DNA from: Mycobacterium simiae
GTDB lineage: Bacteria; Actinomycetota; Actinomycetes; Mycobacteriales; Mycobacteriaceae
Assembly (NCBI RefSeq): GCF_010727605.1
Contig: NZ_AP022568.1
Location: 3,410,001 to 3,474,000 of the forward strand
Length of the DNA stretch: 64,000 nt
Direction of reading: 5' to 3'
Below, in pieces: positions 1 to 64,000 of the stretch. Every line of letters starts with the position of its first letter. The first letter of the stretch is position 1. The notes beneath the pieces were generated by a model, which had not been told where the DNA came from, did not search any database, and saw only the letters and a program-made list of their open reading frames with translations. The position numbers were made by a program, and so were the translations under genes.

Positions 1-681
1 TTGGTGGCACTGGTTGCCGCGCAGATCTATGCCAAGCGATTTCATCCGACCTTGTACTGGGCGACGATCATTGCCTCGACGACGTTCGGCACGGTGTTGG
101 CCGATTACGCCGATCGGTCGCTCGGGATCGGCTACACGGGCGGCTCGCTACTGCTGCTGACGTGTCTGCTGGCGACCCTGGCACTGTGGCGGTGGTCGGA
201 GGGGACGGTCTCGGTCAGCACGGTTTGCACGCCCAGGGTGGAGGCGTTCTACTGGGCAACCATTACGTTTTCTCAGACGCTCGGCACCGCGCTGGGCGAT
301 TGGCTCGCCGACACGAGCGGATTCGGCTATGAACGCGGCGCGCTGGTCTTCGGTACGGCACTGCTCGCAGTCGTGGGCCTTTACTACTGGACCGGCATCT
401 CGCGCGTCGCCCTGTTTTGGGTGGCATTCATCCTGACTAGGCCGCTGGGCGCAACCGTCGGTGACCTGCTGGATAAGCCTGTCGCCGACGGAGGCCTTGC
501 CCTGAGTCGCCCGCTGGCTTCCGCGGTTCTCGGCGCGCTGATCGTCGCGTTGCTCATCGTCCTGCCGCAGCGCGCTGGCCGTCACCCCGGGCACGCCGAC
601 GGGACGACGGCGACATCGCGGCGAGGAGCGAAATCCAACGAACGTCAGCCGGCAGGCGACAGTCCGGACCCAAACTCGTGA
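1..681 (+). CDS. COG4705-type repeat membrane protein (5' truncated by window edge)
   Basis: Integral membrane protein of unknown function that resembles the COG4705 family. The visible part holds repeated units of the form YWATI...FGT...D...G.GY..G followed by a hydrophobic stretch, at about residues 18-60, 82-125 and 132-180; an N-terminal repeat seems to be missing, so the true start lies left of the window. The tail after about residue 195 is hydrophilic and rich in R, G and S. It ends 47 bp before the response regulator on the same strand, so the two may be cotranscribed. The family assignment rests on the repeat pattern; no biochemical role can be read from the sequence. Confidence 0.7.
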   Translation: MVALVAAQIYAKRFHPTLYWATIIASTTFGTVLADYADRSLGIGYTGGSLLLLTCLLATLALWRWSEGTVSVSTVCTPRVEAFYWATITFSQTLGTALGDWLADTSGFGYERGALVFGTALLAVVGLYYWTGISRVALFWVAFILTRPLGATVGDLLDKPVADGGLALSRPLASAVLGALIVALLIVLPQRAGRHPGHADGTTATSRRGAKSNERQPAGDSPDPNS

Positions 682-728
682 TTACATCGCGCCTTTCGCG
701 GGCCCGGCGCACGACGTAGCGTACCGAT

Positions 729-1397
729 ATGAGAGTCCTGCTTGTCGAGGACGAGGCGCGGTTATCGGCGACGTTGTCGATGGGGCTCAGGGCGGAGGGC
801 TTCGTCGTGGTGGCTGTGGGCACCGGCATCGAAGGCCTGCACGAGGCCACCGAGAACACCTTCGACGTCGTAATTCTTGACATCATGTTGCCCGGGCACA
901 GCGGGTATGAGGTCCTGCGCCGAATGCGGGCGCGGGAGGTCTGGACGCCGGTGCTCATGCTGACAGCCAAGGATGGCGAGTACGACGAAACCGATGCGTT
1001 CGAGCTCGGAGCAGATGACTATCTGACCAAACCGTTTTCGTTCAGGGTGCTGGTGGCCCGTCTCCGTGCATTGGCGCGGCGCGGCGCGCCAGAGCGGCCG
1101 GTAGTCATGACGGCGGGATCGCTGTCACTGGATCCCGCTCGGCACACGGTGCAGCGCGGCTCCAGCCCGATCTCGCTGACCCCGCGTGAGTACGGGCTAC
1201 TGGAGTTTCTGATGCGCAAAAAAGACATCGTGGTGACCAAGGCGGAGATCTTGCGCAACGTCTGGGATGCCCATCATCAAGGGCCCGACAACGTCGTCGA
1301 GGTGTACATGGGGTACCTACGCCGTAAGATCGACATTCCCTTTGGCACCAACACCATTGAAACGCTTCGTGGCGTCGGTTACCGCCTGATCGGCTGA
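729..1397 (+). CDS. OmpR/PhoB-family response regulator
   Basis: Two-component DNA-binding response regulator of 222 aa. The receiver domain (about 1-115) has the acidic pocket E7/D8, phospho-acceptor D51 in ILDIMLPG, T79 and K101 in the TKPF motif. The C-terminal winged helix (about 125-222) carries SLTPREYGLLEFL, the VVEVYMGYLRRKI recognition region and the terminal GVGYRLIG signature of PhoB/OmpR proteins. The likely partner kinase is the convergent gene whose stop lies 115 bp downstream, an unusual layout because such pairs are normally codirectional. Family and mechanism are certain; the target genes and signal are not visible. The short gap to the kinase gene contains a perfect palindrome (CCGAGGCCTCGG, 1477-1488). 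Confidence 0.93.
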   Translation: MRVLLVEDEARLSATLSMGLRAEGFVVVAVGTGIEGLHEATENTFDVVILDIMLPGHSGYEVLRRMRAREVWTPVLMLTAKDGEYDETDAFELGADDYLTKPFSFRVLVARLRALARRGAPERPVVMTAGSLSLDPARHTVQRGSSPISLTPREYGLLEFLMRKKDIVVTKAEILRNVWDAHHQGPDNVVEVYMGYLRRKIDIPFGTNTIETLRGVGYRLIG

Positions 1398-1512
1398 GCG
1401 AAAACCTCTCAACGCCGACGTCTCGGGCCGCGGCTGCGCCGCCTAGTGACGAGAAGACCTGGACCGTACTCGATGACCGAGGCCTCGGGCTTGACCACGT
1501 TGTTGGGTTGTT

Positions 1513-2973
1513 TCAGCGAGATCCGTCTTTTCTCTGAGGAAATGTCACGATCATTGTGGTTCCGCCGCCGGGTCGGTCGTCAATGGTAACCGTGCCGCCG
1601 TGTGCGGCCGCGATCTCGGCGACGATCGCCAAGCCCAAACCGGTTCCGCCGCCGGTGCGGGCCCGATCATCGTCCAGTCGCACGAACCGCTCGAAGACCC
1701 GGCCACGATCGGCGGCCGCGATGCCGGGGCCGTCATCGCTGACGGTGAGTATCGCCATACCGTCCCGGCTACCGACGCAAATATCGACGCGTGAATTAGC
1801 ATGGCGGACCGCATTTTCGATGAGGTTGCGGATGGCACGGCCCACCGCCGCCGGGTCGCCGATGAACGTTGTCGGGCAGGTATCGGTGCGAATCTCGCGT
1901 TGTGAGTCGCGTCGCAACCGGTCCGCCTCAACCTCCGCGAGGTCCGCGAGAGGCACCACATCGTTGCGTAGCACCAGGTTTCGCTCGTCGGCACGCGCGA
2001 GCAGCAGCAGATCGTCGATCAGCGCGCGCATCCGCTGAGCCTCGGGAAGTAGCGTACCGACCGCCAATTCCGAGTCGAGCAATTGGGGATGGGCCTCAGC
2101 GACTTCCAGGCCGGAGATGATGGTAGACAGCGGGCTTCGAAGTTCGTGGGATGCGTCGCTGACGAAGCGCTGTTGGGCCCGGTGTCCTGCTTCGACGCGC
2201 GCCAGCATTTCGTTCATGGTCACGGCCAAGGCCGAAATCTCGTCACGACTGGTAGGGACCGGGACTCGTTCAGCCAGGTCGGAAGCCGAGATGTCAGCGA
2301 CCCGGCTGCGGATCGCGTCGACGGATTGCAGAGATCGCCGAACGAGCCAGTAGCTAGCCGCCGCCGCCACCGCGATGACCATCGGTGCGCCACCGGCGAA
2401 GAGCAGAGCGAAGGTACGCGCGGTGGCCTCGACCGCTTCGCTCCCCCCGCCAACCAGGACCGTGTACTCGCCGGTCGCGGTGTTCACTCGTTGACCGCTG
2501 AGGCGCATGTTGTCATGGGGCACTTCGTCGTCGGGGATGCCGCGGCGCAAGTTGAGATCGAAACGGGTGACGGGGACCAACGCCGTGTCCGGCGCGAGCC
2601 CAGACCGGCTTATCACCTCGCCATCCGGGCCGATCAGCTGGACCGCGACCACGTGTTGGTCGGTGGCAAGCAGCGCGCTGTCGAGTCGCGCGGGTGATTC
2701 GGAGTGCAGTTCTTCGATGATGTTGCGGACCCGATCCTCGGTCGCATCGTCGACGGCGTCCAGCAACGACCGATAGAGGATCGCGTCCAATACCGTGCCG
2801 GCGAGCGTGAGCGCCACCAATACGACGATTGCCGACACAGCGGCCGACCGAGCGGGAACGCCCAGATTCGGAAGGCGCACCGCAGACCGGTGCCGCCGTA
2901 ACGGCCAAACCGTAGACATCCGCACGGTCTGATTCTGCCGGGCGCCAGGCCGGCTGAGAACAGCGCAGCTCAC
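1513..2973 (-). CDS. Sensor histidine kinase
   Basis: Membrane sensor kinase, presumed partner of the upstream OmpR-type regulator. Two membrane segments (about residues 43-67 and 186-212) enclose a periplasmic sensor domain of about 115 aa, followed by HAMP, a dimerisation domain with the H-box SDASHELRSP (phospho-acceptor H276), and an ATPase domain with N-box NLIENAVRHAN, G1 DDGPGI, F-box FERFVR and G2 GGGTGLGLAIV. The architecture is complete. Start choice is open: the long form begins at 2973, but an ATG at 2919 (residue 19) would remove a basic tail with no parallel in the family. It is convergent with its regulator, so each gene needs its own promoter. Confidence 0.92.
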   Translation of the reverse strand: MSCAVLSRPGARQNQTVRMSTVWPLRRHRSAVRLPNLGVPARSAAVSAIVVLVALTLAGTVLDAILYRSLLDAVDDATEDRVRNIIEELHSESPARLDSALLATDQHVVAVQLIGPDGEVISRSGLAPDTALVPVTRFDLNLRRGIPDDEVPHDNMRLSGQRVNTATGEYTVLVGGGSEAVEATARTFALLFAGGAPMVIAVAAAASYWLVRRSLQSVDAIRSRVADISASDLAERVPVPTSRDEISALAVTMNEMLARVEAGHRAQQRFVSDASHELRSPLSTIISGLEVAEAHPQLLDSELAVGTLLPEAQRMRALIDDLLLLARADERNLVLRNDVVPLADLAEVEADRLRRDSQREIRTDTCPTTFIGDPAAVGRAIRNLIENAVRHANSRVDICVGSRDGMAILTVSDDGPGIAAADRGRVFERFVRLDDDRARTGGGTGLGLAIVAEIAAAHGGTVTIDDRPGGGTTMIVTFPQRKDGSR

Positions 2974-3266
2974 CGGCGTTCTCAGTGGATTCTCAGCGGT
3001 CCGCTCCTATTCTGGGAAGCCGAAGTTCACAACTGGTCCGGCTTGCCAGTCTGCTGCAGCAGGTTGGGATCCCTGGCCGGGTGATTGACCTGGAGCGCAA
3101 CAGCCGGAGACATCGGGAAGATGCACGCGCGCAACCACACTGGAGTCGGTGGCAATCTGGTCGATGCCGGGCATAGGCAATTCTTAGGCAAGACATAGGC
3201 ATTGGTAAAAGCTGTAGGGGACAATGCAATGAGGGCCAAATTGCCGGGCAAAAGCGCTCAACGATC

Positions 3267-3995
3267 ATGAGGGGGATGATGAACAACCACGCCGACCCGG
3301 TCACGCGGCCGGACTCTATGAGTCAGGTCGCAGTCATCAACGACGTTGCAGGAGGGCGGCCCAAACCGCGATTGCGCGGCTGGATCCACCTTTATAGCGC
3401 GGTGGCCGCCTTCTTCGCCGGTTCTGCGTTGGTGGTGGTGTCATGGGCGCTGGAGTCCAGACGCGCCGGGCATTCGACGCTGACGTACGCGTTGGCGATC
3501 GTGGCGATGTTCGGTGTCAGCGCGATCTACCACCGCGTCCACTGGGAGTCGCCGGTCGTCCGAAAATGGATGCGGCGGCTGGACCACTCCATGATCTTTG
3601 TGTTCATCGCCGGCAGCTACACGCCGTTCGCCCGGCTGGTTATGCCACGCACCACGGGATACGTGGTGCTTTCCGTCGTGTGGGGCGGCGCGGTGGCCGG
3701 AATCCTGCTGACGATGTTTTGGCCGTCGGCGCCGCGGTGGCTCGGGGTGATGTTGTACCTGATGCTGGGCTGGGTGGCGATTTGGTACACCCCGTTGATC
3801 CTGCACAACGCCGGGGTTGCCGCGACAGTGTTGCTGGCGGTGGGCGGCGCGCTGTACAGCATCGGCGCGGTGTTCTACGCGCTGCGCTGGCCGGATCCGT
3901 GGCCGCAGACATTCGGCTATCACGAGCTCTTTCACGCGTGCACCGCGATTGCCGCCCTCTGCCAATACATCGCGATGTGGTACGCGGTCTTCTAG
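3267..3995 (+). CDS. Hemolysin III / PAQR-family membrane protein
   Basis: Seven-helix membrane protein of the HlyIII/YqfA (PAQR) family, similar to the protein annotated as hemolysin III in M. tuberculosis. Family hallmarks are visible: SAIYHRVHW after TM2, then [18 protein letters not shown], and [13 protein letters not shown] near the C terminus, whose histidines form the predicted metal site in PAQR proteins. Two further ATGs at codons 4 and 5 could be the true start, and the first 35 residues are hydrophilic. The upstream 293 bp have no recognisable gene. Its stop codon overlaps the end of the dehydrogenase remnant on the other strand. Haemolysis is a family name and is not shown for such proteins. 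Confidence 0.88.
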
Positions 3996-4233
3996 CTCGG
4001 CGAATTCGCCTGTCCCACTGGGACACCGGCCGCTCTCTCGAACGGCTTGATGACCGCCGTGAAATCCGAGTCGCTGCCTCCCTCACGCGCCGCGGGTTTC
4101 CCAGAACCGGCCCGATGGTCTCCGCTACGTCCAAGGGCACGCCGAGCGCTTTGGCCTCGTCGAGGCAGAACCGCACGTCCTTGAGCATCAGGCAGGTGGC
4201 GAAGCCGTAGTCGAAGGTGTGCGGCGCTAAGAA
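3992..4233 (-). pseudogene. 3-hydroxyisobutyrate / 6-phosphogluconate dehydrogenase-type C-terminal remnant
   Basis: The minus strand encodes the last ~75 residues of an NAD(P)-dependent beta-hydroxyacid dehydrogenase in two frames. One frame reads FDYGFATCLMLKDVRFCLDEAKALGVPL and continues ETIGPVL; about 30 codons later a +/-1 shift is needed to continue REGGSDSDFTAVIKPFERAAGVP to the stop. In-frame stops lie just upstream (around 4237-4250), and the NAD-binding domain is absent. So this is a 5'-deleted and frameshifted fragment. It sits beside other decayed catabolic genes. The identification is by the well-known GGSDSDFTAVIKPFE C-terminal motif. Confidence 0.82.
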
Positions 4234-4275
4234 ACCTATTTCGCAACCCGATGAACCCGATCTCGGCCGTGGCCG

Positions 4276-4668
4276 CTAGCCCACGTCCGCGCTGTGATCC
4301 AGTTCGGCGAACACCTCACGGGCGATGCGGAAACTGTCGACCGCAGCAGGAACCCCGGCATAAATGGCCACCTGCAAGAAGACCTCGCAGATCTCCTGGC
4401 GGCTGACACCGTTGGTTAGTGCCCCCTTGATATGGGCGCGTAATTCGTTGGGCCGGTTCAGGATCGGGATCATCGCCAAGTTGAGCATGCTGCGCGTCTT
4501 CGGGGCCAACCCATCTCGGCCCCATACTGCGCCCCAGCAGTATTCGGTGACAAGATCTTGCAGCGGTTGGCTGAACTCGTCTGTGTCGGCCAGCGCCCGC
4601 TTGACGTAATCCTCGCCGAGCACCGCCGAACGGATGTCAAGGCCCCGGTGGTACGTTTCGCGATCCAA
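4276..4668 (-). CDS. Carboxymuconolactone decarboxylase-family protein
   Basis: Small all-helical protein of the CMD/AhpD-like superfamily (130 aa), related to 4-carboxymuconolactone decarboxylase PcaC, an enzyme of aromatic ring catabolism. Typical segments are RGLDIRSAVLG, EYCWGAVWGRDGL, RSMLNLAMIPILNRPNELRAH and GALTNGVSRQEICEVFLQVAIYAG. I chose the TTG at 4668 because an AAGGAG-type ribosome binding site precedes it and the resulting length matches the family. The frame is open further upstream to a GTG at 4821, but that part looks like the beginning of an aldehyde dehydrogenase (see separate entry). No CxxC redox pair is seen, so an AhpD-like peroxidase is unlikely. Exact substrate unknown. 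Confidence 0.85.
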   Translation of the reverse strand: MDRETYHRGLDIRSAVLGEDYVKRALADTDEFSQPLQDLVTEYCWGAVWGRDGLAPKTRSMLNLAMIPILNRPNELRAHIKGALTNGVSRQEICEVFLQVAIYAGVPAAVDSFRIAREVFAELDHSADVG

Positions 4669-4693
4669 TCCTCTTCTCCTTTTTCTAGGCGCG

Positions 4694-4713
4694 ACCACGG
4701 TTTTGATCGTGGT
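4694..4713. promoter_or_regulatory. Inverted repeat upstream of CMD-family gene
   Basis: ACCACG-N8-CGTGGT is a perfect 6-bp inverted repeat about 26 bp before the TTG start of the decarboxylase-like gene. It could be an operator or a small RNA hairpin. It also falls inside the reading frame that joins the aldehyde-dehydrogenase remnant to this gene. Confidence 0.35.
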
Positions 4714-4731
4714 GAACAGTCGCAGTGAACG

Positions 4732-4821
4732 TAGGGATTGTCCGGTCGCCGGGGCGATGTTGCCGTATGCCTCTGCCGAAGCCACCGGGAAGCCGTCGAT
4801 GAAGGATTGGGTGCTGCTCAC
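4732..4821 (-). pseudogene. Aldehyde dehydrogenase N-terminal remnant
   Basis: The first ~30 codons after the GTG at 4821 read like the start of an NAD-dependent aldehyde dehydrogenase (FIDGFPVASAE...NIAPATG, compare the usual FIDGKWV...NPATG). A good ribosome binding site, AGGAGG, precedes the GTG. After this the similarity stops; no catalytic Cys or NAD domain follows, and the frame runs into the decarboxylase-like gene. I interpret it as the surviving start of a deleted gene that kept its translation signals. Just upstream is a small inverted repeat, TAACC-N6-GGTTA (4830-4845). A natural N-terminal extension of the decarboxylase is the alternative. Confidence 0.6.
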
Positions 4822-4899
4822 ACGCCTCCTAACCTCGGACGGTTACCTCAACGCTAGTGGATAGTGGCCTCAGGAATGCCCGGGCCGAAGGGAGTGACC

Positions 4900-5467
4900 A
4901 TGACGGGAGCCAGCAGCGACGTCGGGGAAGTGATGTCGACCGCGCGAACGATCCGGCGCTTCACTGACGAGCCGGTCGAGGACGTCACGCTGGCGCGTTG
5001 CCTGGAGGCGGCGCGGTGGGCACCGTCGGGCCCGGACCTACGGTGCGACCTACGAAGTGCACGATCGGGCAGGGGAATTCATTTCGGTTCTGTTCGCCCA
5101 GCGGCACTATCCGACGGCCTGCGAGCTGTTGCTGGGCGGTTCGATTTTTCCCGCCATGCAGAACTTTCTGCTGGCCGCGTGCGTCCAGGGCCTGGGGGCA
5201 TGCATGACCAGCCGGGCTTCCTACGGGGGAGAGCAATTGTTGCGCGAGGCCATCGGAGTGCCCGAGGACTGGTTGGTTGCCGGACACATCGTCGTCGGGT
5301 GGCCCGCGGGCCAGCATGGTGCGCCGCGGCGCCGCCCACTTGCCGAGTTCGTCACCCTCGATCACTGGGACCGGGCCGTGCCGGCCTCGTCGACACCGTC
5401 TCAGACCGGCGCCAGCCCCGGGGCGACGGCTCCGCATCGATACGTCATACGCCGAAACCGAGATTAA
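4900..5467 (+). pseudogene. Nitroreductase-family pseudogene (internal deletion plus frameshift)
   Basis: The ATG at 4900 follows a GAAGGGAG ribosome binding site and opens a typical nitroreductase N terminus (TARTIRRFTDEPVED then CLEAARWAPSG). The frame then loses similarity. From about 5040 another frame resumes with VHDRAGEFISVLFAQRHYPTA, SIFPAMQNFLLAACVQGLG and LVAGHIVVGWPAGQHG, the C-terminal half of FMN-dependent nitroreductases. About 70 central residues are missing and the halves are out of frame, so no functional enzyme can be made. Confidence 0.85.
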
Positions 5468-5480
5468 TAATTTCGCAACC

Positions 5481-5495
5481 GAGAATGATATTCTC
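5481..5495. promoter_or_regulatory. Candidate operator GAGAAT-N3-ATTCTC, site 1
   Basis: A perfect 6-3-6 palindrome (GAGAAT-GAT-ATTCTC) lies 31 bp upstream of the first fadE start. The same 15-bp pattern recurs at 33962 (perfect) and 12364 (one mismatch), with looser copies at 12187 and 33407-33443. The size and symmetry fit a TetR-type operator covering the promoter of the fadE pair. Confidence 0.65.
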
Positions 5496-5526
5496 GCAGT
5501 GGCGGTGACGACAGGAGGCGGGCCCA

Positions 5527-6525
5527 ATGCTGTTGGAGTTCGATGCTGATCAGCGACTGTGGCAGGACACGGTGCGCGACGCCGTCGCCAAGCAGTGCCC
5601 GCCGTCGCTGGTGCGAAGCGTGGCCGAGGACGGCGTCGACCCGAGCCCGCTCTGGAAATCGTATGTAGACCAGGGCTGGACCGAGCTCAACGAGTCGGAC
5701 AGCGCCGTCGAGCTGGCCATTCTGCTCGAAGAGCTCGGCCGCGCGACCGATCCCACGCCATTTCTGGCCACCATGAGTCAGTTCGCGCCGCTGGCCGGGG
5801 ACCGCTTCGACCCGCACCAGTCGGGCACCGCCGTCTACGGCGGGGTGGCGGCGCACCGCAACGCAGACGGATGGGTGCTGGACGGAACTGCGCGCCACGT
5901 GCTCGACGGTGACCGCGCGGACCGACTGGCCGTGGTGACCGACGCCGGAGTTTTCCTCGTAGCGTCCAGTCAGGTGTCCGCCCGGCGCGCCGCGGTGTTC
6001 GACCCCGTGCTGCACGTCGCTGATCTGTCGTTTGCCGATGTGCGGGTACCCGACCGCGATCGGCTGACCGTCGATGCCGAACGCGCACATCACCTCGCGC
6101 TGACCGGGATGGCCATCACGATGGTCGGTGCCTGCCAACGCATCCTCGACCTCGTGCTCGAACACGTCAAAAGCCGCCAACAGTTCGGCGTTGCGATCGG
6201 AACTTTCCAGGCCGTGCAACACAAGGCAGCCGACATGCACGTTGCGGTGGAACGGGCCCGGGCGCTGGCCTACTTCGCCGCATTGACGATCGCTGCCGAC
6301 GATCCCCGCCGCCGGCTGGCCGCGGCGATGGCCAAGGCCTCGGCGGGGGAGTGTCAGTCGCTGGTGTTCCGGCACGGTCTTCAGTTGCACGGCGCGATGG
6401 GATTCACCTGGGAGAACGATTTGCAGTTCGCGTTGAAACGGGCCAAGGCCGGGGAGCTGATGCTCGGCGGTGCTGCCGAGCACCGCGCGCGGATCGCGGA
6501 GGAATACCGTGCAGCTGACTTTTGA
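5527..6525 (+). CDS. Acyl-CoA dehydrogenase, smaller subunit type (FadE)
   Basis: FAD-dependent acyl-CoA dehydrogenase-like protein of 332 aa, shorter than the usual ~390. The N-terminal helical domain is compact, the middle beta domain is reduced (about 115-180), and the C-terminal domain keeps RQQFGVAIGTFQAVQHKAADMH and LQLHGAMGFTWENDL. This shape matches one partner of mycobacterial FadE heterotetramers, where two unequal subunits share the active sites and act on CoA esters of sterol side chains or similar. The next gene, which overlaps by 17 bp, would be the other partner. An AGGAGG ribosome binding site precedes the ATG, and a palindromic operator lies just upstream. The substrate is not known. 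Confidence 0.88.
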   Translation: MLLEFDADQRLWQDTVRDAVAKQCPPSLVRSVAEDGVDPSPLWKSYVDQGWTELNESDSAVELAILLEELGRATDPTPFLATMSQFAPLAGDRFDPHQSGTAVYGGVAAHRNADGWVLDGTARHVLDGDRADRLAVVTDAGVFLVASSQVSARRAAVFDPVLHVADLSFADVRVPDRDRLTVDAERAHHLALTGMAITMVGACQRILDLVLEHVKSRQQFGVAIGTFQAVQHKAADMHVAVERARALAYFAALTIAADDPRRRLAAAMAKASAGECQSLVFRHGLQLHGAMGFTWENDLQFALKRAKAGELMLGGAAEHRARIAEEYRAADF

Positions 6526-7696
6526 TTCTGACGTCGAGGAGTTTAGGGCCGAGTTTTCGGCGTTCCTCGACGAGAATCTGCCTGCCGCAAACGAAACGCT
6601 CGAACGGCCGCGATCGGTGTCGCACATGCCGCAGTGGGCGCGCGACTGGCAGCGACTGCTGTTCGACAACGGCTGGCTGCTGCCCAGTCAGCCGCCGGAA
6701 TTCGGCGGGCGCAACGCGACGGTAATTCAGCAATTCGTCTATCTCGAGGAACTCAGCCGGCGGCGGATCTACCACAGTTTCAACCCGCAGGGCGTGAATA
6801 TCGTTGGGGCTTCCCTCTTGTCGTTCGGCACCGAGGAGCAGAAGCGCCGCTGGGCGGTGCCGATCCTGCGCGGTGAGATCACCGCATCACTGGGCATGAG
6901 CGAGCCCAGTGCGGGCTCGGACCTTGCGTCGCTACGCACCCGCGCTGTTCGCGCAGCTGACTCAGCAGGCGATCACTTCGTGATCAACGGGCAAAAGGTG
7001 TGGACCTCGGGTGCCCATGATGCAGATGTCCTGCTGACGTTCGTACGCACGAACCCAGATGTGCCGAAGCACAAGGGAATCAGCGTGCTGATCGTCCCCA
7101 CTGCAACCCCCGGAGTCGTGTGCCGGCCGTTCCCGTCCATCTGTGGTGCCGACGACCTGGATTTCAATGAGGTGTTCTTCACCGATGTCCGGGTGCCGGC
7201 GGAGAATTTGGTGGGCGAGGTTGACCAGGGCTGGCAGGTCGCCAACGGGTCACTCGGCCACGAACGGACGATGATGTGGCTCGGCTTCGCCGATCGGCTG
7301 GAGAACATGATTGCCGACTTCCACCCCTACACCGAGGTCGAACGCGACCAGTACGCCAGCACGATCATGGACAAGCAGGCACTGCGCCTGCTGGGTTCCG
7401 CGGCGCTGGCCCGTGCGGCACGCGGCGAAGACGATGTGGCCGCGATCTCGGTGCTCAAACTGCTCGGGTCCGAGGCCGAGTTGCGGGGCATGGAACTGGC
7501 ACTGACCGCCGCGGGTTCCGACGGGCTCATTCACCCGGGGCAGACCGGGCCCTACGCGCACATGAACCTCGATCACTATTTCGCCAGCTGGTTCGACCGT
7601 TATGCGCGAAGCTTTTCCGGCACCATAGCCGGCGGCACCTCCGAGATCCAGCGCAACATCATCGCGCAGCGCGTACTGGGCCTGCCCCGCGGCTAG
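6509..7696 (+). CDS. Acyl-CoA dehydrogenase, larger subunit type (FadE)
   Basis: Full-length acyl-CoA dehydrogenase of 395 aa. It has the middle-domain flavin/substrate motif ITASLGMSEPSAGSDLASL, the INGQKVWTSGAHDAD region and the C-terminal FSGTIAGGTSEIQRNIIAQRVLGLPRG. The position of the MCAD-type catalytic glutamate (the EGT loop) is a glycine here, as in many FadE proteins that use a different glutamate or a partner subunit. I chose the GTG at 6509, which has GGAGG before it and overlaps the end of the upstream fadE; the frame is open to 6470. Translational coupling and shared ancestry suggest a heteromeric enzyme with the preceding gene. Confidence 0.9.
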   Translation: MQLTFDSDVEEFRAEFSAFLDENLPAANETLERPRSVSHMPQWARDWQRLLFDNGWLLPSQPPEFGGRNATVIQQFVYLEELSRRRIYHSFNPQGVNIVGASLLSFGTEEQKRRWAVPILRGEITASLGMSEPSAGSDLASLRTRAVRAADSAGDHFVINGQKVWTSGAHDADVLLTFVRTNPDVPKHKGISVLIVPTATPGVVCRPFPSICGADDLDFNEVFFTDVRVPAENLVGEVDQGWQVANGSLGHERTMMWLGFADRLENMIADFHPYTEVERDQYASTIMDKQALRLLGSAALARAARGEDDVAAISVLKLLGSEAELRGMELALTAAGSDGLIHPGQTGPYAHMNLDHYFASWFDRYARSFSGTIAGGTSEIQRNIIAQRVLGLPRG

Positions 7697-7712
7697 TGCT
7701 TCGCCCTGACTC

Positions 7713-8282
7713 TCAAACCGGTTCGAACTTGGTGATCAGCCAGGCGCCGTTGACTTTGGTCAAACTGACCAGCACGCTGCTCGACGACATCGCGGGGTCG
7801 GGGTTGTCCTTGCTGGTGGTGCTCTGATCGACCAATACCAGCACCACGGCCGAGTCCGGGTGTAGTTCCTGGACCGCGGCCCCCAGTACCCGCGCGTTGG
7901 TCTTCAGCGACTTCTGTTTGGCCGCCGGTGCCACGATCTGTTCGGTGAACTGGTTGTAGTACGACAAAAAGTCCCCGGACAGGTGGGACTTGGCGGCGGC
8001 GAAGTCTTTGTCCAGCGAGTCGGGTGAGTACGACAGCAGGGCGACGGTTCCGTCCGAAGCCGAACTGACAACGGCGTTGGCGACGCTGGCGTTGGTTTGC
8101 TGGTCGGGCCGGTAGTCCTTGAAGTACAACCATGCTGCCGCCCCGCCGGACAGCAGCAGGAGCGAAATCAAGAGAAGGGGAACGGATTTCGCCTTCAGCC
8201 AGGCGCGAAAGTCGCCAGGCCTGCTCCGTTCCGGTTGTTCTGCAGCGTCGGCGGCGTCGCTGTCGCGGTCGTCCTCGCTCAT
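7713..8282 (-). CDS. Mce-associated membrane protein (Mam), copy 1b
   Basis: Single-pass membrane protein of the Mam type, 189 aa from the ATG at 8282. A hydrophilic cytoplasmic start is followed by one helix (about residues 36-55), then an extracytoplasmic domain with [27 protein letters not shown] and [16 protein letters not shown]. Mam proteins are encoded with mce operons and, where studied, stabilise Mce transport complexes. The start codon overlaps the stop of the upstream partner (ATGA), so the two are coupled. A clear paralogue with the same motifs lies at 24330-24977. The upstream in-frame extension to 8351 is inside the partner gene and is not used. Confidence 0.85.
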
Positions 8283-9214
8283 GGAATGAACTCCAGTTTG
8301 GACATCTTGTACTGGCCGCCGTCCTCGGTGACTGTGACCTTGAGCCGCCACCTGCGCGGTTCGTCCTTGGCGCCCGCGGCGTTGGTGATCCGCGACGTCG
8401 CCGCGACCAGCACTACGGCAGAATTCCCGTCCATGGATTGCACGGCGGCGGCCGTGACGTTTCCCTCGGTGACCACTTTGGACTGCTCAACGACGGTGAT
8501 GAAATCCTTTGCGCGCTGCTGGAAATCGTCCCGGAACTGTCCGGTTGAGCTATCGATTACCCGCTGGACGTCCTCCTTGGCCCGATTGAAGTCCAAGGAA
8601 GTCATGTTGACGACGCCTTGTTTTGCTCCGGCGAGGAAATCTGCGGCGCGCTGGTTACGCTCGCTGATTTCATGACGCTGCCACATCATGTAAACGCTGG
8701 CCGCGACGAAAACGCAGATGAGGACGACCGCGGCCGCCTTCCACGTGACGGACCAGGATGGCAACCGCAACCGGCGCCGGGAACGGGCTGACTCGGATTC
8801 CGGTTCGGCGTCTTCGGCGGTTTCGCGGGACGTCGCTACTTCGGCGTCCTCGGTTTCCTCCGGGTTTTCGGCGTCGTCCGGCGTTTCGGCGGGTTCGTCC
8901 TGCGTCTCGGCTTCATCGGCGTTGGTGTCGACCGGGTCTTCGTCGGCGGCCGGGACGACCTGGGTCGCCGCGGGCTCTTCAGTGGTCTGCGCCTCGGTCT
9001 CGCCGGCGTCGTTTTTGGAGTCGGCTTCGGGATCTTCTTGGGTGGCTTGGGCCAGCGCCTCGCGCCGGAGCCGGGCGGCACGGGCGCGGGCACGCGCGGC
9101 AGCGGCCAGTGCTTCGGCTTCGGCGGCTTCCGCTTCGGCTTCGGCTATCAGCGCCATGGTGTCGGCTTTCGATGTCGCCGAATTCTGCGGCGGCGTCTTC
9201 TTCGCCTCAGCCAC
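8279..9214 (-). CDS. Mce-associated membrane protein (Mam), copy 1a, with long acidic Ala/Glu N terminus
   Basis: Single-pass Mam-type protein of 311 aa. Residues 20-55 form an Ala/Glu/Arg-rich likely coiled coil, and 56-145 are very acidic and low in complexity. Around 148-155 comes a basic stop (RSRRRLRLP), then the membrane helix (about 158-180) and an extracytoplasmic domain with [24 protein letters not shown] spacing ([14 protein letters not shown]), [17 protein letters not shown] and [11 protein letters not shown]. It is the first gene of a two-gene operon with 7713-8282. The paralogue at 24974-25828 has the same order of parts. The acidic cytoplasmic tail has no catalytic motif; contact with Mce or cell-envelope machinery is inference. 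Confidence 0.83.
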
Positions 9215-9249
9215 CTCGCGTACTCCCCGTTGCTGAACGTCTCACGCGG

Positions 9250-9678
9250 CTACCATCGCATGAGCGAGAACGGGTATGTGATAGTCCCCCCTGGTGCGCC
9301 ACCACATCCCGTGTCGAACGTCGAGTCGACCTGACCGGCCAGTGTCACCGCGTCCCATGAATAAACGTCATGGGAGGGAAAGAACTGGACCACGCAACGC
9401 ACGCCGTCGGGGACGTCGACGACCATGGTGTAGCGACCGTTGGCGAGGTGAGCATCTGTCTTCCAGGGCGCCGCTTGCCCGTTGGGTTGCGGAATCGCTT
9501 GCACGGTCAGGCATCCCGGCGCTTTCGGAACGCACGGGCTCAGCGACCAAATCCAGCTGTGGCCGGGATCGCGGTTTGTGTCGACCCGGTAGTTGCCAAT
9601 GATCATGTCCGCGTGGGCGGTCGGCGTGACCGTCAGCGCGGCCGTGGCCAGCGCGAAGCTCGCAGCGAGAGTCTTCAC
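9250..9678 (-). CDS. Secreted protein of unknown function
   Basis: Exported protein of 142 aa. Residues 1-23 form a Sec signal peptide (hydrophobic core AASFALATAALTVTPT, cleavage after AHA). The mature part has four cysteines (CVPKAPGC, RCVVQF, TGCGG) that could form two disulfides and a Trp-rich start (HSWIWSLSPC), typical of small mycobacterial exported beta proteins. It lies 35 bp after the Mam pair on the same strand and could precede them in an operon. No catalytic motif is seen, and I do not recognise the family. Confidence 0.75.
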   Translation of the reverse strand: MKTLAASFALATAALTVTPTAHADMIIGNYRVDTNRDPGHSWIWSLSPCVPKAPGCLTVQAIPQPNGQAAPWKTDAHLANGRYTMVVDVPDGVRCVVQFFPSHDVYSWDAVTLAGQVDSTFDTGCGGAPGGTITYPFSLMRW

Positions 9679-9791
9679 CGACGTGTCTCCCCTCTCCGGA
9701 CGCGCTCGACGTGAATATATAGCGGGCGGCCGTGCTGAACCGAGCTATTCGGACACATTGGAGCACTCAACCGTCGGTTCGTCCAGCCCCG

Positions 9792-11156
9792 CTAGTCGAT
9801 AATCGCGGCTTCTTTCCGCTCGGTGACCGGCCGGGCAAGTTCCTGCTCGTCGCAGATGCGCTGCAACTTCTCGAGCGTCTCGTCCAGGCCGGCGCCGATC
9901 GTGGGGCCGGGAGTGAACGTCGCCGGCAGCTTACGCATCCCCTGAATCACGCCGATGCTTTCGTAGTGCACGGCGCCCTCGGGGTCGCAGCGGTAGTCGG
10001 GCATCCGGGCCAACACCGCGGTCAGCATGGACTTGAATACCGTGCGTGCCACGTTGGAGCCGACACAGCGGTGCACGCCGATGCCAAAACTGAAGTGCCG
10101 GTTTCCTTTACGGTCGAGTACCACCTTGTCCGGGTCGGCGAAGACCGACGGGTCGCGATTGGCCATGGCCCACGAAATCCACAACCGTTCACCTTCTTTG
10201 AACTGGATGCCGTCGAGCTCGACATCGTCGGAGAAGGTCCGGCCGTCACCCGGTGCGGGGGTGAAATAACGCAGGAACTCCTCGGTCGCGGGGTCCAGCA
10301 GGGTATCGAGGTTGGCGCGTAGCCGCTCCCGCTCGTCGGGGTGCTCCGACAACCATTCCAGCGAGTGCGCGGTCAATGCGGTCGTGGTGTCAAAGCCGCC
10401 ACCGATGACGAGGCCGAGGTTGCCGAGGATTTCCAGGTCGGGGGCGGGCTCGCCGTCAATCCGCATCTGCAGCAGGCCGTTGACGATCCCGGGTCGCGGG
10501 TTCTGGCGGATCTCAAGCATGTTGTTGACCATGTCGAGGCCCATCTCTCGGTGCATCGCGGTCACCCGCTCGATATCGGGCGAGTGCTCCGGGGTGTACA
10601 CCGCCGCGTGCACCGGCTCGCTGTAGAGCTGCCACTTCTTCAGCGGGATGCCCAGCATGGCCAACGTGAGCACAGCGGGCACGATGTTGGCGAGGTCGTC
10701 GACGAAGTCGATGCTGCCCTCTTCGATCTTCTCGTTCAGGCAGGCGCGGGTCACGTCGTGAATAAACGGCTCCCAGCGCTTGACCGCGGCTGGCGACAGG
10801 TACGGATTGAGCACGGTGCGATAGATGCGGTGTTCCGGCTCATCCATTTCCAGGATGCCGCCGCGCACCGCGCTGACGCGGCTGGCGGTCGGGATCGAAA
10901 TCCCTTTGTAGCCTCGGCGTTCGTTGTTGATGTCGTGGTCGTTGGAGACTGCCGGGCAACGGGCGAGCTCGAACACCTCGTGGCTACCCGCCGCGACCCA
11001 GTGCCCGCCGTAGGTTTCGGTCCACGCCATCGGACACTTAGCGTGCATCTCCTCGGTGATCTGCTTGAACTGCGAGCGGTACTGCGGGGCATGACGGTCG
11101 AAGTGGTATTGGTGCTTCTTGCGTTCGTCGTCGCTCACGACATCGTCGACGCTCAA
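9792..11156 (-). CDS. Cytochrome P450
   Basis: Soluble class-I P450 of 454 aa. Conserved parts are the I-helix oxygen-activation motif GGGFDTTTAL, the K-helix ExxR in EEFLRYFTP, and the heme loop FSFGIGVHRCVG with proximal ligand C364. It receives electrons through a ferredoxin, very likely the one encoded 14 bp upstream. The frame is open to 11327 inside that ferredoxin gene, so I chose the TTG at 11156, which has AAAGGGAG before it; a GTG at 11138 is an alternative. It is the last gene of the SDR-ferredoxin-P450 operon. CYP family number and substrate cannot be assigned by eye; the neighbours suggest a lipid or terpenoid-like compound. Confidence 0.92.
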   Translation of the reverse strand: MSVDDVVSDDERKKHQYHFDRHAPQYRSQFKQITEEMHAKCPMAWTETYGGHWVAAGSHEVFELARCPAVSNDHDINNERRGYKGISIPTASRVSAVRGGILEMDEPEHRIYRTVLNPYLSPAAVKRWEPFIHDVTRACLNEKIEEGSIDFVDDLANIVPAVLTLAMLGIPLKKWQLYSEPVHAAVYTPEHSPDIERVTAMHREMGLDMVNNMLEIRQNPRPGIVNGLLQMRIDGEPAPDLEILGNLGLVIGGGFDTTTALTAHSLEWLSEHPDERERLRANLDTLLDPATEEFLRYFTPAPGDGRTFSDDVELDGIQFKEGERLWISWAMANRDPSVFADPDKVVLDRKGNRHFSFGIGVHRCVGSNVARTVFKSMLTAVLARMPDYRCDPEGAVHYESIGVIQGMRKLPATFTPGPTIGAGLDETLEKLQRICDEQELARPVTERKEAAIID

Positions 11157-11170
11157 GGTGCTGTCTCCCT

Positions 11171-11371
11171 TTAAGATTCGTCCGTGATCATGATTGCTTG
11201 TTCCGGGCACGAGTGCGCGGCCTCGCGAACCTGGTCTTCCTGATCGGCAGGCACGACCTCGCTGACCGCCGACGAACTGCCATCCATGTCGCTGAGCTCG
11301 AACGAATCCGGAGCAATCATGGCGCACAGGGTGTGGCCCTGGCAGCGTTGGGAATCAACCCGGACCTTCAC
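11171..11371 (-). CDS. [3Fe-4S]-type ferredoxin with His in the cluster motif
   Basis: Ferredoxin of 66 aa. The cluster motif is C10-x2-H13-x2-C16 ... CPEQAI: the second cysteine of a 4Fe ferredoxin is replaced by histidine, as in several mycobacterial P450-linked ferredoxins. The start is GTG at 11371 with GAGGAGG upstream. It lies between the SDR gene (53 bp) and the P450 gene (14 bp), so it is the natural redox partner of that P450. No ferredoxin reductase is present in the window, so electrons must come from one encoded elsewhere. Confidence 0.92.
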   Translation of the reverse strand: MKVRVDSQRCQGHTLCAMIAPDSFELSDMDGSSSAVSEVVPADQEDQVREAAHSCPEQAIMITDES

Positions 11372-11424
11372 GGTGTCCTCCTCGTGGGGCTGCTGTATGG
11401 CTGGTCGATGTCGGGTTTCTCGGC

Positions 11425-12126
11425 TCAGGTGTTTCGGCCGCCGTTGACGCCCAGCAACTGCCCGGTGATGTAGCCGGCTTCCTCGGAGACCAAAAATGCG
11501 CACGCCGCTGCGATGTCTTCCGGCTTGCCCATCCGCCGGACCGGCGTCCGGGCGATGGTCTCCTCGATGTTGCCGAGGAACCCGTTCTGTTCGGCGGCAC
11601 GCAACATCGGAGTGTCGATGAAGCCGGGCGGGATCGCGTTGACGGTGATACCGCTGGGCCCGTATTCGAGCGCCAGGGATTTCGTCAGCCCGTTGACCGC
11701 GGATTTCGCGGCCACGTAATGACTCATATAGGGGGCGCCCGAATGCGTACTCGATGACGAGATATTGACGATGCGGCCCCATCCCGCTTCGACCATGTCC
11801 GGCAGCACCGCCTGGATGGTGTGAAACACTCCGTGCAGATTGACGTCGATCACGCGCTGCCAGTCTTCGAACGTGAGGTTGCTGAAACGTTTGAACCCAT
11901 CCAGCCCGGCGGCGTTGACCAGGATCGCGACCGGCCCCAACCGCGCACGGATCCCGGACAGCGCGGCATCGACCTGAGCGCGATCGGTGACGTCGGCGGT
12001 GAAAGACAGATCGTCGTCCGCTGGTTTGAGATCGATGGTCGCGACGTCGAGGCCGTCGGCGCGCAGCCGTCGCGTGACCGCCAGGCCGATCCCGGATCCG
12101 CCGCCCGTGACGACCGCCGCCGTCAC
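11425..12126 (-). CDS. Short-chain dehydrogenase/reductase
   Basis: NAD(P)-dependent SDR oxidoreductase of 233 aa. It has the Rossmann motif VTGGGSGIG at residues 6-14, NAAG (about 71-74), the active-site serine in NISSSST, and YVAAK (Tyr/Lys pair). PPGFIDTPM and GQLLGVNGG complete the family pattern. An acidic residue after beta2 (DLKPADD) suggests preference for NAD over NADP. The GTG start at 12126 follows a weak AGAGG. It is the first gene of the SDR-ferredoxin-P450 operon and is divergent from the small ORF/CoA-transferase unit. Likely role: oxidising or reducing a hydroxyl/keto group on the P450 substrate. Confidence 0.9.
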   Translation of the reverse strand: MTAAVVTGGGSGIGLAVTRRLRADGLDVATIDLKPADDDLSFTADVTDRAQVDAALSGIRARLGPVAILVNAAGLDGFKRFSNLTFEDWQRVIDVNLHGVFHTIQAVLPDMVEAGWGRIVNISSSSTHSGAPYMSHYVAAKSAVNGLTKSLALEYGPSGITVNAIPPGFIDTPMLRAAEQNGFLGNIEETIARTPVRRMGKPEDIAAACAFLVSEEAGYITGQLLGVNGGRNT

Positions 12127-12186
12127 GACAAAACCTCTGAGGCAAGCGCGACCGTCTCACTCACAAAGAATCTCCTTCGCAATTAT

Positions 12187-12201
12187 GAGAACCTTACTCT
12201 C
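12187..12201. promoter_or_regulatory. Degenerate GAGAAT-N3-ATTCTC-like site upstream of SDR operon
   Basis: GAGAAC-CTT-ACTCTC keeps the outer bases of the 15-bp palindrome and has a flanking T/A pair, so TGAGA...TCTCA is symmetrical over 17 bp. It lies about 60 bp upstream of the SDR start, in the promoter region of the minus-strand operon. Confidence 0.4.
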
Positions 12202-12363
12202 ACACTGAAGTGACGTGCAACATCCGCGCGAAACACCCATTAGCCTGCGCGGAGGGGTATCGCGCTGCCCGGTATCGGTATTTGCAGTGCTGGTCAGAGC
12301 CCTTGTCCCATTCCTATGACTTTCTTGAATTCTCGAGACCCGACTGTAAGATTCGCCGGGGAC

Positions 12364-12378
12364 GAGAATGAAATTTTC
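12364..12378. promoter_or_regulatory. GAGAAT-N3-ATTTTC site upstream of small ORF and CoA transferase
   Basis: GAGAAT-GAA-ATTTTC differs by one base from the perfect palindrome found at 5481 and 33962. It is 27 bp before the small ORF start at 12405, a position where a repressor would block the plus-strand promoter. Confidence 0.55.
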
Positions 12379-12404
12379 GTGTCTGCCACCACACGAGGAG
12401 TCGA

Positions 12405-12545
12405 ATGCCAGCTCAGGTCACACTGTCGGAAGTCGGGGAGGGCTCAGGCGTGGGGGTCGGCTGCCGATTGGTGATCGATGGCCGCCAGGTCGGCACTGAC
12501 AAACCATTCCCCGATGCCGTTCCCGCGCTGGGAGGCAACGAGTGA
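12405..12545 (+). CDS. Small ORF (46 aa) coupled to CoA transferase
   Basis: A 46-codon frame starts with ATG at 12405 after GAGGAG and ends at 12545 in GTGA, overlapping the GTG start of the CoA-transferase gene. The peptide is Gly/Val-rich and acidic (VGEGSGVGVGCRLVIDG ... PFPDAVPALGGNE), with no signal peptide or membrane helix. It resembles nothing I know. The ribosome binding site, the 4-bp overlap and the operator-like palindrome 27 bp upstream all support a real translated gene. It may mainly serve to couple translation. Confidence 0.6.
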   Translation: MPAQVTLSEVGEGSGVGVGCRLVIDGRQVGTDKPFPDAVPALGGNE

Positions 12546-13747
12546 GGCCGTTGGAAGGCATCCGGGTCCTCGAGGTCGCCATGTATGGGTTCGTTCCATC
12601 GGCGGGTGCGGTGCTGGCCGAATGGGGCGCCGACGTGGTCAAGGTTGAGCACGCGGTGACGGGCGATCCGCAGCGGGGCCTTCGGCAGACGGGCATGTTG
12701 CGCGTCGAAGGCGAGCCGAATCCCAACATTGAGCACGCCAATCGCGGCAAACGCAGCGTCGGGCTGGACATGTCGGTTCCCGAGGGCAAGGAAGTGCTCT
12801 ACGAGCTGGCCCGCCGCTCGGACGTGTTCTTGACCAGCTTCCTGCCGGGCGCCCGGCAGAAGTTCGGCATCGACGTCGACGACATACGGTCCGTGAACCC
12901 GTCGATCATTTACGCGCGCGGCAGCGCGTTGGGGCCACGCGGCGAAGAGGCCACCAAGGGCGGCTACGACATGACGGCTTTCTGGTGCCGGGCCGGAACG
13001 GCCGCCACAATCACGCCGATGGGGATGCCCGGCATGATCGGGCCGCCAGGACCGGCCTACGGCGACACCATTTCTGGGACCAACCTCGCCGGCGGCATCG
13101 CCGCCGCGTTGCTTAAGCGCGAACGCACCGGCGAACCGTCGGTCGTCGACGTGTCGTTGCTGGGCAGCGGACTGTGGTCGATGGGCCACACCGTCGCATT
13201 GACCAAGCACCTGAACCAGCGACTGGAAGCGCTGCCACCCGGCGTGCACGGCGCACCCAACAACCCGTTGGTGGGGTTGTACACCACCTCGGACGGTCGC
13301 TACATCTCCTTCGTGATGATGCAGCCGACGAAGTTCTGGGCCGACGTTTGCCGGCACGTCGACCTACCCGAACTGGCTGAGGATCCCCGGTTCGCCACCA
13401 TCGAGCAGATCACTGCCAATACGCCTGAAGCCGTCGAGATCTTGACCAAGGCAATCGCAACCCGCACGCTGGCCGAGTGGAGCGAACGCTTTGCCACGCT
13501 GGCCGGCCCGTGGGCCCCGGTACAGGACACGTTGCAGGCCGCCGATGACGCGCAGATTCGGGCCAACGAATACATGGTCCGGGCAGGCGAACTCGAGCTG
13601 GTCGCCAATCCGGTCCAGTTCGATGTCACCGCACCGCAAACCGGGCCGGCACCTGGATTTGCCGAGCAAACCGACGAAATCCTGCAGGAATTGGGATTCG
13701 ACTGGGATCGCATCATCGAACTGAAGACGGTTGGCGCCGTCACCTAA
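12542..13747 (+). CDS. CaiB/BaiF-family (class III) CoA transferase
   Basis: Type III CoA transferase of 401 aa, which moves CoA between acids through an aspartyl-CoA intermediate. Signature parts: LEGIRVLEV, LAEWGADVVKVEH, NRGKRSVGLDM, KGGYDMTAFW with the likely catalytic D143, and GPAYGD followed by a long C-terminal domain. The frame begins with GTG at 12542 inside the end of the small ORF. In the company of a P450, SDR and FadE proteins it could make the CoA ester that enters beta-oxidation; a racemase role is the alternative for this superfamily. Confidence 0.88.
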   Translation: MRPLEGIRVLEVAMYGFVPSAGAVLAEWGADVVKVEHAVTGDPQRGLRQTGMLRVEGEPNPNIEHANRGKRSVGLDMSVPEGKEVLYELARRSDVFLTSFLPGARQKFGIDVDDIRSVNPSIIYARGSALGPRGEEATKGGYDMTAFWCRAGTAATITPMGMPGMIGPPGPAYGDTISGTNLAGGIAAALLKRERTGEPSVVDVSLLGSGLWSMGHTVALTKHLNQRLEALPPGVHGAPNNPLVGLYTTSDGRYISFVMMQPTKFWADVCRHVDLPELAEDPRFATIEQITANTPEAVEILTKAIATRTLAEWSERFATLAGPWAPVQDTLQAADDAQIRANEYMVRAGELELVANPVQFDVTAPQTGPAPGFAEQTDEILQELGFDWDRIIELKTVGAVT

Positions 13748-13961
13748 AACCAGCAGTTAGAACCGGAGCAGCCCTGGATGTTTCAACCCGCCAATAAAAG
13801 TGACGCGCCCTGCCCGCGCGGGGCGGTCAGAGGTTGTGCAATAACGATTCTGCGTTTTTTGCTCCACCTGGAATCGGCATGAGTCATAATCGCCGGACGC
13901 TTCGAGGCGGCACGCTCTTCGTCTTGATGGGTCAACTCACGCGACTGAATGGAGGCCCGGC

Positions 13962-14144
13962 GTGAGGAAAGGCAGCATTGCCACGCCGGCGATAGCCGTC
14001 GAATTGCCGCTGGCCGCTGCACATTTCGTCGTCGGTAACAACCGCCCGGGCTCGTTGGTTGAACCGAACTTACCGCAGTCGTTGCGCAACAACAAGACTG
14101 TCAGTCTCGTAACGTTCGAAGGGGCGGACATCAGTGGCAACTAA
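13962..14144 (+). CDS. Leader ORF (60 aa) overlapping yrbEA
   Basis: A GTG-initiated ORF with GGAGG upstream runs to 14144 and overlaps the first 11 bp of yrbEA. The peptide has no signal sequence, membrane helix or motif that I recognise. The upstream 214 bp after the CoA-transferase gene hold no other gene; a CATAAT hexamer near 13881 could be a -10 element. The overlap suggests that it delivers ribosomes to yrbEA, whose own ribosome binding site is weak. It may instead be a chance ORF. Confidence 0.45.
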   Translation: MRKGSIATPAIAVELPLAAAHFVVGNNRPGSLVEPNLPQSLRNNKTVSLVTFEGADISGN

Positions 14145-14952
14145 GGGCGCGGACCATTGGTCGGCGGGATTGCCGCAGCTGAAGCTCAAGTGGGATTTGT
14201 CGGGCCCCATGCAGGCGGTCGGGGCCTTGTTCGCAATGTCAGCCGACGCGGTCAAGTTTGCGTTCCGCCGGCCGTTCCAATGGCGGGAGTTCTTAGAGCA
14301 GTCCTGGTTTGTCGCGAGGGTGTCACTGGCCCCCACCTTGCTGGTAGCGATCCCGTTTACGGTGCTCGTCAGCTTCACGCTCAACATCTTGTTGCGTGAA
14401 CTCGGTGCGGCCGATCTGTCCGGCGCGGGTGCCGCGTTCGGCGCGGTGACCCAGCTCGGCCCGCTGGTGACGGTTTTGATCGTCGCCGGCGCGGGTGCCA
14501 CAGCAATGTGTGCCGACCTCGGATCGCGAACGATCCGCGAAGAGATCGACGCGATGGAAGTGCTGGGCATCAACCCGATCCAACGGTTGGTCACGCCGCG
14601 CATGCTCGCCTCCGGACTGGTGGCCTTTTTGCTCAACAGCCTGGTGGTCATCATCGGCGTTCTCGGCGGTTACGTTTTCTCGGTCTTCGTCCAAGACGTC
14701 AATCCGGGGGCGTTCGCCGCCGGGATCACCTTGCTCACCGGAGTGCCCGAGGTCGTCATTTCCTGCATCAAGGCGGCCTTGTTCGGCCTCATCGCCGGCT
14801 TGGTTGCCTGCTATCGGGGCCTGTCGATCACCGGCGGGGGCGCAAAGGCCGTTGGCAACGCGGTGAACGAAACCGTGGTCTATGCCTTCATGTCCCTATT
14901 CGTCGTCAACGTGGTGGTCACCGCGATCGGCATCAAGATGACGGTGAAGTAG
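14134..14952 (+). CDS. yrbEA: YrbE-A permease of the mce lipid importer
   Basis: MlaE/YrbE-family integral membrane permease, 272 aa, the first core subunit of the Mce ABC importer. Five or more membrane segments are seen, with the family core LPGPLVTV-like LGPLVTVLIVAGAGATAMCADLG, RTIREEIDAMEVLGINPIQRLVTPR (coupling helix that contacts the MceG ATPase) and KAALFGLIAGLVACYRG, followed by GNAVNETVV. By eye it is closer to YrbE4A than to others. The GTG start overlaps the leader ORF. The ATPase MceG is not in the window. Confidence 0.92.
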   Translation: MATKGADHWSAGLPQLKLKWDLSGPMQAVGALFAMSADAVKFAFRRPFQWREFLEQSWFVARVSLAPTLLVAIPFTVLVSFTLNILLRELGAADLSGAGAAFGAVTQLGPLVTVLIVAGAGATAMCADLGSRTIREEIDAMEVLGINPIQRLVTPRMLASGLVAFLLNSLVVIIGVLGGYVFSVFVQDVNPGAFAAGITLLTGVPEVVISCIKAALFGLIAGLVACYRGLSITGGGAKAVGNAVNETVVYAFMSLFVVNVVVTAIGIKMTVK

Positions 14953-14963
14953 GGGCTGGGGGA

Positions 14964-15809
14964 ATGGCGCTGAGGGCCGTGTATCCGCGACTAAGCCGTC
15001 AACTCGAGAGGCCGGTCGCCTCGCTGGGTCGGATCGGCGACCACACCCTGTTCTACGGTAAAGCGCTCGCCGGTGTGCCCTTCGCGGCGACCCGCTATCG
15101 ACACGAAGTCATTCGACTGATCGCCGAGATCAGCATGGGCGCAGGCACGTTGGCCATGATCGGCGGAACCGTCGTGATCGTCGGTTTCCTGACGCTGGCC
15201 GCGGGCGGCACACTGGCCATCCAGGGTTATACCTCGCTGGGCAATATCGGCATCGAGGCGCTGACGGGCTTTTTGGCCGCGTTCATCAATGTGCGCATCG
15301 CGGCACCGGTTGTCGCCGGGATCGGTCTGGCCGCCACGTTCGGTGCCGGCGTCACAGCGCAGCTGGGCGCAATGCGGATCAATGAAGAAGTCGATGCGCT
15401 GGAAGCCATGGCCATTCGGCCGGTGTCGTACCTGGTGAGCACACGCATCCTGGCCGGAATGCTGGCTATCACGCCGCTGTACAGCATCGCCGTGATCCTG
15501 TCGTTCTTGGCCAGTCAGTTCACCACGACGTTCTTGCTCGGCCAGTCGCAGGGCTTGTATCAGCACTACTTCAACACATTCCTGAACCCGATCGACTTGT
15601 TGTGGTCGTTCCTGCAGGCGATTTTGATGGCGCTGACCATCCTGCTGATACACACCTACTACGGCTATTTCGCGTCGGGCGGGCCGGCCGGCGTCGGCAA
15701 CGCGACGGGTAACGCGGTGCGCACCTCCCTCATCGTCGTGGTCTCGGTAACGCTGCTGGTCTCGCTGTCTATTTACGGTACGAACGGCAACTTCAACCTG
15801 TCCGGTTAG
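14964..15809 (+). CDS. yrbEB: YrbE-B permease of the mce lipid importer
   Basis: Second YrbE permease (281 aa from ATG 14964, GGGGG just before). Same fold as YrbE-A: IAEISMGAGTLAMIGGT, GFGAGVTAQLGAMRINEEVDALEAM (EExDALE coupling motif) and GNATGNAVRTS near the C terminus. It probably forms the transmembrane heterodimer with YrbE-A. The gap to yrbEA is 11 bp, and the downstream mceA start has its own strong ribosome binding site. Confidence 0.92.
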   Translation: MALRAVYPRLSRQLERPVASLGRIGDHTLFYGKALAGVPFAATRYRHEVIRLIAEISMGAGTLAMIGGTVVIVGFLTLAAGGTLAIQGYTSLGNIGIEALTGFLAAFINVRIAAPVVAGIGLAATFGAGVTAQLGAMRINEEVDALEAMAIRPVSYLVSTRILAGMLAITPLYSIAVILSFLASQFTTTFLLGQSQGLYQHYFNTFLNPIDLLWSFLQAILMALTILLIHTYYGYFASGGPAGVGNATGNAVRTSLIVVVSVTLLVSLSIYGTNGNFNLSG

Positions 15810-15828
15810 CGAAGGAGGTGCACAGGTA

Positions 15829-17091
15829 ATGACGCAGAATGAGCCAGCGGGTCGCGGCGCCGTCGCCGGCCGACCCTCGGCTGCCGGCCATGCTCGGCTG
15901 CCGCGCGGCCGAAACTACCTGCCGCCCCTGCTCGGACTGATCACCGTTCTCAGCATCTGTGCGATATTCGCGTTCGCGGTCGGCCTGTTCCGGGGCTCCT
16001 TCACCGAATCCGTACCGGTGACCGTTATCTCGCAACGAGCCGGCCTGGTGATGAACCCGGATGCCAAAGTGAAAATGCGGGGCGTGCAGGTGGGCAAGGT
16101 GGACTCCATCGAGCCGCTGCCCAATGGCCAAGCGGCCATCCATTTGGCGATGGACCCGGGGCAGTTGCGCTACATTCCCAGCAACGTGCTCGTCGACATC
16201 GCGTCGTCGACGGTTTTCGGCGCGAAATCCGTGCTGCTGGTGGAACCTGACCAACCCGCCGCGCAGCGGCTGCACGGCGGCCAGACGTTGCAGGGAAAGC
16301 ACGTCATGGTCGAAATCAATACCGTGTTCCAGCAATTGGTTTCCGTGCTGTCCCATATCGACCCGCCCAAACTCAACGAGTCTCTTGGCGCGCTGGCACA
16401 AGCCTTCAGTGGGCGCGGCGCGAAACTCGGTCAATCCCTGAACGACTTGGATTCGTTCCTGGCCAAGCTGGAGCCGAGCCTTCCCGCGTTCCGCCATGAC
16501 CTCGAGGTCTTGCCGGTGGTGTCGAACGCCTATGCCGACGCCGCATCGGATCTGGTGAAGACCGCCTCCAACGCGACCCGAATCAGCAAGTCGATTGTCG
16601 ATGAGCAGAACAACCTGGACGCATTGCTGATCAGCGCGATCGGCTTGGCCGATATCGGCAACGACGTGTTGTCGGTCAACCGTCAACCGCTGACCGATGT
16701 GATGCATCTGCTGGTGCCCACAACGGACCTGACCAATGAGTACAACCCCGCGCTGACCTGTAGTTTCGGCGGCCTCGTACAGATCGGGCATGGCGCGCCG
16801 CTGTCGGAGCCGAGCATCAACATCTCGGCGAGCCTGACCTTGGGCGCCGAACGCTACCGGTATCCGACAAACCTGCCCAAGGTTGCGGCGACGGGTGGCC
16901 CCCGGTGCGTGGGTCTTCCGAAGCTGCCGTTCAACACCAACCCGCCGCAGCTGATCACCGATATCGGTGCCAACCCGGTGGTGTATGGAAACCAACAGAC
17001 GTTGCTCAACTCCGACCTCCTCAAGCAGCTGTTGTACGGGCCTATCGCCGGCCCGCCGCGCAACTCGGCTCAGATCGGACAACCCGGATGA
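15829..17091 (+). CDS. mceA: MceA substrate-channel protein
   Basis: First of six Mce proteins (420 aa). One N-terminal membrane anchor (about 29-53) is followed by the MCE/MlaD domain (about 60-140; MNPDAKVKMRGVQVGKVDSI) and a long helical region that in Mce complexes forms a hydrophobic tunnel. A late Cys-containing part (TCSFGGLVQ, GGPRCVG) follows. AAGGAGGTG precedes the ATG. The stop overlaps the mceB start (ATGA). Mce complexes carry fatty acids or sterols across the envelope; the cargo here is unknown. Confidence 0.92.
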   Translation: MTQNEPAGRGAVAGRPSAAGHARLPRGRNYLPPLLGLITVLSICAIFAFAVGLFRGSFTESVPVTVISQRAGLVMNPDAKVKMRGVQVGKVDSIEPLPNGQAAIHLAMDPGQLRYIPSNVLVDIASSTVFGAKSVLLVEPDQPAAQRLHGGQTLQGKHVMVEINTVFQQLVSVLSHIDPPKLNESLGALAQAFSGRGAKLGQSLNDLDSFLAKLEPSLPAFRHDLEVLPVVSNAYADAASDLVKTASNATRISKSIVDEQNNLDALLISAIGLADIGNDVLSVNRQPLTDVMHLLVPTTDLTNEYNPALTCSFGGLVQIGHGAPLSEPSINISASLTLGAERYRYPTNLPKVAATGGPRCVGLPKLPFNTNPPQLITDIGANPVVYGNQQTLLNSDLLKQLLYGPIAGPPRNSAQIGQPG

Positions 17092-18110
17092 GGACGCGCG
17101 CAACGCTAATCAAGTTCGCGGCCTTCGCGGTCGTGATGGCGATCCTGACCTCCTTTCTGTTCTTCATCTTCGGCCAGTACCGAACCGGTGCGACGAACGG
17201 ATATTCGGCGGTGTTCAGCGACGTATCGCGGCTCAAGCCGGGACAGTCGGTCCGGGTTGCCGGGATTCGGGTCGGCACGGTCGACAGCGTTTCGCTGCGG
17301 CCGGACAAGAAGGTTGTGGTGAAGTTCGACGCCGACCGCAGCATCGTCCTCACCGAGGGCAGCAGGGCGGCGGTCCGTTACCTGAACTTGGTGGGCGATC
17401 GCTACCTCGAGCTCATCGATGGTCCCGGCTCCAGCAAGCGTCTTCCGGCCGGCGGTGAGATTCCGGTCAACCGCACCGCGCCGGCGCTTGACCTCGATCT
17501 GCTGCTCGGTGGCTTGAAACCCGTTACCCAGGGCCTGAATGCGCGCGACGTCAACGCGTTGACTGCGGGCTTGTTGCAGGTGTTCCAAGGCCAGGGCGGG
17601 ACGCTCGAGTCACTGTTCGCCAAGACGACGTCGTTTTCGAATGCGTTGGCCGACAACGACCAAACCGTGCAGCAACTGATCGACAACCTCAACACCGTGA
17701 TCGGCACCGTTTCGAAGGACGGCAAGCAGTTCTCCGCCGCGATCGATCGCCTCGAGCAGCTCGTCACGGGGCTGTCGAACGACCGGGACACCATCGGCTC
17801 GGCGATCGACGCCCTGGACCGGGGCACCGCCTCGCTGGCGGATCTGTTGTCCAGCGCGCGGCCGCCGCTGTCGGGCACCATCGCGCAGCTGAATCGGCTG
17901 GCGCCGATCATCGATAACGACAAGGACCGCCTCGAAGCCGCAATTGAGAAGGCGCCCCAGAACTATCGCAAGCTGGTCCGGCTCGGCGTGGCCGGCGCGA
18001 CCATCCCTTACTACCTCTGCCAGTTGGAACTCCGCGGCACCGATCTTCAGGGCCGGACCGTGCACGCCAACGTGTTCAGGTCAGAAGCGGGAAGGTGCAC
18101 TGAACCCTAA
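17088..18110 (+). CDS. mceB: MceB protein
   Basis: Second Mce protein, 340 aa. N-terminal anchor at about 8-30, MCE domain with DVSRLKPGQSVRVAGIRVGTVDSV, then a coiled-coil-rich helical domain with many LxxL/NLNTV repeats and a C-terminal CQLELRG segment. The frame is open upstream to 16905, but that part is inside mceA; the ATG at 17088 fits the ATGA overlap seen through the operon. Shorter than MceD-F and without a Pro-rich tail. Confidence 0.92.
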   Translation: MRTRATLIKFAAFAVVMAILTSFLFFIFGQYRTGATNGYSAVFSDVSRLKPGQSVRVAGIRVGTVDSVSLRPDKKVVVKFDADRSIVLTEGSRAAVRYLNLVGDRYLELIDGPGSSKRLPAGGEIPVNRTAPALDLDLLLGGLKPVTQGLNARDVNALTAGLLQVFQGQGGTLESLFAKTTSFSNALADNDQTVQQLIDNLNTVIGTVSKDGKQFSAAIDRLEQLVTGLSNDRDTIGSAIDALDRGTASLADLLSSARPPLSGTIAQLNRLAPIIDNDKDRLEAAIEKAPQNYRKLVRLGVAGATIPYYLCQLELRGTDLQGRTVHANVFRSEAGRCTEP

Positions 18111-19228
18111 TGCTCAAGTATCGCGGAGGTGGGCGAGTAAAGGCCGGGTTCATCGGCATCGTCTTGGCGGTCATGGTCATCCTGGTGGGCCTGTCGCCCG
18201 ACCGGTTCGTCGCGTGGGCCACGATGGTCCGCTACCAGGCGCTGTTTTCCGAAGCCGGCGGCATTGCGGCGGGCAATCCCGTCATCGTGTCGGGAATGAA
18301 GGTCGGCACGGTGTCGGACGTGTCGCTGTCCCACGGCGACGCACTCGTGACGTTCACGACGAAGGGCAACGTCCTGCTCGGATCGGAGACCACCGCCCAC
18401 ATCCGCACCGGCTCGCTGCTGGGTGAGCGGATGCTGACGTTGGAGTCCGCCGGCGGCGGCACGATGCATCCGATGAGTCTCATCCCGGTCTCACGCACGT
18501 CCTCGCCGTACTCGCTGACCGAAGCGGTTAGCGACTTGACCTCGGACACGGCCGGAACCAATACCGAAGCGCTGAATCAGTCGTTGGATACGTTATCTGC
18601 GACGCTCGACCAGCTGGCGCCCCAAATGGGGCCGGCCTTCGACGCGCTCACTCGGTTGTCACGCACCCTCAACAGTCGTAACAAGAACCTGGCCGACCTG
18701 TTCAAGAGTGCCGGCAATGTCACCGGTGTACTTTCCGAACGCAGCCAGCAGATCAACAAGCTCATCCTCAACTCCGACTCGCTGCTTCAAGTTTTGGTGA
18801 CGCGCCGCCAAGAGATCGTGGACTTGCTCGCCAACACGTCGGCGGTGGCCAAGCAGCTGACGGCGTTGGTGCACGACAACGAAAGCACATTGGCGCCGAC
18901 GCTGGAGAGGCTCAATTCGGTGACCGCGATGTTGGAGAAGCAACGCGACAACATCGGCAAATCATTGGAAGGTCTCAAGAAATTCGAGATCACGGTCGGT
19001 GAGGGTATCTCCAGCATGTACGCCTACTCGGCGTTCGTCCCGAACTTCCTTGCCCCACAGATCTTCCAACCCTTCTTCGACTACCTGTGGGGATTCCGCA
19101 CCTTCGATACTTCTCGCGGTCCCGGCTTCCCGTCGCCGGTGCCTCGGTCACTGGTTCCGTTCCCCTACAACGCTATTCCGACGTGCCCGGGCTGCACGCT
19201 GGGCGGCCGGATTGGGGGATCACAATGA
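18110..19228 (+). CDS. mceC: MceC protein
   Basis: Third Mce protein, 372 aa. Anchor at about 10-30, MCE domain (EAGGIAAGNPVIVSGMKVGTVSDV), and a long helical region including SERSQQINKLILNSDSLLQVLVTRR, a stretch characteristic of MceC. The C terminus carries a CPGC pair (about residues 359-362). The ATG shares one base with the mceB stop (TAATG), and the end overlaps mceD (ATGA). Confidence 0.92.
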   Translation: MLKYRGGGRVKAGFIGIVLAVMVILVGLSPDRFVAWATMVRYQALFSEAGGIAAGNPVIVSGMKVGTVSDVSLSHGDALVTFTTKGNVLLGSETTAHIRTGSLLGERMLTLESAGGGTMHPMSLIPVSRTSSPYSLTEAVSDLTSDTAGTNTEALNQSLDTLSATLDQLAPQMGPAFDALTRLSRTLNSRNKNLADLFKSAGNVTGVLSERSQQINKLILNSDSLLQVLVTRRQEIVDLLANTSAVAKQLTALVHDNESTLAPTLERLNSVTAMLEKQRDNIGKSLEGLKKFEITVGEGISSMYAYSAFVPNFLAPQIFQPFFDYLWGFRTFDTSRGPGFPSPVPRSLVPFPYNAIPTCPGCTLGGRIGGSQ

Positions 19229-20649
19229 CGTTGCGGACGTCGCGCACAAGGATGGCCACCATAACGGCGGTTGTGCTGGTCGGGCTGATCATTGCCGGCG
19301 CTGCCGTGCTCGTTCGCAATACCTTCTTCGCTGCCCGCACGATTACGGCCTATTTCACCACCGCCACCGCGATCTATCCCAGCGACGAAGTGCGGGTATC
19401 GGGTGTCAAAGTCGGCAATATCGAATCCATTCAACCGCAGGGCACCCAGACGAAGATGACCCTCAAGGTCGATCGCGACGTGCCCATTCCGGCGGACGCG
19501 AAGGCGGTCATCGTTGCGCCGAATCTGGTGGCCTCGCGCTACGTCCAGCTCTCACCGGCGTATCGCGACAAGGGACCTGTCATGCGCGACGGGGCAGTCA
19601 TTCCCGTCGAGCGGACTGCGGTCCCGGTCGAATGGGATGAGGTCAAAACCCAATTGATGCGGCTGGCAACGGATTTGGGGCCTAAGAGCGGGGTATCGGG
19701 TACGTCCGTAGGCCGGTTCATCGACAGCGCCGCCAATGCTCTCGACGGCAACGGTGACAAGTTGCGCCAAACGCTCGCACAGTTGTCTGGGGTGGGACGG
19801 ATCCTTGCCAACGGTAGCGGCAACATCGTCGACATCATCAAAAACCTGCAGGTATTCGTGGCCGCCCTGCGCGACAGCAACGTCCAGATTGTGCAGTTCA
19901 ACAATCGACTGGCCACACTCACCAGCGTGGTCAACGACAGCAAATCCGAGCTGGACGCGGCGCTGACAGACCTGTCGACGGCGGTCGGCGAGGTGCAGCG
20001 GTTCATCGCCGGCACCCGCGACCAGACCAGCGAGCAGATCGCCAGGTTGGCCAACGTCACCCAGAATCTGGTCGATCACCACATGGCCGTGGAGAACATT
20101 TTGCACGGCGCGCCGAACGCCCTGGGCAACTTCTTCAACGACTACAACGCCGATACCGGAACCATCGTGGGTGGGTTCGGGCTGATGAACTTCGCGAATC
20201 CCACCTGGGGCGGCCAAGTTCTGCTGTCCTTGCCCGGCTGCACGCAAATCGGTGCCATCGAGAACGTCACCGCGGTCGAATCAGGCAAACTGTGCTCGCT
20301 GTTCATCGGTCCGGGACTGCGGCTGCTCAACTTCAACAACTCGCCGATACCCATCAACTTCATCCTGCAGAAGTCGGTCGACCCGTCCAAGGTTCTCTAT
20401 ACCGAGCCGCGCCTGGCGCCGGGCGGCGAGGGTCCGAAACCCGGACCGCCCGAGATCCCGCCCGCGGTGTCGGCCTACACCGGCCTGCCGGGTGATCCCG
20501 TCGGACCGCCGGGGGCGGTGCCGCCGGCGCGCATCCCGGGCGCGGCGATGCCGCTGCCGCCTCCGCCGTCGACACCCATGCCGCCGCCACCACCACCGGC
20601 TTCGAATTTGTCGGACATGCTGCTGCCGGGAGAAGGGCCACAACAATGA
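19225..20649 (+). CDS. mceD: MceD protein with Pro-rich tail
   Basis: Fourth Mce protein, 474 aa from ATG 19225. Anchor at about 12-33, MCE domain (IYPSDEVRVSGVKVGNIESI), helical tunnel region with NIVDIIKNLQVFVAALRDSN and QTSEQIARLANVTQNLVDH, then TWGGQVLLSLPGCTQ...KLCSLFIGPG with two conserved cysteines. The last ~90 residues are proline-rich (runs of PPPP). The frame is open upstream inside mceC, but the ATGA overlap fixes this start. Confidence 0.92.
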   Translation: MTLRTSRTRMATITAVVLVGLIIAGAAVLVRNTFFAARTITAYFTTATAIYPSDEVRVSGVKVGNIESIQPQGTQTKMTLKVDRDVPIPADAKAVIVAPNLVASRYVQLSPAYRDKGPVMRDGAVIPVERTAVPVEWDEVKTQLMRLATDLGPKSGVSGTSVGRFIDSAANALDGNGDKLRQTLAQLSGVGRILANGSGNIVDIIKNLQVFVAALRDSNVQIVQFNNRLATLTSVVNDSKSELDAALTDLSTAVGEVQRFIAGTRDQTSEQIARLANVTQNLVDHHMAVENILHGAPNALGNFFNDYNADTGTIVGGFGLMNFANPTWGGQVLLSLPGCTQIGAIENVTAVESGKLCSLFIGPGLRLLNFNNSPIPINFILQKSVDPSKVLYTEPRLAPGGEGPKPGPPEIPPAVSAYTGLPGDPVGPPGAVPPARIPGAAMPLPPPPSTPMPPPPPPASNLSDMLLPGEGPQQ

Positions 20650-21938
20650 TCGCCCGGGGCAAGGTGCGGCTTCCCGGGTTCGCCCGGCGGGTGTTCGTGG
20701 TCGGCTGTTGCGTGGTGTTCAGCGCGACCGGATGCGCATTCCATGGCCTGAACTCACTGCCACTGCCCGGCGCGGTCGGACGTGGGCCGGGAGCCAACAT
20801 CTACCACGTCGAGTTGCCGAATGTCGGGACGATGGAGTCGAATTCGCCGGTAATGATCGACGATGTCGTCGTCGGCAGTGTCGGCGAGATGAGGGTGCGA
20901 GGCTGGCACGCCGATGTCGAGATCTCGGTGAAGCGAGACGTCGTCGTTCCGGCCAACGTGGTCGCCAGCGTCGGTCAGACCAGCCTGCTGGGCTCGATGC
21001 ATGTCGAGCTCAATACACCGCCCGGCCAGGGGGGCAGTGGACGGCTCCAGCCCGGTGCCACCATCCCGCTGAGCCGGTCGACGGCCTACCCGTCGACGGA
21101 GCAGACCCTGTCTTCGCTGGGCGCGGTCGTCAATGGCGGGGGACTGGGACAGATCGGGGAGGTCGTTCACAATTTCTCGACCGCCTTATCCGGAAACGGG
21201 CCTGCCTTCCGTGATCTGCTCACTCGCCTCGACACATTCGTGACAACCCTCGACGACCAACGGGGCAACATCGTCGACTCGATCCAGGCGCTGAACCGGC
21301 TTTCGGCCACGTTCGCCGAACAGCGCGACGTCATCAGCAATGCGCTGCAGAAAATACCTCCGGCGCTCGACGTGCTAATCAAGGAACGACCGCGGCTCAC
21401 ATCAGCGCTGGACCACCTGCGCACGTTCAGCAATACCGCCACCCGGTTGGTCAACGACGCGCAGGACGACCTGGTCAAGAACCTCAAGAACCTGGAGCCG
21501 ACGATCAAGGCGCTGGCCGACGTCGGACCGGAGTTCGGTGTGGCGATCGCTGCGGGATTCGTGTTCCCGTTCACCCAGAACTTCGTCGACCGAGCGGTCC
21601 GGGGCGACTACTTCAACCTGCACGTCGACCTCGACCTGTCCATTCCGCGGCTCAAGCGCGGACTGCTGCTGGGAACCCATTGGGGGCAGCTGGATGAGCC
21701 CGAGCCGCCGCTGCCCGGGGAGCCGTATCGGATGAACTACACACTCGACCCGTTGCACAACCCGCTGCGGCCGCCGTGGGTCGACCCCAATGCGCTGCCG
21801 CTGCCGCCTCCGCCTCCGGACGCGATACCTGGACCACAGTCGGCCTACGGGCCTCGGCCCGGACCGGCGCCGATTCCCGACGCGAGTCTTGGCCAAACAC
21901 CGCCTGCGGCAACGGCACCGACGGGAGATGGCGGATAA
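20646..21938 (+). CDS. mceE: MceE lipoprotein
   Basis: Fifth Mce protein, 430 aa, the lipoprotein of the set. The lipobox is SATGC with lipidation at C30, after a basic start and hydrophobic core. The MCE domain (about 45-130) includes SNSPVMIDDVVVGSVGEMRV. The helical region has LDDQRGNIVDSIQALNRLSATFAEQR. The tail after about 355 is Pro-rich. The start overlaps the mceD stop, and the stop TAA is followed directly by the mceF ATG. Confidence 0.93.
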   Translation: MIARGKVRLPGFARRVFVVGCCVVFSATGCAFHGLNSLPLPGAVGRGPGANIYHVELPNVGTMESNSPVMIDDVVVGSVGEMRVRGWHADVEISVKRDVVVPANVVASVGQTSLLGSMHVELNTPPGQGGSGRLQPGATIPLSRSTAYPSTEQTLSSLGAVVNGGGLGQIGEVVHNFSTALSGNGPAFRDLLTRLDTFVTTLDDQRGNIVDSIQALNRLSATFAEQRDVISNALQKIPPALDVLIKERPRLTSALDHLRTFSNTATRLVNDAQDDLVKNLKNLEPTIKALADVGPEFGVAIAAGFVFPFTQNFVDRAVRGDYFNLHVDLDLSIPRLKRGLLLGTHWGQLDEPEPPLPGEPYRMNYTLDPLHNPLRPPWVDPNALPLPPPPPDAIPGPQSAYGPRPGPAPIPDASLGQTPPAATAPTGDGG

Positions 21939-23681
21939 ATGCTGACGCGCTTCGTTCGGATCCAGCTGGCGATCTTCACGCTCGTCGGGATCATCGGCGT
22001 GATCTCGATGGTGCTCTTCTACATCCAGGCGCCGACCCTGCTGGGCATCGGCCGGATGACGGTGACGCTGGAGCTGCCGGCCACCGGCGGGCTGTACCAG
22101 TTTTCCAATGTGACCTACCGTGGGGTTCAGCTCGGCAAGGTCACATCGGTGGGCTTGACCCCGACCGGCGCAAAAGCGACGCTGTCCCTTGACACTTCAC
22201 CCAAGGTTCCCGCGAACTTGACAGCGCACGTGCTCAGTGTCTCGGCGGTGGGCGAGCAGTATGTGGACCTGCGGCCCAACACCGATTCGCCGCCGTATCT
22301 GCATGACGGCTCGGTAATCACGATGCGCAACACCACGATTCCGCAGCCGGTCGCACCGATGCTGGAGCAGCTCAACGCGTTGGTCGGCAGCATCCCAAAG
22401 GCCAAACTCGGCCAAATGCTCGACGAGACCTTCCAGGCCTTCAACGGATCCGGCTACGACCTGGGGTCATTGCTGGATTCCGCGGAGACACTGTCTCGGG
22501 ACGCCAACGGCGTCGTGGATCGCACCACAGCGCTGACCGAAGACACCGGCCCGCTGTTGGATACCCAAGCACGCACCACCGATTCGATCAGGACCTGGGC
22601 GCGTAGTTTCGCCGGAATCTCGGATGTGTTGGTGGACAACGATTCCCACTTCCGCACCGTGCTGGAAAAGGGGCCCGGGGCTGCCGACGAGGCGTCGGCG
22701 CTTCTTGAGCAGATCAAGCCGACGTTGCCGGTGTTGCTGGCCAACCTGACCACCATCGGGCAGATCGGCGTCACTTATCACCCCTCCATCGAGCAGCTGC
22801 TGGTGTTGCTGCCGTCGGCCGTTGCCATCGAGCAGGCTGCCCAGGGGGAAAACCACCCCGACGGTAAAGCGATGGGTGACTTCGCGCTCACGATCGACGA
22901 TCCGCCCATCTGCACCGTCGGCTTCATGCCACCCAACACCTGGCGATCACCGGATGACCTCAGCGACATCGACACGCCGGACGGCTTGTACTGCAAGCTC
23001 CCGCAGGATTCACCGCTGGCGGTTCGAGGTGCCCGCAACTACCCCTGCATGGGTCACCCGGGTAAGCGAGCGCCGACCGTGGAAATCTGCAACAGCGACA
23101 AGCCATTCATGCCGCTGGCGATGCGCCAGCACACTCTCGGCCCCTACCCGTTGGATCCCAACCTGCTCGCGCAGGGGGTCCCGCCCGACGACCGGGTCAC
23201 CTCCGACAACAGAATATTTGCGCCGATCGAGGGAACGCCGCTGCCGCCGGGAGCAGTGCCGCGCGGCACACCGGCCGGCCCGCGGGGAGAAAATCCACCG
23301 CAGAGCGCGGTGGGAGCGGCCGTGCCGCCAGCGCAGTCGCCGGGGCCCGCGCCGGCGCCCATATCGCCTATGTCGGCGGACATCCCGGCTTTCGCGCCGC
23401 TGGACGTCGCCGGCCCCGGCGAACTTCCCGCGCCACCGCCACCGCCACCGCTCCCGGCACCGCCCGCGCCGGCACCGCTGGATCAGGCCGACGGTAGCCA
23501 GCCGCAGGCCGCGCCGAGTTCATTCGGCGCCAACGGATCCAAGCCAGCGCCGTCAGTCGTAGTGGCGAAGTACGATCCGCGCACCGGTCGATATGTCGGA
23601 CCGGACGGAAAGTTGTATCAGCAGTCGGATTTGGTGACAGCGAAAGCACCCAAGACATGGCAGGACATGCTTCCGACGTGA
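21939..23681 (+). CDS. mceF: MceF protein with extended Pro-rich tail
   Basis: Sixth and last Mce protein, 580 aa. Anchor at about 7-28, MCE domain with YQFSNVTYRGVQLGKVTSVGL, long helical region, and a Cys-containing segment (ICTVGFMPPNTW, YCKLPQDS, NYPCMGHPG, EICNSD) that probably forms disulfides. Residues ~425-535 are Pro/Ala-rich, then a conserved end YDPRTGRYVGPDGKLYQQSDL ... KTWQDMLPT, a motif I know from the tails of other Mce proteins. Such length is typical of MceF-type subunits. Convergent genes follow, so the operon ends here. Confidence 0.92.
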   Translation: MLTRFVRIQLAIFTLVGIIGVISMVLFYIQAPTLLGIGRMTVTLELPATGGLYQFSNVTYRGVQLGKVTSVGLTPTGAKATLSLDTSPKVPANLTAHVLSVSAVGEQYVDLRPNTDSPPYLHDGSVITMRNTTIPQPVAPMLEQLNALVGSIPKAKLGQMLDETFQAFNGSGYDLGSLLDSAETLSRDANGVVDRTTALTEDTGPLLDTQARTTDSIRTWARSFAGISDVLVDNDSHFRTVLEKGPGAADEASALLEQIKPTLPVLLANLTTIGQIGVTYHPSIEQLLVLLPSAVAIEQAAQGENHPDGKAMGDFALTIDDPPICTVGFMPPNTWRSPDDLSDIDTPDGLYCKLPQDSPLAVRGARNYPCMGHPGKRAPTVEICNSDKPFMPLAMRQHTLGPYPLDPNLLAQGVPPDDRVTSDNRIFAPIEGTPLPPGAVPRGTPAGPRGENPPQSAVGAAVPPAQSPGPAPAPISPMSADIPAFAPLDVAGPGELPAPPPPPPLPAPPAPAPLDQADGSQPQAAPSSFGANGSKPAPSVVVAKYDPRTGRYVGPDGKLYQQSDLVTAKAPKTWQDMLPT

Positions 23682-23730
23682 CGGCGGTGTGAGACGACGG
23701 GCTCCCGGGCGCGAAGGGACGAACGTCGGG

Positions 23731-24252
23731 TCAGGAAAGCTGGTCCAAGCGCAACGGCATGGTGATATCCAGCCATTGGTTTTGCCCACAGGCACCGCTC
23801 GGCCCCACCGTCTTGTCCTTACCGGACAAGACCCTTGACCCGAGTTGATACCCACCATTGTCGTTGACCGGGAAGAAAAAGAACGTCTGTTGCCCAGGGA
23901 ACGAGGTACCGTCTTCGCATCGCTCCCAATTCGGCACCTCGCGTCTGACCTTCCACATTTCGCCGTCATTCATATAGAGAGGCGCTGTCCAACCTTGATC
24001 GCTGTGCACCGTACCGTGGCATTCCTGGAACGTGACACACGTCGAGGTTATGGTCCAAACTTGGTACACCGTCGGCTCACCGAAAAATTGATCATTTCGC
24101 TGCGCGTAATCACCGATGGACGTCGCGCGGAACGTCCCGTTAAGGGCGACTTCTTCCTTGGTGGTTGCCAGGGCGGCGGGTGCGGCGCCCAAACCGCCGA
24201 ATACGGTGGCCGCCAGCATAGTTGCGGTGGTAAGTGTTTCAACTGGACGCAT
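23731..24252 (-). CDS. Secreted protein next to mce operon
   Basis: Exported protein, 173 aa from the ATG at 24252, chosen because GAGGAG lies 8 bp before it (the frame is open to 24273). Signal peptide 1-29, cleaved after AALA. The mature part is rich in aromatic residues and Thr, with four cysteines (STCVTFQEC, ERCED, GACGQN) and a beta-like pattern. No catalytic motif. It is convergent with mceF and may follow the Mam pair in transcription; function unknown. Confidence 0.75.
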   Translation of the reverse strand: MRPVETLTTATMLAATVFGGLGAAPAALATTKEEVALNGTFRATSIGDYAQRNDQFFGEPTVYQVWTITSTCVTFQECHGTVHSDQGWTAPLYMNDGEMWKVRREVPNWERCEDGTSFPGQQTFFFFPVNDNGGYQLGSRVLSGKDKTVGPSGACGQNQWLDITMPLRLDQLS

Positions 24253-24329
24253 CAGGTGCTCCTCGAAGCGCATTCTCGAGCGATGACGTTACACCGTTTC
24301 GGCCAGGCAGGTAACGGTTAGAACGGCGC

Positions 24330-24977
24330 TCATGCGACCGGATCGAATTTCGCGATCAGCCAGGAGCCGTCGACCTTTGTCAGCGTGACCACCACAGCGC
24401 TTTTGTTCGTCACGGGATCTTTCTTTTGCACGCTCGTGGTGGTCTGATCGACGAAAACCAACACCACGGCCGAATCGGGATGCACATCCGAAACCGCGGC
24501 CCGAACCACCTTGGCGGTCGCGGTCAATTGCCCCTGCTGTGCGGTCGGCCCGAGAACATCGTCGGTGAATTTCGTGTAATAGGCCAGAAAATCGCCGGTG
24601 AGGTGCGACTTTGCGGCGGCGAAATCGCGGTGCAAATGCTGATAGGAATATGACAACACCGCCATGGCGCCATCGGATGCGGCCTGGCTCGCCCGGTGCG
24701 CCGTCGCGTCGCTTACCCGCTGATCCGGCCGGTACACCACGATGTAGATACCGATGGCGACACCCACGGCGGCAACGACGAACGTGGTCGCGAGGATCGA
24801 ACGCCACCGGGTCACCCCGCGGCGGACCCAGCGCCGGAGCCCTGCCAGTCGGCCCGGGCGCATCGAATCGTTGCCCGCGGACGGGTCTTCGTGATGCTCG
24901 GCGTGCGGGGTGCGCGAGTCCAGGCTGGCCGTCGTCGTTTCGCTGCCGTCCAGCGACGCGTCGCGTTCGACACTCAT
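24330..24977 (-). CDS. Mce-associated membrane protein (Mam), copy 2b
   Basis: Mam-type single-pass protein, 215 aa. A hydrophilic N terminus is followed by a helix (about 62-83), then [32 protein letters not shown] and [16 protein letters not shown]. It is clearly paralogous to 7713-8282 along the whole exported domain. The start overlaps the stop of 24974-25828 (ATGA). It lies just downstream of mceF on the other strand, as mam genes often accompany mce operons. Confidence 0.87.
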   Translation of the reverse strand: MSVERDASLDGSETTTASLDSRTPHAEHHEDPSAGNDSMRPGRLAGLRRWVRRGVTRWRSILATTFVVAAVGVAIGIYIVVYRPDQRVSDATAHRASQAASDGAMAVLSYSYQHLHRDFAAAKSHLTGDFLAYYTKFTDDVLGPTAQQGQLTATAKVVRAAVSDVHPDSAVVLVFVDQTTTSVQKKDPVTNKSAVVVTLTKVDGSWLIAKFDPVA

Positions 24978-25828
24978 GACAGGTAATCAACTTTCGACAT
25001 CTTCAGCTGACCACCGTCGCGATCCAAGGTCACGCTGAGCCGGAACAAGGCCGGTGGCGGCTTGGCGTTATCCGGCCCGGTGGTATTGGTTTTCGCCGCC
25101 ACCAACACAACTCCCGAATTGTCGCTCAATGACTGCACGGCAACGGCTTCCACGCTGACCTTGTTGCCGATCTTCGAGTCCTGGGCCTTGCTGACCATCA
25201 GGTAGGACATCGCTGACAGTTGGTTGTTGAGGTCGCCTGTCGAGGCATCGATCATGCGCTGGACGTCTTCCTTGGCATGCTCGGGGTCGATCGTCATCAG
25301 CGCCGTGATCCCTTGTCGGGCGGCCGCACTGAACTCCGCGGTGAGCTGCCGATGGTGTGCCTGGGTGCGGTGCTGCCACAGCATGTAACCGCTGGCGCCG
25401 GCGGAAGCCGACACCAGAACGACGCCGGCGGCAACGGCTAGTGTTCTGCGGCCGGGGCGGCGCAGCCAGCGCGGTCGTCCGGGACGGGGCGGCAGCCGTA
25501 ACCGTTTCCGGGCTTTGGCGGGCCGCTGTTCGGCATCGATAGACTGGTCGTCGCCGGTAGCTCCGGCCGTCCGGCGCAGCCGTTCGAGGCGCGCCCTGGC
25601 CGCTTCGGCGCGGGCTTCGGCCTGGGCGACTTCCTGGGCGACTTCCTGGGCAACTTCCTGGGCAACTTCGTCTTCTGCGTCTGTTTGCGGTCCGGGCGCT
25701 ACTGCGCCGGAGTCAACCCCCGCGGTCGATCGGGGTTCGTCCGGATCGCTCACTGCCGCCGAGTCATTACGACGGTCGACGTCAGGGGACTCCGGATCCT
25801 GCACAGAGAAGCAGCTTATCATCTGCAC
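24974..25828 (-). CDS. Mce-associated membrane protein (Mam), copy 2a
   Basis: Mam-type protein, 284 aa. A charged cytoplasmic part with a fourfold VAQE repeat (about 54-69) continues into an Ala/Arg/Glu helix. A basic stretch RKRLRLPPRPGRPRW follows, then a membrane helix (about 130-152) and an exported domain with EHAKEDVQRMIDASTGDL, VQSLSDNSGVVLVAA and GGQLKMSKVDYL. Paralogue of 8279-9214. GTG 25828 has GAGG nearby; ATG 25822 is equally possible. Confidence 0.83.
   Translation of the reverse strand: MQMISCFSVQDPESPDVDRRNDSAAVSDPDEPRSTAGVDSGAVAPGPQTDAEDEVAQEVAQEVAQEVAQAEARAEAARARLERLRRTAGATGDDQSIDAEQRPAKARKRLRLPPRPGRPRWLRRPGRRTLAVAAGVVLVSASAGASGYMLWQHRTQAHHRQLTAEFSAAARQGITALMTIDPEHAKEDVQRMIDASTGDLNNQLSAMSYLMVSKAQDSKIGNKVSVEAVAVQSLSDNSGVVLVAAKTNTTGPDNAKPPPALFRLSVTLDRDGGQLKMSKVDYLS
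25621..25668. repeat. 12-bp tandem repeat, 4 copies, in Mam gene
   Basis: Four head-to-tail copies of CCTGGGCRACTT encode the VAQE repeat in the cytoplasmic part of Mam copy 2a. The first two copies have G and the last two have A at the eighth base. Copy-number change would keep the reading frame. Confidence 0.85.
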
Positions 25829-25957
25829 CTCGGCTCAAAACTGTCATCGGGCGGCCGCCATATTGGCTTTTAAGTGCGCAAATCCACGCCCGGCAGGCTA
25901 AGGGGCGCAGCGTCGTTCGCGCCGCTCGGGTACGAACAGTCGTCGATACGAAAGATC

Positions 25958-25974
25958 TTCTCCAAGCAGGAGAA
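25958..25974 (+). promoter_or_regulatory. Hairpin covering the AGGAG upstream of a secreted-protein gene
   Basis: TTCTCC-AAGCA-GGAGAA can fold into a 6-bp stem with a 5-nt loop. It contains the only good Shine-Dalgarno sequence before the ATG at 25987. The spacing to the ATG (about 13 nt) is long. Confidence 0.35.
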
Positions 25975-25986
25975 TTTTCTTTTCGC

Positions 25987-26406
25987 ATGTGGCAAAGTAA
26001 TCGGGTGCGATTAATCGTGGCCCTATTTGCCGCGTTGCTCGGCGCCGGTGTGCTGGCGGCGCCGCCCTCTTTCGCCGGGCCGACGGTGTGTGACTATCCC
26101 GATTGCACACCGGGCATCATGCCGCATCAGGTCCTTGGGGCACCGTGTGAGAACACCACCTACTACGCCTTCGGTGTCACCGACGGTTATGTCTCGTTCG
26201 GCTCGCAGCCCGGCCGGCTGATGTTCTGCGGCTCGCCAAGGAGATATCAGCCCCGATGGTTCCGCTCGCCGCCGATGGCGGGAATCAAGGACGAAGGCGC
26301 CGCCTGCCCCATGTACCTGAACTACGTCGCGCAGTCGCCCGACGGGCTGTTCCTGGTCTGCATAGCCCATGACGGCATAACGAGCTGGGTCCGCGGCGAT
26401 ACGTAG
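25987..26406 (+). CDS. Secreted Cys-rich protein
   Basis: Exported protein of 139 aa with a signal peptide (1-30, core LIVALFAALLGAGVLA, cleavage after SFA). The mature part has six cysteines (VCDYPDC, APCEN, LMFCGS, GAACPMY, LVCIAH). PRWFRSPPMAG is followed by an ACPMYLNYVAQSPDGLFLVC segment. No enzyme motif. Divergent from the Mam pair and followed 48 bp later by another secreted-protein gene, probably as a unit. Confidence 0.78.
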   Translation: MWQSNRVRLIVALFAALLGAGVLAAPPSFAGPTVCDYPDCTPGIMPHQVLGAPCENTTYYAFGVTDGYVSFGSQPGRLMFCGSPRRYQPRWFRSPPMAGIKDEGAACPMYLNYVAQSPDGLFLVCIAHDGITSWVRGDT

Positions 26407-26454
26407 CCGCACCGTTTTTCATGTTCACGGGGCGACATAAGGGAGCCGATCGCG

Positions 26455-26862
26455 ATGCAAATCCTCGACTTCAGCACCGGCCAGCCGGTGTGCGGTAAGC
26501 GAGGCCTGCGCCGTTCCCGGTGTGCCGCCGCGAAGGTCGCCGCGGCCATTGCCGCCCTGCTGATCGCCCCGAGCCTGCTGACGGGGGTGTCGTCTGCGCG
26601 AGCGGACACCGGCCTCGACGGTTACGCTCGCTGCGTCGGTGGCGACACAAAGCCCCCGCCACCGGGGGTCAGCGCAGACGTGTGGTTTCCCAGCGTTCAT
26701 GTGATCCAGACGGATCTCGACTCCGGTGTTCCCTCTGCGCAGATAGTTCAAATTTTGATCGGTATGGGAGTCAAGCCGGAGGATGCCGCCACCCGAGTGC
26801 AGTGTTTCCTCGCCAACCAACCTCGCGGACAAGGGTATTTGTCCCAACAGCAGTCGAACTGA
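26455..26862 (+). CDS. Small secreted protein
   Basis: Exported protein of 135 aa. A basic N terminus is followed by a hydrophobic signal (about 27-45), with cleavage likely after ARA at about 50. The mature part, ~85 aa, has two cysteines (YARCVGG, VQCFLAN) spanning helices (VIQTDLDSGVPSAQIVQILIGMG), the compact two-Cys helical form of small mycobacterial exported proteins. I cannot assign a family with confidence. ATG 26455 follows GGGAGC. Confidence 0.72.
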   Translation: MQILDFSTGQPVCGKRGLRRSRCAAAKVAAAIAALLIAPSLLTGVSSARADTGLDGYARCVGGDTKPPPPGVSADVWFPSVHVIQTDLDSGVPSAQIVQILIGMGVKPEDAATRVQCFLANQPRGQGYLSQQQSN

Positions 26863-26879
26863 CCCACTTACCTGGTCCG

Positions 26880-27491
26880 TCAGCTGGATGGCTTGGGTGC
26901 ATCCTGGCGTAAACCGAGCAGGCGCCGAATCATATCCGTGAGCCGAGCCAACAGTGTCTCGTCGTCGATGTCGGCGACCAGCGGGTGCATGACGGCGGTG
27001 CTGATGGCTCCGGAAAACATCGCCGCCTCGATCCGCCCGTCCAACCCCGCATCGCTCAGCAGCACCCGATACAGCCGGTCCATGAACCGCTGAAAGGGCT
27101 TGTGCTCAGCCAGCAGTCGTACGACCACGGGATCAAACTGCAACGTGCGGACCAGTCGTCGATCACGGACCGCCATGGCAACGACGTTTTCCAGCAGTGC
27201 GTCACGCGCTTGCGGACCGTTGCCGTGCGTCTCGGCATCTTCCAGGGCCGGCAACAATCGGCCGAGCTCCCGCTCGGTGACTGCGATGACGATCTGGTCT
27301 TTAGTTCGGAATTGGTGGTAGACAGCGGCTTTCGTGATGCCGACGGCGTCGGCGATCATTTGCAGCGAGGTACCGCTGACGCCATGCTGTGCGAACAGGT
27401 CGAGGGCGGCGTCGAGTACCCGCGTTCGGGCAGGGCTGTAGTCAACAATTCTCAGCTCTTCGCCGTCGACCGGCTGCCCCGCGGTGCCCAC
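26880..27491 (-). CDS. TetR-family transcriptional regulator
   Basis: TetR-type repressor, 203 aa. The HTH (about 20-66) reads VLDAALDLFAQHGVSGTSLQMIADAVGITKAAVYHQFRTKDQI. The C-terminal ligand domain is helical. It starts with GTG 27491 and is divergent from a four-gene membrane operon that starts at 27598. The 106-bp gap holds two related 16-bp palindromes, its likely operators, so it probably represses itself and that operon. Confidence 0.92.
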   Translation of the reverse strand: MGTAGQPVDGEELRIVDYSPARTRVLDAALDLFAQHGVSGTSLQMIADAVGITKAAVYHQFRTKDQIVIAVTERELGRLLPALEDAETHGNGPQARDALLENVVAMAVRDRRLVRTLQFDPVVVRLLAEHKPFQRFMDRLYRVLLSDAGLDGRIEAAMFSGAISTAVMHPLVADIDDETLLARLTDMIRRLLGLRQDAPKPSS

Positions 27492-27500
27492 GGACTGAGC

Positions 27501-27542
27501 CTAGACGAACGGCTATTGACCCTGGACTAGCCGATCGGCTAG
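27501..27542. promoter_or_regulatory. Paired palindromic operators between TetR gene and membrane operon
   Basis: CTAGCCGATCGGCTAG (27527-27542) is a perfect 16-bp palindrome. A second copy, CTAGACGAACGGCTAT (27501-27516), matches it at 13 of 16 positions. The starts are 26 bp apart. A TTGAC hexamer (27516-27520) lies between them and may be the -35 element of the plus-strand promoter. Confidence 0.65.
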
Positions 27543-27597
27543 CTTCGGTGGCGGGCCGAATGTACTCAGCTGAATTCGCGCTGGAGGGGAGTCACCG

Positions 27598-28383
27598 ATG
27601 GCCGACATGGGCGGGAGCCAGGCGAGGGCCCGCAAACCCCGGGTAGCAATGCCGCGACGGTCCGACGGTGAACTCATTCTGCTGTGGACCCTGCCCGCGG
27701 CGATGATCCTGTGGATCGCCGGTTTCCTGCTGTTTCCCGGTTTCAATCCGCCAATGTCACCGACCATGCCGGCGCAGCAAGTCGCCGCGTTCTACCGCGA
27801 TCCGGCCCACCTGCCAGAGATTCGCTACAGCATGATCATGTTCAACTGGTTCGGCGTATGCCTGGTTCCGATTCTGGCGCTGGTGATGGTGCAGATCCGC
27901 CGCATGGCACATCGGACGCCGATCTTCTCCTACGCGATGCTGGGGTGTGCGGCCGGTGGCCCGACGCTGTTCCTCGTCGCCAACGTCTGCTGGCTGTTGG
28001 CCGCCTTCCGCCCCGAGCGCAGCGCGGAGCTGACGCAATTGCTCAACGACCTGGCCTGGATCACGTTCACCATCCTGGTCCCGTTTCTCATTGGGCAGAG
28101 CGTAATCCTAGCTCTAGCAATCTTTTTCGATGATCAGCCGCGACCGGTATTTGGGCGTTGGGTCGCCTACTTCAACCTGGTGGTGGCCGCCGCCCTGGTT
28201 CCCGCGGCCTTTGTCGGGGTGTCGTTGACCGGTCCGCTTGCTTGGGACGGCTTCCTGTCGTTCTGGGTGAAAAACGTCGCCATCGGCGTCTGGATCATCG
28301 TGATGGGGTTTGTCCTAGGCCGGGCCGTGTATCGGGATCGATCCGAAAACCGGGCAAGCACAGACGAATTGATCAAAACATGA
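27598..28383 (+). CDS. Multi-pass membrane protein of TetR-linked operon
   Basis: Integral membrane protein, 261 aa, about six hydrophobic helices (near residues 29-49, 79-101, 112-135, 152-175, 190-213, 225-247). The N-terminal 25 residues are basic. No heme-His pattern, transporter motif or enzyme signature is apparent. ATG 27598 follows GGAGGGGAG. It is first in a tightly overlapping operon (ATGA with the next gene) of four membrane proteins under the divergent TetR, and weakly resembles the next gene in size and layout. Function not recognised. Confidence 0.75.
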   Translation: MADMGGSQARARKPRVAMPRRSDGELILLWTLPAAMILWIAGFLLFPGFNPPMSPTMPAQQVAAFYRDPAHLPEIRYSMIMFNWFGVCLVPILALVMVQIRRMAHRTPIFSYAMLGCAAGGPTLFLVANVCWLLAAFRPERSAELTQLLNDLAWITFTILVPFLIGQSVILALAIFFDDQPRPVFGRWVAYFNLVVAAALVPAAFVGVSLTGPLAWDGFLSFWVKNVAIGVWIIVMGFVLGRAVYRDRSENRASTDELIKT

Positions 28384-29213
28384 GCGCGGTGATCACTCCG
28401 GCCGGTGTTGACGCGCTCGCGCCGCCCGTCGGACCGCTGCCGCGGCGACTCGCCTGGCACCTACTGCGCGGCCCCAAGCGTGAGCTGTGGATGGCATGGG
28501 CAGTGCTCGTCGCCTTCTACAGCATCTTCTTCCCGATGTTCTTCATCGTGGCGCAAGTCCAGCCGCCGCCGAAGCCAACCTGGGATTTGTCCTTGCAACG
28601 GCACTGGTTCTGCGAGCGTCATCTCGGGATACCCGTGGGTTTCGGGGTCATATTCGCGATCAGCGGCATGATCGCGATCAACAACGCCCTCATTGCCTAT
28701 TCGATGCGGCGTATGTCGGTCAGCCGCGCATTCGGCTACTCGTATTTGATCATCTACTCGCTCAGTGCCGTCCCTGGCATGCTGCTGCTCAACGTCGCGC
28801 TCATGGTGGGGACGCTGCGACCCGATCGGGATCCGGCAGCGATCGGCTGGCTGTACGACTTCGCGTTCTTGTCGTTTGACGGAACCATGGGCGTATTCCT
28901 GATCGGCTCACTGATCTGGATGGTCGCGATCCTGCTCGACAAGAACCGGGTCTTCCCCAAATGGTTCGGCTACCTCAACCTGTGCAATGCGCTCACCGAG
29001 GTCGTCGTCGCCCCATGCTGGATCTTCCGTCGCGGGGTGTTGGCATGGAACGGCCAGATCGCGTGGTGGCTGGACATGGTCGTGTTCGGCATCTACCAAG
29101 TCACTTTCATCGTGATGCTGTTCCAGATGATCCGCCGCGAAGACTTCGGTACCGGACCGTTGCCGGGCCGTCCGCGCACAGCCCGCCGCGGCCGAACGGG
29201 TGCGGCGGGCTGA
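28380..29213 (+). CDS. Multi-pass membrane protein of TetR-linked operon
   Basis: Integral membrane protein, 277 aa from ATG 28380 (ATGA overlap with the gene before). Around six helices are present, with IFFPMFFIVAQVQPPPKPTWD between the first two and WFGYLNLCNALTEVVVAPC later. A basic tail (GRPRTARRGRTG) ends the protein. No signature motif. The preceding gene shows a similar FGRWVAYFNLVVAAAL segment, so the two may be diverged paralogues. Its place before oxidase-subunit-like genes suggests a respiratory or gas-stress membrane complex, which is inference. Confidence 0.75.
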   Translation: MSAVITPAGVDALAPPVGPLPRRLAWHLLRGPKRELWMAWAVLVAFYSIFFPMFFIVAQVQPPPKPTWDLSLQRHWFCERHLGIPVGFGVIFAISGMIAINNALIAYSMRRMSVSRAFGYSYLIIYSLSAVPGMLLLNVALMVGTLRPDRDPAAIGWLYDFAFLSFDGTMGVFLIGSLIWMVAILLDKNRVFPKWFGYLNLCNALTEVVVAPCWIFRRGVLAWNGQIAWWLDMVVFGIYQVTFIVMLFQMIRREDFGTGPLPGRPRTARRGRTGAAG

Positions 29214-29800
29214 TGTCGGATCTCGTGAACACCGGCCGGCGCGGCAGGACGGTGCCGGGCCAGCCGGACATGTGGGCCTTCGTGTTGTTCGAAACATTGG
29301 TCTTCACCGGATATTTCGGCTTCTACCTGTTCTCCCGCGCCCAAAGCCCCGAGCTTTTCCTGCGTGCCCAGGCTGATCTGGATCTGCGTATCGGCATCTT
29401 CAATACCCTCGTGTTGCTGCTGAGCTCGTGGTCGGTTGCGCGGTGTGTCCAGTGCACCCGCGCTGGCGCCTACCGAGCGGCGCTGCGCGACGTGTTCATC
29501 ACGGCAGCGTTGGCGGCGGGTTTCCTGTTCTGCAAGGTGTTTGAGTGGGCTCGGCTGGTCCGCATCGGAAATGGTTTGGAAAGCAACGACTTTTTCACCT
29601 ACTACTTCTTCCTGACCGGGATCCATTTCGTGCACCTGTTGATAGGCTTCGTCGTCCTCGGTGTCATCGTGTACCAAATTCCGCGTGGCAGGCCCCGATC
29701 GAGTGATACCCAGACGCTCGTCGAAACCTGCGCAACCTATTGGCACACGGTTGATTTCCTGTGGGTGCTCATCTTCGCGCTGTTGTATGTGGTGAGGTGA
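29213..29800 (+). CDS. Cytochrome c oxidase subunit III-like (NorE-type) protein
   Basis: Heme-copper oxidase subunit III family, 195 aa with five helices, the short NorE-like form rather than the ~200+ aa CtaE with seven. Markers are PDMWAFVLFETLVFTGYFGFYL, KVFEWARL, FFLTGIHFVHLLIGFVVLG and the end CATYWHTVDFLWVLIFALLYV, in which E, H and W positions match subunit III. The ATG shares its A with the stop of the preceding gene. Subunit I (NorB or CtaD) is absent in this window, so this is an accessory protein without its usual partner. Confidence 0.85.
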   Translation: MSDLVNTGRRGRTVPGQPDMWAFVLFETLVFTGYFGFYLFSRAQSPELFLRAQADLDLRIGIFNTLVLLLSSWSVARCVQCTRAGAYRAALRDVFITAALAAGFLFCKVFEWARLVRIGNGLESNDFFTYYFFLTGIHFVHLLIGFVVLGVIVYQIPRGRPRSSDTQTLVETCATYWHTVDFLWVLIFALLYVVR

Positions 29801-29803
29801 AGT

Positions 29804-30085
29804 GTGAAGTTCAACAAGCGACTGTTCGTGGTGTGGGTGATCCTGGCGTCGCTCACCGTCGGCTATCTGTGGATAGACCATGCGGCCGGCGGCACGCTGC
29901 AATCGCGGGCGGTGGTCACCTCGAGCGTCATCGTGATCGCACTCCTGAAGGTACGCATCATCTTCCGCGAGTTCATGGAGGTGCGCACCGCGCCGGTCCT
30001 GCTGTGCCGACTCACCGACGCCTGGGTGGTGATCATCGCCGTCGCGCTGCTGGGCTGCTACTTCGTCGGGATGCAGAGCCGCTAG
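29804..30085 (+). CDS. Cytochrome oxidase subunit IV-like (NorF-type) small membrane protein
   Basis: Small membrane protein of 93 aa with three helices, the size and pattern of prokaryotic oxidase subunit IV / NorF (SSVIVIALLKVRIIFREFMEVRTAPVLLC is typical: KxRxIxxEFMExRxAP). GTG 29804 starts 3 bp after the NorE-like stop. In denitrifiers NorE/NorF-type proteins assist nitric oxide reductase; whether this pair acts on an oxidase or NO is not known. It ends the operon and is followed by a hairpin. Confidence 0.82.
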   Translation: MKFNKRLFVVWVILASLTVGYLWIDHAAGGTLQSRAVVTSSVIVIALLKVRIIFREFMEVRTAPVLLCRLTDAWVVIIAVALLGCYFVGMQSR

Positions 30086-30099
30086 CGGTCGCAGACCGC
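30085..30099. terminator. Short hairpin between convergent genes
   Basis: GCGGTC-GCA-GACCGC, a perfect 6-bp stem with a 3-nt loop, fills the 18-bp gap between the NorF-like gene and the convergent P450. No U-tract follows. It could end transcripts from both sides. Confidence 0.4.
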
Positions 30100-30103
30100 G
30101 GTG

Positions 30104-31399
30104 TTAGCCCACCGCCGCAACCGAATCGGCGGTCGTGAACGACAGGTGCAGTTCACTCAATCCACGCAGGATGTATGTCGGCTCATAGGTGTAACGCCGC
30201 TCGGTAGCCGGCCCGTGATGGGCTTCGTTGATCTCAATATGCGGCATCCGATCCAGGATGCGCTCGATGGAGACTCGGCCTTCCACGCGCGCCAGCGGCC
30301 CACCCGGACACGAGTGCACACCGCGGGCGAAGGCCATATGTTCGCGAACGTTCTTGCGGCGCAGGTCGAATTGGTGCGGGTTCTCGAACCGACGGGGATC
30401 GCGGTTGGCCGCACCCGGCAGCACCATCACCACGGTCCCGGCGGGCAGGTCCACGCCACCGATGTTGGTGTCCCTGACGACCAGCCGGGAGTCGCTCTTG
30501 ACCGGGCTCTCCATCCGCAGCGATTCCTCGATGAATCCGGGGATCAGGCTGCGGTCCTCCCGCAACTGCTGTTGCACCTCGGGCCGGTCGCCAAGCGCCT
30601 GCAGCGCCGCGCTGAGCAGCTTGGCCGTCGTTTCCTGGCCGGCGGCGAAAAGGAAAGTGGCCGAACGGACCACCTCGATCACCGCGGGCGTCGACCCGTC
30701 CGGGTACTTTGCTTCGGCGAGGTGGGTCAGCACGTCGCCGCGCGGTTCGCGCCGGCGATCTTCGATGTAGTTGCAAAACTTGTCGTCGAGCCACTCCAGC
30801 GGGTTGATCCCGACCGATTCGTGATCAAGAGCCCCCACGCGCGCGCCGGGACGGTCGGCGCCGAGAACCGAACGGAATTCCTTGTGGTCCTCCTCCGGCA
30901 CGCCGAGCAGGTCGGCGATCACCAAGGTGGCGAACGGCTTGGAGTATTCGGCGATGAATTCACACTCGCCGTTGTGCAGAAACTCGTCGAGCTGGCGGTC
31001 AGCGAGGCGCCACATGAATTCCTCGTTCTGTTTCAACCGGCTCGGAGTCAGCAGTTTGGCGAGCACCGAGCGCGCCTTGGTGTGATCGGGCGGGTCCATC
31101 GTGACCATGTGCTCGTTCATCGGGAAGTAGCTGCGGTGCTCATCGATCAGCGCCCCGATGTCGCCCCCCTCGGGCGTGAACGGCAGGGGCGGGAACGGCC
31201 CACCGAGTGCGACGATGTTTGAGAACGTCTCGGGGTCTTTGTAGATCTCGGTGGCTTCGGCATAGCCGGTGACCGCGACGACGCCGTGGTGCGGCAGCCG
31301 CAACACCGGGTTCTGGCTGCGCAAGTAGTCGAAGTAGGGGTGCGGATCTGGGACCAGCGACGGATCGGTGAAGAAGTCGATCGAGTCAAAGTCGGTCAT
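30104..31399 (-). CDS. Cytochrome P450
   Basis: Second P450, 431 aa from ATG 31399, which follows AGGAG (the frame is open to 31483). It has I-helix FAAGQETTAKLL, ExxR in EESLRMESP, and heme loop FARGVHSCPGG with ligand C364. PMNEHMVTMDPPDHTKARSVLAK is a typical substrate-site region of actinobacterial P450s. No ferredoxin lies beside it; the 3Fe ferredoxin at 11171 or others could serve. It is divergent from a TetR gene, with a nested palindrome between them, so it is probably the controlled gene. Substrate unknown. Confidence 0.92.
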   Translation of the reverse strand: MTDFDSIDFFTDPSLVPDPHPYFDYLRSQNPVLRLPHHGVVAVTGYAEATEIYKDPETFSNIVALGGPFPPLPFTPEGGDIGALIDEHRSYFPMNEHMVTMDPPDHTKARSVLAKLLTPSRLKQNEEFMWRLADRQLDEFLHNGECEFIAEYSKPFATLVIADLLGVPEEDHKEFRSVLGADRPGARVGALDHESVGINPLEWLDDKFCNYIEDRRREPRGDVLTHLAEAKYPDGSTPAVIEVVRSATFLFAAGQETTAKLLSAALQALGDRPEVQQQLREDRSLIPGFIEESLRMESPVKSDSRLVVRDTNIGGVDLPAGTVVMVLPGAANRDPRRFENPHQFDLRRKNVREHMAFARGVHSCPGGPLARVEGRVSIERILDRMPHIEINEAHHGPATERRYTYEPTYILRGLSELHLSFTTADSVAAVG

Positions 31400-31473
31400 C
31401 GAATTGCATCTCCTGGGCTGAGTTACCGCGCAACGTTGACGGCATGGGCGAGCCGCCCGCGATTTCGAAATAC

Positions 31474-31493
31474 TGCTGAGCACCTGCTTAGCA
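31474..31493. promoter_or_regulatory. Nested palindrome between P450 and TetR genes
   Basis: TGCTGAGCA-CC-TGCTTAGCA: two 9-bp elements, each symmetrical around its centre and together nearly an inverted repeat over 20 bp. It lies in the 185-bp divergent promoter region and is a good candidate operator for the TetR protein at 31585. Confidence 0.6.
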
Positions 31494-31584
31494 CGACGGT
31501 AATGTCGTGGTCAAGGTCACAACGCCGGGCCGCGATACGATTCCCGACGTCGGCAGGTGAGCGTGAAGAGCAGGGAGCAGCGGT

Positions 31585-32286
31585 ATGACATCGGCCCGCA
31601 GGATCGGCGCGCCGGACGCCAAGAACCGCGTCCTGCTGCTCGACGCGGCCGAACGATTGATGATCGAGGAGGGCTACGCCGCGGTCACGTCGCGCCGTCT
31701 GGCAAACAAGGCCGGGCTCAAGCCTCAGTTGGTGCACTATTACTTCCGCACCATGGAGGAACTGTTTCTCGAGGTGTTCCGGAGGCGCGCCGAAGAGGCG
31801 CTCGAAGTGCATGCCAAGCTGATGAAGTCGCCGCAGCCGCTGTGGGCGGTGTGGCGATTCGGGACCGATCCCGCGTTCACCCGCATTTCCATGGAATTCA
31901 TGGCGCTGGCCAATCACCGCAAGGATATGCGCGCCGAAATCGCTTACTACGCAGAACGATTCCGCGAAGAGCAACGCCAAGCCGTGACGGCCGCGCTGCA
32001 GCGTTACGGCGTGGACAACAAGGACATGCCGCCGGTGGTGTTCACCGTGCTGATGTCGAGCCTGTCGAGATTTCTGGTGCTCGAGCAGGCGGTCGGCATC
32101 TCCGCCGGGCACGCCGAAACCCGGCAGTTAGTCGAAAGTTACCTGCGCCGGCTGGAGGGCGAGCCGCAGCCGATTCCCGGAATACCGGAGGCGTGGGTGG
32201 TTCACCAGTTCCGCAGTGAGCACAGCACACCTTTGAGTCCGTCCTTGGACACGACGACGACGCCGTCCACCGCCAATACGCAGTGA
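31585..32286 (+). CDS. TetR-family transcriptional regulator
   Basis: TetR-type regulator, 233 aa. The HTH is at about 15-62 (LLLDAAERLMIEEGYAAVTSRRLANKAGLKPQLVHYYFRTMEELF). The C-terminal domain is helical to about 205. The last ~30 residues (HSTPLSPSLDTTTTPST...) look unlike a folded domain and are read from the antisense of the neighbouring gene, with an 85-bp overlap of 3' ends. It is divergent from the P450 gene and likely controls it. Confidence 0.9.
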   Translation: MTSARRIGAPDAKNRVLLLDAAERLMIEEGYAAVTSRRLANKAGLKPQLVHYYFRTMEELFLEVFRRRAEEALEVHAKLMKSPQPLWAVWRFGTDPAFTRISMEFMALANHRKDMRAEIAYYAERFREEQRQAVTAALQRYGVDNKDMPPVVFTVLMSSLSRFLVLEQAVGISAGHAETRQLVESYLRRLEGEPQPIPGIPEAWVVHQFRSEHSTPLSPSLDTTTTPSTANTQ

Positions 32287-32639
32287 AGTCCCGGCGTGCC
32301 GGGCTCGGTTCCGGTGCTCGCCACGACCATCGCGTACGCGTCCGGGTTGGTCATGTCCAGGTCGTAGGTCCACGGCTTGCCCGGGACGAGATCGACGTTG
32401 ACGTGCGGTGTGAACGAGTAGGGGTTGTGGCTGTAATCAGCAAATTTGTCCGGCTGGTGGTCCAGGTAATAAATGTCGGCGTAGAACGGTTTCTCCGCGG
32501 TGACGGCATACTTGACGTGATGCATGACCGGGTCGGCGTGGGCCTGTCCGGTGCTCATCGGCAGACCGGCGCTGACCAACAGCCCGGCCACGCTGAGGGC
32601 CGCCCCGAATGTCCGCAGCCTTTGCACGCTGGTCCTCAT
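32202..32639 (-). CDS. Exported protein with MmpS-like domain
   Basis: Exported protein, 145 aa from ATG 32639 after GGAGGAG. Signal peptide 1-36 (core FGAALSVAGLLVSAGL, cleavage after AHA). The mature part has HVKYAVTAEKPFYADIYYLD, WTYDLDMT and LHCVLAVDGVVVVSKDGLKGVLCSL. This pattern (beta strands ending in C...DG.V....G....C) is like the exported domain of MmpS proteins, here without their membrane anchor. The start overlaps the stop of the enoyl-CoA hydratase gene (ATGA), an odd partnership of exported and cytosolic products. Confidence 0.7.
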   Translation of the reverse strand: MRTSVQRLRTFGAALSVAGLLVSAGLPMSTGQAHADPVMHHVKYAVTAEKPFYADIYYLDHQPDKFADYSHNPYSFTPHVNVDLVPGKPWTYDLDMTNPDAYAMVVASTGTEPGTPGLHCVLAVDGVVVVSKDGLKGVLCSLRNW

Positions 32640-33382
32640 ATGGCTCCTCCGGCCGCCGGGCGCGGTTTGGCGTTTCGGTTCGTTACCCGCTCTGCGGCCT
32701 GCCAGTGCGCATCGGCAACCCACAGTCGTGCAAAGGATGCTATCGCCTCGTCCGGCGAAACACCTTTGATTACTCGTTTTATCTCGGCGGCCGGCTGCCG
32801 GGCCATCGACGTGGCGAGCGCCCGCCAGCCTTCCTCGAATGAGGCGCGCGGCAACACCACGTCGAACAACCCCATGCGCTCGGCCTCCGTGGCGTCGATC
32901 GTTTTGCCGCTGCCCGCCAACAGCAGTGCTCGACTCTTGCCGACGAGCGCGGCCAGCCGCTCGGCACCGCCCCACGCCGGCATGATCTCCAGGGTCACCT
33001 GGTTGAACGCGATGTTGACATCGCTTGCGGCGACGCGGATGTCGGCAGCCACGGCCACTTCGGCGCCACCGCCAAACGCGTGGCCGTTCAGTGCGGCGAT
33101 CACCGGAGCCGGGAAGTCCGCCAATTGGTCACAGATGGACCGCATCCGCTTCGCCATCGCTGCGGCTTCCTCTTCGGTGCGCAACGCGCTGAGTTCCTTG
33201 AGGTCACCGCCGGACACGAAAGCCTTGTCGCCGGCGCCTCTGATCACCAGGGCTCGGGCGCCGGAAGCAGCGTCGAGTGCCTTCTCCAGCTGGTCCATGG
33301 TGTCGAGCGCGATGGCATTGCGCGCGTGGGGGCGGTCGATGGTGAGTACCGCCAACCCATTGTCGAGCTCCAAATCCAGCAT
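32636..33382 (-). CDS. Enoyl-CoA hydratase/isomerase family protein
   Basis: Crotonase-fold protein, 248 aa from ATG 33382 after GAGGAG. Family parts: RPHARNAIALDTMDQL, AFVSGGDLKEL (first oxyanion-hole segment), ALNGHAFGGGAEVAVAADIRVA (second) and MPAWGGAERLAALVGKSRALLL. The usual PEIxLG...PGxGGTQ region reads VTLEIMPAWGG, so I cannot place the catalytic glutamates of a standard hydratase; it may be a different crotonase activity. It is translated together with the MmpS-like gene. Degenerate copies of the 15-bp palindrome lie upstream. Confidence 0.88.
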   Translation of the reverse strand: MLDLELDNGLAVLTIDRPHARNAIALDTMDQLEKALDAASGARALVIRGAGDKAFVSGGDLKELSALRTEEEAAAMAKRMRSICDQLADFPAPVIAALNGHAFGGGAEVAVAADIRVAASDVNIAFNQVTLEIMPAWGGAERLAALVGKSRALLLAGSGKTIDATEAERMGLFDVVLPRASFEEGWRALATSMARQPAAEIKRVIKGVSPDEAIASFARLWVADAHWQAAERVTNRNAKPRPAAGGAI

Positions 33383-33406
33383 GTTCGTTGCTCCTCGGAG
33401 AGCGTC

Positions 33407-33443
33407 GATATTGGCATTCTCGTGCGGCGAGAATAGCATCATC
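33407..33443. promoter_or_regulatory. Two half-conserved palindromes upstream of enoyl-CoA hydratase
   Basis: GATATT-GGC-ATTCTC (33407-33421) and GAGAAT-AGC-ATCATC (33429-33443) each keep one perfect half of GAGAAT-N3-ATTCTC, in opposite order, so ATTCTC and GAGAAT face each other 7 bp apart. They lie 25-61 bp upstream of the hydratase start and also before the LpqH-like gene on the plus strand. Confidence 0.4.
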
Positions 33444-33489
33444 GCTGCAGGCTGAGCGGGTGCCGGTGAACAACGTTAGGGGTGCTGCA

Positions 33490-33912
33490 GTGCAGAACCG
33501 ATTCGTCGCGGCCACCGCCGTCGCACTCGCTGTGGCCGGCCTCGGTGCATGCACCTCGCGACCGTCAACCCCGCTCTCCGGCACGGCGTCCATTACCGTC
33601 AACGGCACCGATGCGAATTTCCACATCGTGAAATGCAGCCAGCGGGAATGGACGCGAACGATCGACATCGGCGGCAACTTTTCCGGAGCCAGTCTGATCG
33701 TCGACATGGGAGCGCAACCAGCGTCGACGGAGTCGGTGCACATCCGAAATCTCGGCGGGTTCAACGGAATGTACGCCCGGGGCGACGGCGAGCAGGCGGA
33801 CACGAGCATGTCCGGCGACAGATTCACCGTCACGGGCACCGCGAACGGATTCAAGACCGACAAGCCGAACGAAGCCGCTTCGGCGCCCTTCAAGATCGTC
33901 GTCACCTGCTGA
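33490..33912 (+). CDS. LpqH-like (19-kDa antigen family) lipoprotein
   Basis: Lipoprotein of 140 aa. The lipobox is GLGAC with lipidation at C21. The mature part resembles the LpqH family: ITVNGTDANFHIVKCS, GASLIVDMG, SVHIRNLGGFNGMYARG and the end FKIVVTC, which in LpqH pairs the two cysteines. I chose the GTG at 33490 with AGGGG upstream; a GTG at 33463 would add nine residues. LpqH-type proteins are abundant surface antigens. Divergent from the enoyl-CoA hydratase gene and 86 bp before the amidohydrolase. Confidence 0.83.
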   Translation: MQNRFVAATAVALAVAGLGACTSRPSTPLSGTASITVNGTDANFHIVKCSQREWTRTIDIGGNFSGASLIVDMGAQPASTESVHIRNLGGFNGMYARGDGEQADTSMSGDRFTVTGTANGFKTDKPNEAASAPFKIVVTC

Positions 33913-33961
33913 CCCAGTGGTCCCCGCCGCCCGAAGGGCTTGTTGCGGCGACGACCTGCAA

Positions 33962-33976
33962 GAGAATAGTATTCTC
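33962..33976. promoter_or_regulatory. Candidate operator GAGAAT-N3-ATTCTC, upstream of amidohydrolase
   Basis: GAGAAT-AGT-ATTCTC is a perfect match to the palindrome at 5481. It ends 22 bp before the ATG at 33999, right in front of the AAAGGAGG ribosome binding site, where bound protein would block transcription. Confidence 0.65.
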
Positions 33977-33998
33977 ACAAATTGCAAAGGAGGATCTC

Positions 33999-35189
33999 AT
34001 GGGCCAGTTGTCGCATCGGGAAGACGTCCCGTTTCCAATCTTTGACGCGGATAATCATCTCTACGAGCCGCCGGAGGCGCTGACCAAGTTCCTGCCCAAG
34101 GAGTACAAGGACTTCGTCCAGTACGTGCAGATCAACGGGCGCACCAAGATCGCCCTGCGCGGCGTGATCAGCAACTACATTCCCAACCCCACCTTCGAGG
34201 TGGTCGCCCGGCCGGGCGCCTGGGAGGAGTACTTCAAGTACGGCAACCCCGAGGGCAAGAGCAAGCGCGAGCTGTTCGGCGAGCCGATGCGCGCCATCCC
34301 GGCGTTCTTCGAACCCGGCCCGCGGCTGGAGAAGATGAACGAGCTGGGCCTGGACCGCACCCTGATGTTCCCAACGTTGGCCAGCCTGATCGAGGAGCGG
34401 TTGCGCGACGACCCGGTCGCCATCCACATCCTGATCCACGCGCTGAACCAGTGGCTCGACGAGGTCTGGGGCTTCAACTACCAGAACCGAATCTTCACCA
34501 CGCCGGTCATCACCCTGCCGATCGTCGAGAAGGCAATCGAGGAACTGGAGTGGGCGGTCCAGCGTGGCGCCCGCGCCATCTTGGTTCGCCCGGCGCCTGT
34601 CCCCGGCTTCCGTGGGCCACGGTCGTTCGCGCTGCCCGAGTTCGACCCGTTCTGGGAGCGGGTCGTCGAGCACGACGTGCTGGTCGGCATGCACTCCAGC
34701 GACAGCGGCTACTCCCGATACACCTCCGAGTGGGACGGCGCCGACCAGGAGATGCTGCCCTTCCAAACCAATGCGATGGGCATCCTCAACGAATGGCGTC
34801 CGATCCAGGACTCGGTGGCTTCGTGGGTGATTCACGGCGCGCTCTACCGACACCCCAAGCTGAAGGTCGCGATCGTCGAGGCCGGATCGAAGTGGATGAC
34901 GCCGCTGCTCGACGGCCTGGCCGAGGTCTTCCGCAAGGCGCCCGAAGCTTTCCCGAGCGACCCTGTCGAGATGGTCAAGAACCGCATCTACGTCAGCCCG
35001 TTCTTCGAAGACGGCATCGACGATCTGGTCAACCTCGTCGGCGTGGACCAGGTGCTGTACGGCTCGGACTGGCCGCATCCGGAAGGGCTGGCGGAGCCGA
35101 CCTTTTACGTCAACGCACTGTCGCACCTGTCGGTCGACGACCAGGCGAAGATCATGGGCGGCAACCTTGGTCGACTCGTCACGGTGTGA
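33999..35189 (+). CDS. Amidohydrolase-2 family metal-dependent hydrolase/decarboxylase
   Basis: TIM-barrel amidohydrolase of 396 aa from ATG 33999 with AAAGGAGG (the frame is open to 33549). Metal-site elements: FDADNHLYEPP (D16-H20), H in VGMHSSDSGYSRY, and D in YGSDWPHPEGL near the C terminus. The family includes ACMS decarboxylase-like enzymes and C-C hydrolases, and several members appear in sterol or aromatic degradation loci. Here it is preceded by the regulon palindrome and followed by a FadD gene. The exact reaction cannot be told from sequence. Confidence 0.88.
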   Translation: MGQLSHREDVPFPIFDADNHLYEPPEALTKFLPKEYKDFVQYVQINGRTKIALRGVISNYIPNPTFEVVARPGAWEEYFKYGNPEGKSKRELFGEPMRAIPAFFEPGPRLEKMNELGLDRTLMFPTLASLIEERLRDDPVAIHILIHALNQWLDEVWGFNYQNRIFTTPVITLPIVEKAIEELEWAVQRGARAILVRPAPVPGFRGPRSFALPEFDPFWERVVEHDVLVGMHSSDSGYSRYTSEWDGADQEMLPFQTNAMGILNEWRPIQDSVASWVIHGALYRHPKLKVAIVEAGSKWMTPLLDGLAEVFRKAPEAFPSDPVEMVKNRIYVSPFFEDGIDDLVNLVGVDQVLYGSDWPHPEGLAEPTFYVNALSHLSVDDQAKIMGGNLGRLVTV

Positions 35190-35242
35190 CCCACACGCCG
35201 GCCAGTCAGCCCGGGCGGTGACGATGCAGAGCGCACAGCGCG

Positions 35243-36718
35243 ATGAGGTGGGGACACCGCCCGCTTGCGGGGGAGAACCGGCCAATCGAACCTGAATGGG
35301 AGACCATCCCCGAGATGGTCTTGAGCGCGGCGGACCGCTTCGGCGACGCGGAAGCAGTCGTCGACGGTTCGCTGCGCTTCACATTTGCTGAAATTGTCGA
35401 AAGGATCCGTTGCGCCGCAGGCGCTTTCGCAAACCTCGGTGTCCGACAGGGAAATCGGGTCGCCATTTGGGCGCCCAATTCGGCGGAGTGGATCATCGCG
35501 GCGTTCGGGTTGCTCACCGCCGGCGGCGTGCTGGTACCGGTCAACACCCGATTCAAGGCCGAAGAAGCCGGCGACATCATCGCCCGCAGCGGAGTCAAGG
35601 CCGTCCTGGTGCAGAAGGGGTTTCTCGGGCAGGACTACGCCGCTCCCGCGGGGATTCCCGTCATCGACCTGAAGTCTGACTTTCTTTCCAGCGGTTCGCC
35701 TTTCGAGCGGGCGGTGAGCGGCGACGACATCTCGGACATCATCTTCACGTCGGGCACCACCGGCCGCCCGAAGGGCGCGATGATGAATCATCATCAGACG
35801 CTGCGCATGTACCAGGAATGGGCGACACTCGCGGACCTGCGCGAGGGCGACCGCTACCTTCAGATCAACCCGTACTTCCACACCTTCGGCCTCAAGGCGG
35901 GACTCATCACGTCCTTCCTGCGCGGTGCGACGATGCTGCCGGTCCCGGTGTTCGACGTCGACACTGTGGTGGAACTCATTGCACACGAACGCATCACGAT
36001 GCTTCCCGGGCCTCCGACGCTCTACCACTCGCTGCTCACCGTCGAAGACAAGTCCAAGCTGTCGACGTTGCGCGCTGGCGTGACCGGTGCGGCCGACATC
36101 CCGGTGGAGTTGGTCCGCCGAATCCATGACGAACTGCCGTTTCAGACCTTGATGACCGGATACGGCCTCACCGAGGCCGGCAACGTCACCCTGTCGCTGC
36201 CCGGCGACTCGTTCGAGGACGTGGCAACGACCGCAGGTGTGCCGTGCGAGGGGGTCGAGGTGCGCATCGCCGAGGACGGCGAGGTGCTGGTGCGCGGTTA
36301 CGGCGTGATGCAGGGGTATTTGGACGACCCCGCGGCCACCGCGGAGGCGATCGACGCCGAAGGCTGGCTGCACACCGGAGACCTGGGCGACTTGGACGGC
36401 TCGGGTCGCCTCCGCATCGTCGGACGCAAAAAGGACATGTTCATCGTCGGCGGATTCAACGCCTATCCGGCCGAGATCGAAGGCTACTTGCTCAACCACC
36501 CGGCCGTCGCGCAGGTGGCGGTCATCGGAATCCCCGATGACCGGATGGGCCAGGTGGGCAAGGCGTTCGTGGTCCGCAAAGCCGAGGTGACCGCCGCCGA
36601 GCTGATCGATTGGTGCCGTGACCGGATGGCCGGGTACAAGGTGCCGCGCGCGGTACAGTTCCTTGATTCACTTCCACTCAACGCGACGGGGAAGGTGATG
36701 AAGGACCGACTCCGATGA
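35243..36718 (+). CDS. Fatty-acid/lipid-acid CoA ligase (FadD type)
   Basis: ATP-dependent acyl-CoA synthetase, 491 aa, adenylate-forming family. P-loop IIFTSGTTGRPKGAM (about 167-180), YGLTEAG (A5), WLHTGDLGDLDGSGRLRIVGRKKDM (A7/A8) and a C-terminal NATGKVMK with the catalytic lysine. The short length and the A8 neighbourhood GGFNAYPAEIE resemble FadD3/FadD17-like enzymes that activate sterol-derived acids rather than long fatty acids. 53 bp after the amidohydrolase; overlaps the next gene by ATGA. Confidence 0.92.
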   Translation: MRWGHRPLAGENRPIEPEWETIPEMVLSAADRFGDAEAVVDGSLRFTFAEIVERIRCAAGAFANLGVRQGNRVAIWAPNSAEWIIAAFGLLTAGGVLVPVNTRFKAEEAGDIIARSGVKAVLVQKGFLGQDYAAPAGIPVIDLKSDFLSSGSPFERAVSGDDISDIIFTSGTTGRPKGAMMNHHQTLRMYQEWATLADLREGDRYLQINPYFHTFGLKAGLITSFLRGATMLPVPVFDVDTVVELIAHERITMLPGPPTLYHSLLTVEDKSKLSTLRAGVTGAADIPVELVRRIHDELPFQTLMTGYGLTEAGNVTLSLPGDSFEDVATTAGVPCEGVEVRIAEDGEVLVRGYGVMQGYLDDPAATAEAIDAEGWLHTGDLGDLDGSGRLRIVGRKKDMFIVGGFNAYPAEIEGYLLNHPAVAQVAVIGIPDDRMGQVGKAFVVRKAEVTAAELIDWCRDRMAGYKVPRAVQFLDSLPLNATGKVMKDRLR

Positions 36719-37338
36719 ACAACGGCGACATTCACTCGATGGTGATTGCGTCCGACTATCGCGTCCCCGATCCGACCAAGGTGTGGCCGCTCCTCGAGCG
36801 CAACAAGGCGGCGCTTGCCGATATCGGTGCGCACCACGTACTGGTCTACACATCGACGCATGAATACGGCCGGGTGCTGGTGATGATCGGTGTGCACAGT
36901 CGCGAGCCGATCGTGGAACTGCTGCGATCGCGGGTCTTCTTCAATTGGTTCGACGAGGCCGGTGTCCAGGACATTCCGGCGGTCTTCGCCGGGGAGATCG
37001 TCGACAGGTTCCTTCCGGCACCTTCGGAAACGGCCACCGTACCGGGGGTGGTGGTGGCCGCCATCGCGTCGGTGGACGACGTCGCGACGCTGACCGCCGG
37101 CGTCCGCCGGGCGATGGACAGGTTCACCGCCGCGGGCATCCGAAAGACTTGGGTATTCCGTGCTTTCGACGACAGCCAAGAGGTGTTGATCCTGCAGGAG
37201 TTCCCCGACGAGAGGAGCGCCCGGCAGTGGATCGAGCATCCCGATGCCGCGGCCCAATGGATGTCAGGGGCGGGAGTCGGTCCGTACCCGCCGCTGTTCG
37301 TCGGTCGATTCTCGAACATGATGCGCATCGAGAACTAA
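36715..37338 (+). CDS. Two-domain protein of unknown function, coupled to fadD
   Basis: Cytosolic protein of 207 aa. It appears to consist of two related halves, about 6-100 and 110-205, each with beta-alpha patterns of a ferredoxin-like (ABM-type) fold and each ending in a similar segment (GEIVDRF and LFVGRF). The first has VLVYTSTHEYGRVLVMIGVHS, the second TWVFRAFDDSQEVLILQEFPDE. No catalytic residues stand out. ATGA overlap with the FadD gene means coupled translation, so it may assist that step. I do not recognise a named family. Confidence 0.7.
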   Translation: MNNGDIHSMVIASDYRVPDPTKVWPLLERNKAALADIGAHHVLVYTSTHEYGRVLVMIGVHSREPIVELLRSRVFFNWFDEAGVQDIPAVFAGEIVDRFLPAPSETATVPGVVVAAIASVDDVATLTAGVRRAMDRFTAAGIRKTWVFRAFDDSQEVLILQEFPDERSARQWIEHPDAAAQWMSGAGVGPYPPLFVGRFSNMMRIEN

Positions 37339-37354
37339 GCGAACCGGCCGCTCG

Positions 37355-37534
37355 ATGTTCGTCTGCCTGTGCAACGGGGTCACCAGCCATACCGTGTGCG
37401 ACGCCGTCGAGGCCGGGGCGGCCACGTCCAACGAGGTCGCCAAGGCCTGCGGGGCGGGCGCCGACTGCGGGCGCTGCCGCCGCACCATCCAGGCGATTCT
37501 CCAATCATCGAAACCGAATCGAACGTCTGCGTGA
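37355..37534 (+). CDS. bfd: Bacterioferritin-associated ferredoxin (Bfd-like)
   Basis: Short [2Fe-2S] ferredoxin, 59 aa. Cysteines C4 and C6 (FVCLCNGVT) and C38/C41 (GADCGRCRRTIQAIL) match the BFD_like_2Fe-2S pattern CxC...CxxC. Bfd reduces stored Fe(III) in bacterioferritin for iron release. ATG 37355 begins 16 bp after the previous gene, and the stop is one base from the convergent pdc stop. No bacterioferritin gene is in the window. The gene is easily missed because it is shorter than usual cut-offs. Confidence 0.85.
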   Translation: MFVCLCNGVTSHTVCDAVEAGAATSNEVAKACGAGADCGRCRRTIQAILQSSKPNRTSA

Positions 37535-37535
37535 G

Positions 37536-39251
37536 CTACCTGCGCCGACTGCCATCCGGTGACAACGGCTGGACGAGTTCGACAAGCAGGGGCGGGATCT
37601 CGAGGCGTGGCAGGACGACCTCGACGAGCACCATGCGGTCCTGATGCTGTGCCGCCGCGGTCAGGGCATCGTCGAGCTCGCCGTAGGTTTGGGCCCGGAA
37701 TGCCAGGTGGTCGGTCACCCCCAGCGCGTTGGGGATGTCGGTCCAGTTCCAGCTGACGATGTCGTTGTATGGGGCGGCTTCGCCATGGATCGCCCGCTCG
37801 ACCGTGTAGCCGTCGTTGTTGACCACCACGATCACCGGGGCCAGTCCCTGGCGGAAGAAGGTGCCCAGTTCCTGCACGGTCAGTTGTGCGGCACCGTCGC
37901 CGATCAACAACACGGTTCTGCGGTCCGGGTGTGCCACCCCCGCACCGAGCGCCGCCGGCAGCGTGTAACCGATTGAGCCCCAAAGGGGTTGGCCGATGAA
38001 CATGACGCCCCGCGGTAGCCGGTGATCGGCCATGCCGTAGAACGAGGTGCCCTGGTCGGCGAGCACCACGTTGCCCGGGGTAAGCGCCTGACACAGCCGA
38101 TTCCAGACCATCGCCTGGGTTAGCTCACGGTCGGATGCGGGCGGTTCAGCCTCGGTGACGGGTTCGTGGTCGTCGGCTCCCGCCACCGGTGCCGAGCTGA
38201 TGCCGCGCCGCGTCAGGATCTCGGCCAGCGCGCTGAGCGCGGCTCCCATCTCGAGCGGTGCGAAGACCTGACCGGCCACACTGCTCTGGTACTGCCCGAC
38301 ATCGATGGTGCGGGCCGCGTCGATGTGCTGACTGAAAAAGCCGCTGACCATGTCGGTGAACACCACGCCGGCGGTGACTAGCACCGGTGCATCTTCGATC
38401 GCGGCGCGTACCCGCGGAGCGCTGGCGGCGCCGGCATAGATGCCTAAGAAATTGGGGGAGCTCTCGTCGAGCAGGCTCTTACCCCACATCAGCGTGGCGT
38501 AGGGCACCACATCGGCGGTCAACAGCGCCTCGAGTTCCTTGACCACTTGTAGGCGGTGCACCAGCAGATCGGCCAGCACCGTCAGCCGGTGGTCGCCGAT
38601 GAGCGCGGTGGCCGCCTCGACGAACATCGACAACGCCCGTGGGCTGGTGCCGCCGGTGTACCGGGGCAGTGGGGCGTCGGGTTTTTCGGTGGGGAAGCGG
38701 GCGACGTCGGTGGACATCAGGATGTAGCCGGGCCGTTTTTGCTCGCGCACCTCCGAGAGCACCCGGTCGATCTCCCGACAGGCTGTGGCCGGCATGAGAT
38801 TGGCTTGTGCGCAGGTGATTTCGCGACTGATGCGGAAGAAGTGCTCGAAGTCGCCGTCGCCGAGCGAATGGTGCAGCGCCCGCCTGGTGCCCTGGGCGTC
38901 TTTGGAGGGGCCGCCGACGATGTGGACGACGGGCACGTGCTCGGCGTAGCTGCCGGCGATGGCATTGGTTGCCGAGAGCTCGCCTACGCCGAAAGTCGTT
39001 ACGACGGCCGACATTCCGCGCATCCGCCCATACCCATCGGCCGCGTAGCCGGCGTTGAGCTCGTTGGCGTTGCCCACCCAGCGAATGGTGGGGTGCGCGA
39101 CGATGTGGTCGAGGAATTCCAGGTTGTAGTCACCCGGGACCCCGAAGATCTCGGAGACGCCAAATTCAGCGAGACGGTCTAACAAATAATCGCCGACGGT
39201 GTATGCGGAATCCGCGGGGACAGGCCCCGTGCCGAGCGTGCTGTCTGTCAC
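37536..39251 (-). CDS. pdc: Pyruvate/indole-3-pyruvate decarboxylase-type ThDP enzyme
   Basis: Thiamine-diphosphate-dependent 2-oxo-acid decarboxylase, 571 aa, orthologue of the gene annotated pdc (Rv0853c). The activating glutamate is E64 in [16 protein letters not shown]. The catalytic HH pair is seen in [14 protein letters not shown], and the Mg/ThDP motif GDG...[11 protein letters not shown] is at about 447-480. The set is typical of PDC/IPDC enzymes that release CO2 from pyruvate, indolepyruvate or branched 2-oxo acids. ATG at 39251; tail-to-tail with bfd. Confidence 0.92.
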
Positions 39252-39315
39252 GAGATCGACGGTACGCTCAGTCGAAACCGCTCCGGGCCGGACACCGTTT
39301 CGCTATCGTGCGGCC

Positions 39316-39759
39316 ATGGCGATCAACGAAACCCGCGAAGTTGTGATCGAAGCCAGTCCCCAGGAGATCCTCGACGTCATCGCCGATCTCGACACAGTGA
39401 CCGAGTGGTCGCCGGCCCACCAGAGCGCCGAAGTTCTCGAGCGGGACGCCGGCGGCCGACCCGCCAAGGTCAAGATGAAAGTCAAGGCGGCGGGCATTAC
39501 CGACGAACAAGTGATCGCCTACACCTGGGGCGAGAACAAGGTGAGCTGGACGCTGGTCAGCTCCAGCCAACAGCGCTCCCAGGACGCGTCCTACACATTG
39601 ACGCCGGACGGTGACGCCACCAGGGTCAAGTTCGACATCAGCGTCGATCCGGTAGTCCCTTTGCCCGGGTTCGTGTTGAAACGCGCCGTCAAGGGCACCA
39701 TCGACACCGGCACCGAGGGGCTGCGCAAGCGGGTGCTGCAGGTGAAGAAGGGCAAATAG
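39316..39759 (+). CDS. SRPBCC-family protein (Rv0854-like)
   Basis: Polyketide-cyclase/START-like hydrophobic-ligand binding protein, 147 aa from ATG 39316. INETREVVIEASPQEILDVIADLDTVTEWSP is the typical first strand-helix unit, followed by QVIAYTWGENKVSWTLVSS and a C-terminal helix (LKRAVKGTIDTGTEGLRKRV). No catalytic residues are obvious. It precedes the racemase gene by 5 bp, and two paralogues follow at 40957 and 41454, as in M. tuberculosis Rv0854/0856/0857. Confidence 0.88.
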   Translation: MAINETREVVIEASPQEILDVIADLDTVTEWSPAHQSAEVLERDAGGRPAKVKMKVKAAGITDEQVIAYTWGENKVSWTLVSSSQQRSQDASYTLTPDGDATRVKFDISVDPVVPLPGFVLKRAVKGTIDTGTEGLRKRVLQVKKGK

Positions 39760-39764
39760 CCGCC

Positions 39765-40898
39765 GTGGTCGGCGCGGGGCCGTTAGCCGGAATCAAGGTC
39801 GTCGAGCTTGGCGGCATCGGGCCGGGACCACACGCGGGAATGGTGCTTGCCGACCTGGGCGCCGATGTGGTGCGGGTGCGCCGACCGACCGCGTCTCCGA
39901 TCGCGAACGCGGCGCAGCCCGGGGAGGCGGGTCACCACCGACCGACCGCGCCCATGCCCGCCGAAGACCGCGACCTGCTGCACCGCGGCAAGCGAATCGT
40001 CGACCTGGACGTCAAGGCCGAACCGGGTGCGCTGCTGGCGCTCGCCGCCAAGGCCGATGTGTTCCTCGACTGCTTCCGGCCCGGCACCTGCGAGCGCCTT
40101 GGCATCGGGCCCGACGACTGCGCGGCGGTCAACCCGCGGCTGATCTACGCACGCATCACCGGCTGGGGACAGGACGGCCCGCTGGCACTGACCGCGGGTC
40201 ACGACATCAACTATCTGTCACGCACCGGCGCGCTCTCGGCGCTGGGTTATGCCGACCGGCCGCCACTGCCGCCGCTGAACCTGGTCGCCGATTTCGGCGG
40301 AGGTTCGATGCTCGTGCTGCTGGGCATCGTCGCCGCGCTCTACGAACGGGAACGCTCGGGCATCGGCCAGGTCGTCGACGCCGCGATGGTCGACGGGGTC
40401 AGCCTGCTCGCCCAAATGATGTGGACCATGAAGGGAATTGGACGGCTGCGGGAGAAACGCGAATCGTTCCTACTCGACGGCGGCGCCCCCTTCTATCGCT
40501 GCTATGAAACCGCAGACGGCAAGTACATGGCCGTCGGGGCCATCGAACCGCAATTCTTCGCGGCGTTACTCGATGGGCTCGGCCTGACCGCGGACGAGGT
40601 GCCCAGCCAGCTCGAAATCGGTTCGTACCAGCAGATGTACGAGATCTTCGCGGAACGGTTCGCCGGCCGGACACGAGACGAATGGGCCCAGGTTTTCGCC
40701 GGCACCGATGCCTGCGTGAGTCCGGTTCTGTCGTGGAGCGAGGCCGCCGCCGACGACCACTTGACCGCTCGGTCGACGGTGATCACCGCCCATGGTGTCG
40801 AACAGGCCGCTCCCGCTCCACGTTTCTCGCGAACTCCCGCTGGGCCCGTCGGGCCGCCGCCGGCCGCCACCACAGCGATTGACGAAATCAATTGGTAG
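39765..40898 (+). CDS. far: Alpha-methylacyl-CoA racemase-like (CaiB/BaiF family)
   Basis: Class III CoA-transferase-fold racemase, 377 aa, orthologue of far (Rv0855). It probably epimerises 2-methylacyl-CoA esters, needed for beta-oxidation of branched or sterol side chains. Motifs: VVELGGIGPGPHAGMVLADLG, GHDINYL and ADFGGGSMLVLLGI, which hold the His and Asp acid/base pair described for mycobacterial MCR. The 377-aa length matches racemases rather than longer transferases. GTG start 39765; no ribosome binding site stands out. Confidence 0.88.
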   Translation: MVGAGPLAGIKVVELGGIGPGPHAGMVLADLGADVVRVRRPTASPIANAAQPGEAGHHRPTAPMPAEDRDLLHRGKRIVDLDVKAEPGALLALAAKADVFLDCFRPGTCERLGIGPDDCAAVNPRLIYARITGWGQDGPLALTAGHDINYLSRTGALSALGYADRPPLPPLNLVADFGGGSMLVLLGIVAALYERERSGIGQVVDAAMVDGVSLLAQMMWTMKGIGRLREKRESFLLDGGAPFYRCYETADGKYMAVGAIEPQFFAALLDGLGLTADEVPSQLEIGSYQQMYEIFAERFAGRTRDEWAQVFAGTDACVSPVLSWSEAAADDHLTARSTVITAHGVEQAAPAPRFSRTPAGPVGPPPAATTAIDEINW

Positions 40899-40912
40899 CC
40901 GGTTAGTTACTT

Positions 40913-40925
40913 CGAACACGTTTCG
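40913..40925. promoter_or_regulatory. KstR-like core motif upstream of SRPBCC gene
   Basis: CGAACACGTTTCG includes AACACGTT, the core of the known KstR operator (TAGAACACGTTCTA), but the flanks differ. It is 32 bp before the Rv0856-like start. A single partial match could be chance. Confidence 0.3.
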
Positions 40926-40956
40926 CCTGTCCGGCGGTGTTGCTAGGTTGAGGTCA

Positions 40957-41412
40957 GTGGCTGTAAAGGCATCACGTGAATTTGTGGTTGATGCGCCGCT
41001 GGACGTGGTCATGGGGGCGCTCGAGGATGTCAGCGTGCTGGAATCCTGGTCGCCGCTGCATAAGCGGATCGAAGTCGTCGATCGGTACCCCGACGGCCGC
41101 GCGCACCATGTGAAAACCACCATCAGGATTTTCGGCCTCGTCGACAAAGAGGTGCTGGAATATCACTGGGGCCCGGACTGGGTGGTGTACGACGTCAAAG
41201 GAACGGCCCAACAGCACGGCCAGCACGTGGAATATAACCTGAAGCCGGAAGGCGTCGACAAGACGCGAGTACGTTTCGATATCACGGTCGAGCCGGCCGG
41301 ACCGATTCCCGCCTTCGTCGTCCGGCGCGCAATGCTGAGCGTGCTGGAGTCCTCGGTGAAGGGTCTGCGTGAACTGGTCGCCGGTCGCGGTGATCCGGAG
41401 TCGGCACCGTAA
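40957..41412 (+). CDS. SRPBCC-family protein (Rv0856-like)
   Basis: START-like protein, 151 aa from GTG 40957. FVVDAPLDVVMGALEDVSVLESWSPLHKRIEVVDRYPDGRAHHVK and EVLEYHWGPDWVVYD follow the family fold, with a long C-terminal helix. It is most similar to the next gene (same LHKR-EV-DRYPDGR and EYHWG-DW), so the two arose by tandem duplication. A ligand-binding role for a hydrophobic compound is likely from the fold only. Confidence 0.87.
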   Translation: MAVKASREFVVDAPLDVVMGALEDVSVLESWSPLHKRIEVVDRYPDGRAHHVKTTIRIFGLVDKEVLEYHWGPDWVVYDVKGTAQQHGQHVEYNLKPEGVDKTRVRFDITVEPAGPIPAFVVRRAMLSVLESSVKGLRELVAGRGDPESAP

Positions 41413-41453
41413 TTCCCGGTTCGAAATGGCTCGCGGTTGCTAATTTGTAGGCG

Positions 41454-41906
41454 GTGGCCATACGCGCATCGTCAGAAATTGTCATTGAGGCGCCCCCGGA
41501 CGTGATCATGGAGGCGCTGGCCGACATGGATGCCGTGCCCTCGTGGTCGCCGTTACACAAGCGGGTCGAGGTCATCGACCGGTATCCTGACGGCCGGCCA
41601 CACCACGTGCGAATGACGATCCGGGTGAGCGGTATCGCCGACACTGAAATCGTCGAATACCACTGGGGCGCCGACTGGATGGTCTGGGATGCCCAGAGGA
41701 CCGCCCAGCAGCACGCTCAGCACGGCGAGTACAACCTGGAACGCGAGGGCGACGACAAGACCCGGGTGCGCTTCACCCTCACCATCGAGCTCCGGGTCCC
41801 CCTGCCCCGCTTCTGGGTCAGGTCGGCGGGCACCAAGATCCTGTCCGCCGCGCTGGACGGACTGCGCAAACGCGTTATGGGAGAGACGGGCTCTCAGCGG
41901 TCTTGA
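41454..41906 (+). CDS. SRPBCC-family protein (Rv0857-like)
   Basis: START-like protein, 150 aa, GTG start. SEIVIEAPPDVIMEALADMDAVPSWSPLHKRVEVIDRYPDGRPHH matches the neighbour at 40957 closely. The 3' end overlaps the convergent aminotransferase gene by 32 bp. Third SRPBCC gene in 2.6 kb; the racemase is the only enzyme between them. Confidence 0.87.
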   Translation: MAIRASSEIVIEAPPDVIMEALADMDAVPSWSPLHKRVEVIDRYPDGRPHHVRMTIRVSGIADTEIVEYHWGADWMVWDAQRTAQQHAQHGEYNLEREGDDKTRVRFTLTIELRVPLPRFWVRSAGTKILSAALDGLRKRVMGETGSQRS

Positions 41907-43065
41907 GCGCCGCCAGTCGCCGGAGCGCCTCTTCGAGGGTGTCATCGCGTTTGCAGAATGTGAAGCGCACCAGATGATTCCAGAGATCGGCGTGCGGCGC
42001 CGCCGGATCGCAGAAGGCTGACATTGGAATAGCCGCCACCCCAACCGTTTCCGGCAAGACCGCGCAGAACTCCGTGCTGTCGTCGTATCCGAGTGGGCGC
42101 GGATCGGCGCATAGGAAGTAGGTGCCGTGGCTGTCGTGCACCGTGAAGCCGATGTCGGACAGGCCCGTGGCGAGCCGGTCGCGCCGGGCCTGCAGCGAGC
42201 GCCGGAGTTCGGCCACCCACGCGTCCTCGGTGTCCAGCGCCAGCGCCACCGCCGGCTGGAATGGCGCACCGCCGACGTAGGTCAGATACTGCTTGGCTGC
42301 CCGCAGTCCGGCGATGAGTTCAGCCGGGCCGCAAGCCCATCCGATCTTCCAGCCGGTGCAGCTGAACATCTTGCCCGCGCTGGAGATTGTGATGGTGCGC
42401 TGCGCCATGCCGTCGAATCCGGCCAGCGGCAGGTGGCGATACCCGTCGAAAACCAAGTGCTCATACACCTCGTCGGTAATCACCAAAAGGTCCGCGGCCG
42501 TCGCGATCTCGGCGATGGCCGCCAGTTCGATCGCACTCAGCACGGCGCCGGTGGGGTTGTGCGGTGAGTTGAGGATCAGCGCCCGCGTCGCGGGGGTGAC
42601 CGCGCGCCGGAGGGCGTCGATGTCCAACGCGAAGCCGAGGCCGTCGCCGACCATCGGTACGGGGACCCGACGGCAGCCGGCCATCGCCACCACCGGCGAG
42701 TAGGAGTCGTAGAACGGCTCGATCAGCAGCACCTCGGACCCGGGCTCGACCAAACCGATCACCGCCGAGGCGATGGCCTCGGTCGCCCCAGCGGTCACAA
42801 GTATTTCGGTGTCGGGGTCGTACTCGACATCGAACAGCCGCTTGCGCTGAGCCGCGATCGCGTGCCGCAGGGCAGCGATGCCGATCCCGGGCGGGTACTG
42901 GTTGGCACCATCGGCGATGGCCTCCTGGGCGGCCTTCAACAGCGATGCAGGTCCGTCCTCGTCGGGAAAGCCCTGACCCAGGTTCACCGCCCCGATCCGC
43001 GCGGCCAGCGCGGACATCTCGGCAAAGATCGTGGTCGCATAGGGCCGCAGTCGCGACACCGTCAT
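41875..43065 (-). CDS. PLP-dependent aminotransferase (DapC-like, Rv0858c)
   Basis: Class I/II fold-type I aminotransferase, 396 aa from ATG 43065. Motifs: GQGFPDEDGP, NSPHNPTGAVL, DEVYEHLVFDG and the PLP lysine in SSAGKMFSCTGWKIGW (K232). The orthologue is annotated as an N-succinyldiaminopimelate aminotransferase (DapC) in M. tuberculosis, though the sequence also fits kynurenine- or methionine-type aminotransferases. The reading frame stays open far upstream to 45831, antisense to fadA and fadB, because of high GC; the gene starts at 43065. Confidence 0.9.
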   Translation of the reverse strand: MTVSRLRPYATTIFAEMSALAARIGAVNLGQGFPDEDGPASLLKAAQEAIADGANQYPPGIGIAALRHAIAAQRKRLFDVEYDPDTEILVTAGATEAIASAVIGLVEPGSEVLLIEPFYDSYSPVVAMAGCRRVPVPMVGDGLGFALDIDALRRAVTPATRALILNSPHNPTGAVLSAIELAAIAEIATAADLLVITDEVYEHLVFDGYRHLPLAGFDGMAQRTITISSAGKMFSCTGWKIGWACGPAELIAGLRAAKQYLTYVGGAPFQPAVALALDTEDAWVAELRRSLQARRDRLATGLSDIGFTVHDSHGTYFLCADPRPLGYDDSTEFCAVLPETVGVAAIPMSAFCDPAAPHADLWNHLVRFTFCKRDDTLEEALRRLAALKTAESPSLP

Positions 43066-43365
43066 GGTCGTTGAGCTTAGGCGCAGTGGGCTCGGCGAAT
43101 GTGGTACCTGGTGTGTCCGGCCAACGCAACGCGCGTTGTCGAACGCGACCCCAGCGGGGGAGTATGCAGAAGGGCGCTGATTGTGCCGCTGAGAGGCTGC
43201 CTGGCGTGTCGTCGCCGGGCGTGCAGCCAACGCGCCCGTGCACGGTCGAAGCGCCGGCTGCCGTTTGACCTGCCGCGACCGAACCAACCAACAGGTTGGC
43301 CGGGAAGCCCTGTTAGGGTGCTTCTTAGACGGACCCGAAACCCCATTTGCGAACAGGAAGTCGAC

Positions 43366-44577
<1,212 letters not shown>

Positions 44578-44586
44578 GGAAAAGGC

Positions 44587-46731
44587 ATGTCTGAGAACAC
44601 TATTCAGTGGGACAAGGATGCCGACGGCATCGTCACCCTGACCCTTGACGACCCCACCGGGTCGGCCAACGTGATGAACGAGCACTACAAGGAGTCGATG
44701 CACAAGGCCGTCGAACGGCTTGTCGCAGAAAAGGACTCGATCACCGGCGTGGTGATCACCAGCGCGAAGAAGACGTTCTTCGCCGGCGGAGACCTCAAGG
44801 CGATGATCAACGCCGGCCCCGAGAACGCCGGCGACGTCTTCACCGAGGTCGAGGACATCAAGCGCGACCTGCGCACCCTCGAAACGCTGGGCAAGCCGGT
44901 GGTGGCCGCGATCAACGGCGCCGCGCTGGGCGGCGGACTGGAGATCGCCCTGGCGTGTCATCACCGCATCGCCGCCGACGTCAAGGGCAGCCAGCTGGGA
45001 CTGCCCGAGGTGACGCTGGGTCTGCTGCCCGGCGGCGGCGGGGTAACCCGCACGGTGCGGATGTTCGGCATCCAGAACGCGTTCATGAACATCCTGTCGC
45101 AGGGCACTCGCTTCAAACCGGCCAAGGCCAAGGAGATCGGTCTGGTCGACGAGCTCGTCGGCTCGGTCGAAGAACTTGTCCCCGCCGCCAAGGCGTGGAT
45201 CAAGGCCAACCCCGACTCGCACGAACAGCCTTGGGACAAAAAGGGTTACAAGATGCCGGGCGGCACGCCGTCCAGCCCCGCGCTGGCCGGTATCCTGCCG
45301 TCGTTCCCGGCCCTGCTCAAGAAGCAGCTCAAGGGTGCGCCGATGCCGGCACCGCGAGCGATCCTGGACGCGGCGGTCGAGGGTGCGCAGGTCGACTTCG
45401 ACACCGCCACCCGCATCGAAAGCCGCTACTTCACCCAGCTGGTCACCGGCCAGGTCGCCAAGAACATGATCCAGGCGTTCTTCTTCGATCTGCAGCACAT
45501 CAACGGCGGCGGCTCGCGCCCCGACGGCATCGAACCGGTCAAGATCAACAAGATCGGCGTGCTGGGCGCGGGCATGATGGGCGCCGGTATCGCCTACGTC
45601 TCGGCCAAGGCCGGCTTCGACGTGGTGCTCAAGGACGTCACGATCGAGGCCGCCGAAAAGGGCAAGAACTACTCGGAAAAGCTTGAGTCCAAAGCACTTC
45701 AGCGAGGCAAGACCACCGAAGAGAAGAGCAAGGCGCTGCTGGACCGCATCAAGCCCACCGCCGACCCCGCCGATTTCAAGGGCGTCGACTTCGTGATCGA
45801 AGCCGTCTTCGAGAACCAGGACCTCAAGCACAAGGTTTTCCAGGAGATCGAGGACATCGTCGAACCCAATGCGCTACTCGGGTCGAACACCTCGACGTTG
45901 CCGATCACCGGTCTGGCCACCGGTGTGAAGCGCCAGGAGGACTTCATCGGGATCCACTTCTTCTCGCCCGTCGACAAGATGCCGCTGGTTGAAATCATCA
46001 GGGGCGAAAAGACTTCCGATGAGGCGTTGGCCCGCGTGTTCGACTACACACTGGCCATCGGCAAGACCCCGATCGTCGTCAACGACAGTCGCGGCTTTTT
46101 CACCAGCCGAGTCATCGGCACGTTCGTCAACGAGGCGCTGGCGATGCTGGGCGAGGGTGTGGAGCCCGCCAGCATCGAGCACGCCGGTTCGCAGGCCGGC
46201 TACCCGGCGCCGCCGCTGCAGCTGTCCGACGAGCTCAACCTGGAGCTAATGCACAAGATCGCGGCGGCCACCCGTAAGGGTGTGGAGGACGCGGGCGGCA
46301 CCTACGAGCCGCACCCGGCCGAGGCCGTCGTCGAGAAGATGATCGAGATCGGCCGGCCGTCCCGGTTGAAGGGCGCGGGCTTCTACGAGTACGTCGACGG
46401 CAAGCGCACCCGGCTGTGGCCGGGACTGCGCGAGACGTTCAAGTCGGGCAGCTCGCAGCCGCCGCTGCAGGACATGATCGACCGCATGCTGTTCGCCGAG
46501 GCGCTGGAGACTCAGAAATGCCTCGACGAGGGCGTGCTGACCTCCACGGCCGATGCCAACATCGGCTCGATCATGGGCATCGGGTTCCCGCCATACACCG
46601 GTGGTAGCGCGCAGTTCATCGTCGGCTACTCCGGCGCGGGCGGTACCGGCAAGGAAGCGTTTGTGGCCCGGGCCCATGAGCTTGCGGCCAAGTACGGCGA
46701 CCGCTTCCTGCCGCCGGAGTCGCTGACGTAG
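44587..46731 (+). CDS. fadB: Fatty oxidation complex alpha subunit (enoyl-CoA hydratase / 3-hydroxyacyl-CoA dehydrogenase)
   Basis: Multifunctional beta-oxidation protein, 714 aa, orthologue of FadB (Rv0860). Residues 1-200 form the crotonase domain (FFAGGDLKAM; GAALGGGLEIALACHHRIA; LPEVTLGLLPGGGGVTRTVRM with the catalytic glutamate). Around 325 the NAD-binding motif VLGAGMMGAGIA opens the dehydrogenase domain, with NTSTLPITGLA and GIHFFSPVDKMPLVEII. C-terminal helices complete the alpha subunit. It starts 9 bp after fadA, with GAGGAAAAGG before the ATG. FadA and FadB make the trifunctional complex. Confidence 0.95.
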   Translation: MSENTIQWDKDADGIVTLTLDDPTGSANVMNEHYKESMHKAVERLVAEKDSITGVVITSAKKTFFAGGDLKAMINAGPENAGDVFTEVEDIKRDLRTLETLGKPVVAAINGAALGGGLEIALACHHRIAADVKGSQLGLPEVTLGLLPGGGGVTRTVRMFGIQNAFMNILSQGTRFKPAKAKEIGLVDELVGSVEELVPAAKAWIKANPDSHEQPWDKKGYKMPGGTPSSPALAGILPSFPALLKKQLKGAPMPAPRAILDAAVEGAQVDFDTATRIESRYFTQLVTGQVAKNMIQAFFFDLQHINGGGSRPDGIEPVKINKIGVLGAGMMGAGIAYVSAKAGFDVVLKDVTIEAAEKGKNYSEKLESKALQRGKTTEEKSKALLDRIKPTADPADFKGVDFVIEAVFENQDLKHKVFQEIEDIVEPNALLGSNTSTLPITGLATGVKRQEDFIGIHFFSPVDKMPLVEIIRGEKTSDEALARVFDYTLAIGKTPIVVNDSRGFFTSRVIGTFVNEALAMLGEGVEPASIEHAGSQAGYPAPPLQLSDELNLELMHKIAAATRKGVEDAGGTYEPHPAEAVVEKMIEIGRPSRLKGAGFYEYVDGKRTRLWPGLRETFKSGSSQPPLQDMIDRMLFAEALETQKCLDEGVLTSTADANIGSIMGIGFPPYTGGSAQFIVGYSGAGGTGKEAFVARAHELAAKYGDRFLPPESLT

Positions 46732-46766
46732 CGCGGGTTTGCGGCTTTAGCGCGTGTTCTCACCTG

Positions 46767-46804
46767 CTCCCCGGTCGGGGATTTGGCTTCCACCGACCGG
46801 GGAG
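46767..46804. terminator. Strong hairpin downstream of fadAB
   Basis: CTCCCCGGTCGG (46767-46778) and CCGACCGGGGAG (46793-46804) form a perfect 12-bp stem with a 14-nt loop, 36 bp after the fadB stop. There is no U-run, as common for mycobacterial terminators. It lies between convergent fadB and hydrolase genes. The remaining ~170 bp to the hydrolase contain nothing I recognise. Confidence 0.7.
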
Positions 46805-46972
46805 TGCGCAGCTGCCCGACGGACGTCAGCGGCAGCCACGAGGTGCTCGACGTGGTGACAATCGCGTTTTCCACCCGTGTTGGGCAAGGTAGATCGACGA
46901 ATCCCCGGTACCGCAACCGAGATCAAGGGCCCATCCCGCCGGCCGCGGGGGCGCGTCGCCACCGCGGCCCAT

Positions 46973-47824
46973 TCAGCTGCCGACTGGCAGCGATGAGATG
47001 AAACCGGTTAGCAGTTCTGCGAACTCGTCGGGGCACTCGATCTGCGGCATGTGTCCGATGCCGCTGAATACATGTGTCTGCGCGTGCGGAAGGTAGCGGC
47101 GAGCCGCCTCGAGATGATGTACCGGTAGAACGCGGTCGCGATCTCCCCACACGATCAAAGTCGGGCGGGGATGGCCGGTGGCTTCCGCCAGCAGTTCGTG
47201 CCGCAATCGGTGCCGGACGCCTCTGATAGAGGCGACAGCGCGCGCTAACTCGTGCAGTGTCGGCCCGGCTGCGGGTTCGCGGGCCTGCGTCAGGGCGTGA
47301 TCGATGCGTTCCTGAGTCGCAAGGGACCGATCGGCGTAAATCGTCCGTTCGACGAGTCGTGCGCTGGCACGGGTGGGATGCCGTGCAATGAAGCTGCCAA
47401 TACCGGGAGTGGCGAGCATTCGAACCGGCCAACTGACCTCTGAGCCGAACCCTGCGCTATTGATGAGTGCCAGGCTGGCCACGCGCGCGGGTTGCAACGC
47501 GAGCAACTGCAGGGCGACAGCTCCGCCAAGTGAGTTGCCGACGACGTGCACCGGACGCTGCTCTCCGAGGACGTCGAGCGCGCTGGTCACACCCTGCGCA
47601 AGCGCGAGCACCGACATGGGTCCGGCGCGACGGGCAGAGAAGCCCAACCCGGGCAGGTCGAGGGCGATGGTGCGGTATGCGGCCAACCGTGGGAACTGCG
47701 GTGCCCAGTCTTCGAGGCTGCGGCCGAGTCCGTGGAGCAGCAGCACGGCTGGAGTTTCCGGGTCGCCGTCGATGCGAACTCTGGTGTGCCTGCCGTCGAC
47801 GGTCATTACCGTTGGCGTGCTCAT
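46973..47824 (-). CDS. Alpha/beta-fold hydrolase
   Basis: Serine hydrolase of 283 aa. Oxyanion segment LLLHGLGRSLEDW; nucleophile S98 in GNSLGG; acid D in WGDRDRVLP; H in GIGHMPQIE. The catalytic triad is complete. The lid region (about 125-190) is Arg/Ala-rich. It resembles C-C bond hydrolases or esterases of aromatic degradation in general shape. It is probably the last gene of a unit with the GMC oxidoreductase, though a decayed hydrolase fragment lies between them. Confidence 0.88.
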   Translation of the reverse strand: MSTPTVMTVDGRHTRVRIDGDPETPAVLLLHGLGRSLEDWAPQFPRLAAYRTIALDLPGLGFSARRAGPMSVLALAQGVTSALDVLGEQRPVHVVGNSLGGAVALQLLALQPARVASLALINSAGFGSEVSWPVRMLATPGIGSFIARHPTRASARLVERTIYADRSLATQERIDHALTQAREPAAGPTLHELARAVASIRGVRHRLRHELLAEATGHPRPTLIVWGDRDRVLPVHHLEAARRYLPHAQTHVFSGIGHMPQIECPDEFAELLTGFISSLPVGS

Positions 47825-47836
47825 ACGTTCCCTTTC

Positions 47837-48025
47837 TCAGTCGCGCATCGTGAAGCGCCACATCGCGATCAGTGCAGCGTTGTGCGAGCATTCCGCCCAG
47901 GAATGACCGAAGAGGTAGAACCGTTGCAGCCCAAGCGAATCGACCACGGCACCGAGTTCGGTGAGGAAGCGCGTGCGATCGAAGGTGGATGGCCGCCCCT
48001 CACTCGTGCGACCACATCGAGCGGG
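47837..48025 (-). pseudogene. Remnant of a proline-iminopeptidase-like hydrolase
   Basis: The minus strand between the hydrolase and GMC genes encodes about 60 residues: GRTSEGRPSTFDRTRFL, LGAVVDSLGLQRFYLFGHSW and then a short unrelated end with a stop at 47837. The sequence DSLGLQRFYLFGHSW is the nucleophile elbow of alpha/beta hydrolases of the iminopeptidase group. The catalytic Asp/His part and the N terminus are missing, and a stop precedes GRTS, so this is a relic. Confidence 0.7.
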
Positions 48026-48031
48026 ACGTGG

Positions 48032-49639
48032 TCAGTATCTGGACGCAGTGATCTCGCCCGCGCGCTCACCGATAATCACGCAAGGAGCCATGGTGTTACC
48101 CGTTGTCACCCGTGGCAGTATCGAGGCGTCGGCAACACGCAACCCATCAACCCCATAGACCCCGAGATCTCCGTCCACCACCGACATCCGGTCGCGTCCC
48201 ATCTTTGCCGTTCCGCTGTGGTGCCAATATGTCATCGCGGCGTCACGCAGGAAGTCGTCCAGCTCGGCGTCAGTCAGCTTGCCCGGCAGCACTTCCCGTT
48301 TGACGAAAGGCCGCATTTCCAATGCATTACCGATCTCTCTTAGCGCGCCTACACAGCACCTCGCGGTAGCCATGTCATCAGGATGCGATAGGACATTGGC
48401 ATCCACCCGCACGGGATCGGTGGGCTCGGGTCCTGTCAACTGCACTGTGCCGCGACTCATCGGCCGGGCCAGCGCACCGAATAGATTCCATCCCGCCTGT
48501 GGCAGCGTATAGCGAAGAGCCACTTCCGGACTCGCCAGGGGCGCCACGCCGAATGTCGCAAACAAATCTGGGTGTTCGACGCGCGGAATGCTTCTCCAGT
48601 AGATACTGGCCTCAGGTAGCCAAGTGACTTTCCGTGGGGCGGGTAACTCCCACACGCAAGTGAAGCCGATGTGGTCCTGAAAGTTCATCCCCACGCCGGG
48701 GAGGTTCTCAACAACGGGAATACCGAAGTGCCGCAGCTGTTTCTCGTTACCGATGCCGGAATGCATGAGTACCTTCGGCGTGTTGATCGCGCCCAGAGAC
48801 AGGACAATCTCGGCGTTCACGCGGACCCGTTGCAACCGGTCTTGGTATGAGAATTCCACACCGGACGCACGCCGCCCGTCGAACAGCAATCGGCGGACTG
48901 TCGCGCCACTGAGCACGGTGAGATTCGGATGGTCCAGGTAGGGATAAACGTAGGAGTCGAACACAGATTCGCGCTGGCCGTGTTTGATTCGCATTTCGTT
49001 GAGTGCCGCGCCGCCGTTGGATTCCATCATCGGACCGTTCACGCTCGCAAACGTCGGTACGCCAATACTGCTGGCGGCTCTAAGCGCGGCTGACGCGCAG
49101 GGGCTGGGATCCGGGATGGGTGCGACATGAAGCGGTCCGCCGTGACCGCGGCTCTCCACGTCGGAAACACCGTGCCAGTCTTCGATCCGCCGGAAGATCT
49201 CGACGACGGCGTCATAGCTCCACGCCGAATTCCCCGACTCGCAGGCATAGAAGTCCCAGTCGCTGCGATGTCCGTGCACCCACATCATCGCGTTGATGGA
49301 CGACCCGCCGCCCAAGCCCTTGCCCATCGACATCGGCAGTCGTCGGCTGTTGACATGTGGGCTGGGCTCGGCGACGAACGCCCAGTCGCGCTCGGTGCCC
49401 AAGTTGGTCAGCCACAGGCTTGGCTGGCGAACACTCGCGGCATCTGCGGCTAGGCCTGCCTCCAACAGCAGGACTGTGGCCGAGGAGTTTTCGGCGATGC
49501 GCCGTGCGACAACCGATCCCGCGCTGCCGGCACCACAAACGACAAAGTCGTACCCGGATTGCAGCTGAGCGGCCAACCGGGCCTGGTTTTCCCGCGCCCG
49601 GACCGCGAAATCACTGTCAAACTGGTTGGCGCTGTTCAT
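48032..49639 (-). CDS. GMC-family FAD oxidoreductase (choline-dehydrogenase-like)
   Basis: Flavin-dependent alcohol oxidoreductase of 535 aa. FAD site VVCGAGSAGSVVARR (about 34-48) and the ER(D)-like GLGGGSSINAMMWVHG signature 1; signature 2 GAINTPKVLMHSGIG; C-terminal catalytic YWHHSGTAKMG and NTMAPCVIIGERAG. It oxidises a primary or secondary alcohol; the substrate is not known. Coupled by ATGA to a small membrane protein gene upstream and followed by the hydrolase. Likely controlled by the AraC gene upstream through the direct repeats at 49942. Confidence 0.92.
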   Translation of the reverse strand: MNSANQFDSDFAVRARENQARLAAQLQSGYDFVVCGAGSAGSVVARRIAENSSATVLLLEAGLAADAASVRQPSLWLTNLGTERDWAFVAEPSPHVNSRRLPMSMGKGLGGGSSINAMMWVHGHRSDWDFYACESGNSAWSYDAVVEIFRRIEDWHGVSDVESRGHGGPLHVAPIPDPSPCASAALRAASSIGVPTFASVNGPMMESNGGAALNEMRIKHGQRESVFDSYVYPYLDHPNLTVLSGATVRRLLFDGRRASGVEFSYQDRLQRVRVNAEIVLSLGAINTPKVLMHSGIGNEKQLRHFGIPVVENLPGVGMNFQDHIGFTCVWELPAPRKVTWLPEASIYWRSIPRVEHPDLFATFGVAPLASPEVALRYTLPQAGWNLFGALARPMSRGTVQLTGPEPTDPVRVDANVLSHPDDMATARCCVGALREIGNALEMRPFVKREVLPGKLTDAELDDFLRDAAMTYWHHSGTAKMGRDRMSVVDGDLGVYGVDGLRVADASILPRVTTGNTMAPCVIIGERAGEITASRY

Positions 49640-49875
49640 ATCCTAGTGTCTCGCTCAGTTACCTCGAGGCGAGGTTCAACAAACTCGCGTCCTGCGAGCA
49701 ACCGGTTCACGACGACGGCGATCAAGAGCGTCGGCAAGATTGCCAGTGCCAGAAGGGGGTTCGCGGTAAACGCCGCGCCGATGAGAGCGGGGGTGGCCAC
49801 TGTCACCACCGTGAACCCCATCAGCATGCCGATCAGGTGTGTCCGCGTTGGGAGCGTCTGGGGCGATGTGTTCAT
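49636..49875 (-). CDS. Small membrane protein preceding GMC oxidoreductase
   Basis: 79-aa protein from ATG 49875 with two hydrophobic stretches (THLIGMLMGFTVVTVATPALIGAAF and LLALAILPTLLIAVVVNRLLAG), so two membrane helices. The frame is open to 49956, but no ribosome binding site supports that. The stop overlaps the GMC start (ATGA), so they are coupled. It might hold the oxidoreductase at the membrane or pass a quinone; both are guesses. Confidence 0.65.
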   Translation of the reverse strand: MNTSPQTLPTRTHLIGMLMGFTVVTVATPALIGAAFTANPLLALAILPTLLIAVVVNRLLAGREFVEPRLEVTERDTRI

Positions 49876-49941
49876 GTCACGAAACCTTCCGTCGCTGGTA
49901 TCTACGTCGACCAAGTTATGTCGGGTCGCGACGGCGGGCTG

Positions 49942-49976
49942 GACATCTCGCGACACTTATTTGACATTTCATGACA
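49942..49976. promoter_or_regulatory. AraC-type direct repeats upstream of GMC operon
   Basis: GACATCTCGCGACA (49942-49955) and GACATTTCATGACA (49963-49976) match at 11 of 14 positions, and their starts are 21 bp apart, two helical turns, the layout of AraC-family sites. They lie 67-101 bp upstream of the first gene of the GMC operon and just beyond the end of the AraC gene. Confidence 0.55.
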
Positions 49977-50057
49977 GCGGCCGCGTCGGCATTCGACGTG
50001 CCAGGAAACGGATGTTCTGCGGAACGCAAGCTGTTTGGCTAGCGCGACCGCGTGGCC

Positions 50058-51065
50058 TTACGCAGTCGCGGCACCGGAGCGACGGAACTCACGTGGTGAC
50101 GTGCCGAACCAGCGCTTCGCGGAGCGGGCGAAACAACTTTGTTGTGAATAACCCAGCATTGCAGCGATTTCGCCGAACGACAGGGTGGTGTTGGAAAGAT
50201 AATGCTGGGCGCGCTCGCGTCGTACCTCGTCGAGTAGGGCCTCAAACGAGGTGCCCTCGGCGGCAAGTCGGCGTTGCAGCGTCCGCCCGCTGTATCCGAG
50301 GTGCGTCGAGACGTTCTGCCAGCTCGCTTGACCCACCGGGAGCATCCTCGAGATCAGCAAACGAACCTGAGGTACCAGCCCGTCCTCGGTGTTCGACGTC
50401 GTGTCTTCCAAGTAGCGGGCGATTATCCGCCGCAGTTCGCGATCGGTGTTGGGACGCGGCCGCCGTAGCTCGTCGGTTCGCAGGTCGAAACCGCAGAAGT
50501 CCGCCTCCAACCGCACGGGACACCCGAAATACGCTCGATAGACCGCCCGGTCTGCTTGTGCCGCATGGGGAAAAGCAACATCAACCGGGCGGAAGTCGGA
50601 GCCGGCCACAAGCTTGAAATTCGAATAGGAGATGCCCATCCCAAGCTCGAGTAGCTGTGCTGACCGCGCCATCGGAATTTGGATCCAGAGGTGATATCGA
50701 CTGAGCCCGTCGCCGATATCGGTGAGGTCGAACTTCAGCGCCGGCGCGTAGGAGGGCATGAAATAGGCAAGGTCGTGTACCGCGGCCAATGCGCTGGCGG
50801 AGTGACGGGCAATCAGCGCGAGCGGACCGAGAATCTCGACCCGCTGCCTGCTGGCAAGCAGCAGCCCAAAGTCGGGACGGTCGAGTTTGCGAGCGGTGAG
50901 CTCCAATAGTTCGGACAAGCTAGGCAGGGGAATGAACGAATCAGGATCATCCGGCCGGGCGCCGGCTAGCTGAACGGCGCGCAAAAGAGCGGCCGGCGAT
51001 CCGCCCAGCTCCTCGACCAGCGCACCAAAGTTCGTCAGCGCCGAAGCCCGTACCAGTTCATGCAT
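50058..51065 (-). CDS. AraC-family transcriptional regulator
   Basis: Regulator of about 335 aa with an N-terminal arabinose-binding-like/OruR-type domain (about 10-200; LPSLSELLELTARKLDRPDFGLLLASRQ, YHLWIQIPM) and a C-terminal double HTH (about 235-335; SWQNVSTHLGYSGRTLQRRLAAEGTSFEALLDEVRRERAQHYLSNTTLSFGEIAAMLGYSQQSCFARSAKRWFG). I take the ATG at 51065; a TTG at 51098 would add 11 residues. It is on the same strand as the GMC operon and probably activates it. Many members of this subfamily respond to lipid or amino-acid-derived compounds. Confidence 0.9.
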   Translation of the reverse strand: MHELVRASALTNFGALVEELGGSPAALLRAVQLAGARPDDPDSFIPLPSLSELLELTARKLDRPDFGLLLASRQRVEILGPLALIARHSASALAAVHDLAYFMPSYAPALKFDLTDIGDGLSRYHLWIQIPMARSAQLLELGMGISYSNFKLVAGSDFRPVDVAFPHAAQADRAVYRAYFGCPVRLEADFCGFDLRTDELRRPRPNTDRELRRIIARYLEDTTSNTEDGLVPQVRLLISRMLPVGQASWQNVSTHLGYSGRTLQRRLAAEGTSFEALLDEVRRERAQHYLSNTTLSFGEIAAMLGYSQQSCFARSAKRWFGTSPREFRRSGAATA

Positions 51066-51098
51066 CGATGTCGCCAAGCCCCCGTCGGTCAGTCCCAA

Positions 51099-51469
51099 AA
51101 CACCCTTGCTCCAGGTTACGGCCCTAGGTGCTAGCGGCCCGCGAGCAAGGAAGCCAGGTGGCGCTCGGCTGTTCGCCTACAGCGCGGCGGCGATCCGGCG
51201 CCACCGCTTGCGGGGGAGTACATCGTGCTGGTACTCGCCGCATTGACGATGCTGGCCGATCTCCGGCTCATTGACAATGTGCTGGCATGGCGCGATCGGT
51301 CGGGCAAGTTGACATTCGGGCCACGACCGACGCTCGCGCAGGCCACCCGCGCGGTGCTGGCGTTCCTGGTCTGCAGGACTGCTGCCTGCAATTTCCGGTC
51401 ACCCCGTATGAGGGGTTGCGCGCGACCTCGGTCGAGCCGCGCTGGCCACATTTGGCGTCTGAGGCTGCG
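51099..51469. other. Gene-free stretch between AraC gene and small secreted protein gene
   Basis: About 370 bp with no gene I can support. The plus frame around 51380-51480 reads PVTPYEGLRATSVEPRWPHLASEAALRT, which faintly recalls GAF-domain proteins and may be a relic. No start, ribosome binding site or continuing similarity. The AraC promoter must lie at the left end. Confidence 0.5.
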
Positions 51470-51712
51470 TTACGTACCTGCTCCGCTCGCGGTGCTCTGG
51501 TCCTGGGCGTTCTGCTGGAAGATGTCGCCGGACGTCTGGCCATTGTCGTTCACGAAGTTTTCGTCGCCGTTGTCGACGGTGATGATGCGCGCGCCGGGCG
51601 GTCCGGACGCGGCCACCGTCGTGGGTCCGCCCGGCGGCGCGCCGCTACACACGGCAAGCGCCGCAACGGCCGCGGCCGCCGCCAATGCCACGGGAATCAA
51701 TCTGTTTGCCAT
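51470..51712 (-). CDS. Small exported protein
   Basis: 80-aa protein with a signal-type N terminus (LIPVALAAAAAVAALAVCSG). ALAVC could be a weak lipobox (C22). The mature part is short, Gly/Pro-rich then acidic (ARIITVDNGDENFVNDNGQTSGDIFQQN), with no motif known to me. Codon usage and the coherent signal peptide support a real gene. It stands alone, divergent from the LLM gene. Confidence 0.55.
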   Translation of the reverse strand: MANRLIPVALAAAAAVAALAVCSGAPPGGPTTVAASGPPGARIITVDNGDENFVNDNGQTSGDIFQQNAQDQSTASGAGT

Positions 51713-51812
51713 GCATTCATTTATCGCTCGGCTGTCGTGTGCCAGCTGGGTCCTCCATATCCATCAGCTATGAGGTTCCGGCTCGCACCGCCGAGAGCTA
51801 GAGTCGCTCACT

Positions 51813-52796
51813 ATGCGCTTTGGACTTTTCATTCCGCAGGGCTGGCGGATGGATCTGGTAGGCATCGACCCCGCGAAACATTGGGCGGTGATGCGGGACC
51901 TGGCCGTCTACGCCGACGGCAGCGCGTGGGACTCGCTGTGGGTCTACGACCACTTCCACACCGTGCCGATGCCCAGCGCCGAGGCGACACACGAGGCGTG
52001 GTCGTTGATGTCGGCCTACGCCGCGACCACGTCGCGAATCAAGCTCGGACAGATGTGCACGGCGATGAGCTATCGCAACCCGGTGTATCTGGCCAAGGTG
52101 GCGGCCACCGTCGACATCATCTCCGGCGGTCGCATCCAGATGGGCATCGGCGGCGGTTGGTACGAACACGAATGGCGGGCATATGGGTACGGATTCCCGT
52201 CGGCCGGGGTGCGGCTGGGCCGGCTGGACGAGGGCGTGCAGATCATGCGGGACGCCTGGCGCAACGGCAACGTCAGCTTCGACGGCAAGCACTACCAGGT
52301 CGACGGAGCGATCGTCGAGCCCAAGCCTTTGCAGGACAACGGAATTCCGTTGTGGATCGCCGGTGGCGGGGAGAAGGTGACGCTGCGCATTGCGGCACAA
52401 TATGCCCAGTACACCAACTTCACCGCCGAACCCGAAGCGTTCACCCACAAATCCGAGGTGCTCGCCGCGCATTGCCGCGAGGCAGGGACCGACTTCGACG
52501 CCATCGTCCGCTCGTCCAACTTCACCGCGATCGTGGGCACCTCCGACGCCGAGGTCAAAGACCGGCAGCGCCGCGTACGCGACCGGTTGGCCGGGTATGT
52601 CCCTGAGTCGCTGGCGGATTCGATGACGTCAAGCATGCCGGACGCTGCGTCGGGCACTACGGAGCAGGTAATCGAGCGGTTGACCAAAATCCGTGATCTC
52701 GGCTGTGAGTACGCGATCGTATACTTCCCCGAGGCGGCCTATGACCGCTCGGGCATCGAGTTGTTCGAACGTGAAGTGATTCCCGCCCTGAGCTAG
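51813..52796 (+). CDS. LLM-class (luciferase-like, F420 or FMN) oxidoreductase
   Basis: TIM-barrel oxidoreductase of 327 aa: MRFGLFIPQGW, DSLWVYDHFHTVP, LGQMCTAMSYRNPVYLAKVAATVDIISGGRIQMGIGGGWYEHEW is the family core and KPLQDNGIPLWIAGGGEKVTLRIAA the phosphate-binding part. Mycobacterial LLM proteins mostly use F420, but those near sulfonate transporters may be FMN monooxygenases (SsuD type). The gene is tail-to-tail with the ABM-type gene, 6 bp apart, and beside the transporter. Confidence 0.88.
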   Translation: MRFGLFIPQGWRMDLVGIDPAKHWAVMRDLAVYADGSAWDSLWVYDHFHTVPMPSAEATHEAWSLMSAYAATTSRIKLGQMCTAMSYRNPVYLAKVAATVDIISGGRIQMGIGGGWYEHEWRAYGYGFPSAGVRLGRLDEGVQIMRDAWRNGNVSFDGKHYQVDGAIVEPKPLQDNGIPLWIAGGGEKVTLRIAAQYAQYTNFTAEPEAFTHKSEVLAAHCREAGTDFDAIVRSSNFTAIVGTSDAEVKDRQRRVRDRLAGYVPESLADSMTSSMPDAASGTTEQVIERLTKIRDLGCEYAIVYFPEAAYDRSGIELFEREVIPALS

Positions 52797-52802
52797 CGGT
52801 GC

Positions 52803-53096
52803 TCAGACGTCGCTGGTGAGGTACCGCTTCTTGACCGGTGGGCTGGCCAGCAGGGGAGGTAGCTGGGTCAGCTTGCCTTCGCCGGCGCGAAAGCTGCGGT
52901 AGGCCTCGTCGTCCTCGACGGTTTCCCAGATTTCGTAGATCAGCCAGTGCGCTTCGTCGTCCTCGTCGATGAGCACGTCGGTCCGGACGTTTCCGTTGAA
53001 AGCTCGGGTGTCTTGCAGCGCCCGCCCCATCAGTTCGCGCCCTGCGGCGACCTCGTCGGGCTTGAAGTTGAGCTCAAGTATCACGGTGACCGTCAC
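52803..53096 (-). CDS. ABM-family (antibiotic biosynthesis monooxygenase-like) protein
   Basis: 97-aa ferredoxin-like dimeric alpha/beta-barrel protein: VILELNFKPDEVAAGRELMGRAL, TRAFNGNVRTDVLIDEDDEAHWLIYEIWETVEDDEAYRSF. Such proteins act on quinones or heme or help flavin monooxygenases. GTG start. It is 21 bp after the substrate-binding-protein gene, so it belongs to the transporter operon. Confidence 0.85.
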   Translation of the reverse strand: MTVTVILELNFKPDEVAAGRELMGRALQDTRAFNGNVRTDVLIDEDDEAHWLIYEIWETVEDDEAYRSFRAGEGKLTQLPPLLASPPVKKRYLTSDV

Positions 53097-53117
53097 TGCC
53101 GTCTCCTCGTATCGTCC

Positions 53118-54131
53118 CTACGCGCCGCTGGCCGCGAGCACGCTGTTGAACCTACGGTCAACCCACTTGGCAATGTCGGGCGCCTCGGGAATTTGATCGG
53201 CGGCCGCGAACAGGTCGGCCAACCGTTGTTCGGCGCTGACCACCTTATCGTCAAGGGGAATCGGCCGCCGCACCTGCCGACTCTGCGCGAGCGCGGCGAT
53301 TTCGGGTTTGAGACCGACGGCTTTGCCGTACTTGGCCGCCCACTGTGACGGGTTTTCGCGCGCCCACCGGGCCGCGCGTTCATAGCGGATCAAAAGATCG
53401 GCCAACGCGGAGTTGCGTTTCGGGTCGGTCAGTGCCCGTGTCGAAGCACTGCCGAACCAGTAGCCGTTTTCGGCGTTCCCGAGGTTGCGCACCTTCAAGG
53501 TGAGCTCGGCCTGCGCGGTGTAAGGCTCCCAAATGACCCAGGCGTCGCCCTGTCCGTTGGCGAAGGCCGACAGCGCGTCGGCGGGCTGCAGGAACACCAG
53601 GTTGACGTCCTTGGGTTTGAGGCCGTTATCGGCGAGGTGCTCAAGCACATTGGCGTGCGCGGCGCTGCCCTTAGCAACCAGGATCGTCTTGCTGGCCAGA
53701 TCGCGGATCGTGGTGATCGGCGAACTTGCCCGCACCAGGATTTGCTCGCCCGGCGCTGCGCCATCCCATGCCGCCACCACCCGCGTCTTCGAGTTGGCCG
53801 CCGCGCCGAAAACCGGCGGTGTGTTCCCGGTGATCGCAAAATCGATTTTGCCGGCGGTCAACGCCTCGATTTGCGGCGGGCCTGAGGTGAACGTCGAAAA
53901 CGAGATCTGGTACGGCAAATTGTCCAGGGCATTGGCCGCGCGCAGCAGCGCCTCGGTCCCACCCTTCTGGTCACCGACTCGCAGGGTGACGTCGGAAAGC
54001 TCGGACAGCGGCACCGCCGCGGGCACCCCGATCAGTTGCGGCCCCGACGACCGTGACACGCACGCCGGTGCGCCGGCCGCAAGCACCAGCACGAGACCGA
54101 CGCGAAAGGCCAAGCGGTGCAAGGCTGTCAA
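53118..54131 (-). CDS. ABC transporter substrate-binding lipoprotein (SsuA/TauA type)
   Basis: Periplasmic-type binding lipoprotein, 337 aa, with a lipobox in AAGAPAC (C24). The core is of the NMT1/SsuA type: LRVGDQKGGTEALLRAANAL, ISFSTFTSGPPQIEALTAGKIDFAITGNTPPVF, TILVAKGSAAHANVLEHL, DAWVIWEPYTAQAEL. GPPQIEALTAGKIDFA and DAWVIWEPY are typical of sulfonate/taurine binding proteins. It is third in the transporter operon (ATGA overlap). Confidence 0.9.
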   Translation of the reverse strand: MTALHRLAFRVGLVLVLAAGAPACVSRSSGPQLIGVPAAVPLSELSDVTLRVGDQKGGTEALLRAANALDNLPYQISFSTFTSGPPQIEALTAGKIDFAITGNTPPVFGAAANSKTRVVAAWDGAAPGEQILVRASSPITTIRDLASKTILVAKGSAAHANVLEHLADNGLKPKDVNLVFLQPADALSAFANGQGDAWVIWEPYTAQAELTLKVRNLGNAENGYWFGSASTRALTDPKRNSALADLLIRYERAARWARENPSQWAAKYGKAVGLKPEIAALAQSRQVRRPIPLDDKVVSAEQRLADLFAAADQIPEAPDIAKWVDRRFNSVLAASGA

Positions 54132-54865
54132 TGCCGAACGCCGAGCTTGTCGAGGAGCTCTGCGCGGTAACGATCGTGCTGGGCGGTGCGCTGCGACGCG
54201 GTCGGCCGCGGGGCCTCGATCTCCAGGGAGTGAGCAATCCGGCCGTCCTCGAGGACCAACACCCGGTCAGCCAGCTCGATGGCCTCGTCAACGTCGTGCG
54301 TGACGAGCAGCACGCCGAATCCGTGGGCGCGCCACAAGTCGAGCAGCAGCGCGCGCATGGAAAGCCGGGTGAGCGCATCGAGCGCACCGAACGGCTCGTC
54401 CAGCAACAGCAGCTGGGGCTCGGCGACCAATGCCCTCGCCAACGAAACTCGTTGTGCCTGACCGCCCGACAGCGTCGGCGGCCACGCCTTGGCGTGGTCG
54501 GTCAGCCCGATCTCGCCCAGCGCCCGCTCGGACCGGGCGCGTACGGCGTCCGGGGAGAGCCGTGCGCGGTAGAGCCCGTACTGCACATTGGTGAGCACGT
54601 CGCGCCACGGGAACAGTCGAGGCTCCTGAAAGGCGACCGCCGGTGCACCGGCGACCTCCCGCTCGCCGGTGTGGTCGGGCGAAAGCCCGGCCAGCACCCG
54701 CAGTACCGTCGATTTGCCGCAACCGCTGCGGCCCACCAGTGCGACGATCTCGTGGGCGCGGATCTCGAGGGATATGCCGTCGAGCACCTTGCGGGTGCCA
54801 TACCACTTGTCGATGTGGTTGAGTTTCCCGACGACCGTGGTCTGTCGTTCGGATGTCACTGTCAT
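54128..54865 (-). CDS. ABC transporter ATPase (SsuB/TauB type)
   Basis: ATPase of 245 aa from ATG 54865: Walker A GRSGCGKST, Q-loop FQEPRLFPWRDV, signature LSGGQAQRVSLARAL, Walker B LLLLDEPFGALDA, H-loop VTHDVDEA. The WRDV after the Q-loop is typical of SsuB/TauB/NrtD. The frame is open upstream inside the permease gene. Both ends overlap neighbours by 4 bp. Confidence 0.93.
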   Translation of the reverse strand: MTVTSERQTTVVGKLNHIDKWYGTRKVLDGISLEIRAHEIVALVGRSGCGKSTVLRVLAGLSPDHTGEREVAGAPAVAFQEPRLFPWRDVLTNVQYGLYRARLSPDAVRARSERALGEIGLTDHAKAWPPTLSGGQAQRVSLARALVAEPQLLLLDEPFGALDALTRLSMRALLLDLWRAHGFGVLLVTHDVDEAIELADRVLVLEDGRIAHSLEIEAPRPTASQRTAQHDRYRAELLDKLGVRH

Positions 54866-55668
54866 GTGCGATACCTCAATGCTCGCTGTTCGAGCACCCG
54901 GACGACGGCGTCGGTGCCAATGCCGAGCAACGCGTAGACGACCAAGCAGAAGATGATGATGTCGATGCGCAGGAAGTCGCGGGCGTTGTTGATCAGAAAC
55001 CCGATGCCTTTGTCCGCGTTGATCTGTTCGGCGACGATGAGCGTCAGCCACGCAATGGCCAGCGACTGTCGCAGCCCGACCAGCACCTGCGGTGCCGCGC
55101 TCGGCAAGATGATGGTGCGCAGTCGTTGGCTCAGCGAAAAGCCAAGAACGTCAGCGGTTTCCAGCAGTTTCGGATCGACCTGCTTGATCGCCGAGACCGT
55201 GTTCAGGTACAGCGGGAAACTGACTCCCAACGCGACCAGTAGCACCTTGGGCAGCTCGCCGATGCCGAACCACAGGATAAACAGCGGGATCAAACCAAGA
55301 TGGGGCAGCGCCCGCACCATCTGAAGGGGCGGATCCAGCGTCGCCTCGAACCAGCGCGACAGCCCCACCGCCACCCCCAGCGCCACCCCGATCACACCGC
55401 CGAGCAACAGGCCTTCGACGACACGCAGCCCGGATACCTCGAGCGCCTCGGCGAGCTTGCCGTTGCGGACGAGCTGCAGGCCGGCGTCGAAGATCAGTTG
55501 CGGGGCCGGCAGGACGTCCTGGGGGATGAGCCCGGTGGCGCTGAAGAATTGCCACAACACCAACAGCAGTACGGGCGACAAGATCCGCAGCACCGTCCAC
55601 CGGCGCTGCCTGCGCGGTGGACCGACCGCCGGCGGCGCGGCGACCGTCTCGGTGGGGATGCTCACCAT
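54862..55668 (-). CDS. ABC transporter permease (SsuC/TauC type)
   Basis: Inner-membrane permease of 268 aa with about six helices. The coupling motif is VDPKLLETADVLGFSLSQRLRTIILPSAAPQVLVGLRQSLAIAW, the EAA-type loop of SsuC/TauC. First gene of the operon permease-ATPase-binding protein-ABM. The preference for aliphatic sulfonates is inferred from family and the nearby LLM protein. Confidence 0.92.
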   Translation of the reverse strand: MVSIPTETVAAPPAVGPPRRQRRWTVLRILSPVLLLVLWQFFSATGLIPQDVLPAPQLIFDAGLQLVRNGKLAEALEVSGLRVVEGLLLGGVIGVALGVAVGLSRWFEATLDPPLQMVRALPHLGLIPLFILWFGIGELPKVLLVALGVSFPLYLNTVSAIKQVDPKLLETADVLGFSLSQRLRTIILPSAAPQVLVGLRQSLAIAWLTLIVAEQINADKGIGFLINNARDFLRIDIIIFCLVVYALLGIGTDAVVRVLEQRALRYRT

Positions 55669-55859
55669 TGTTTGTAAAACCTCGGGGGGAAGGTGGGTAT
55701 TGGCCCGGGCCCGACGCTAGGCCGCGACGTGGCGCGGGGTAAGGGTTTGGCTCCGGGTGACGGGAATGCGACGTCAATGACGGCGGCGGTGTTCGCGGCA
55801 GGGCACGGAGAATGCCGTTTCCACTTTTCGGAAGGCTGTTATACGGTTCAGTGAGCAAA

Positions 55860-55892
55860 GTTCTGTTCAGCGTTCTGGTCAAGTTCTGTTCA
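55860..55892. promoter_or_regulatory. Three phased direct repeats upstream of DUF35/thiolase pair
   Basis: GTTCTGTTCA (55860-55869), GTTCTGGTCA (55872-55881) and GTTCTGTTCA (55883-55892) recur every 11-12 bp, about one helical turn. They end 20 bp before the ATG at 55912. In the rest of the 243-bp gap I see a related GTTCAGT around 55846 and nothing else. Confidence 0.5.
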
Positions 55893-55911
55893 ATCGTCGG
55901 AGGATCGTTCG

Positions 55912-56337
55912 ATGCAGAAGGCACTCGCCCCGGAGATCTCAACCTGGCCCGAGGAGAGCCCGCAGCTGATCGGCAGCCGGTGCGGTGCCTGCGGCGCCAC
56001 CGCCTTCCCGGTGCAGGACCGGTGCCCGCGCTGCAGCGGCGGTGGGATGAGTGAGGTGCTGCTGCCGCGCACCGGGACCCTGGTGGCCTGGACGACGCAG
56101 GGTTTCCCGCCGGGGGCCCCGTACGCGGGACCGACCGGGAAGGACTTCGTGCCCTTCGGTGTCGGCCTGGTGCAGCTCGGTTTGGGCGACGAGGCGGTGA
56201 TCCGCGTCGAGGGCCGGCTGACCGAGAACGACCCGGCCAAGCTGAAGTTTGGACAGCAGGTCGAGCTGACCATGGTGCCGTTCACCACCGACGCGGACGG
56301 CAACGACATCATCACCTTTGCGTTTCGGCCGGTCTAG
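55912..56337 (+). CDS. DUF35 OB-fold / zinc-ribbon protein (ChsH2-like)
   Basis: 141-aa protein with a rubredoxin-like Zn ribbon (C24, C27, C38, C41 in SRCGACGATAFPVQDRCPRC) followed by an OB-fold that binds acyl-CoA. In steroid-degrading actinobacteria such DUF35 proteins pair with thiolase-like Ltp proteins and form aldolases or hydratases (ChsH2-Ltp2). The next gene, 14 bp away, is just such a thiolase. ATG 55912 has CGGAGG upstream. Confidence 0.88.
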   Translation: MQKALAPEISTWPEESPQLIGSRCGACGATAFPVQDRCPRCSGGGMSEVLLPRTGTLVAWTTQGFPPGAPYAGPTGKDFVPFGVGLVQLGLGDEAVIRVEGRLTENDPAKLKFGQQVELTMVPFTTDADGNDIITFAFRPV

Positions 56338-56351
56338 AAAGAGAGTCGCCA

Positions 56352-57497
56352 ATGACCAACGATGTAGCCATCATCGGTGTCGGCCTGCACCCCTTCGGCA
56401 GGTTTGAGAAGACCGCGATGCAAATGGGCGCCGAAGCCATCCAGCTCGCGCTCACCGACGCCGGCGTGGCATGGAAGGACATCCAGTTCGGCTTCGGCGG
56501 CAGCTACGAGGTATCAAACCCCGACGCCGTGACGCGCCTGGTCGGGCTGACCGGCATTACCTTCACCAATGTGTTCAACGCCTGCGCCACCGCGGCCAGC
56601 GCCATTCAACAGACCGCCGACACCATCCGGCTGGGCAAGTACGACATTGGCATCGCGATCGGCTTGGACAAGCATCCGCGCGGCGCCTTCACTGACGATC
56701 CCGCCAAGCTGGCGCTGCCGCAGTGGTACGCCCAAAATGGGCAGTTCGTCACCACCAAGTTTTTCGGCATGAAGGCCAACAAGTACCTGCACGACCACAA
56801 CATCTCGCAGGAGACGCTGGCGCGGGTGGCCAACAAGAACTTCCGAAACGGCGCACTGAATCCGAATGCCTTCCGGCGCAAGGAGATCTCCGTCGAGGAG
56901 ATCCTGAACTCGGCCGTGCTGAACTATCCGTTGACGCAGTACATGTTCTGCGCGCCCGACGAGGGCGCCGCGGCCGTCGTCATGTGCCGTGCCGACATCG
57001 CGCATAAGTTCACCGACAAGCCGGTCTACGTCCGGGCCAGCGAGATCCGCACCCGCCGATTCGGCGCCTACGAAGTGCACGCCACGTCGGCGCCGCTGGA
57101 CGAGGACTCCGCGCCGACCGTGTATGCCGCCGAGGCCGCCTACGAAGCCGCGGGCATCGGCCCCGAGGACGTCGACATCGCACAGCTACAGGACACCGAC
57201 GCGGGTGCCGAGGTCATCCACATGGCCGAGACCGGTCTGTGCGCCGACGGTGAGCAGGAGAAGTTGCTGGCCGACGGTGCCACCGAGATCCACGGCTCGA
57301 TTCCGGTGAACACCGACGGAGGCCTGATCGCCAACGGCGAGCCGATCGGAGCGTCGGGTCTGCGGCAAGTGCACGAGCTGGTCCGTCAGCTGCGCGGCGA
57401 GGCGGGGGAGCGTCAGGTTCCGGGCAGCCCGCGGGTCGGCCTTGCGCAGGTGTACGGCGCTCCAGGTACCGCGTCGGCCACGATCCTTTCGCTCTGA
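56352..57497 (+). CDS. Lipid-transfer-type thiolase (SCP2-thiolase / Ltp2-like)
   Basis: Thiolase-fold protein of 381 aa. The nucleophile position is C78 in VFNACATAASA. The usual C-terminal CxGGG.G loop is replaced by YGAPGTASATIL and no typical catalytic CHG-type ends are seen, as in Ltp2-type proteins that act as retro-aldolases with a DUF35 partner. SIPVNTDGGLIANGEPIGASG holds the GHP-like segment. Together with the preceding gene it may remove a side-chain unit from a sterol-like acyl-CoA. AGAGAGTCGCC precedes the ATG. Confidence 0.88.
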   Translation: MTNDVAIIGVGLHPFGRFEKTAMQMGAEAIQLALTDAGVAWKDIQFGFGGSYEVSNPDAVTRLVGLTGITFTNVFNACATAASAIQQTADTIRLGKYDIGIAIGLDKHPRGAFTDDPAKLALPQWYAQNGQFVTTKFFGMKANKYLHDHNISQETLARVANKNFRNGALNPNAFRRKEISVEEILNSAVLNYPLTQYMFCAPDEGAAAVVMCRADIAHKFTDKPVYVRASEIRTRRFGAYEVHATSAPLDEDSAPTVYAAEAAYEAAGIGPEDVDIAQLQDTDAGAEVIHMAETGLCADGEQEKLLADGATEIHGSIPVNTDGGLIANGEPIGASGLRQVHELVRQLRGEAGERQVPGSPRVGLAQVYGAPGTASATILSL

Positions 57498-57500
57498 GCA

Positions 57501-57539
57501 ACCCCGCCGCGGGGTCAGTGCGCGCTGGGCGACCCCGCG
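57501..57539. terminator. Competing hairpins between convergent genes
   Basis: ACCCCGC (57501) can pair with GCGGGGT (57509-57515), and CGCGGGGTC (57508-57516) can pair with GACCCCGCG (57531-57539), a perfect 9-bp stem with a 14-nt loop. The two foldings exclude one another. They lie between the thiolase stop and the convergent helicase stop, suited to terminate both transcripts. Confidence 0.6.
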
Positions 57540-57573
57540 TAATCCGGTGTCGCGAGCCTGCCCCGTCTCGTCA

Positions 57574-59223
57574 TCAAATCGCCGGACCCAGCAGGTCGTC
57601 GGCATCGCGGATGATGTAACCGTAGCCCTGCTCGGCCAGGAAGCGCTGCCGGTGCGCGGCGTAGTCGGCGTCTAGGCTGTCGCGGGCCACGACGGAGTAG
57701 AAGATGGCCCCGCCGCCGTCGGCCTTGGGTCGTAGCAGCCGGCCCAGCCGTTGGGCCTCCTCTTGGCGTGAGCCGAACGTTCCCGAAACCTGCACCGCCA
57801 CCGACGCTTCGGGCAAGTCGATCGAAAAGTTGGCGACCTTGGACACCACCAACGTGGATATCTCGCCGCTGCGGAAGCTCTCGAACAACGCCTCGCGTTC
57901 CTTGGTCTTGGTCGAGCCCTGGATCACCGGGGCATTGAGTACGGCGCCGAGCTCGTCGAGCTGATCGAGGTAGGCGCCGATCACCAGGGTCTGCTCGCCG
58001 GGGTGCTTCTCCAGAATTGACTTGACCACAGCGATTTTCGTGTGCACCGTCGAGCAGAGCTTGTAGCGCTCTTCGGGTTCGGCGGTGGCGTACATCATGC
58101 GCTCGTTGTCGGTCATGGTGACCCGAACTTCGACGCATTCCGCCGGGGCGATCCAGCCCTGCGCCTCGATGTCCTTCCAGGGGGCGTCGTAGCGTTTCGG
58201 CCCGATCAGCGAGAACACGTCACCCTCACGGCCGTCCTCGCGTATCAGCGTGGCGGTCAGGCCGAGGCGACGCTTGGATTGCAGGTCCGCGGTCATCCGA
58301 AAGACGGGTGCTGGCAACAAATGCACCTCGTCATAGACGATCAACCCCCAGTCCCGGCTGTCGAAGAGTTCCAGGTGGCGGTATTCGCCCTTACTGCGCC
58401 GGGTGATCATCTGGTAGGTCGAGATGGTGACCGGCCGGATTTCCTTGCGCTCGCCGGAGTATTCACCGATCTCTTCCTCGGTCAGCGAGGTCCGCGCGAT
58501 GAGCTCCCGTTTCCATTGCCGCGCCGACACGATGTTGGTCACCAGGATCAGCGTCGTCGCACTGGCTTTCGCCATCGCGGCGGCGCCGACCAACGTCTTG
58601 CCGGCGCCACAGGGCAGCACCACCACGCCGGATCCGCCCGCCCAAAACGAATCCGCGGCCAGCCGCTGGTAATCGCGTAGCTCCCAGTCGTCCTGGTCGA
58701 GGCTGATCGGATGGGCCTCGCCGTCCACGTAGCCGGCCAAATCCTCTGCCGGCCAACCGATCTTCAACAGCATCTGCTTGAGCCGGCCGCGTTCGCTGCC
58801 GTGCACGACAACGGTATCGTCGTCGATGCGTGCGCCCAGCATCGGCGCAATCTTCTTGTTGCGCAACACTTCCTCGAGCACCGCGCGATCCACGCTTACC
58901 AGGGTCAGGCCGTGGGCCGGGTGCTTGACCAGTTGCAGTCGCCCGTAGCGGGCCATGGTGTCGACGATGTCGACCAGCAACGGCTGCGGCACCGCGTATC
59001 GGGAAAAACTGACCAGCGCGTCGACCACCTGTTCAGCGTCGTGGCCCGCCGCGCGGGCGTTCCATAGCGCCAGCGGGGTGATGCGGTAGGTGTGCACGTG
59101 CTCGGGTGCGCGCTCGAGCTCGGCGAACGGCGCGATCGCGGCGCGCGCCGCGTCGGCCTGCTCGTGGTCCACTTCCAGCAGCACCGTCTTGTCGGACTGC
59201 ACAATCAACGGTCCGTCAGTCAT
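57574..59223 (-). CDS. ercc3: XPB/Ssl2-type DNA helicase
   Basis: Superfamily-2 3'-5' DNA helicase of 549 aa, orthologue of Rv0861c (ercc3, bacterial XPB). Walker A PCGAGKTLVGAAAM, DEVH box in YDEVHLLPAPVF, motif III LGLTATLIREDG, and motif VI QRLGRLLRPKA. The N-terminal part (about 1-130) is the helicase-specific domain. Function: ATP-driven DNA unwinding, possibly in repair. It is followed by the gene at 59233 on the same strand, 9 bp upstream in transcription, as in M. tuberculosis. Confidence 0.95.
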   Translation of the reverse strand: MTDGPLIVQSDKTVLLEVDHEQADAARAAIAPFAELERAPEHVHTYRITPLALWNARAAGHDAEQVVDALVSFSRYAVPQPLLVDIVDTMARYGRLQLVKHPAHGLTLVSVDRAVLEEVLRNKKIAPMLGARIDDDTVVVHGSERGRLKQMLLKIGWPAEDLAGYVDGEAHPISLDQDDWELRDYQRLAADSFWAGGSGVVVLPCGAGKTLVGAAAMAKASATTLILVTNIVSARQWKRELIARTSLTEEEIGEYSGERKEIRPVTISTYQMITRRSKGEYRHLELFDSRDWGLIVYDEVHLLPAPVFRMTADLQSKRRLGLTATLIREDGREGDVFSLIGPKRYDAPWKDIEAQGWIAPAECVEVRVTMTDNERMMYATAEPEERYKLCSTVHTKIAVVKSILEKHPGEQTLVIGAYLDQLDELGAVLNAPVIQGSTKTKEREALFESFRSGEISTLVVSKVANFSIDLPEASVAVQVSGTFGSRQEEAQRLGRLLRPKADGGGAIFYSVVARDSLDADYAAHRQRFLAEQGYGYIIRDADDLLGPAI

Positions 59224-59232
59224 AACAATCCA

Positions 59233-61485
59233 TTATCCGTCGACGTCCGACACGACCGATGTGATGCGGTGAATCGCGAAATCGCGCAGCCGCCCCGACG
59301 CCGAATCGAAGGCCACCAGCTGGCCACCGCGTACCGCGATCGGCGACACCATCCGCTGGGTGGCCACGCCGGCCGCGTCGAGATACCCGATCACCAGCGT
59401 GTCTTGGTTTTTGGCCGCGTCTTGCAGCAGCGCCATCGCGGCGGCCGGCTCGACGCGGCTGTTGCCGAACGGAGCGGTGGTCACCTTGCGCAGCACCGAG
59501 ACGACGGCGGTCAGTGTCTCGCCATTGGGCCGCGGCGACGCCCGATAGAGCCGGCGTTGCTGCGGGGTCGGCACCCGGGCTCGCAACGGCCGGACGTCGA
59601 CGATGGCACCGGTGGAGTCTTCGGCTGCGGGGGCAAAGCCCGCGGCCCGCAGCGCGTTGAGCACTTCGCCGATCGCCGCGGGCGAGACGGCGACCGTCGG
59701 TGCCAGGGCCCGCAGCTGCAGATCCTCACCCGCGGCCACGGCCTGAGCCAGCAGGGCCGGGTCCTCGCAACGCACAAACGACGCGGCCATCCCGATCCGG
59801 AGCTGACCGTGGCGGCGGGCCACGTCGTCGATCAGGTAGGTAAGACCTTGCGGTACAGGCGTTTTAGAGTGACTCGCAAAGAACGCGTGCATCCAGTCCC
59901 GGGTCTTGCCGACGTCGAGAGCATGCCGGATGGACTGCTCGCTTATCCGGTAGACCATCGCCGCCCCGGCCGATTCGACGGTGGCCACCGTCGCCAGTTC
60001 GTCGGCGAGATCGCGTTGCAACGGCCCCGGCACCACGACGGTCAGGTCAGCCTGCATCAGGAAGTGGTCGATCGGTTCGGGCAGCGCCCGCGCCATCGCG
60101 ACAACCGTGGCGGAGAAGTCAACGGACTCCTCGAGCAGCGCCCGCCCGGGAGTGCTGATCGCGCCGCGGCCGACCAGCCCCAGCGCGTGGCTCTCCGCCA
60201 GCAGGTCGGCGACGGGGCCGGGTTGCAGGCGCCGGGTCCACCGGGGGCGGCACCAGATCAGCGCCGCAGAGGCGGTGCCCGCATCGACCCCGGCGCCGGC
60301 CGGCAGGCTGGCGAGCAAGCCCAGCAGCAACCGCCGGTCCAGCGGAGCGGCCGTCGAATAGAGCGAATCAGACAGGGCCGCATACGGTTTGCCGTCGGGG
60401 CCACGATCGCCGATCAGCGCGGGACGCCCCGGTAGCTCAAGCCATGCGCCGGCCAGCAGGTGCCAGCGCTCGGCGGCGGACATCGCGGCGAAGCGGTCGG
60501 CGGCCACCGTCGGCGCCCAGTAGAGGCCGTCACCGCTTTCGGGCTCCGGATCGGGCCGGCCGCTGGCGATCAGTCCGGCGGCGGCGGCGACCTCAAGCAC
60601 CAACCCCAACCGCGGCTCGTCGATGCCGGTGGTCTTGGCCAGCCGCTTGACCTCGCGTACGCCAAGGCCGCCGCTGCGCAGCTCGGGAACCGGCGTAGTG
60701 CCAAGGCTGTCCAGTAACACGTCGACCTCGCGCAGCAGGTCGAGAACGGCTCCGGCCGCCGCGGCGTCAACATCCTCGGCCGTGGTCGTCGACACCACGG
60801 GGTCGGGCGCCGTCAGCTGCATCGGACCGGGCTGCTCGCCGCGCAGCACCTGCCCGACATGGCGGGGCAGGATCACCGTCTCGGCGTCGACGCGCCGCAG
60901 CAGGCCCATCGCCAACAATTGCGGCACCGGTCGATCGGCCGGTGCGCCGGGAGCGGCGTCGCGGGTACGGCCCATCGGAGAGCCTTCGAGCAGCTTGTCC
61001 AGGACGTCGCGCTGCGCCTCGGTCAGCCCGTCGATCAGCTCCGCGATCTGCTCGACGGTGCGGGAATTGTCCTCGAGCGTCACCTGTCCGGGATGCCAGG
61101 GCAACGCGGTGCCGGTCTCGGCGGACAACCGGATCGCGCTGTCACCCCATACCAGGGCGCGCTGCCTGAGATCCTCGAGCGCCTCGAGGACCCCGTCCTC
61201 GGGTGCGCGGCCGTCGAGAAGCGCCAACAGTTTGGCGGTCGGCACCGCGGCGGTGTCCGCATGTAGCACCAGCAACGCGTCGAGCACCGCCAACCGCAGG
61301 AAATCCAACTCGTCGGTGGCGGCCTTGACCGACTGCCGGGCCCCGGCACGCGCGGCCAGGGCCGCAATGCTGCCAGGGGGCGGCTGGGCAAGGTCTGGCC
61401 GGAGTTCCAGCAGTCGGATCAGCCGCTCGTCGGGCAAGTCGGCCAGCCAGGACCCCAGCGGGATATCCGGGGTGTTGTCGGTCAT
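59233..61485 (-). CDS. Large helicase-associated protein (Rv0862c-like)
   Basis: 750-aa protein, start ATG 61485 (the frame is open to 61533). It is made of repeated winged-helix-like segments (LSEQRDVLDKLLEGSPMGRT-like LTEAQRDVLDKLLEGSPMG; LGVREVKRLAKTTGIDEPRLGLVLEVAAAAGLI) and a C-terminal part with VRGGQLVAFDSASGRLRDFAIHRITSV, which resembles WYL-type/helicase C-terminal modules. No Walker motif. The order with ercc3 is conserved; a role as XPB partner is inferred. Confidence 0.85.
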   Translation of the reverse strand: MTDNTPDIPLGSWLADLPDERLIRLLELRPDLAQPPPGSIAALAARAGARQSVKAATDELDFLRLAVLDALLVLHADTAAVPTAKLLALLDGRAPEDGVLEALEDLRQRALVWGDSAIRLSAETGTALPWHPGQVTLEDNSRTVEQIAELIDGLTEAQRDVLDKLLEGSPMGRTRDAAPGAPADRPVPQLLAMGLLRRVDAETVILPRHVGQVLRGEQPGPMQLTAPDPVVSTTTAEDVDAAAAGAVLDLLREVDVLLDSLGTTPVPELRSGGLGVREVKRLAKTTGIDEPRLGLVLEVAAAAGLIASGRPDPEPESGDGLYWAPTVAADRFAAMSAAERWHLLAGAWLELPGRPALIGDRGPDGKPYAALSDSLYSTAAPLDRRLLLGLLASLPAGAGVDAGTASAALIWCRPRWTRRLQPGPVADLLAESHALGLVGRGAISTPGRALLEESVDFSATVVAMARALPEPIDHFLMQADLTVVVPGPLQRDLADELATVATVESAGAAMVYRISEQSIRHALDVGKTRDWMHAFFASHSKTPVPQGLTYLIDDVARRHGQLRIGMAASFVRCEDPALLAQAVAAGEDLQLRALAPTVAVSPAAIGEVLNALRAAGFAPAAEDSTGAIVDVRPLRARVPTPQQRRLYRASPRPNGETLTAVVSVLRKVTTAPFGNSRVEPAAAMALLQDAAKNQDTLVIGYLDAAGVATQRMVSPIAVRGGQLVAFDSASGRLRDFAIHRITSVVSDVDG

Positions 61486-61599
61486 CGCTGACCAGCGTAA
61501 AGCAGCTCGCGGATCCCGGTTGGCGGCGAGCACGCACGCTGGGGTTACCGGCGAGAACGATCCCGACTAGCGTCACGCGCCCGCACGCGACCTGTCAGA

Positions 61600-61809
61600 A
61601 TGTACGACGTGGCTAACAGTGCTGAAGACAAGGTGGGCAAGAGCAGGTACGTCGACAACGGCTGGCCGACGACGGACCCCGACGACCACGCGGTAAGTGA
61701 GCTGGTGACCGATCGCACGGGCGCGCTCTCGCCGTTTGGCGACCTGGTCTTCCCTGTCGACCCCGATCATCTGCCATACGTCCACCCGGTCACAGTCATC
61801 AATCGGTAG
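61600..61809 (+). CDS. Small conserved protein (Rv0863-like)
   Basis: 69-aa hydrophilic acidic protein, starting at ATG 61600 or GTG 61609. [44 protein letters not shown] has no known motif. Its place between the helicase-associated gene and moaC is the same as Rv0863. Function not known. Confidence 0.7.
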
Positions 61810-61820
61810 GTAGGCGCGGC

Positions 61821-62351
61821 ATGGCCGGGTCATCCGGGACGTCCAGACCCGCGCAGGCCGAGCAGTCGGCGCAACCACGCCCAGACGCGCTCTCGCACCT
61901 CGACGAGCGAGGCGCCGCACACATGGTCGATGTGACCGAAAAGCCGACCACCAAGCGCACCGCGGTCGCCGCGGGTGTGTTGCGCACCTCCGCGCATGTG
62001 GTGGACCTGATCTCCAGCGGGGGGCTACCCAAGGGCGACGCCCTCGCGACGGCGCGGGTGGCCGGAATCCTGGCCGCCAAGCGCACCAGCGATCTGATCC
62101 CGCTGTGCCACCAGCTCGCTCTCACCGGGGTCGACATCGAATTCAGCGTGGGCGAGTCAGACATCGACATCGTCGCGACGGTCCACAGCACCGACCGTAC
62201 GGGTGTCGAGATGGAGGCGCTGACGGCGGTGAGCGTGGCCGCGCTTACGCTCTACGACATGATCAAGGCGGTTGATCGGGCGGCCTGTATCGATGACGTC
62301 CGGGTGCTTCGCAAAGAGGGTGGCAAGTCCGGAAATTGGGTGCGGGCATGA
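61821..62351 (+). CDS. moaC: Cyclic pyranopterin monophosphate synthase MoaC
   Basis: 176-aa molybdenum-cofactor enzyme (orthologue of moaC2, Rv0864) that converts 3',8-cyclo-GTP to cPMP. Core: MVDVTEKPTTKRTA, AGILAAKRTSDLIPLCHQLALTGVDIEF and TGVEMEALTAVSVAALTLYDMIKAVD with the Asp/Lys pair of the active site. The usual LCHPL reads LCHQL, as I recall in mycobacterial MoaC2. About 30 extra residues at the N terminus; an internal ATG near residue 35 may be the true start. Overlaps mog by ATGA. Confidence 0.93.
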   Translation: MAGSSGTSRPAQAEQSAQPRPDALSHLDERGAAHMVDVTEKPTTKRTAVAAGVLRTSAHVVDLISSGGLPKGDALATARVAGILAAKRTSDLIPLCHQLALTGVDIEFSVGESDIDIVATVHSTDRTGVEMEALTAVSVAALTLYDMIKAVDRAACIDDVRVLRKEGGKSGNWVRA

Positions 62352-62830
62352 GCCCGCGGACCGCCCGGGTGATCATCGCCTCGACCCGAGCCTCCAGCGG
62401 GGTGTACTCGGACAAATGCGGCCCAATCCTCGCGGAATGGCTTTCACAGCAGGGGTTTTCGGTCCCAGAGCCGGAAGTGGTCGCGGACGGGAAGCCGGTC
62501 GGTGAGGCGCTGCGCGCCGCGCTCGACGACGATGTCGACGTCATCCTGACCTCCGGCGGTACCGGTATCTCCCCGACCGATGCCACCCCGGATCAGACCG
62601 TTGCGGTGGTGGACTATCTGATTCCCGGCCTGGCCGACGCCATTCGGCACTCCGGCTTGCCCAAAGTCCCGACGTCGGTGCTCTCACGCGGGGTGTGCGG
62701 GGTGGCCGGTCGCACTCTCATCATCAACCTGCCGGGTTCGCCCGGTGGTGTACGGGACGGGCTGGGTGTGCTTGCTGACGTTCTCGACCATGCCCTTGAC
62801 CAGATCGCTGGTAAAGACCACAAACAATGA
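62348..62830 (+). CDS. mog: Molybdopterin biosynthesis protein MoaB/Mog
   Basis: 160-aa MoaB/Mog protein (orthologue of Rv0865), which adenylylates molybdopterin before metal insertion. Family motifs [17 protein letters not shown] (about 62-80) and [13 protein letters not shown]. The frame is open 4 codons further upstream, but the ATG at 62348 overlaps the moaC stop. Operon moaC-mog-moaE, all by 4-bp overlaps. Confidence 0.93.
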
Positions 62831-63252
62831 CGGTCGTGTTGCGCGCGGCGATGACCGAGCAGTCCATCTCCCTGGATGAGCATGAAGAACTGGTGGGCCA
62901 TCGGTCGGCCGGTGCCATCGTCGGGTTCGTGGGCATGATTCGCGACCACGACGAGGGACGCCGGGTCGTGCGGCTCGAATATTCTGCCCACCCCTCGGCT
63001 GCCCAGGTCATGGCGGAGGTAGTGGCCGAGGTCGCCGAGAAGTCAGCCGGCGTGCGTGCGGTCGCGGCCAGCCACCGGATCGGCACGCTGCACATCGGGG
63101 AGGCCGCGTTGGTGGCGGCGGTGGCCGCCGATCACCGGCAGGAAGCGTTCGCAACCTGCGCCGCGCTGGTCGACACGATCAAGGCGCGCCTACCGGTCTG
63201 GAAACACCAGTTTTTCGACGACGGAACAGAGGAATGGGTGGGGTCGGCCTGA
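62827..63252 (+). CDS. moaE: Molybdopterin synthase catalytic subunit MoaE
   Basis: 141-aa large subunit of molybdopterin synthase (orthologue of moaE2, Rv0866). Active-site lysines K119 and K126 in [14 protein letters not shown] match the catalytic pair of E. coli MoaE by residue and number. [21 protein letters not shown] and [22 protein letters not shown] are typical. It works with MoaD, which is not in the window. Confidence 0.93.
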
Positions 63253-63278
63253 CGCCAATCCGACCCGCAGCGCGGCGG

Positions 63279-64000
<722 letters not shown>

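Follow-up and report, generated by a model that had tools for sequence, protein, structure and literature searches.

GAGAAT-N3-ATTCTC, a probable operator of the TetR-type protein TetR-A in a mycobacterial catabolic cluster

The palindrome GAGAAT-N3-ATTCTC recurs at several promoters in a 64-kb window (the whole stretch of DNA analyzed), and the protein that most likely binds it is a single TetR-type repressor inherited with a catabolic cluster across most of the sampled genus. Here, we propose, with a probability of roughly 0.8 for the joint claim, that the palindrome is the operator of the protein TetR-A, a dimer of which would block the target promoters until a pathway intermediate releases it. 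An unexplained cluster of ~110 kb would thereby become a defined regulon, present in 206/248 sampled mycobacterial genomes, for which a candidate regulator can be named, the operator is known exactly, and targets are listed; an uncharacterized catabolic pathway would be opened to direct testing.

The window contained seven matches to GAGAAT-N3-ATTCTC with two or fewer mismatches (mean expected, 1.07 over 100 shuffles; largest, 6). A preliminary description of this DNA had listed perfect copies at 5481 and 33962, a copy one base off at 12364, and degenerate copies at 12187 and 33407-33443, and all were recovered, at 5481-5495 and 33962-33976 (perfect), 12364-12378 (one mismatch), and 12187-12201, 33407-33421, and 33429-33443 (two mismatches each). 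It had also placed the copies within about 75 bp of a start codon, which agrees with the ~22 to 60 bp between the ends of the counted sites and the starts as called here (with a simple codon-score script, not a published gene finder). The seventh match (25970-25984; two mismatches), missing from that list, overlaps a GGAG Shine-Dalgarno-like stretch directly 5' of the ATG at 25987 and was rejected as an operator because of this ribosome-binding-site overlap, despite its recurrence in many related loci. Also rejected was the copy at 14094 (5' of the mce operon), a separate palindrome, AGACTG-T-CAGTCT. The features upstream of the amidohydrolase promoter were as follows.

5460-5474, plus strand: weaker upstream partner GAGATTAATAATTTC, three mismatches, 21 bp from the main fadE operator
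5481-5495, plus strand: putative operator GAGAATGATATTCTC of the fadE pair, perfect; orthologous promoters carry a copy in 11/11 listed genomes, including C19
5527-6525, plus strand: FadE, small-subunit type, acyl-CoA dehydrogenase C-terminal domain (Pfam PF00441); IpdE2/PimD models score below cut-off
6509-7696, plus strand: FadE, large-subunit type; the longer ORF 6470-7696 has three acyl-CoA dehydrogenase Pfam domains; start by codon score
9792-11210, minus strand: cytochrome P450 (Pfam PF00067), possibly on the SDR transcript
11425-12126, minus strand: short-chain dehydrogenase (Pfam PF13561), predicted target
12187-12201, minus strand: degenerate operator of the SDR transcript, two mismatches, as in its Mycobacterium sherrisii counterpart
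12364-12378, plus strand: one-mismatch operator before the small ORF/CoA transferase; identical one-mismatch sequence in M. sherrisii
12542-13747, plus strand: CoA-transferase family III (Pfam PF02515), predicted target
32636-33382, minus strand: enoyl-CoA hydratase (Pfam PF00378), predicted target; start by codon score
33407-33421, minus strand: degenerate half of the paired operator of the hydratase gene, two mismatches; recurs in most of 80 loci
33429-33443, minus strand: second degenerate half of this paired operator, two mismatches; recurs in most of 80 loci; 22 bp from the first
33490-33912, plus strand: 19-kDa-lipoprotein-like (LpqH-like) gene, divergent from the hydratase (Pfam PF05481 in ORF 33388-33912); operator control only putative; start by codon score

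The 33407 and 33429 copies, a pair spaced 22 bp, are the halves of one predicted paired operator, and the 5481 operator has its weaker partner 21 bp upstream, at 5460. Among 112 oriented promoters, the sole enriched offset of an upstream GAGA half-site was -21/-22 (27/112). A similar upstream partner at 12166 is doubtful, as it coincides with a ribosome-binding site. An alternative ORF start at 33442 is possible for the enoyl-CoA hydratase, with the 33407 and 33429 sites then falling inside the reading frame.

The amidohydrolase promoter was compared across 80 related loci.

33943-33948, plus strand: probable -35 element TTGCGG, 18 bp before the -10 element; second T in 79/80 loci
33962-33976, plus strand: putative operator GAGAATAGTATTCTC of the amidohydrolase/fadD transcript, perfect
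33967-33972, plus strand: probable -10 element TAGTAT (TANNAT) inside the operator, from conservation across 80 loci
33999-35189, plus strand: amidohydrolase-like target gene, adjoining the operator in 80 loci; related cluster proteins match Amidohydro_2
35315-36718, plus strand: acyl-CoA synthetase (fadD) of the amidohydrolase transcript; AMP-binding Pfam matches; follows the amidohydrolase in most fetched genomes

Orthologues of 33999-35189 are named amidohydrolase after the preliminary description. That description had suggested looking for copies at orthologous promoters, and these were found: the amidohydrolase operator was kept in 80/80 loci (0 to 1 mismatch, 36 to 38 bp before the start), and fadE promoters carried a copy in 11/11 listed genomes. 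Palindrome positions T6, A7, and T11 were fixed in 80/80 loci and A10 was kept in 77/80; positions 8 and 9 were variable. Sequence alignment places the operator over the predicted -10 box. The same overlap would suit a promoter element or another kind of structural element, lacking a dedicated regulator, or a chance match, but both arms are fixed while the two central bases vary, no perfect palindrome was found in 39/42 genus genomes without TetR-A, and the genome of M. sherrisii (5.6 Mb) holds eight perfect copies versus 0.046 predicted from composition; we regard this reading as extremely improbable.

Seven of the eight perfect M. sherrisii copies fall inside 107 kb, and in a 160-kb stretch of this genome, of which 13.2% is intergenic, 15/15 copies with two or fewer mismatches lie outside predicted genes. 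One of these 15 is the counterpart of the window's 25970 copy. Neither outcome named beforehand as refuting the shared motif, loss from related species or random placement at the expected frequency, occurred; the palindrome is conserved in relatives and exceeds chance frequency. Recurrent targets in 12 genomes were FadE pairs, amidohydrolase/FadD, a Rieske oxygenase, P450, thiolase, and an unlinked kinase operon; the regulon table covers a non-random draw of 56 stretches from the 11 genomes first in the palindrome listing, with eight of nine perfect sites fetched for G035. Not all members of the predicted regulon lie in the window, and one of them is an unlinked operon.

A TetR gene was expected always to accompany the copies; one does occur in the cluster, TetR-A, but this best candidate is not among the window's two TetR genes. 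TetR-A is not within the 64-kb window and lies ~29 kb to its left in relatives; in G242, whose sequence matches the left end of the window, it is found ~29 kb further left with a perfect palindrome on each side. It is presumably present in the window's own genome. TetR-A is a single-domain TetR-family protein of 218 residues with an N-terminal TetR_N helix-turn-helix (33.8 bits; cut-off, 24; C19:311064-311201) and an all-helical TetR fold. In M. sherrisii it stands between two perfect palindromes, and a copy with one or no mismatch was present in the 1.5-kb flanks of 29/30 closest orthologue loci. Its DNA-binding domain is 99.2% identical over 41 sequences (rest of the protein, 87.5%), and its recognition helix is 99.8% conserved.

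TetR-A was found in 206 of 248 genus genomes (orthologue limit, E<1e-80, set after seeing the gap between 1.3e-26 and 2.2e-84; matches weaker than this, with E of ~1e-27 to 1e-3, were assigned to other TetR proteins). A perfect palindrome was present in 202/206 genomes with TetR-A versus 3/42 without it (Fisher p 2.6e-37; kinship is ignored and inflates the counts). At order level, where kinship also inflates the counts, the palindrome occurred in 22/22 genomes with TetR-A and 10/178 without, a 23rd match (G316; 35% identity, E 3.9e-32) being counted among the latter. Two of the four genus genomes with TetR-A and no perfect copy have a one-mismatch copy before TetR-A; G090 and G206 have no one-mismatch copy there either. 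TetR-B and further cluster genes have largely the same distribution, and joint presence was therefore rejected as the sole argument.

31585-32286, plus strand: TetR-B (Pfam TetR_N), rival regulator

TetR-B, adjoining the hydratase and amidohydrolase operators, could itself regulate the palindrome, which we judge to be quite unlikely. It is located in the cluster, has an orthologue in 202/248 genus genomes (E<=1e-50), and has a recognition helix as conserved (99.2%) as that of TetR-A, but conservation over its whole DNA-binding domain is lower (90.0%; 76 sequences) and no operator precedes its own gene. G027 and G064 lack TetR-B, yet each keeps TetR-A and one perfect copy; neither has a good copy before TetR-A itself. 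G149 carries TetR-B and eight palindromes, with TetR-A not found, but a contig there ends 80 bp from the palindrome expected before TetR-A, so that an assembly gap may account for the absence. The TetR gene at 26880-27491 was rejected as regulator; a different palindrome, CTAGCCGATCGGCTAG, lies at 27527-27542 in its divergent upstream region. It is unlikely that the palindrome is bound by a third regulator, from the cluster or elsewhere, of which TetR-A is just one target: the cluster does contain further TetR genes (C19:297662, 323939), and the kinase operon on C77 contains one, but only TetR-A has the operator on both flanks, and TetR-A is retained in G027 and G064 despite the few copies left there.

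Judged by sequence, then, GAGAAT-N3-ATTCTC behaves as an operator in its conservation, -10 placement, recurrent targets, and joint inheritance with TetR-A. The earlier suggestion of a shared operator defining an undescribed regulon gains support from conservation at orthologous promoters and the accompanying TetR gene. With TetR-A as regulator, encoded in the same cluster outside the window, its dimer would cover the -10 box in every target promoter, excluding RNA polymerase, with a second dimer at some promoters probably pairing 21 to 22 bp upstream, two helical turns away. TetR-A would repress itself in most relatives. A pathway intermediate, perhaps an acyl-CoA thioester (a guess at ligand class), would free the operator and induce the whole pathway. 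The substrate question thereby becomes testable, as any compound that releases TetR-A from its operator is expected to be the pathway substrate or a derivative of it, and binding or reporter tests have a clear rule, an operator centered on the -10 box with a second site two turns upstream. Tentatively, TetR-A may regulate a genus-wide undescribed catabolic program comparable in scope to the cholesterol regulon and directed at another class of molecules, e.g., alicyclic or gem-dimethyl isoprenoids; one acyl-CoA signal would switch on together Mce uptake, CYP150-type P450s, the Rieske oxygenase, paired FadE enzymes, a B12-dependent acyl-CoA mutase (2-hydroxyisobutyryl-CoA-mutase kind), the distant kinase/SDR/FadE operon, and, at least in G035, a 2-oxoacid:ferredoxin oxidoreductase.

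To our knowledge, GAGAAT-N3-ATTCTC is unlike the KstR and KstR2 sites. TetR-A matched the solved KstR and KstR2 chains by sequence at only E 0.002 to 0.01, and its 21.1 bits against the KstR model (cut-off, 280) fall short of KstR orthology; for KstR2, the matches are E 0.01 by sequence and 21% identity in the fold match to 4w97. In the searched literature, from which subscription journals were mostly absent, no description of the motif or regulon was found, and the letters GAGAAT do not occur in the text of PMC4482099, which tabulates Mycobacterium tuberculosis TetR motifs (its logos are figures, outside the text). Mce3R, which is likewise of TetR type and represses an mce operon and lipid genes, is described in passages of PMC11667970 as a double-domain protein of ~406 residues with non-palindromic 25-bp sites, in contrast to the 218 residues and palindromic operator of TetR-A, and was rejected as regulator on account of those sites. 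KstR3 of Mycolicibacterium neoaurum, according to passages of PMC10398937 that give no operator motif, resembles the proposed role of TetR-A in negatively regulating a catabolic operon apart from the main sterol cluster, but its target is the aldolase/DUF35 operon atf1-chsH4-chsE6. BkaR (Rv2506/MSMEG_4718), according to passages of PMC3920632, is a self-repressing mycobacterial TetR protein with a palindromic operator and nearby and distant targets, features resembling those of TetR-A (for which self-repression is proposed), but its operator core, GTTA(N)T(N4)A(N)TAAC, differs from GAGAAT-N3-ATTCTC. KstR and KstR2, the TetR repressors of mycobacterial cholesterol catabolism, are like TetR-A in their large lipid-catabolic regulons and palindromic operators, as far as covered in passages of PMC4482099 and PMC3920632. 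The regulon appears to be new, and of a TetR-repressor kind that is already known.

A pattern search of the window found GAGAATNNNATTCTC at every position where the preliminary description had claimed a palindrome, GAGAAT-N3-ATTCTC, shared by lipid-catabolic transcripts; it is perfect at 5481 (FadE pair, 5527..6525 and 6509..7696) and 33962 (amidohydrolase gene, 33999..35189). With up to 2 mismatches allowed, the 64 kb held 7 matches against 1.07 expected (100 shuffles, 0 of which reached 7); the match at 25970 was excluded from the operator count because it overlaps a ribosome-binding site. The window is collinear with Mycobacterium sherrisii contig C19 from 4244 rightwards (84-91% nucleotide identity, except 46.7-51.8 kb), which makes M. 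sherrisii a related species, and its amidohydrolase shows no difference from the one encoded at 33999. The M. sherrisii genome (5.6 Mb) contained eight perfect palindromes, seven within 107 kb of C19 and one on contig C77, where 0.046 were predicted from base composition; a reversed control pattern occurred 0 times in that genome. Segment 46731-51797 had no long matches to the otherwise collinear C19 region and probably arose by insertion or replacement. The left end of the window (1-4225) lacks collinearity with C19 but is common to genome G242.

Across 11 further genomes, 73 of 75 perfect sites lay outside predicted genes, at a median distance of 34 bp from the nearest start. Target identities were taken from Pfam for submitted proteins and otherwise from BLAST against M. 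sherrisii or visual inspection. The recurrent targets were as follows.

Amidohydrolase/FadD
FadE pair and divergent amidohydrolases
Carboxymuconolactone-decarboxylase-like and Rieske oxygenase genes, divergent from amidohydrolase and FadE
TetR-A (candidate repressor) and divergent FadE
FadD/FadE, divergent from a [2Fe-2S] ferredoxin
Thiolase and MeaB-like genes
CYP150-like P450
Operon of an APH/EcKL-type kinase, SDR and FadE, unlinked, on C77

In one genome (G035), the palindrome also lay upstream of a 2-oxoacid:ferredoxin oxidoreductase.

At the amidohydrolase promoter, the palindrome (0 or 1 mismatch) stood 36-38 bp upstream of the start in 80 of 80 loci. When these promoters were aligned, the arms were invariant except at position 10 (A in 77/80), positions 8 and 9 were variable, and position 7 was A in all 80, so that T6, A7, A10 and T11 form TANNAT, a -10 box. 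A conserved TTGCGG (its second T in 79/80) lies 18 bp before TANNAT, and the predicted operator thus overlies the -10 box. In promoters of the FadE pair, a T occupied position 9 in 11/11, giving TATTCT, shifted three bases downstream. Either A7 or T9 was present in 99 of 105 oriented perfect sites (from related genomes and not independent); the six with neither included some P450 promoters. A GAGA began 21 or 22 bp before the palindrome at 27 of 112 oriented promoters, mostly those of the FadE pair, a second FadE and ferredoxin, against 9 in total at the remaining 38 offsets within 16-55. Within the window, this spacing is seen at 5460/5481, and the degenerate sites 33407 and 33429 form a pair at a distance of 22 bp. 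Paired sites would likely hold two adjacent dimers, two helical turns apart.

The window also contains a perfect palindrome, AGACTG-T-CAGTCT (14095-14107), 26 bp upstream of the first yrbE-like gene of an mce operon, preceded by TTGCGC and unchanged in M. sherrisii; it is possibly the operator of another regulator. A further palindrome, CTAGCCGATCGGCTAG (27527-27542), between a TetR gene (26880-27491) and a divergent gene (27598-28383), is likely that TetR's own operator.

The candidate regulator, which the window itself does not encode, was located in M. sherrisii.

C19, 310965-311621: TetR-A, 218 aa, flanked by palindromes at 310828 and 311693

A palindrome with at most one mismatch occurred in the 1.5-kb flanks of 29 of the 30 closest TetR-A orthologue loci. 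In a genus sample (248 genomes drawn from a larger group; presence scored at E<1e-80), TetR-A was found in 206 genomes, 202 of which had at least one perfect palindrome, as did 3 of the 42 genomes without TetR-A; the reversed control occurred once each in 6 of the 248. TetR-A was not found in G149, yet the palindrome expected to precede it sits at the extreme end of a contig; single copies in G071 and G045, also without TetR-A, lie close to a contig end and within a predicted gene, respectively. Among TetR-A genomes with no perfect copy, G057 and G178 carry a one-mismatch palindrome before TetR-A, and G090 (3.2 Mb) and G206 have 0 perfect palindromes genome-wide and none adjoining TetR-A; the recognition helix in G206 (locus L195) reads SGQSL instead of SRQSL, a single case. 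In an order sample (200 genomes), 22/22 genomes with TetR-A had at least two copies; of the 178 without, nine had one and one had two. Two TetR-A-like copies each were seen in G102, G181 and G268 (identities, 83 and 82%, 83 and 81%, and 76 and 61%), which have 8, 8 and 10 perfect palindromes. In G242, TetR-A lies between two perfect palindromes, ~29 kb further left of the shared end; this is the strongest indication at hand that the genome from which the window comes presumably encodes TetR-A as well.

A second, weaker candidate regulator, TetR-B (31585-32286), is encoded in the window and could act on the palindrome instead. It is present in 202/248 genus genomes, so joint inheritance alone cannot decide between the two, and the recognition helices are similarly conserved (TetR-A, 99.8%; TetR-B, 99.2%). 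However, G027 and G064 lack TetR-B and have TetR-A with one perfect site each, although no good copy adjoins TetR-A itself in either; the TetR-B gene is without a predicted operator of its own, and conservation of the DNA-binding domain is higher in TetR-A (99.2%, 41 sequences) than in TetR-B (90.0%, 76 sequences). At loci L194 and L195 (G057 and G206), TetR-A and the TetR-B orthologue are divergent neighbours; in M. sherrisii a long distance separates them.

The best match for the P450 encoded at 30104-31483 was CYP150A6 (6dcd, E 8e-232), and a P450 among the targets (S295745) also belongs to this type (E 9e-151). The cluster includes a B12-dependent mutase pair whose top-scoring relative of solved structure is 2-hydroxyisobutyryl-CoA mutase (4r3u, E 2.8e-152), with methylmalonyl-CoA mutases close behind (E 2.6e-144). 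Mycobacterium marinum CYP150A5 converts beta-ionone to 4-hydroxy-beta-ionone (PMC6237146). The CYP150-type P450s, mutase and Rieske oxygenase suggest, with low confidence, that the pathway substrate is branched or alicyclic isoprenoids. The predicted fold of TetR-A is ordinary, with best matches to Rv0078, RolR, EthR2 and FadR proteins. Some of these bind acyl-CoA, and the fold matches therefore point weakly to an acyl-CoA as the TetR-A ligand.

No description of the TetR-A/palindrome combination was found in the literature searched. Lipid catabolism is well known to be controlled by TetR-type repressors (KstR, KstR2, BkaR, Mce3R and KstR3). The operators described for BkaR and Mce3R are unlike the palindrome predicted for TetR-A, and those of KstR and KstR2 are probably unlike it as well.
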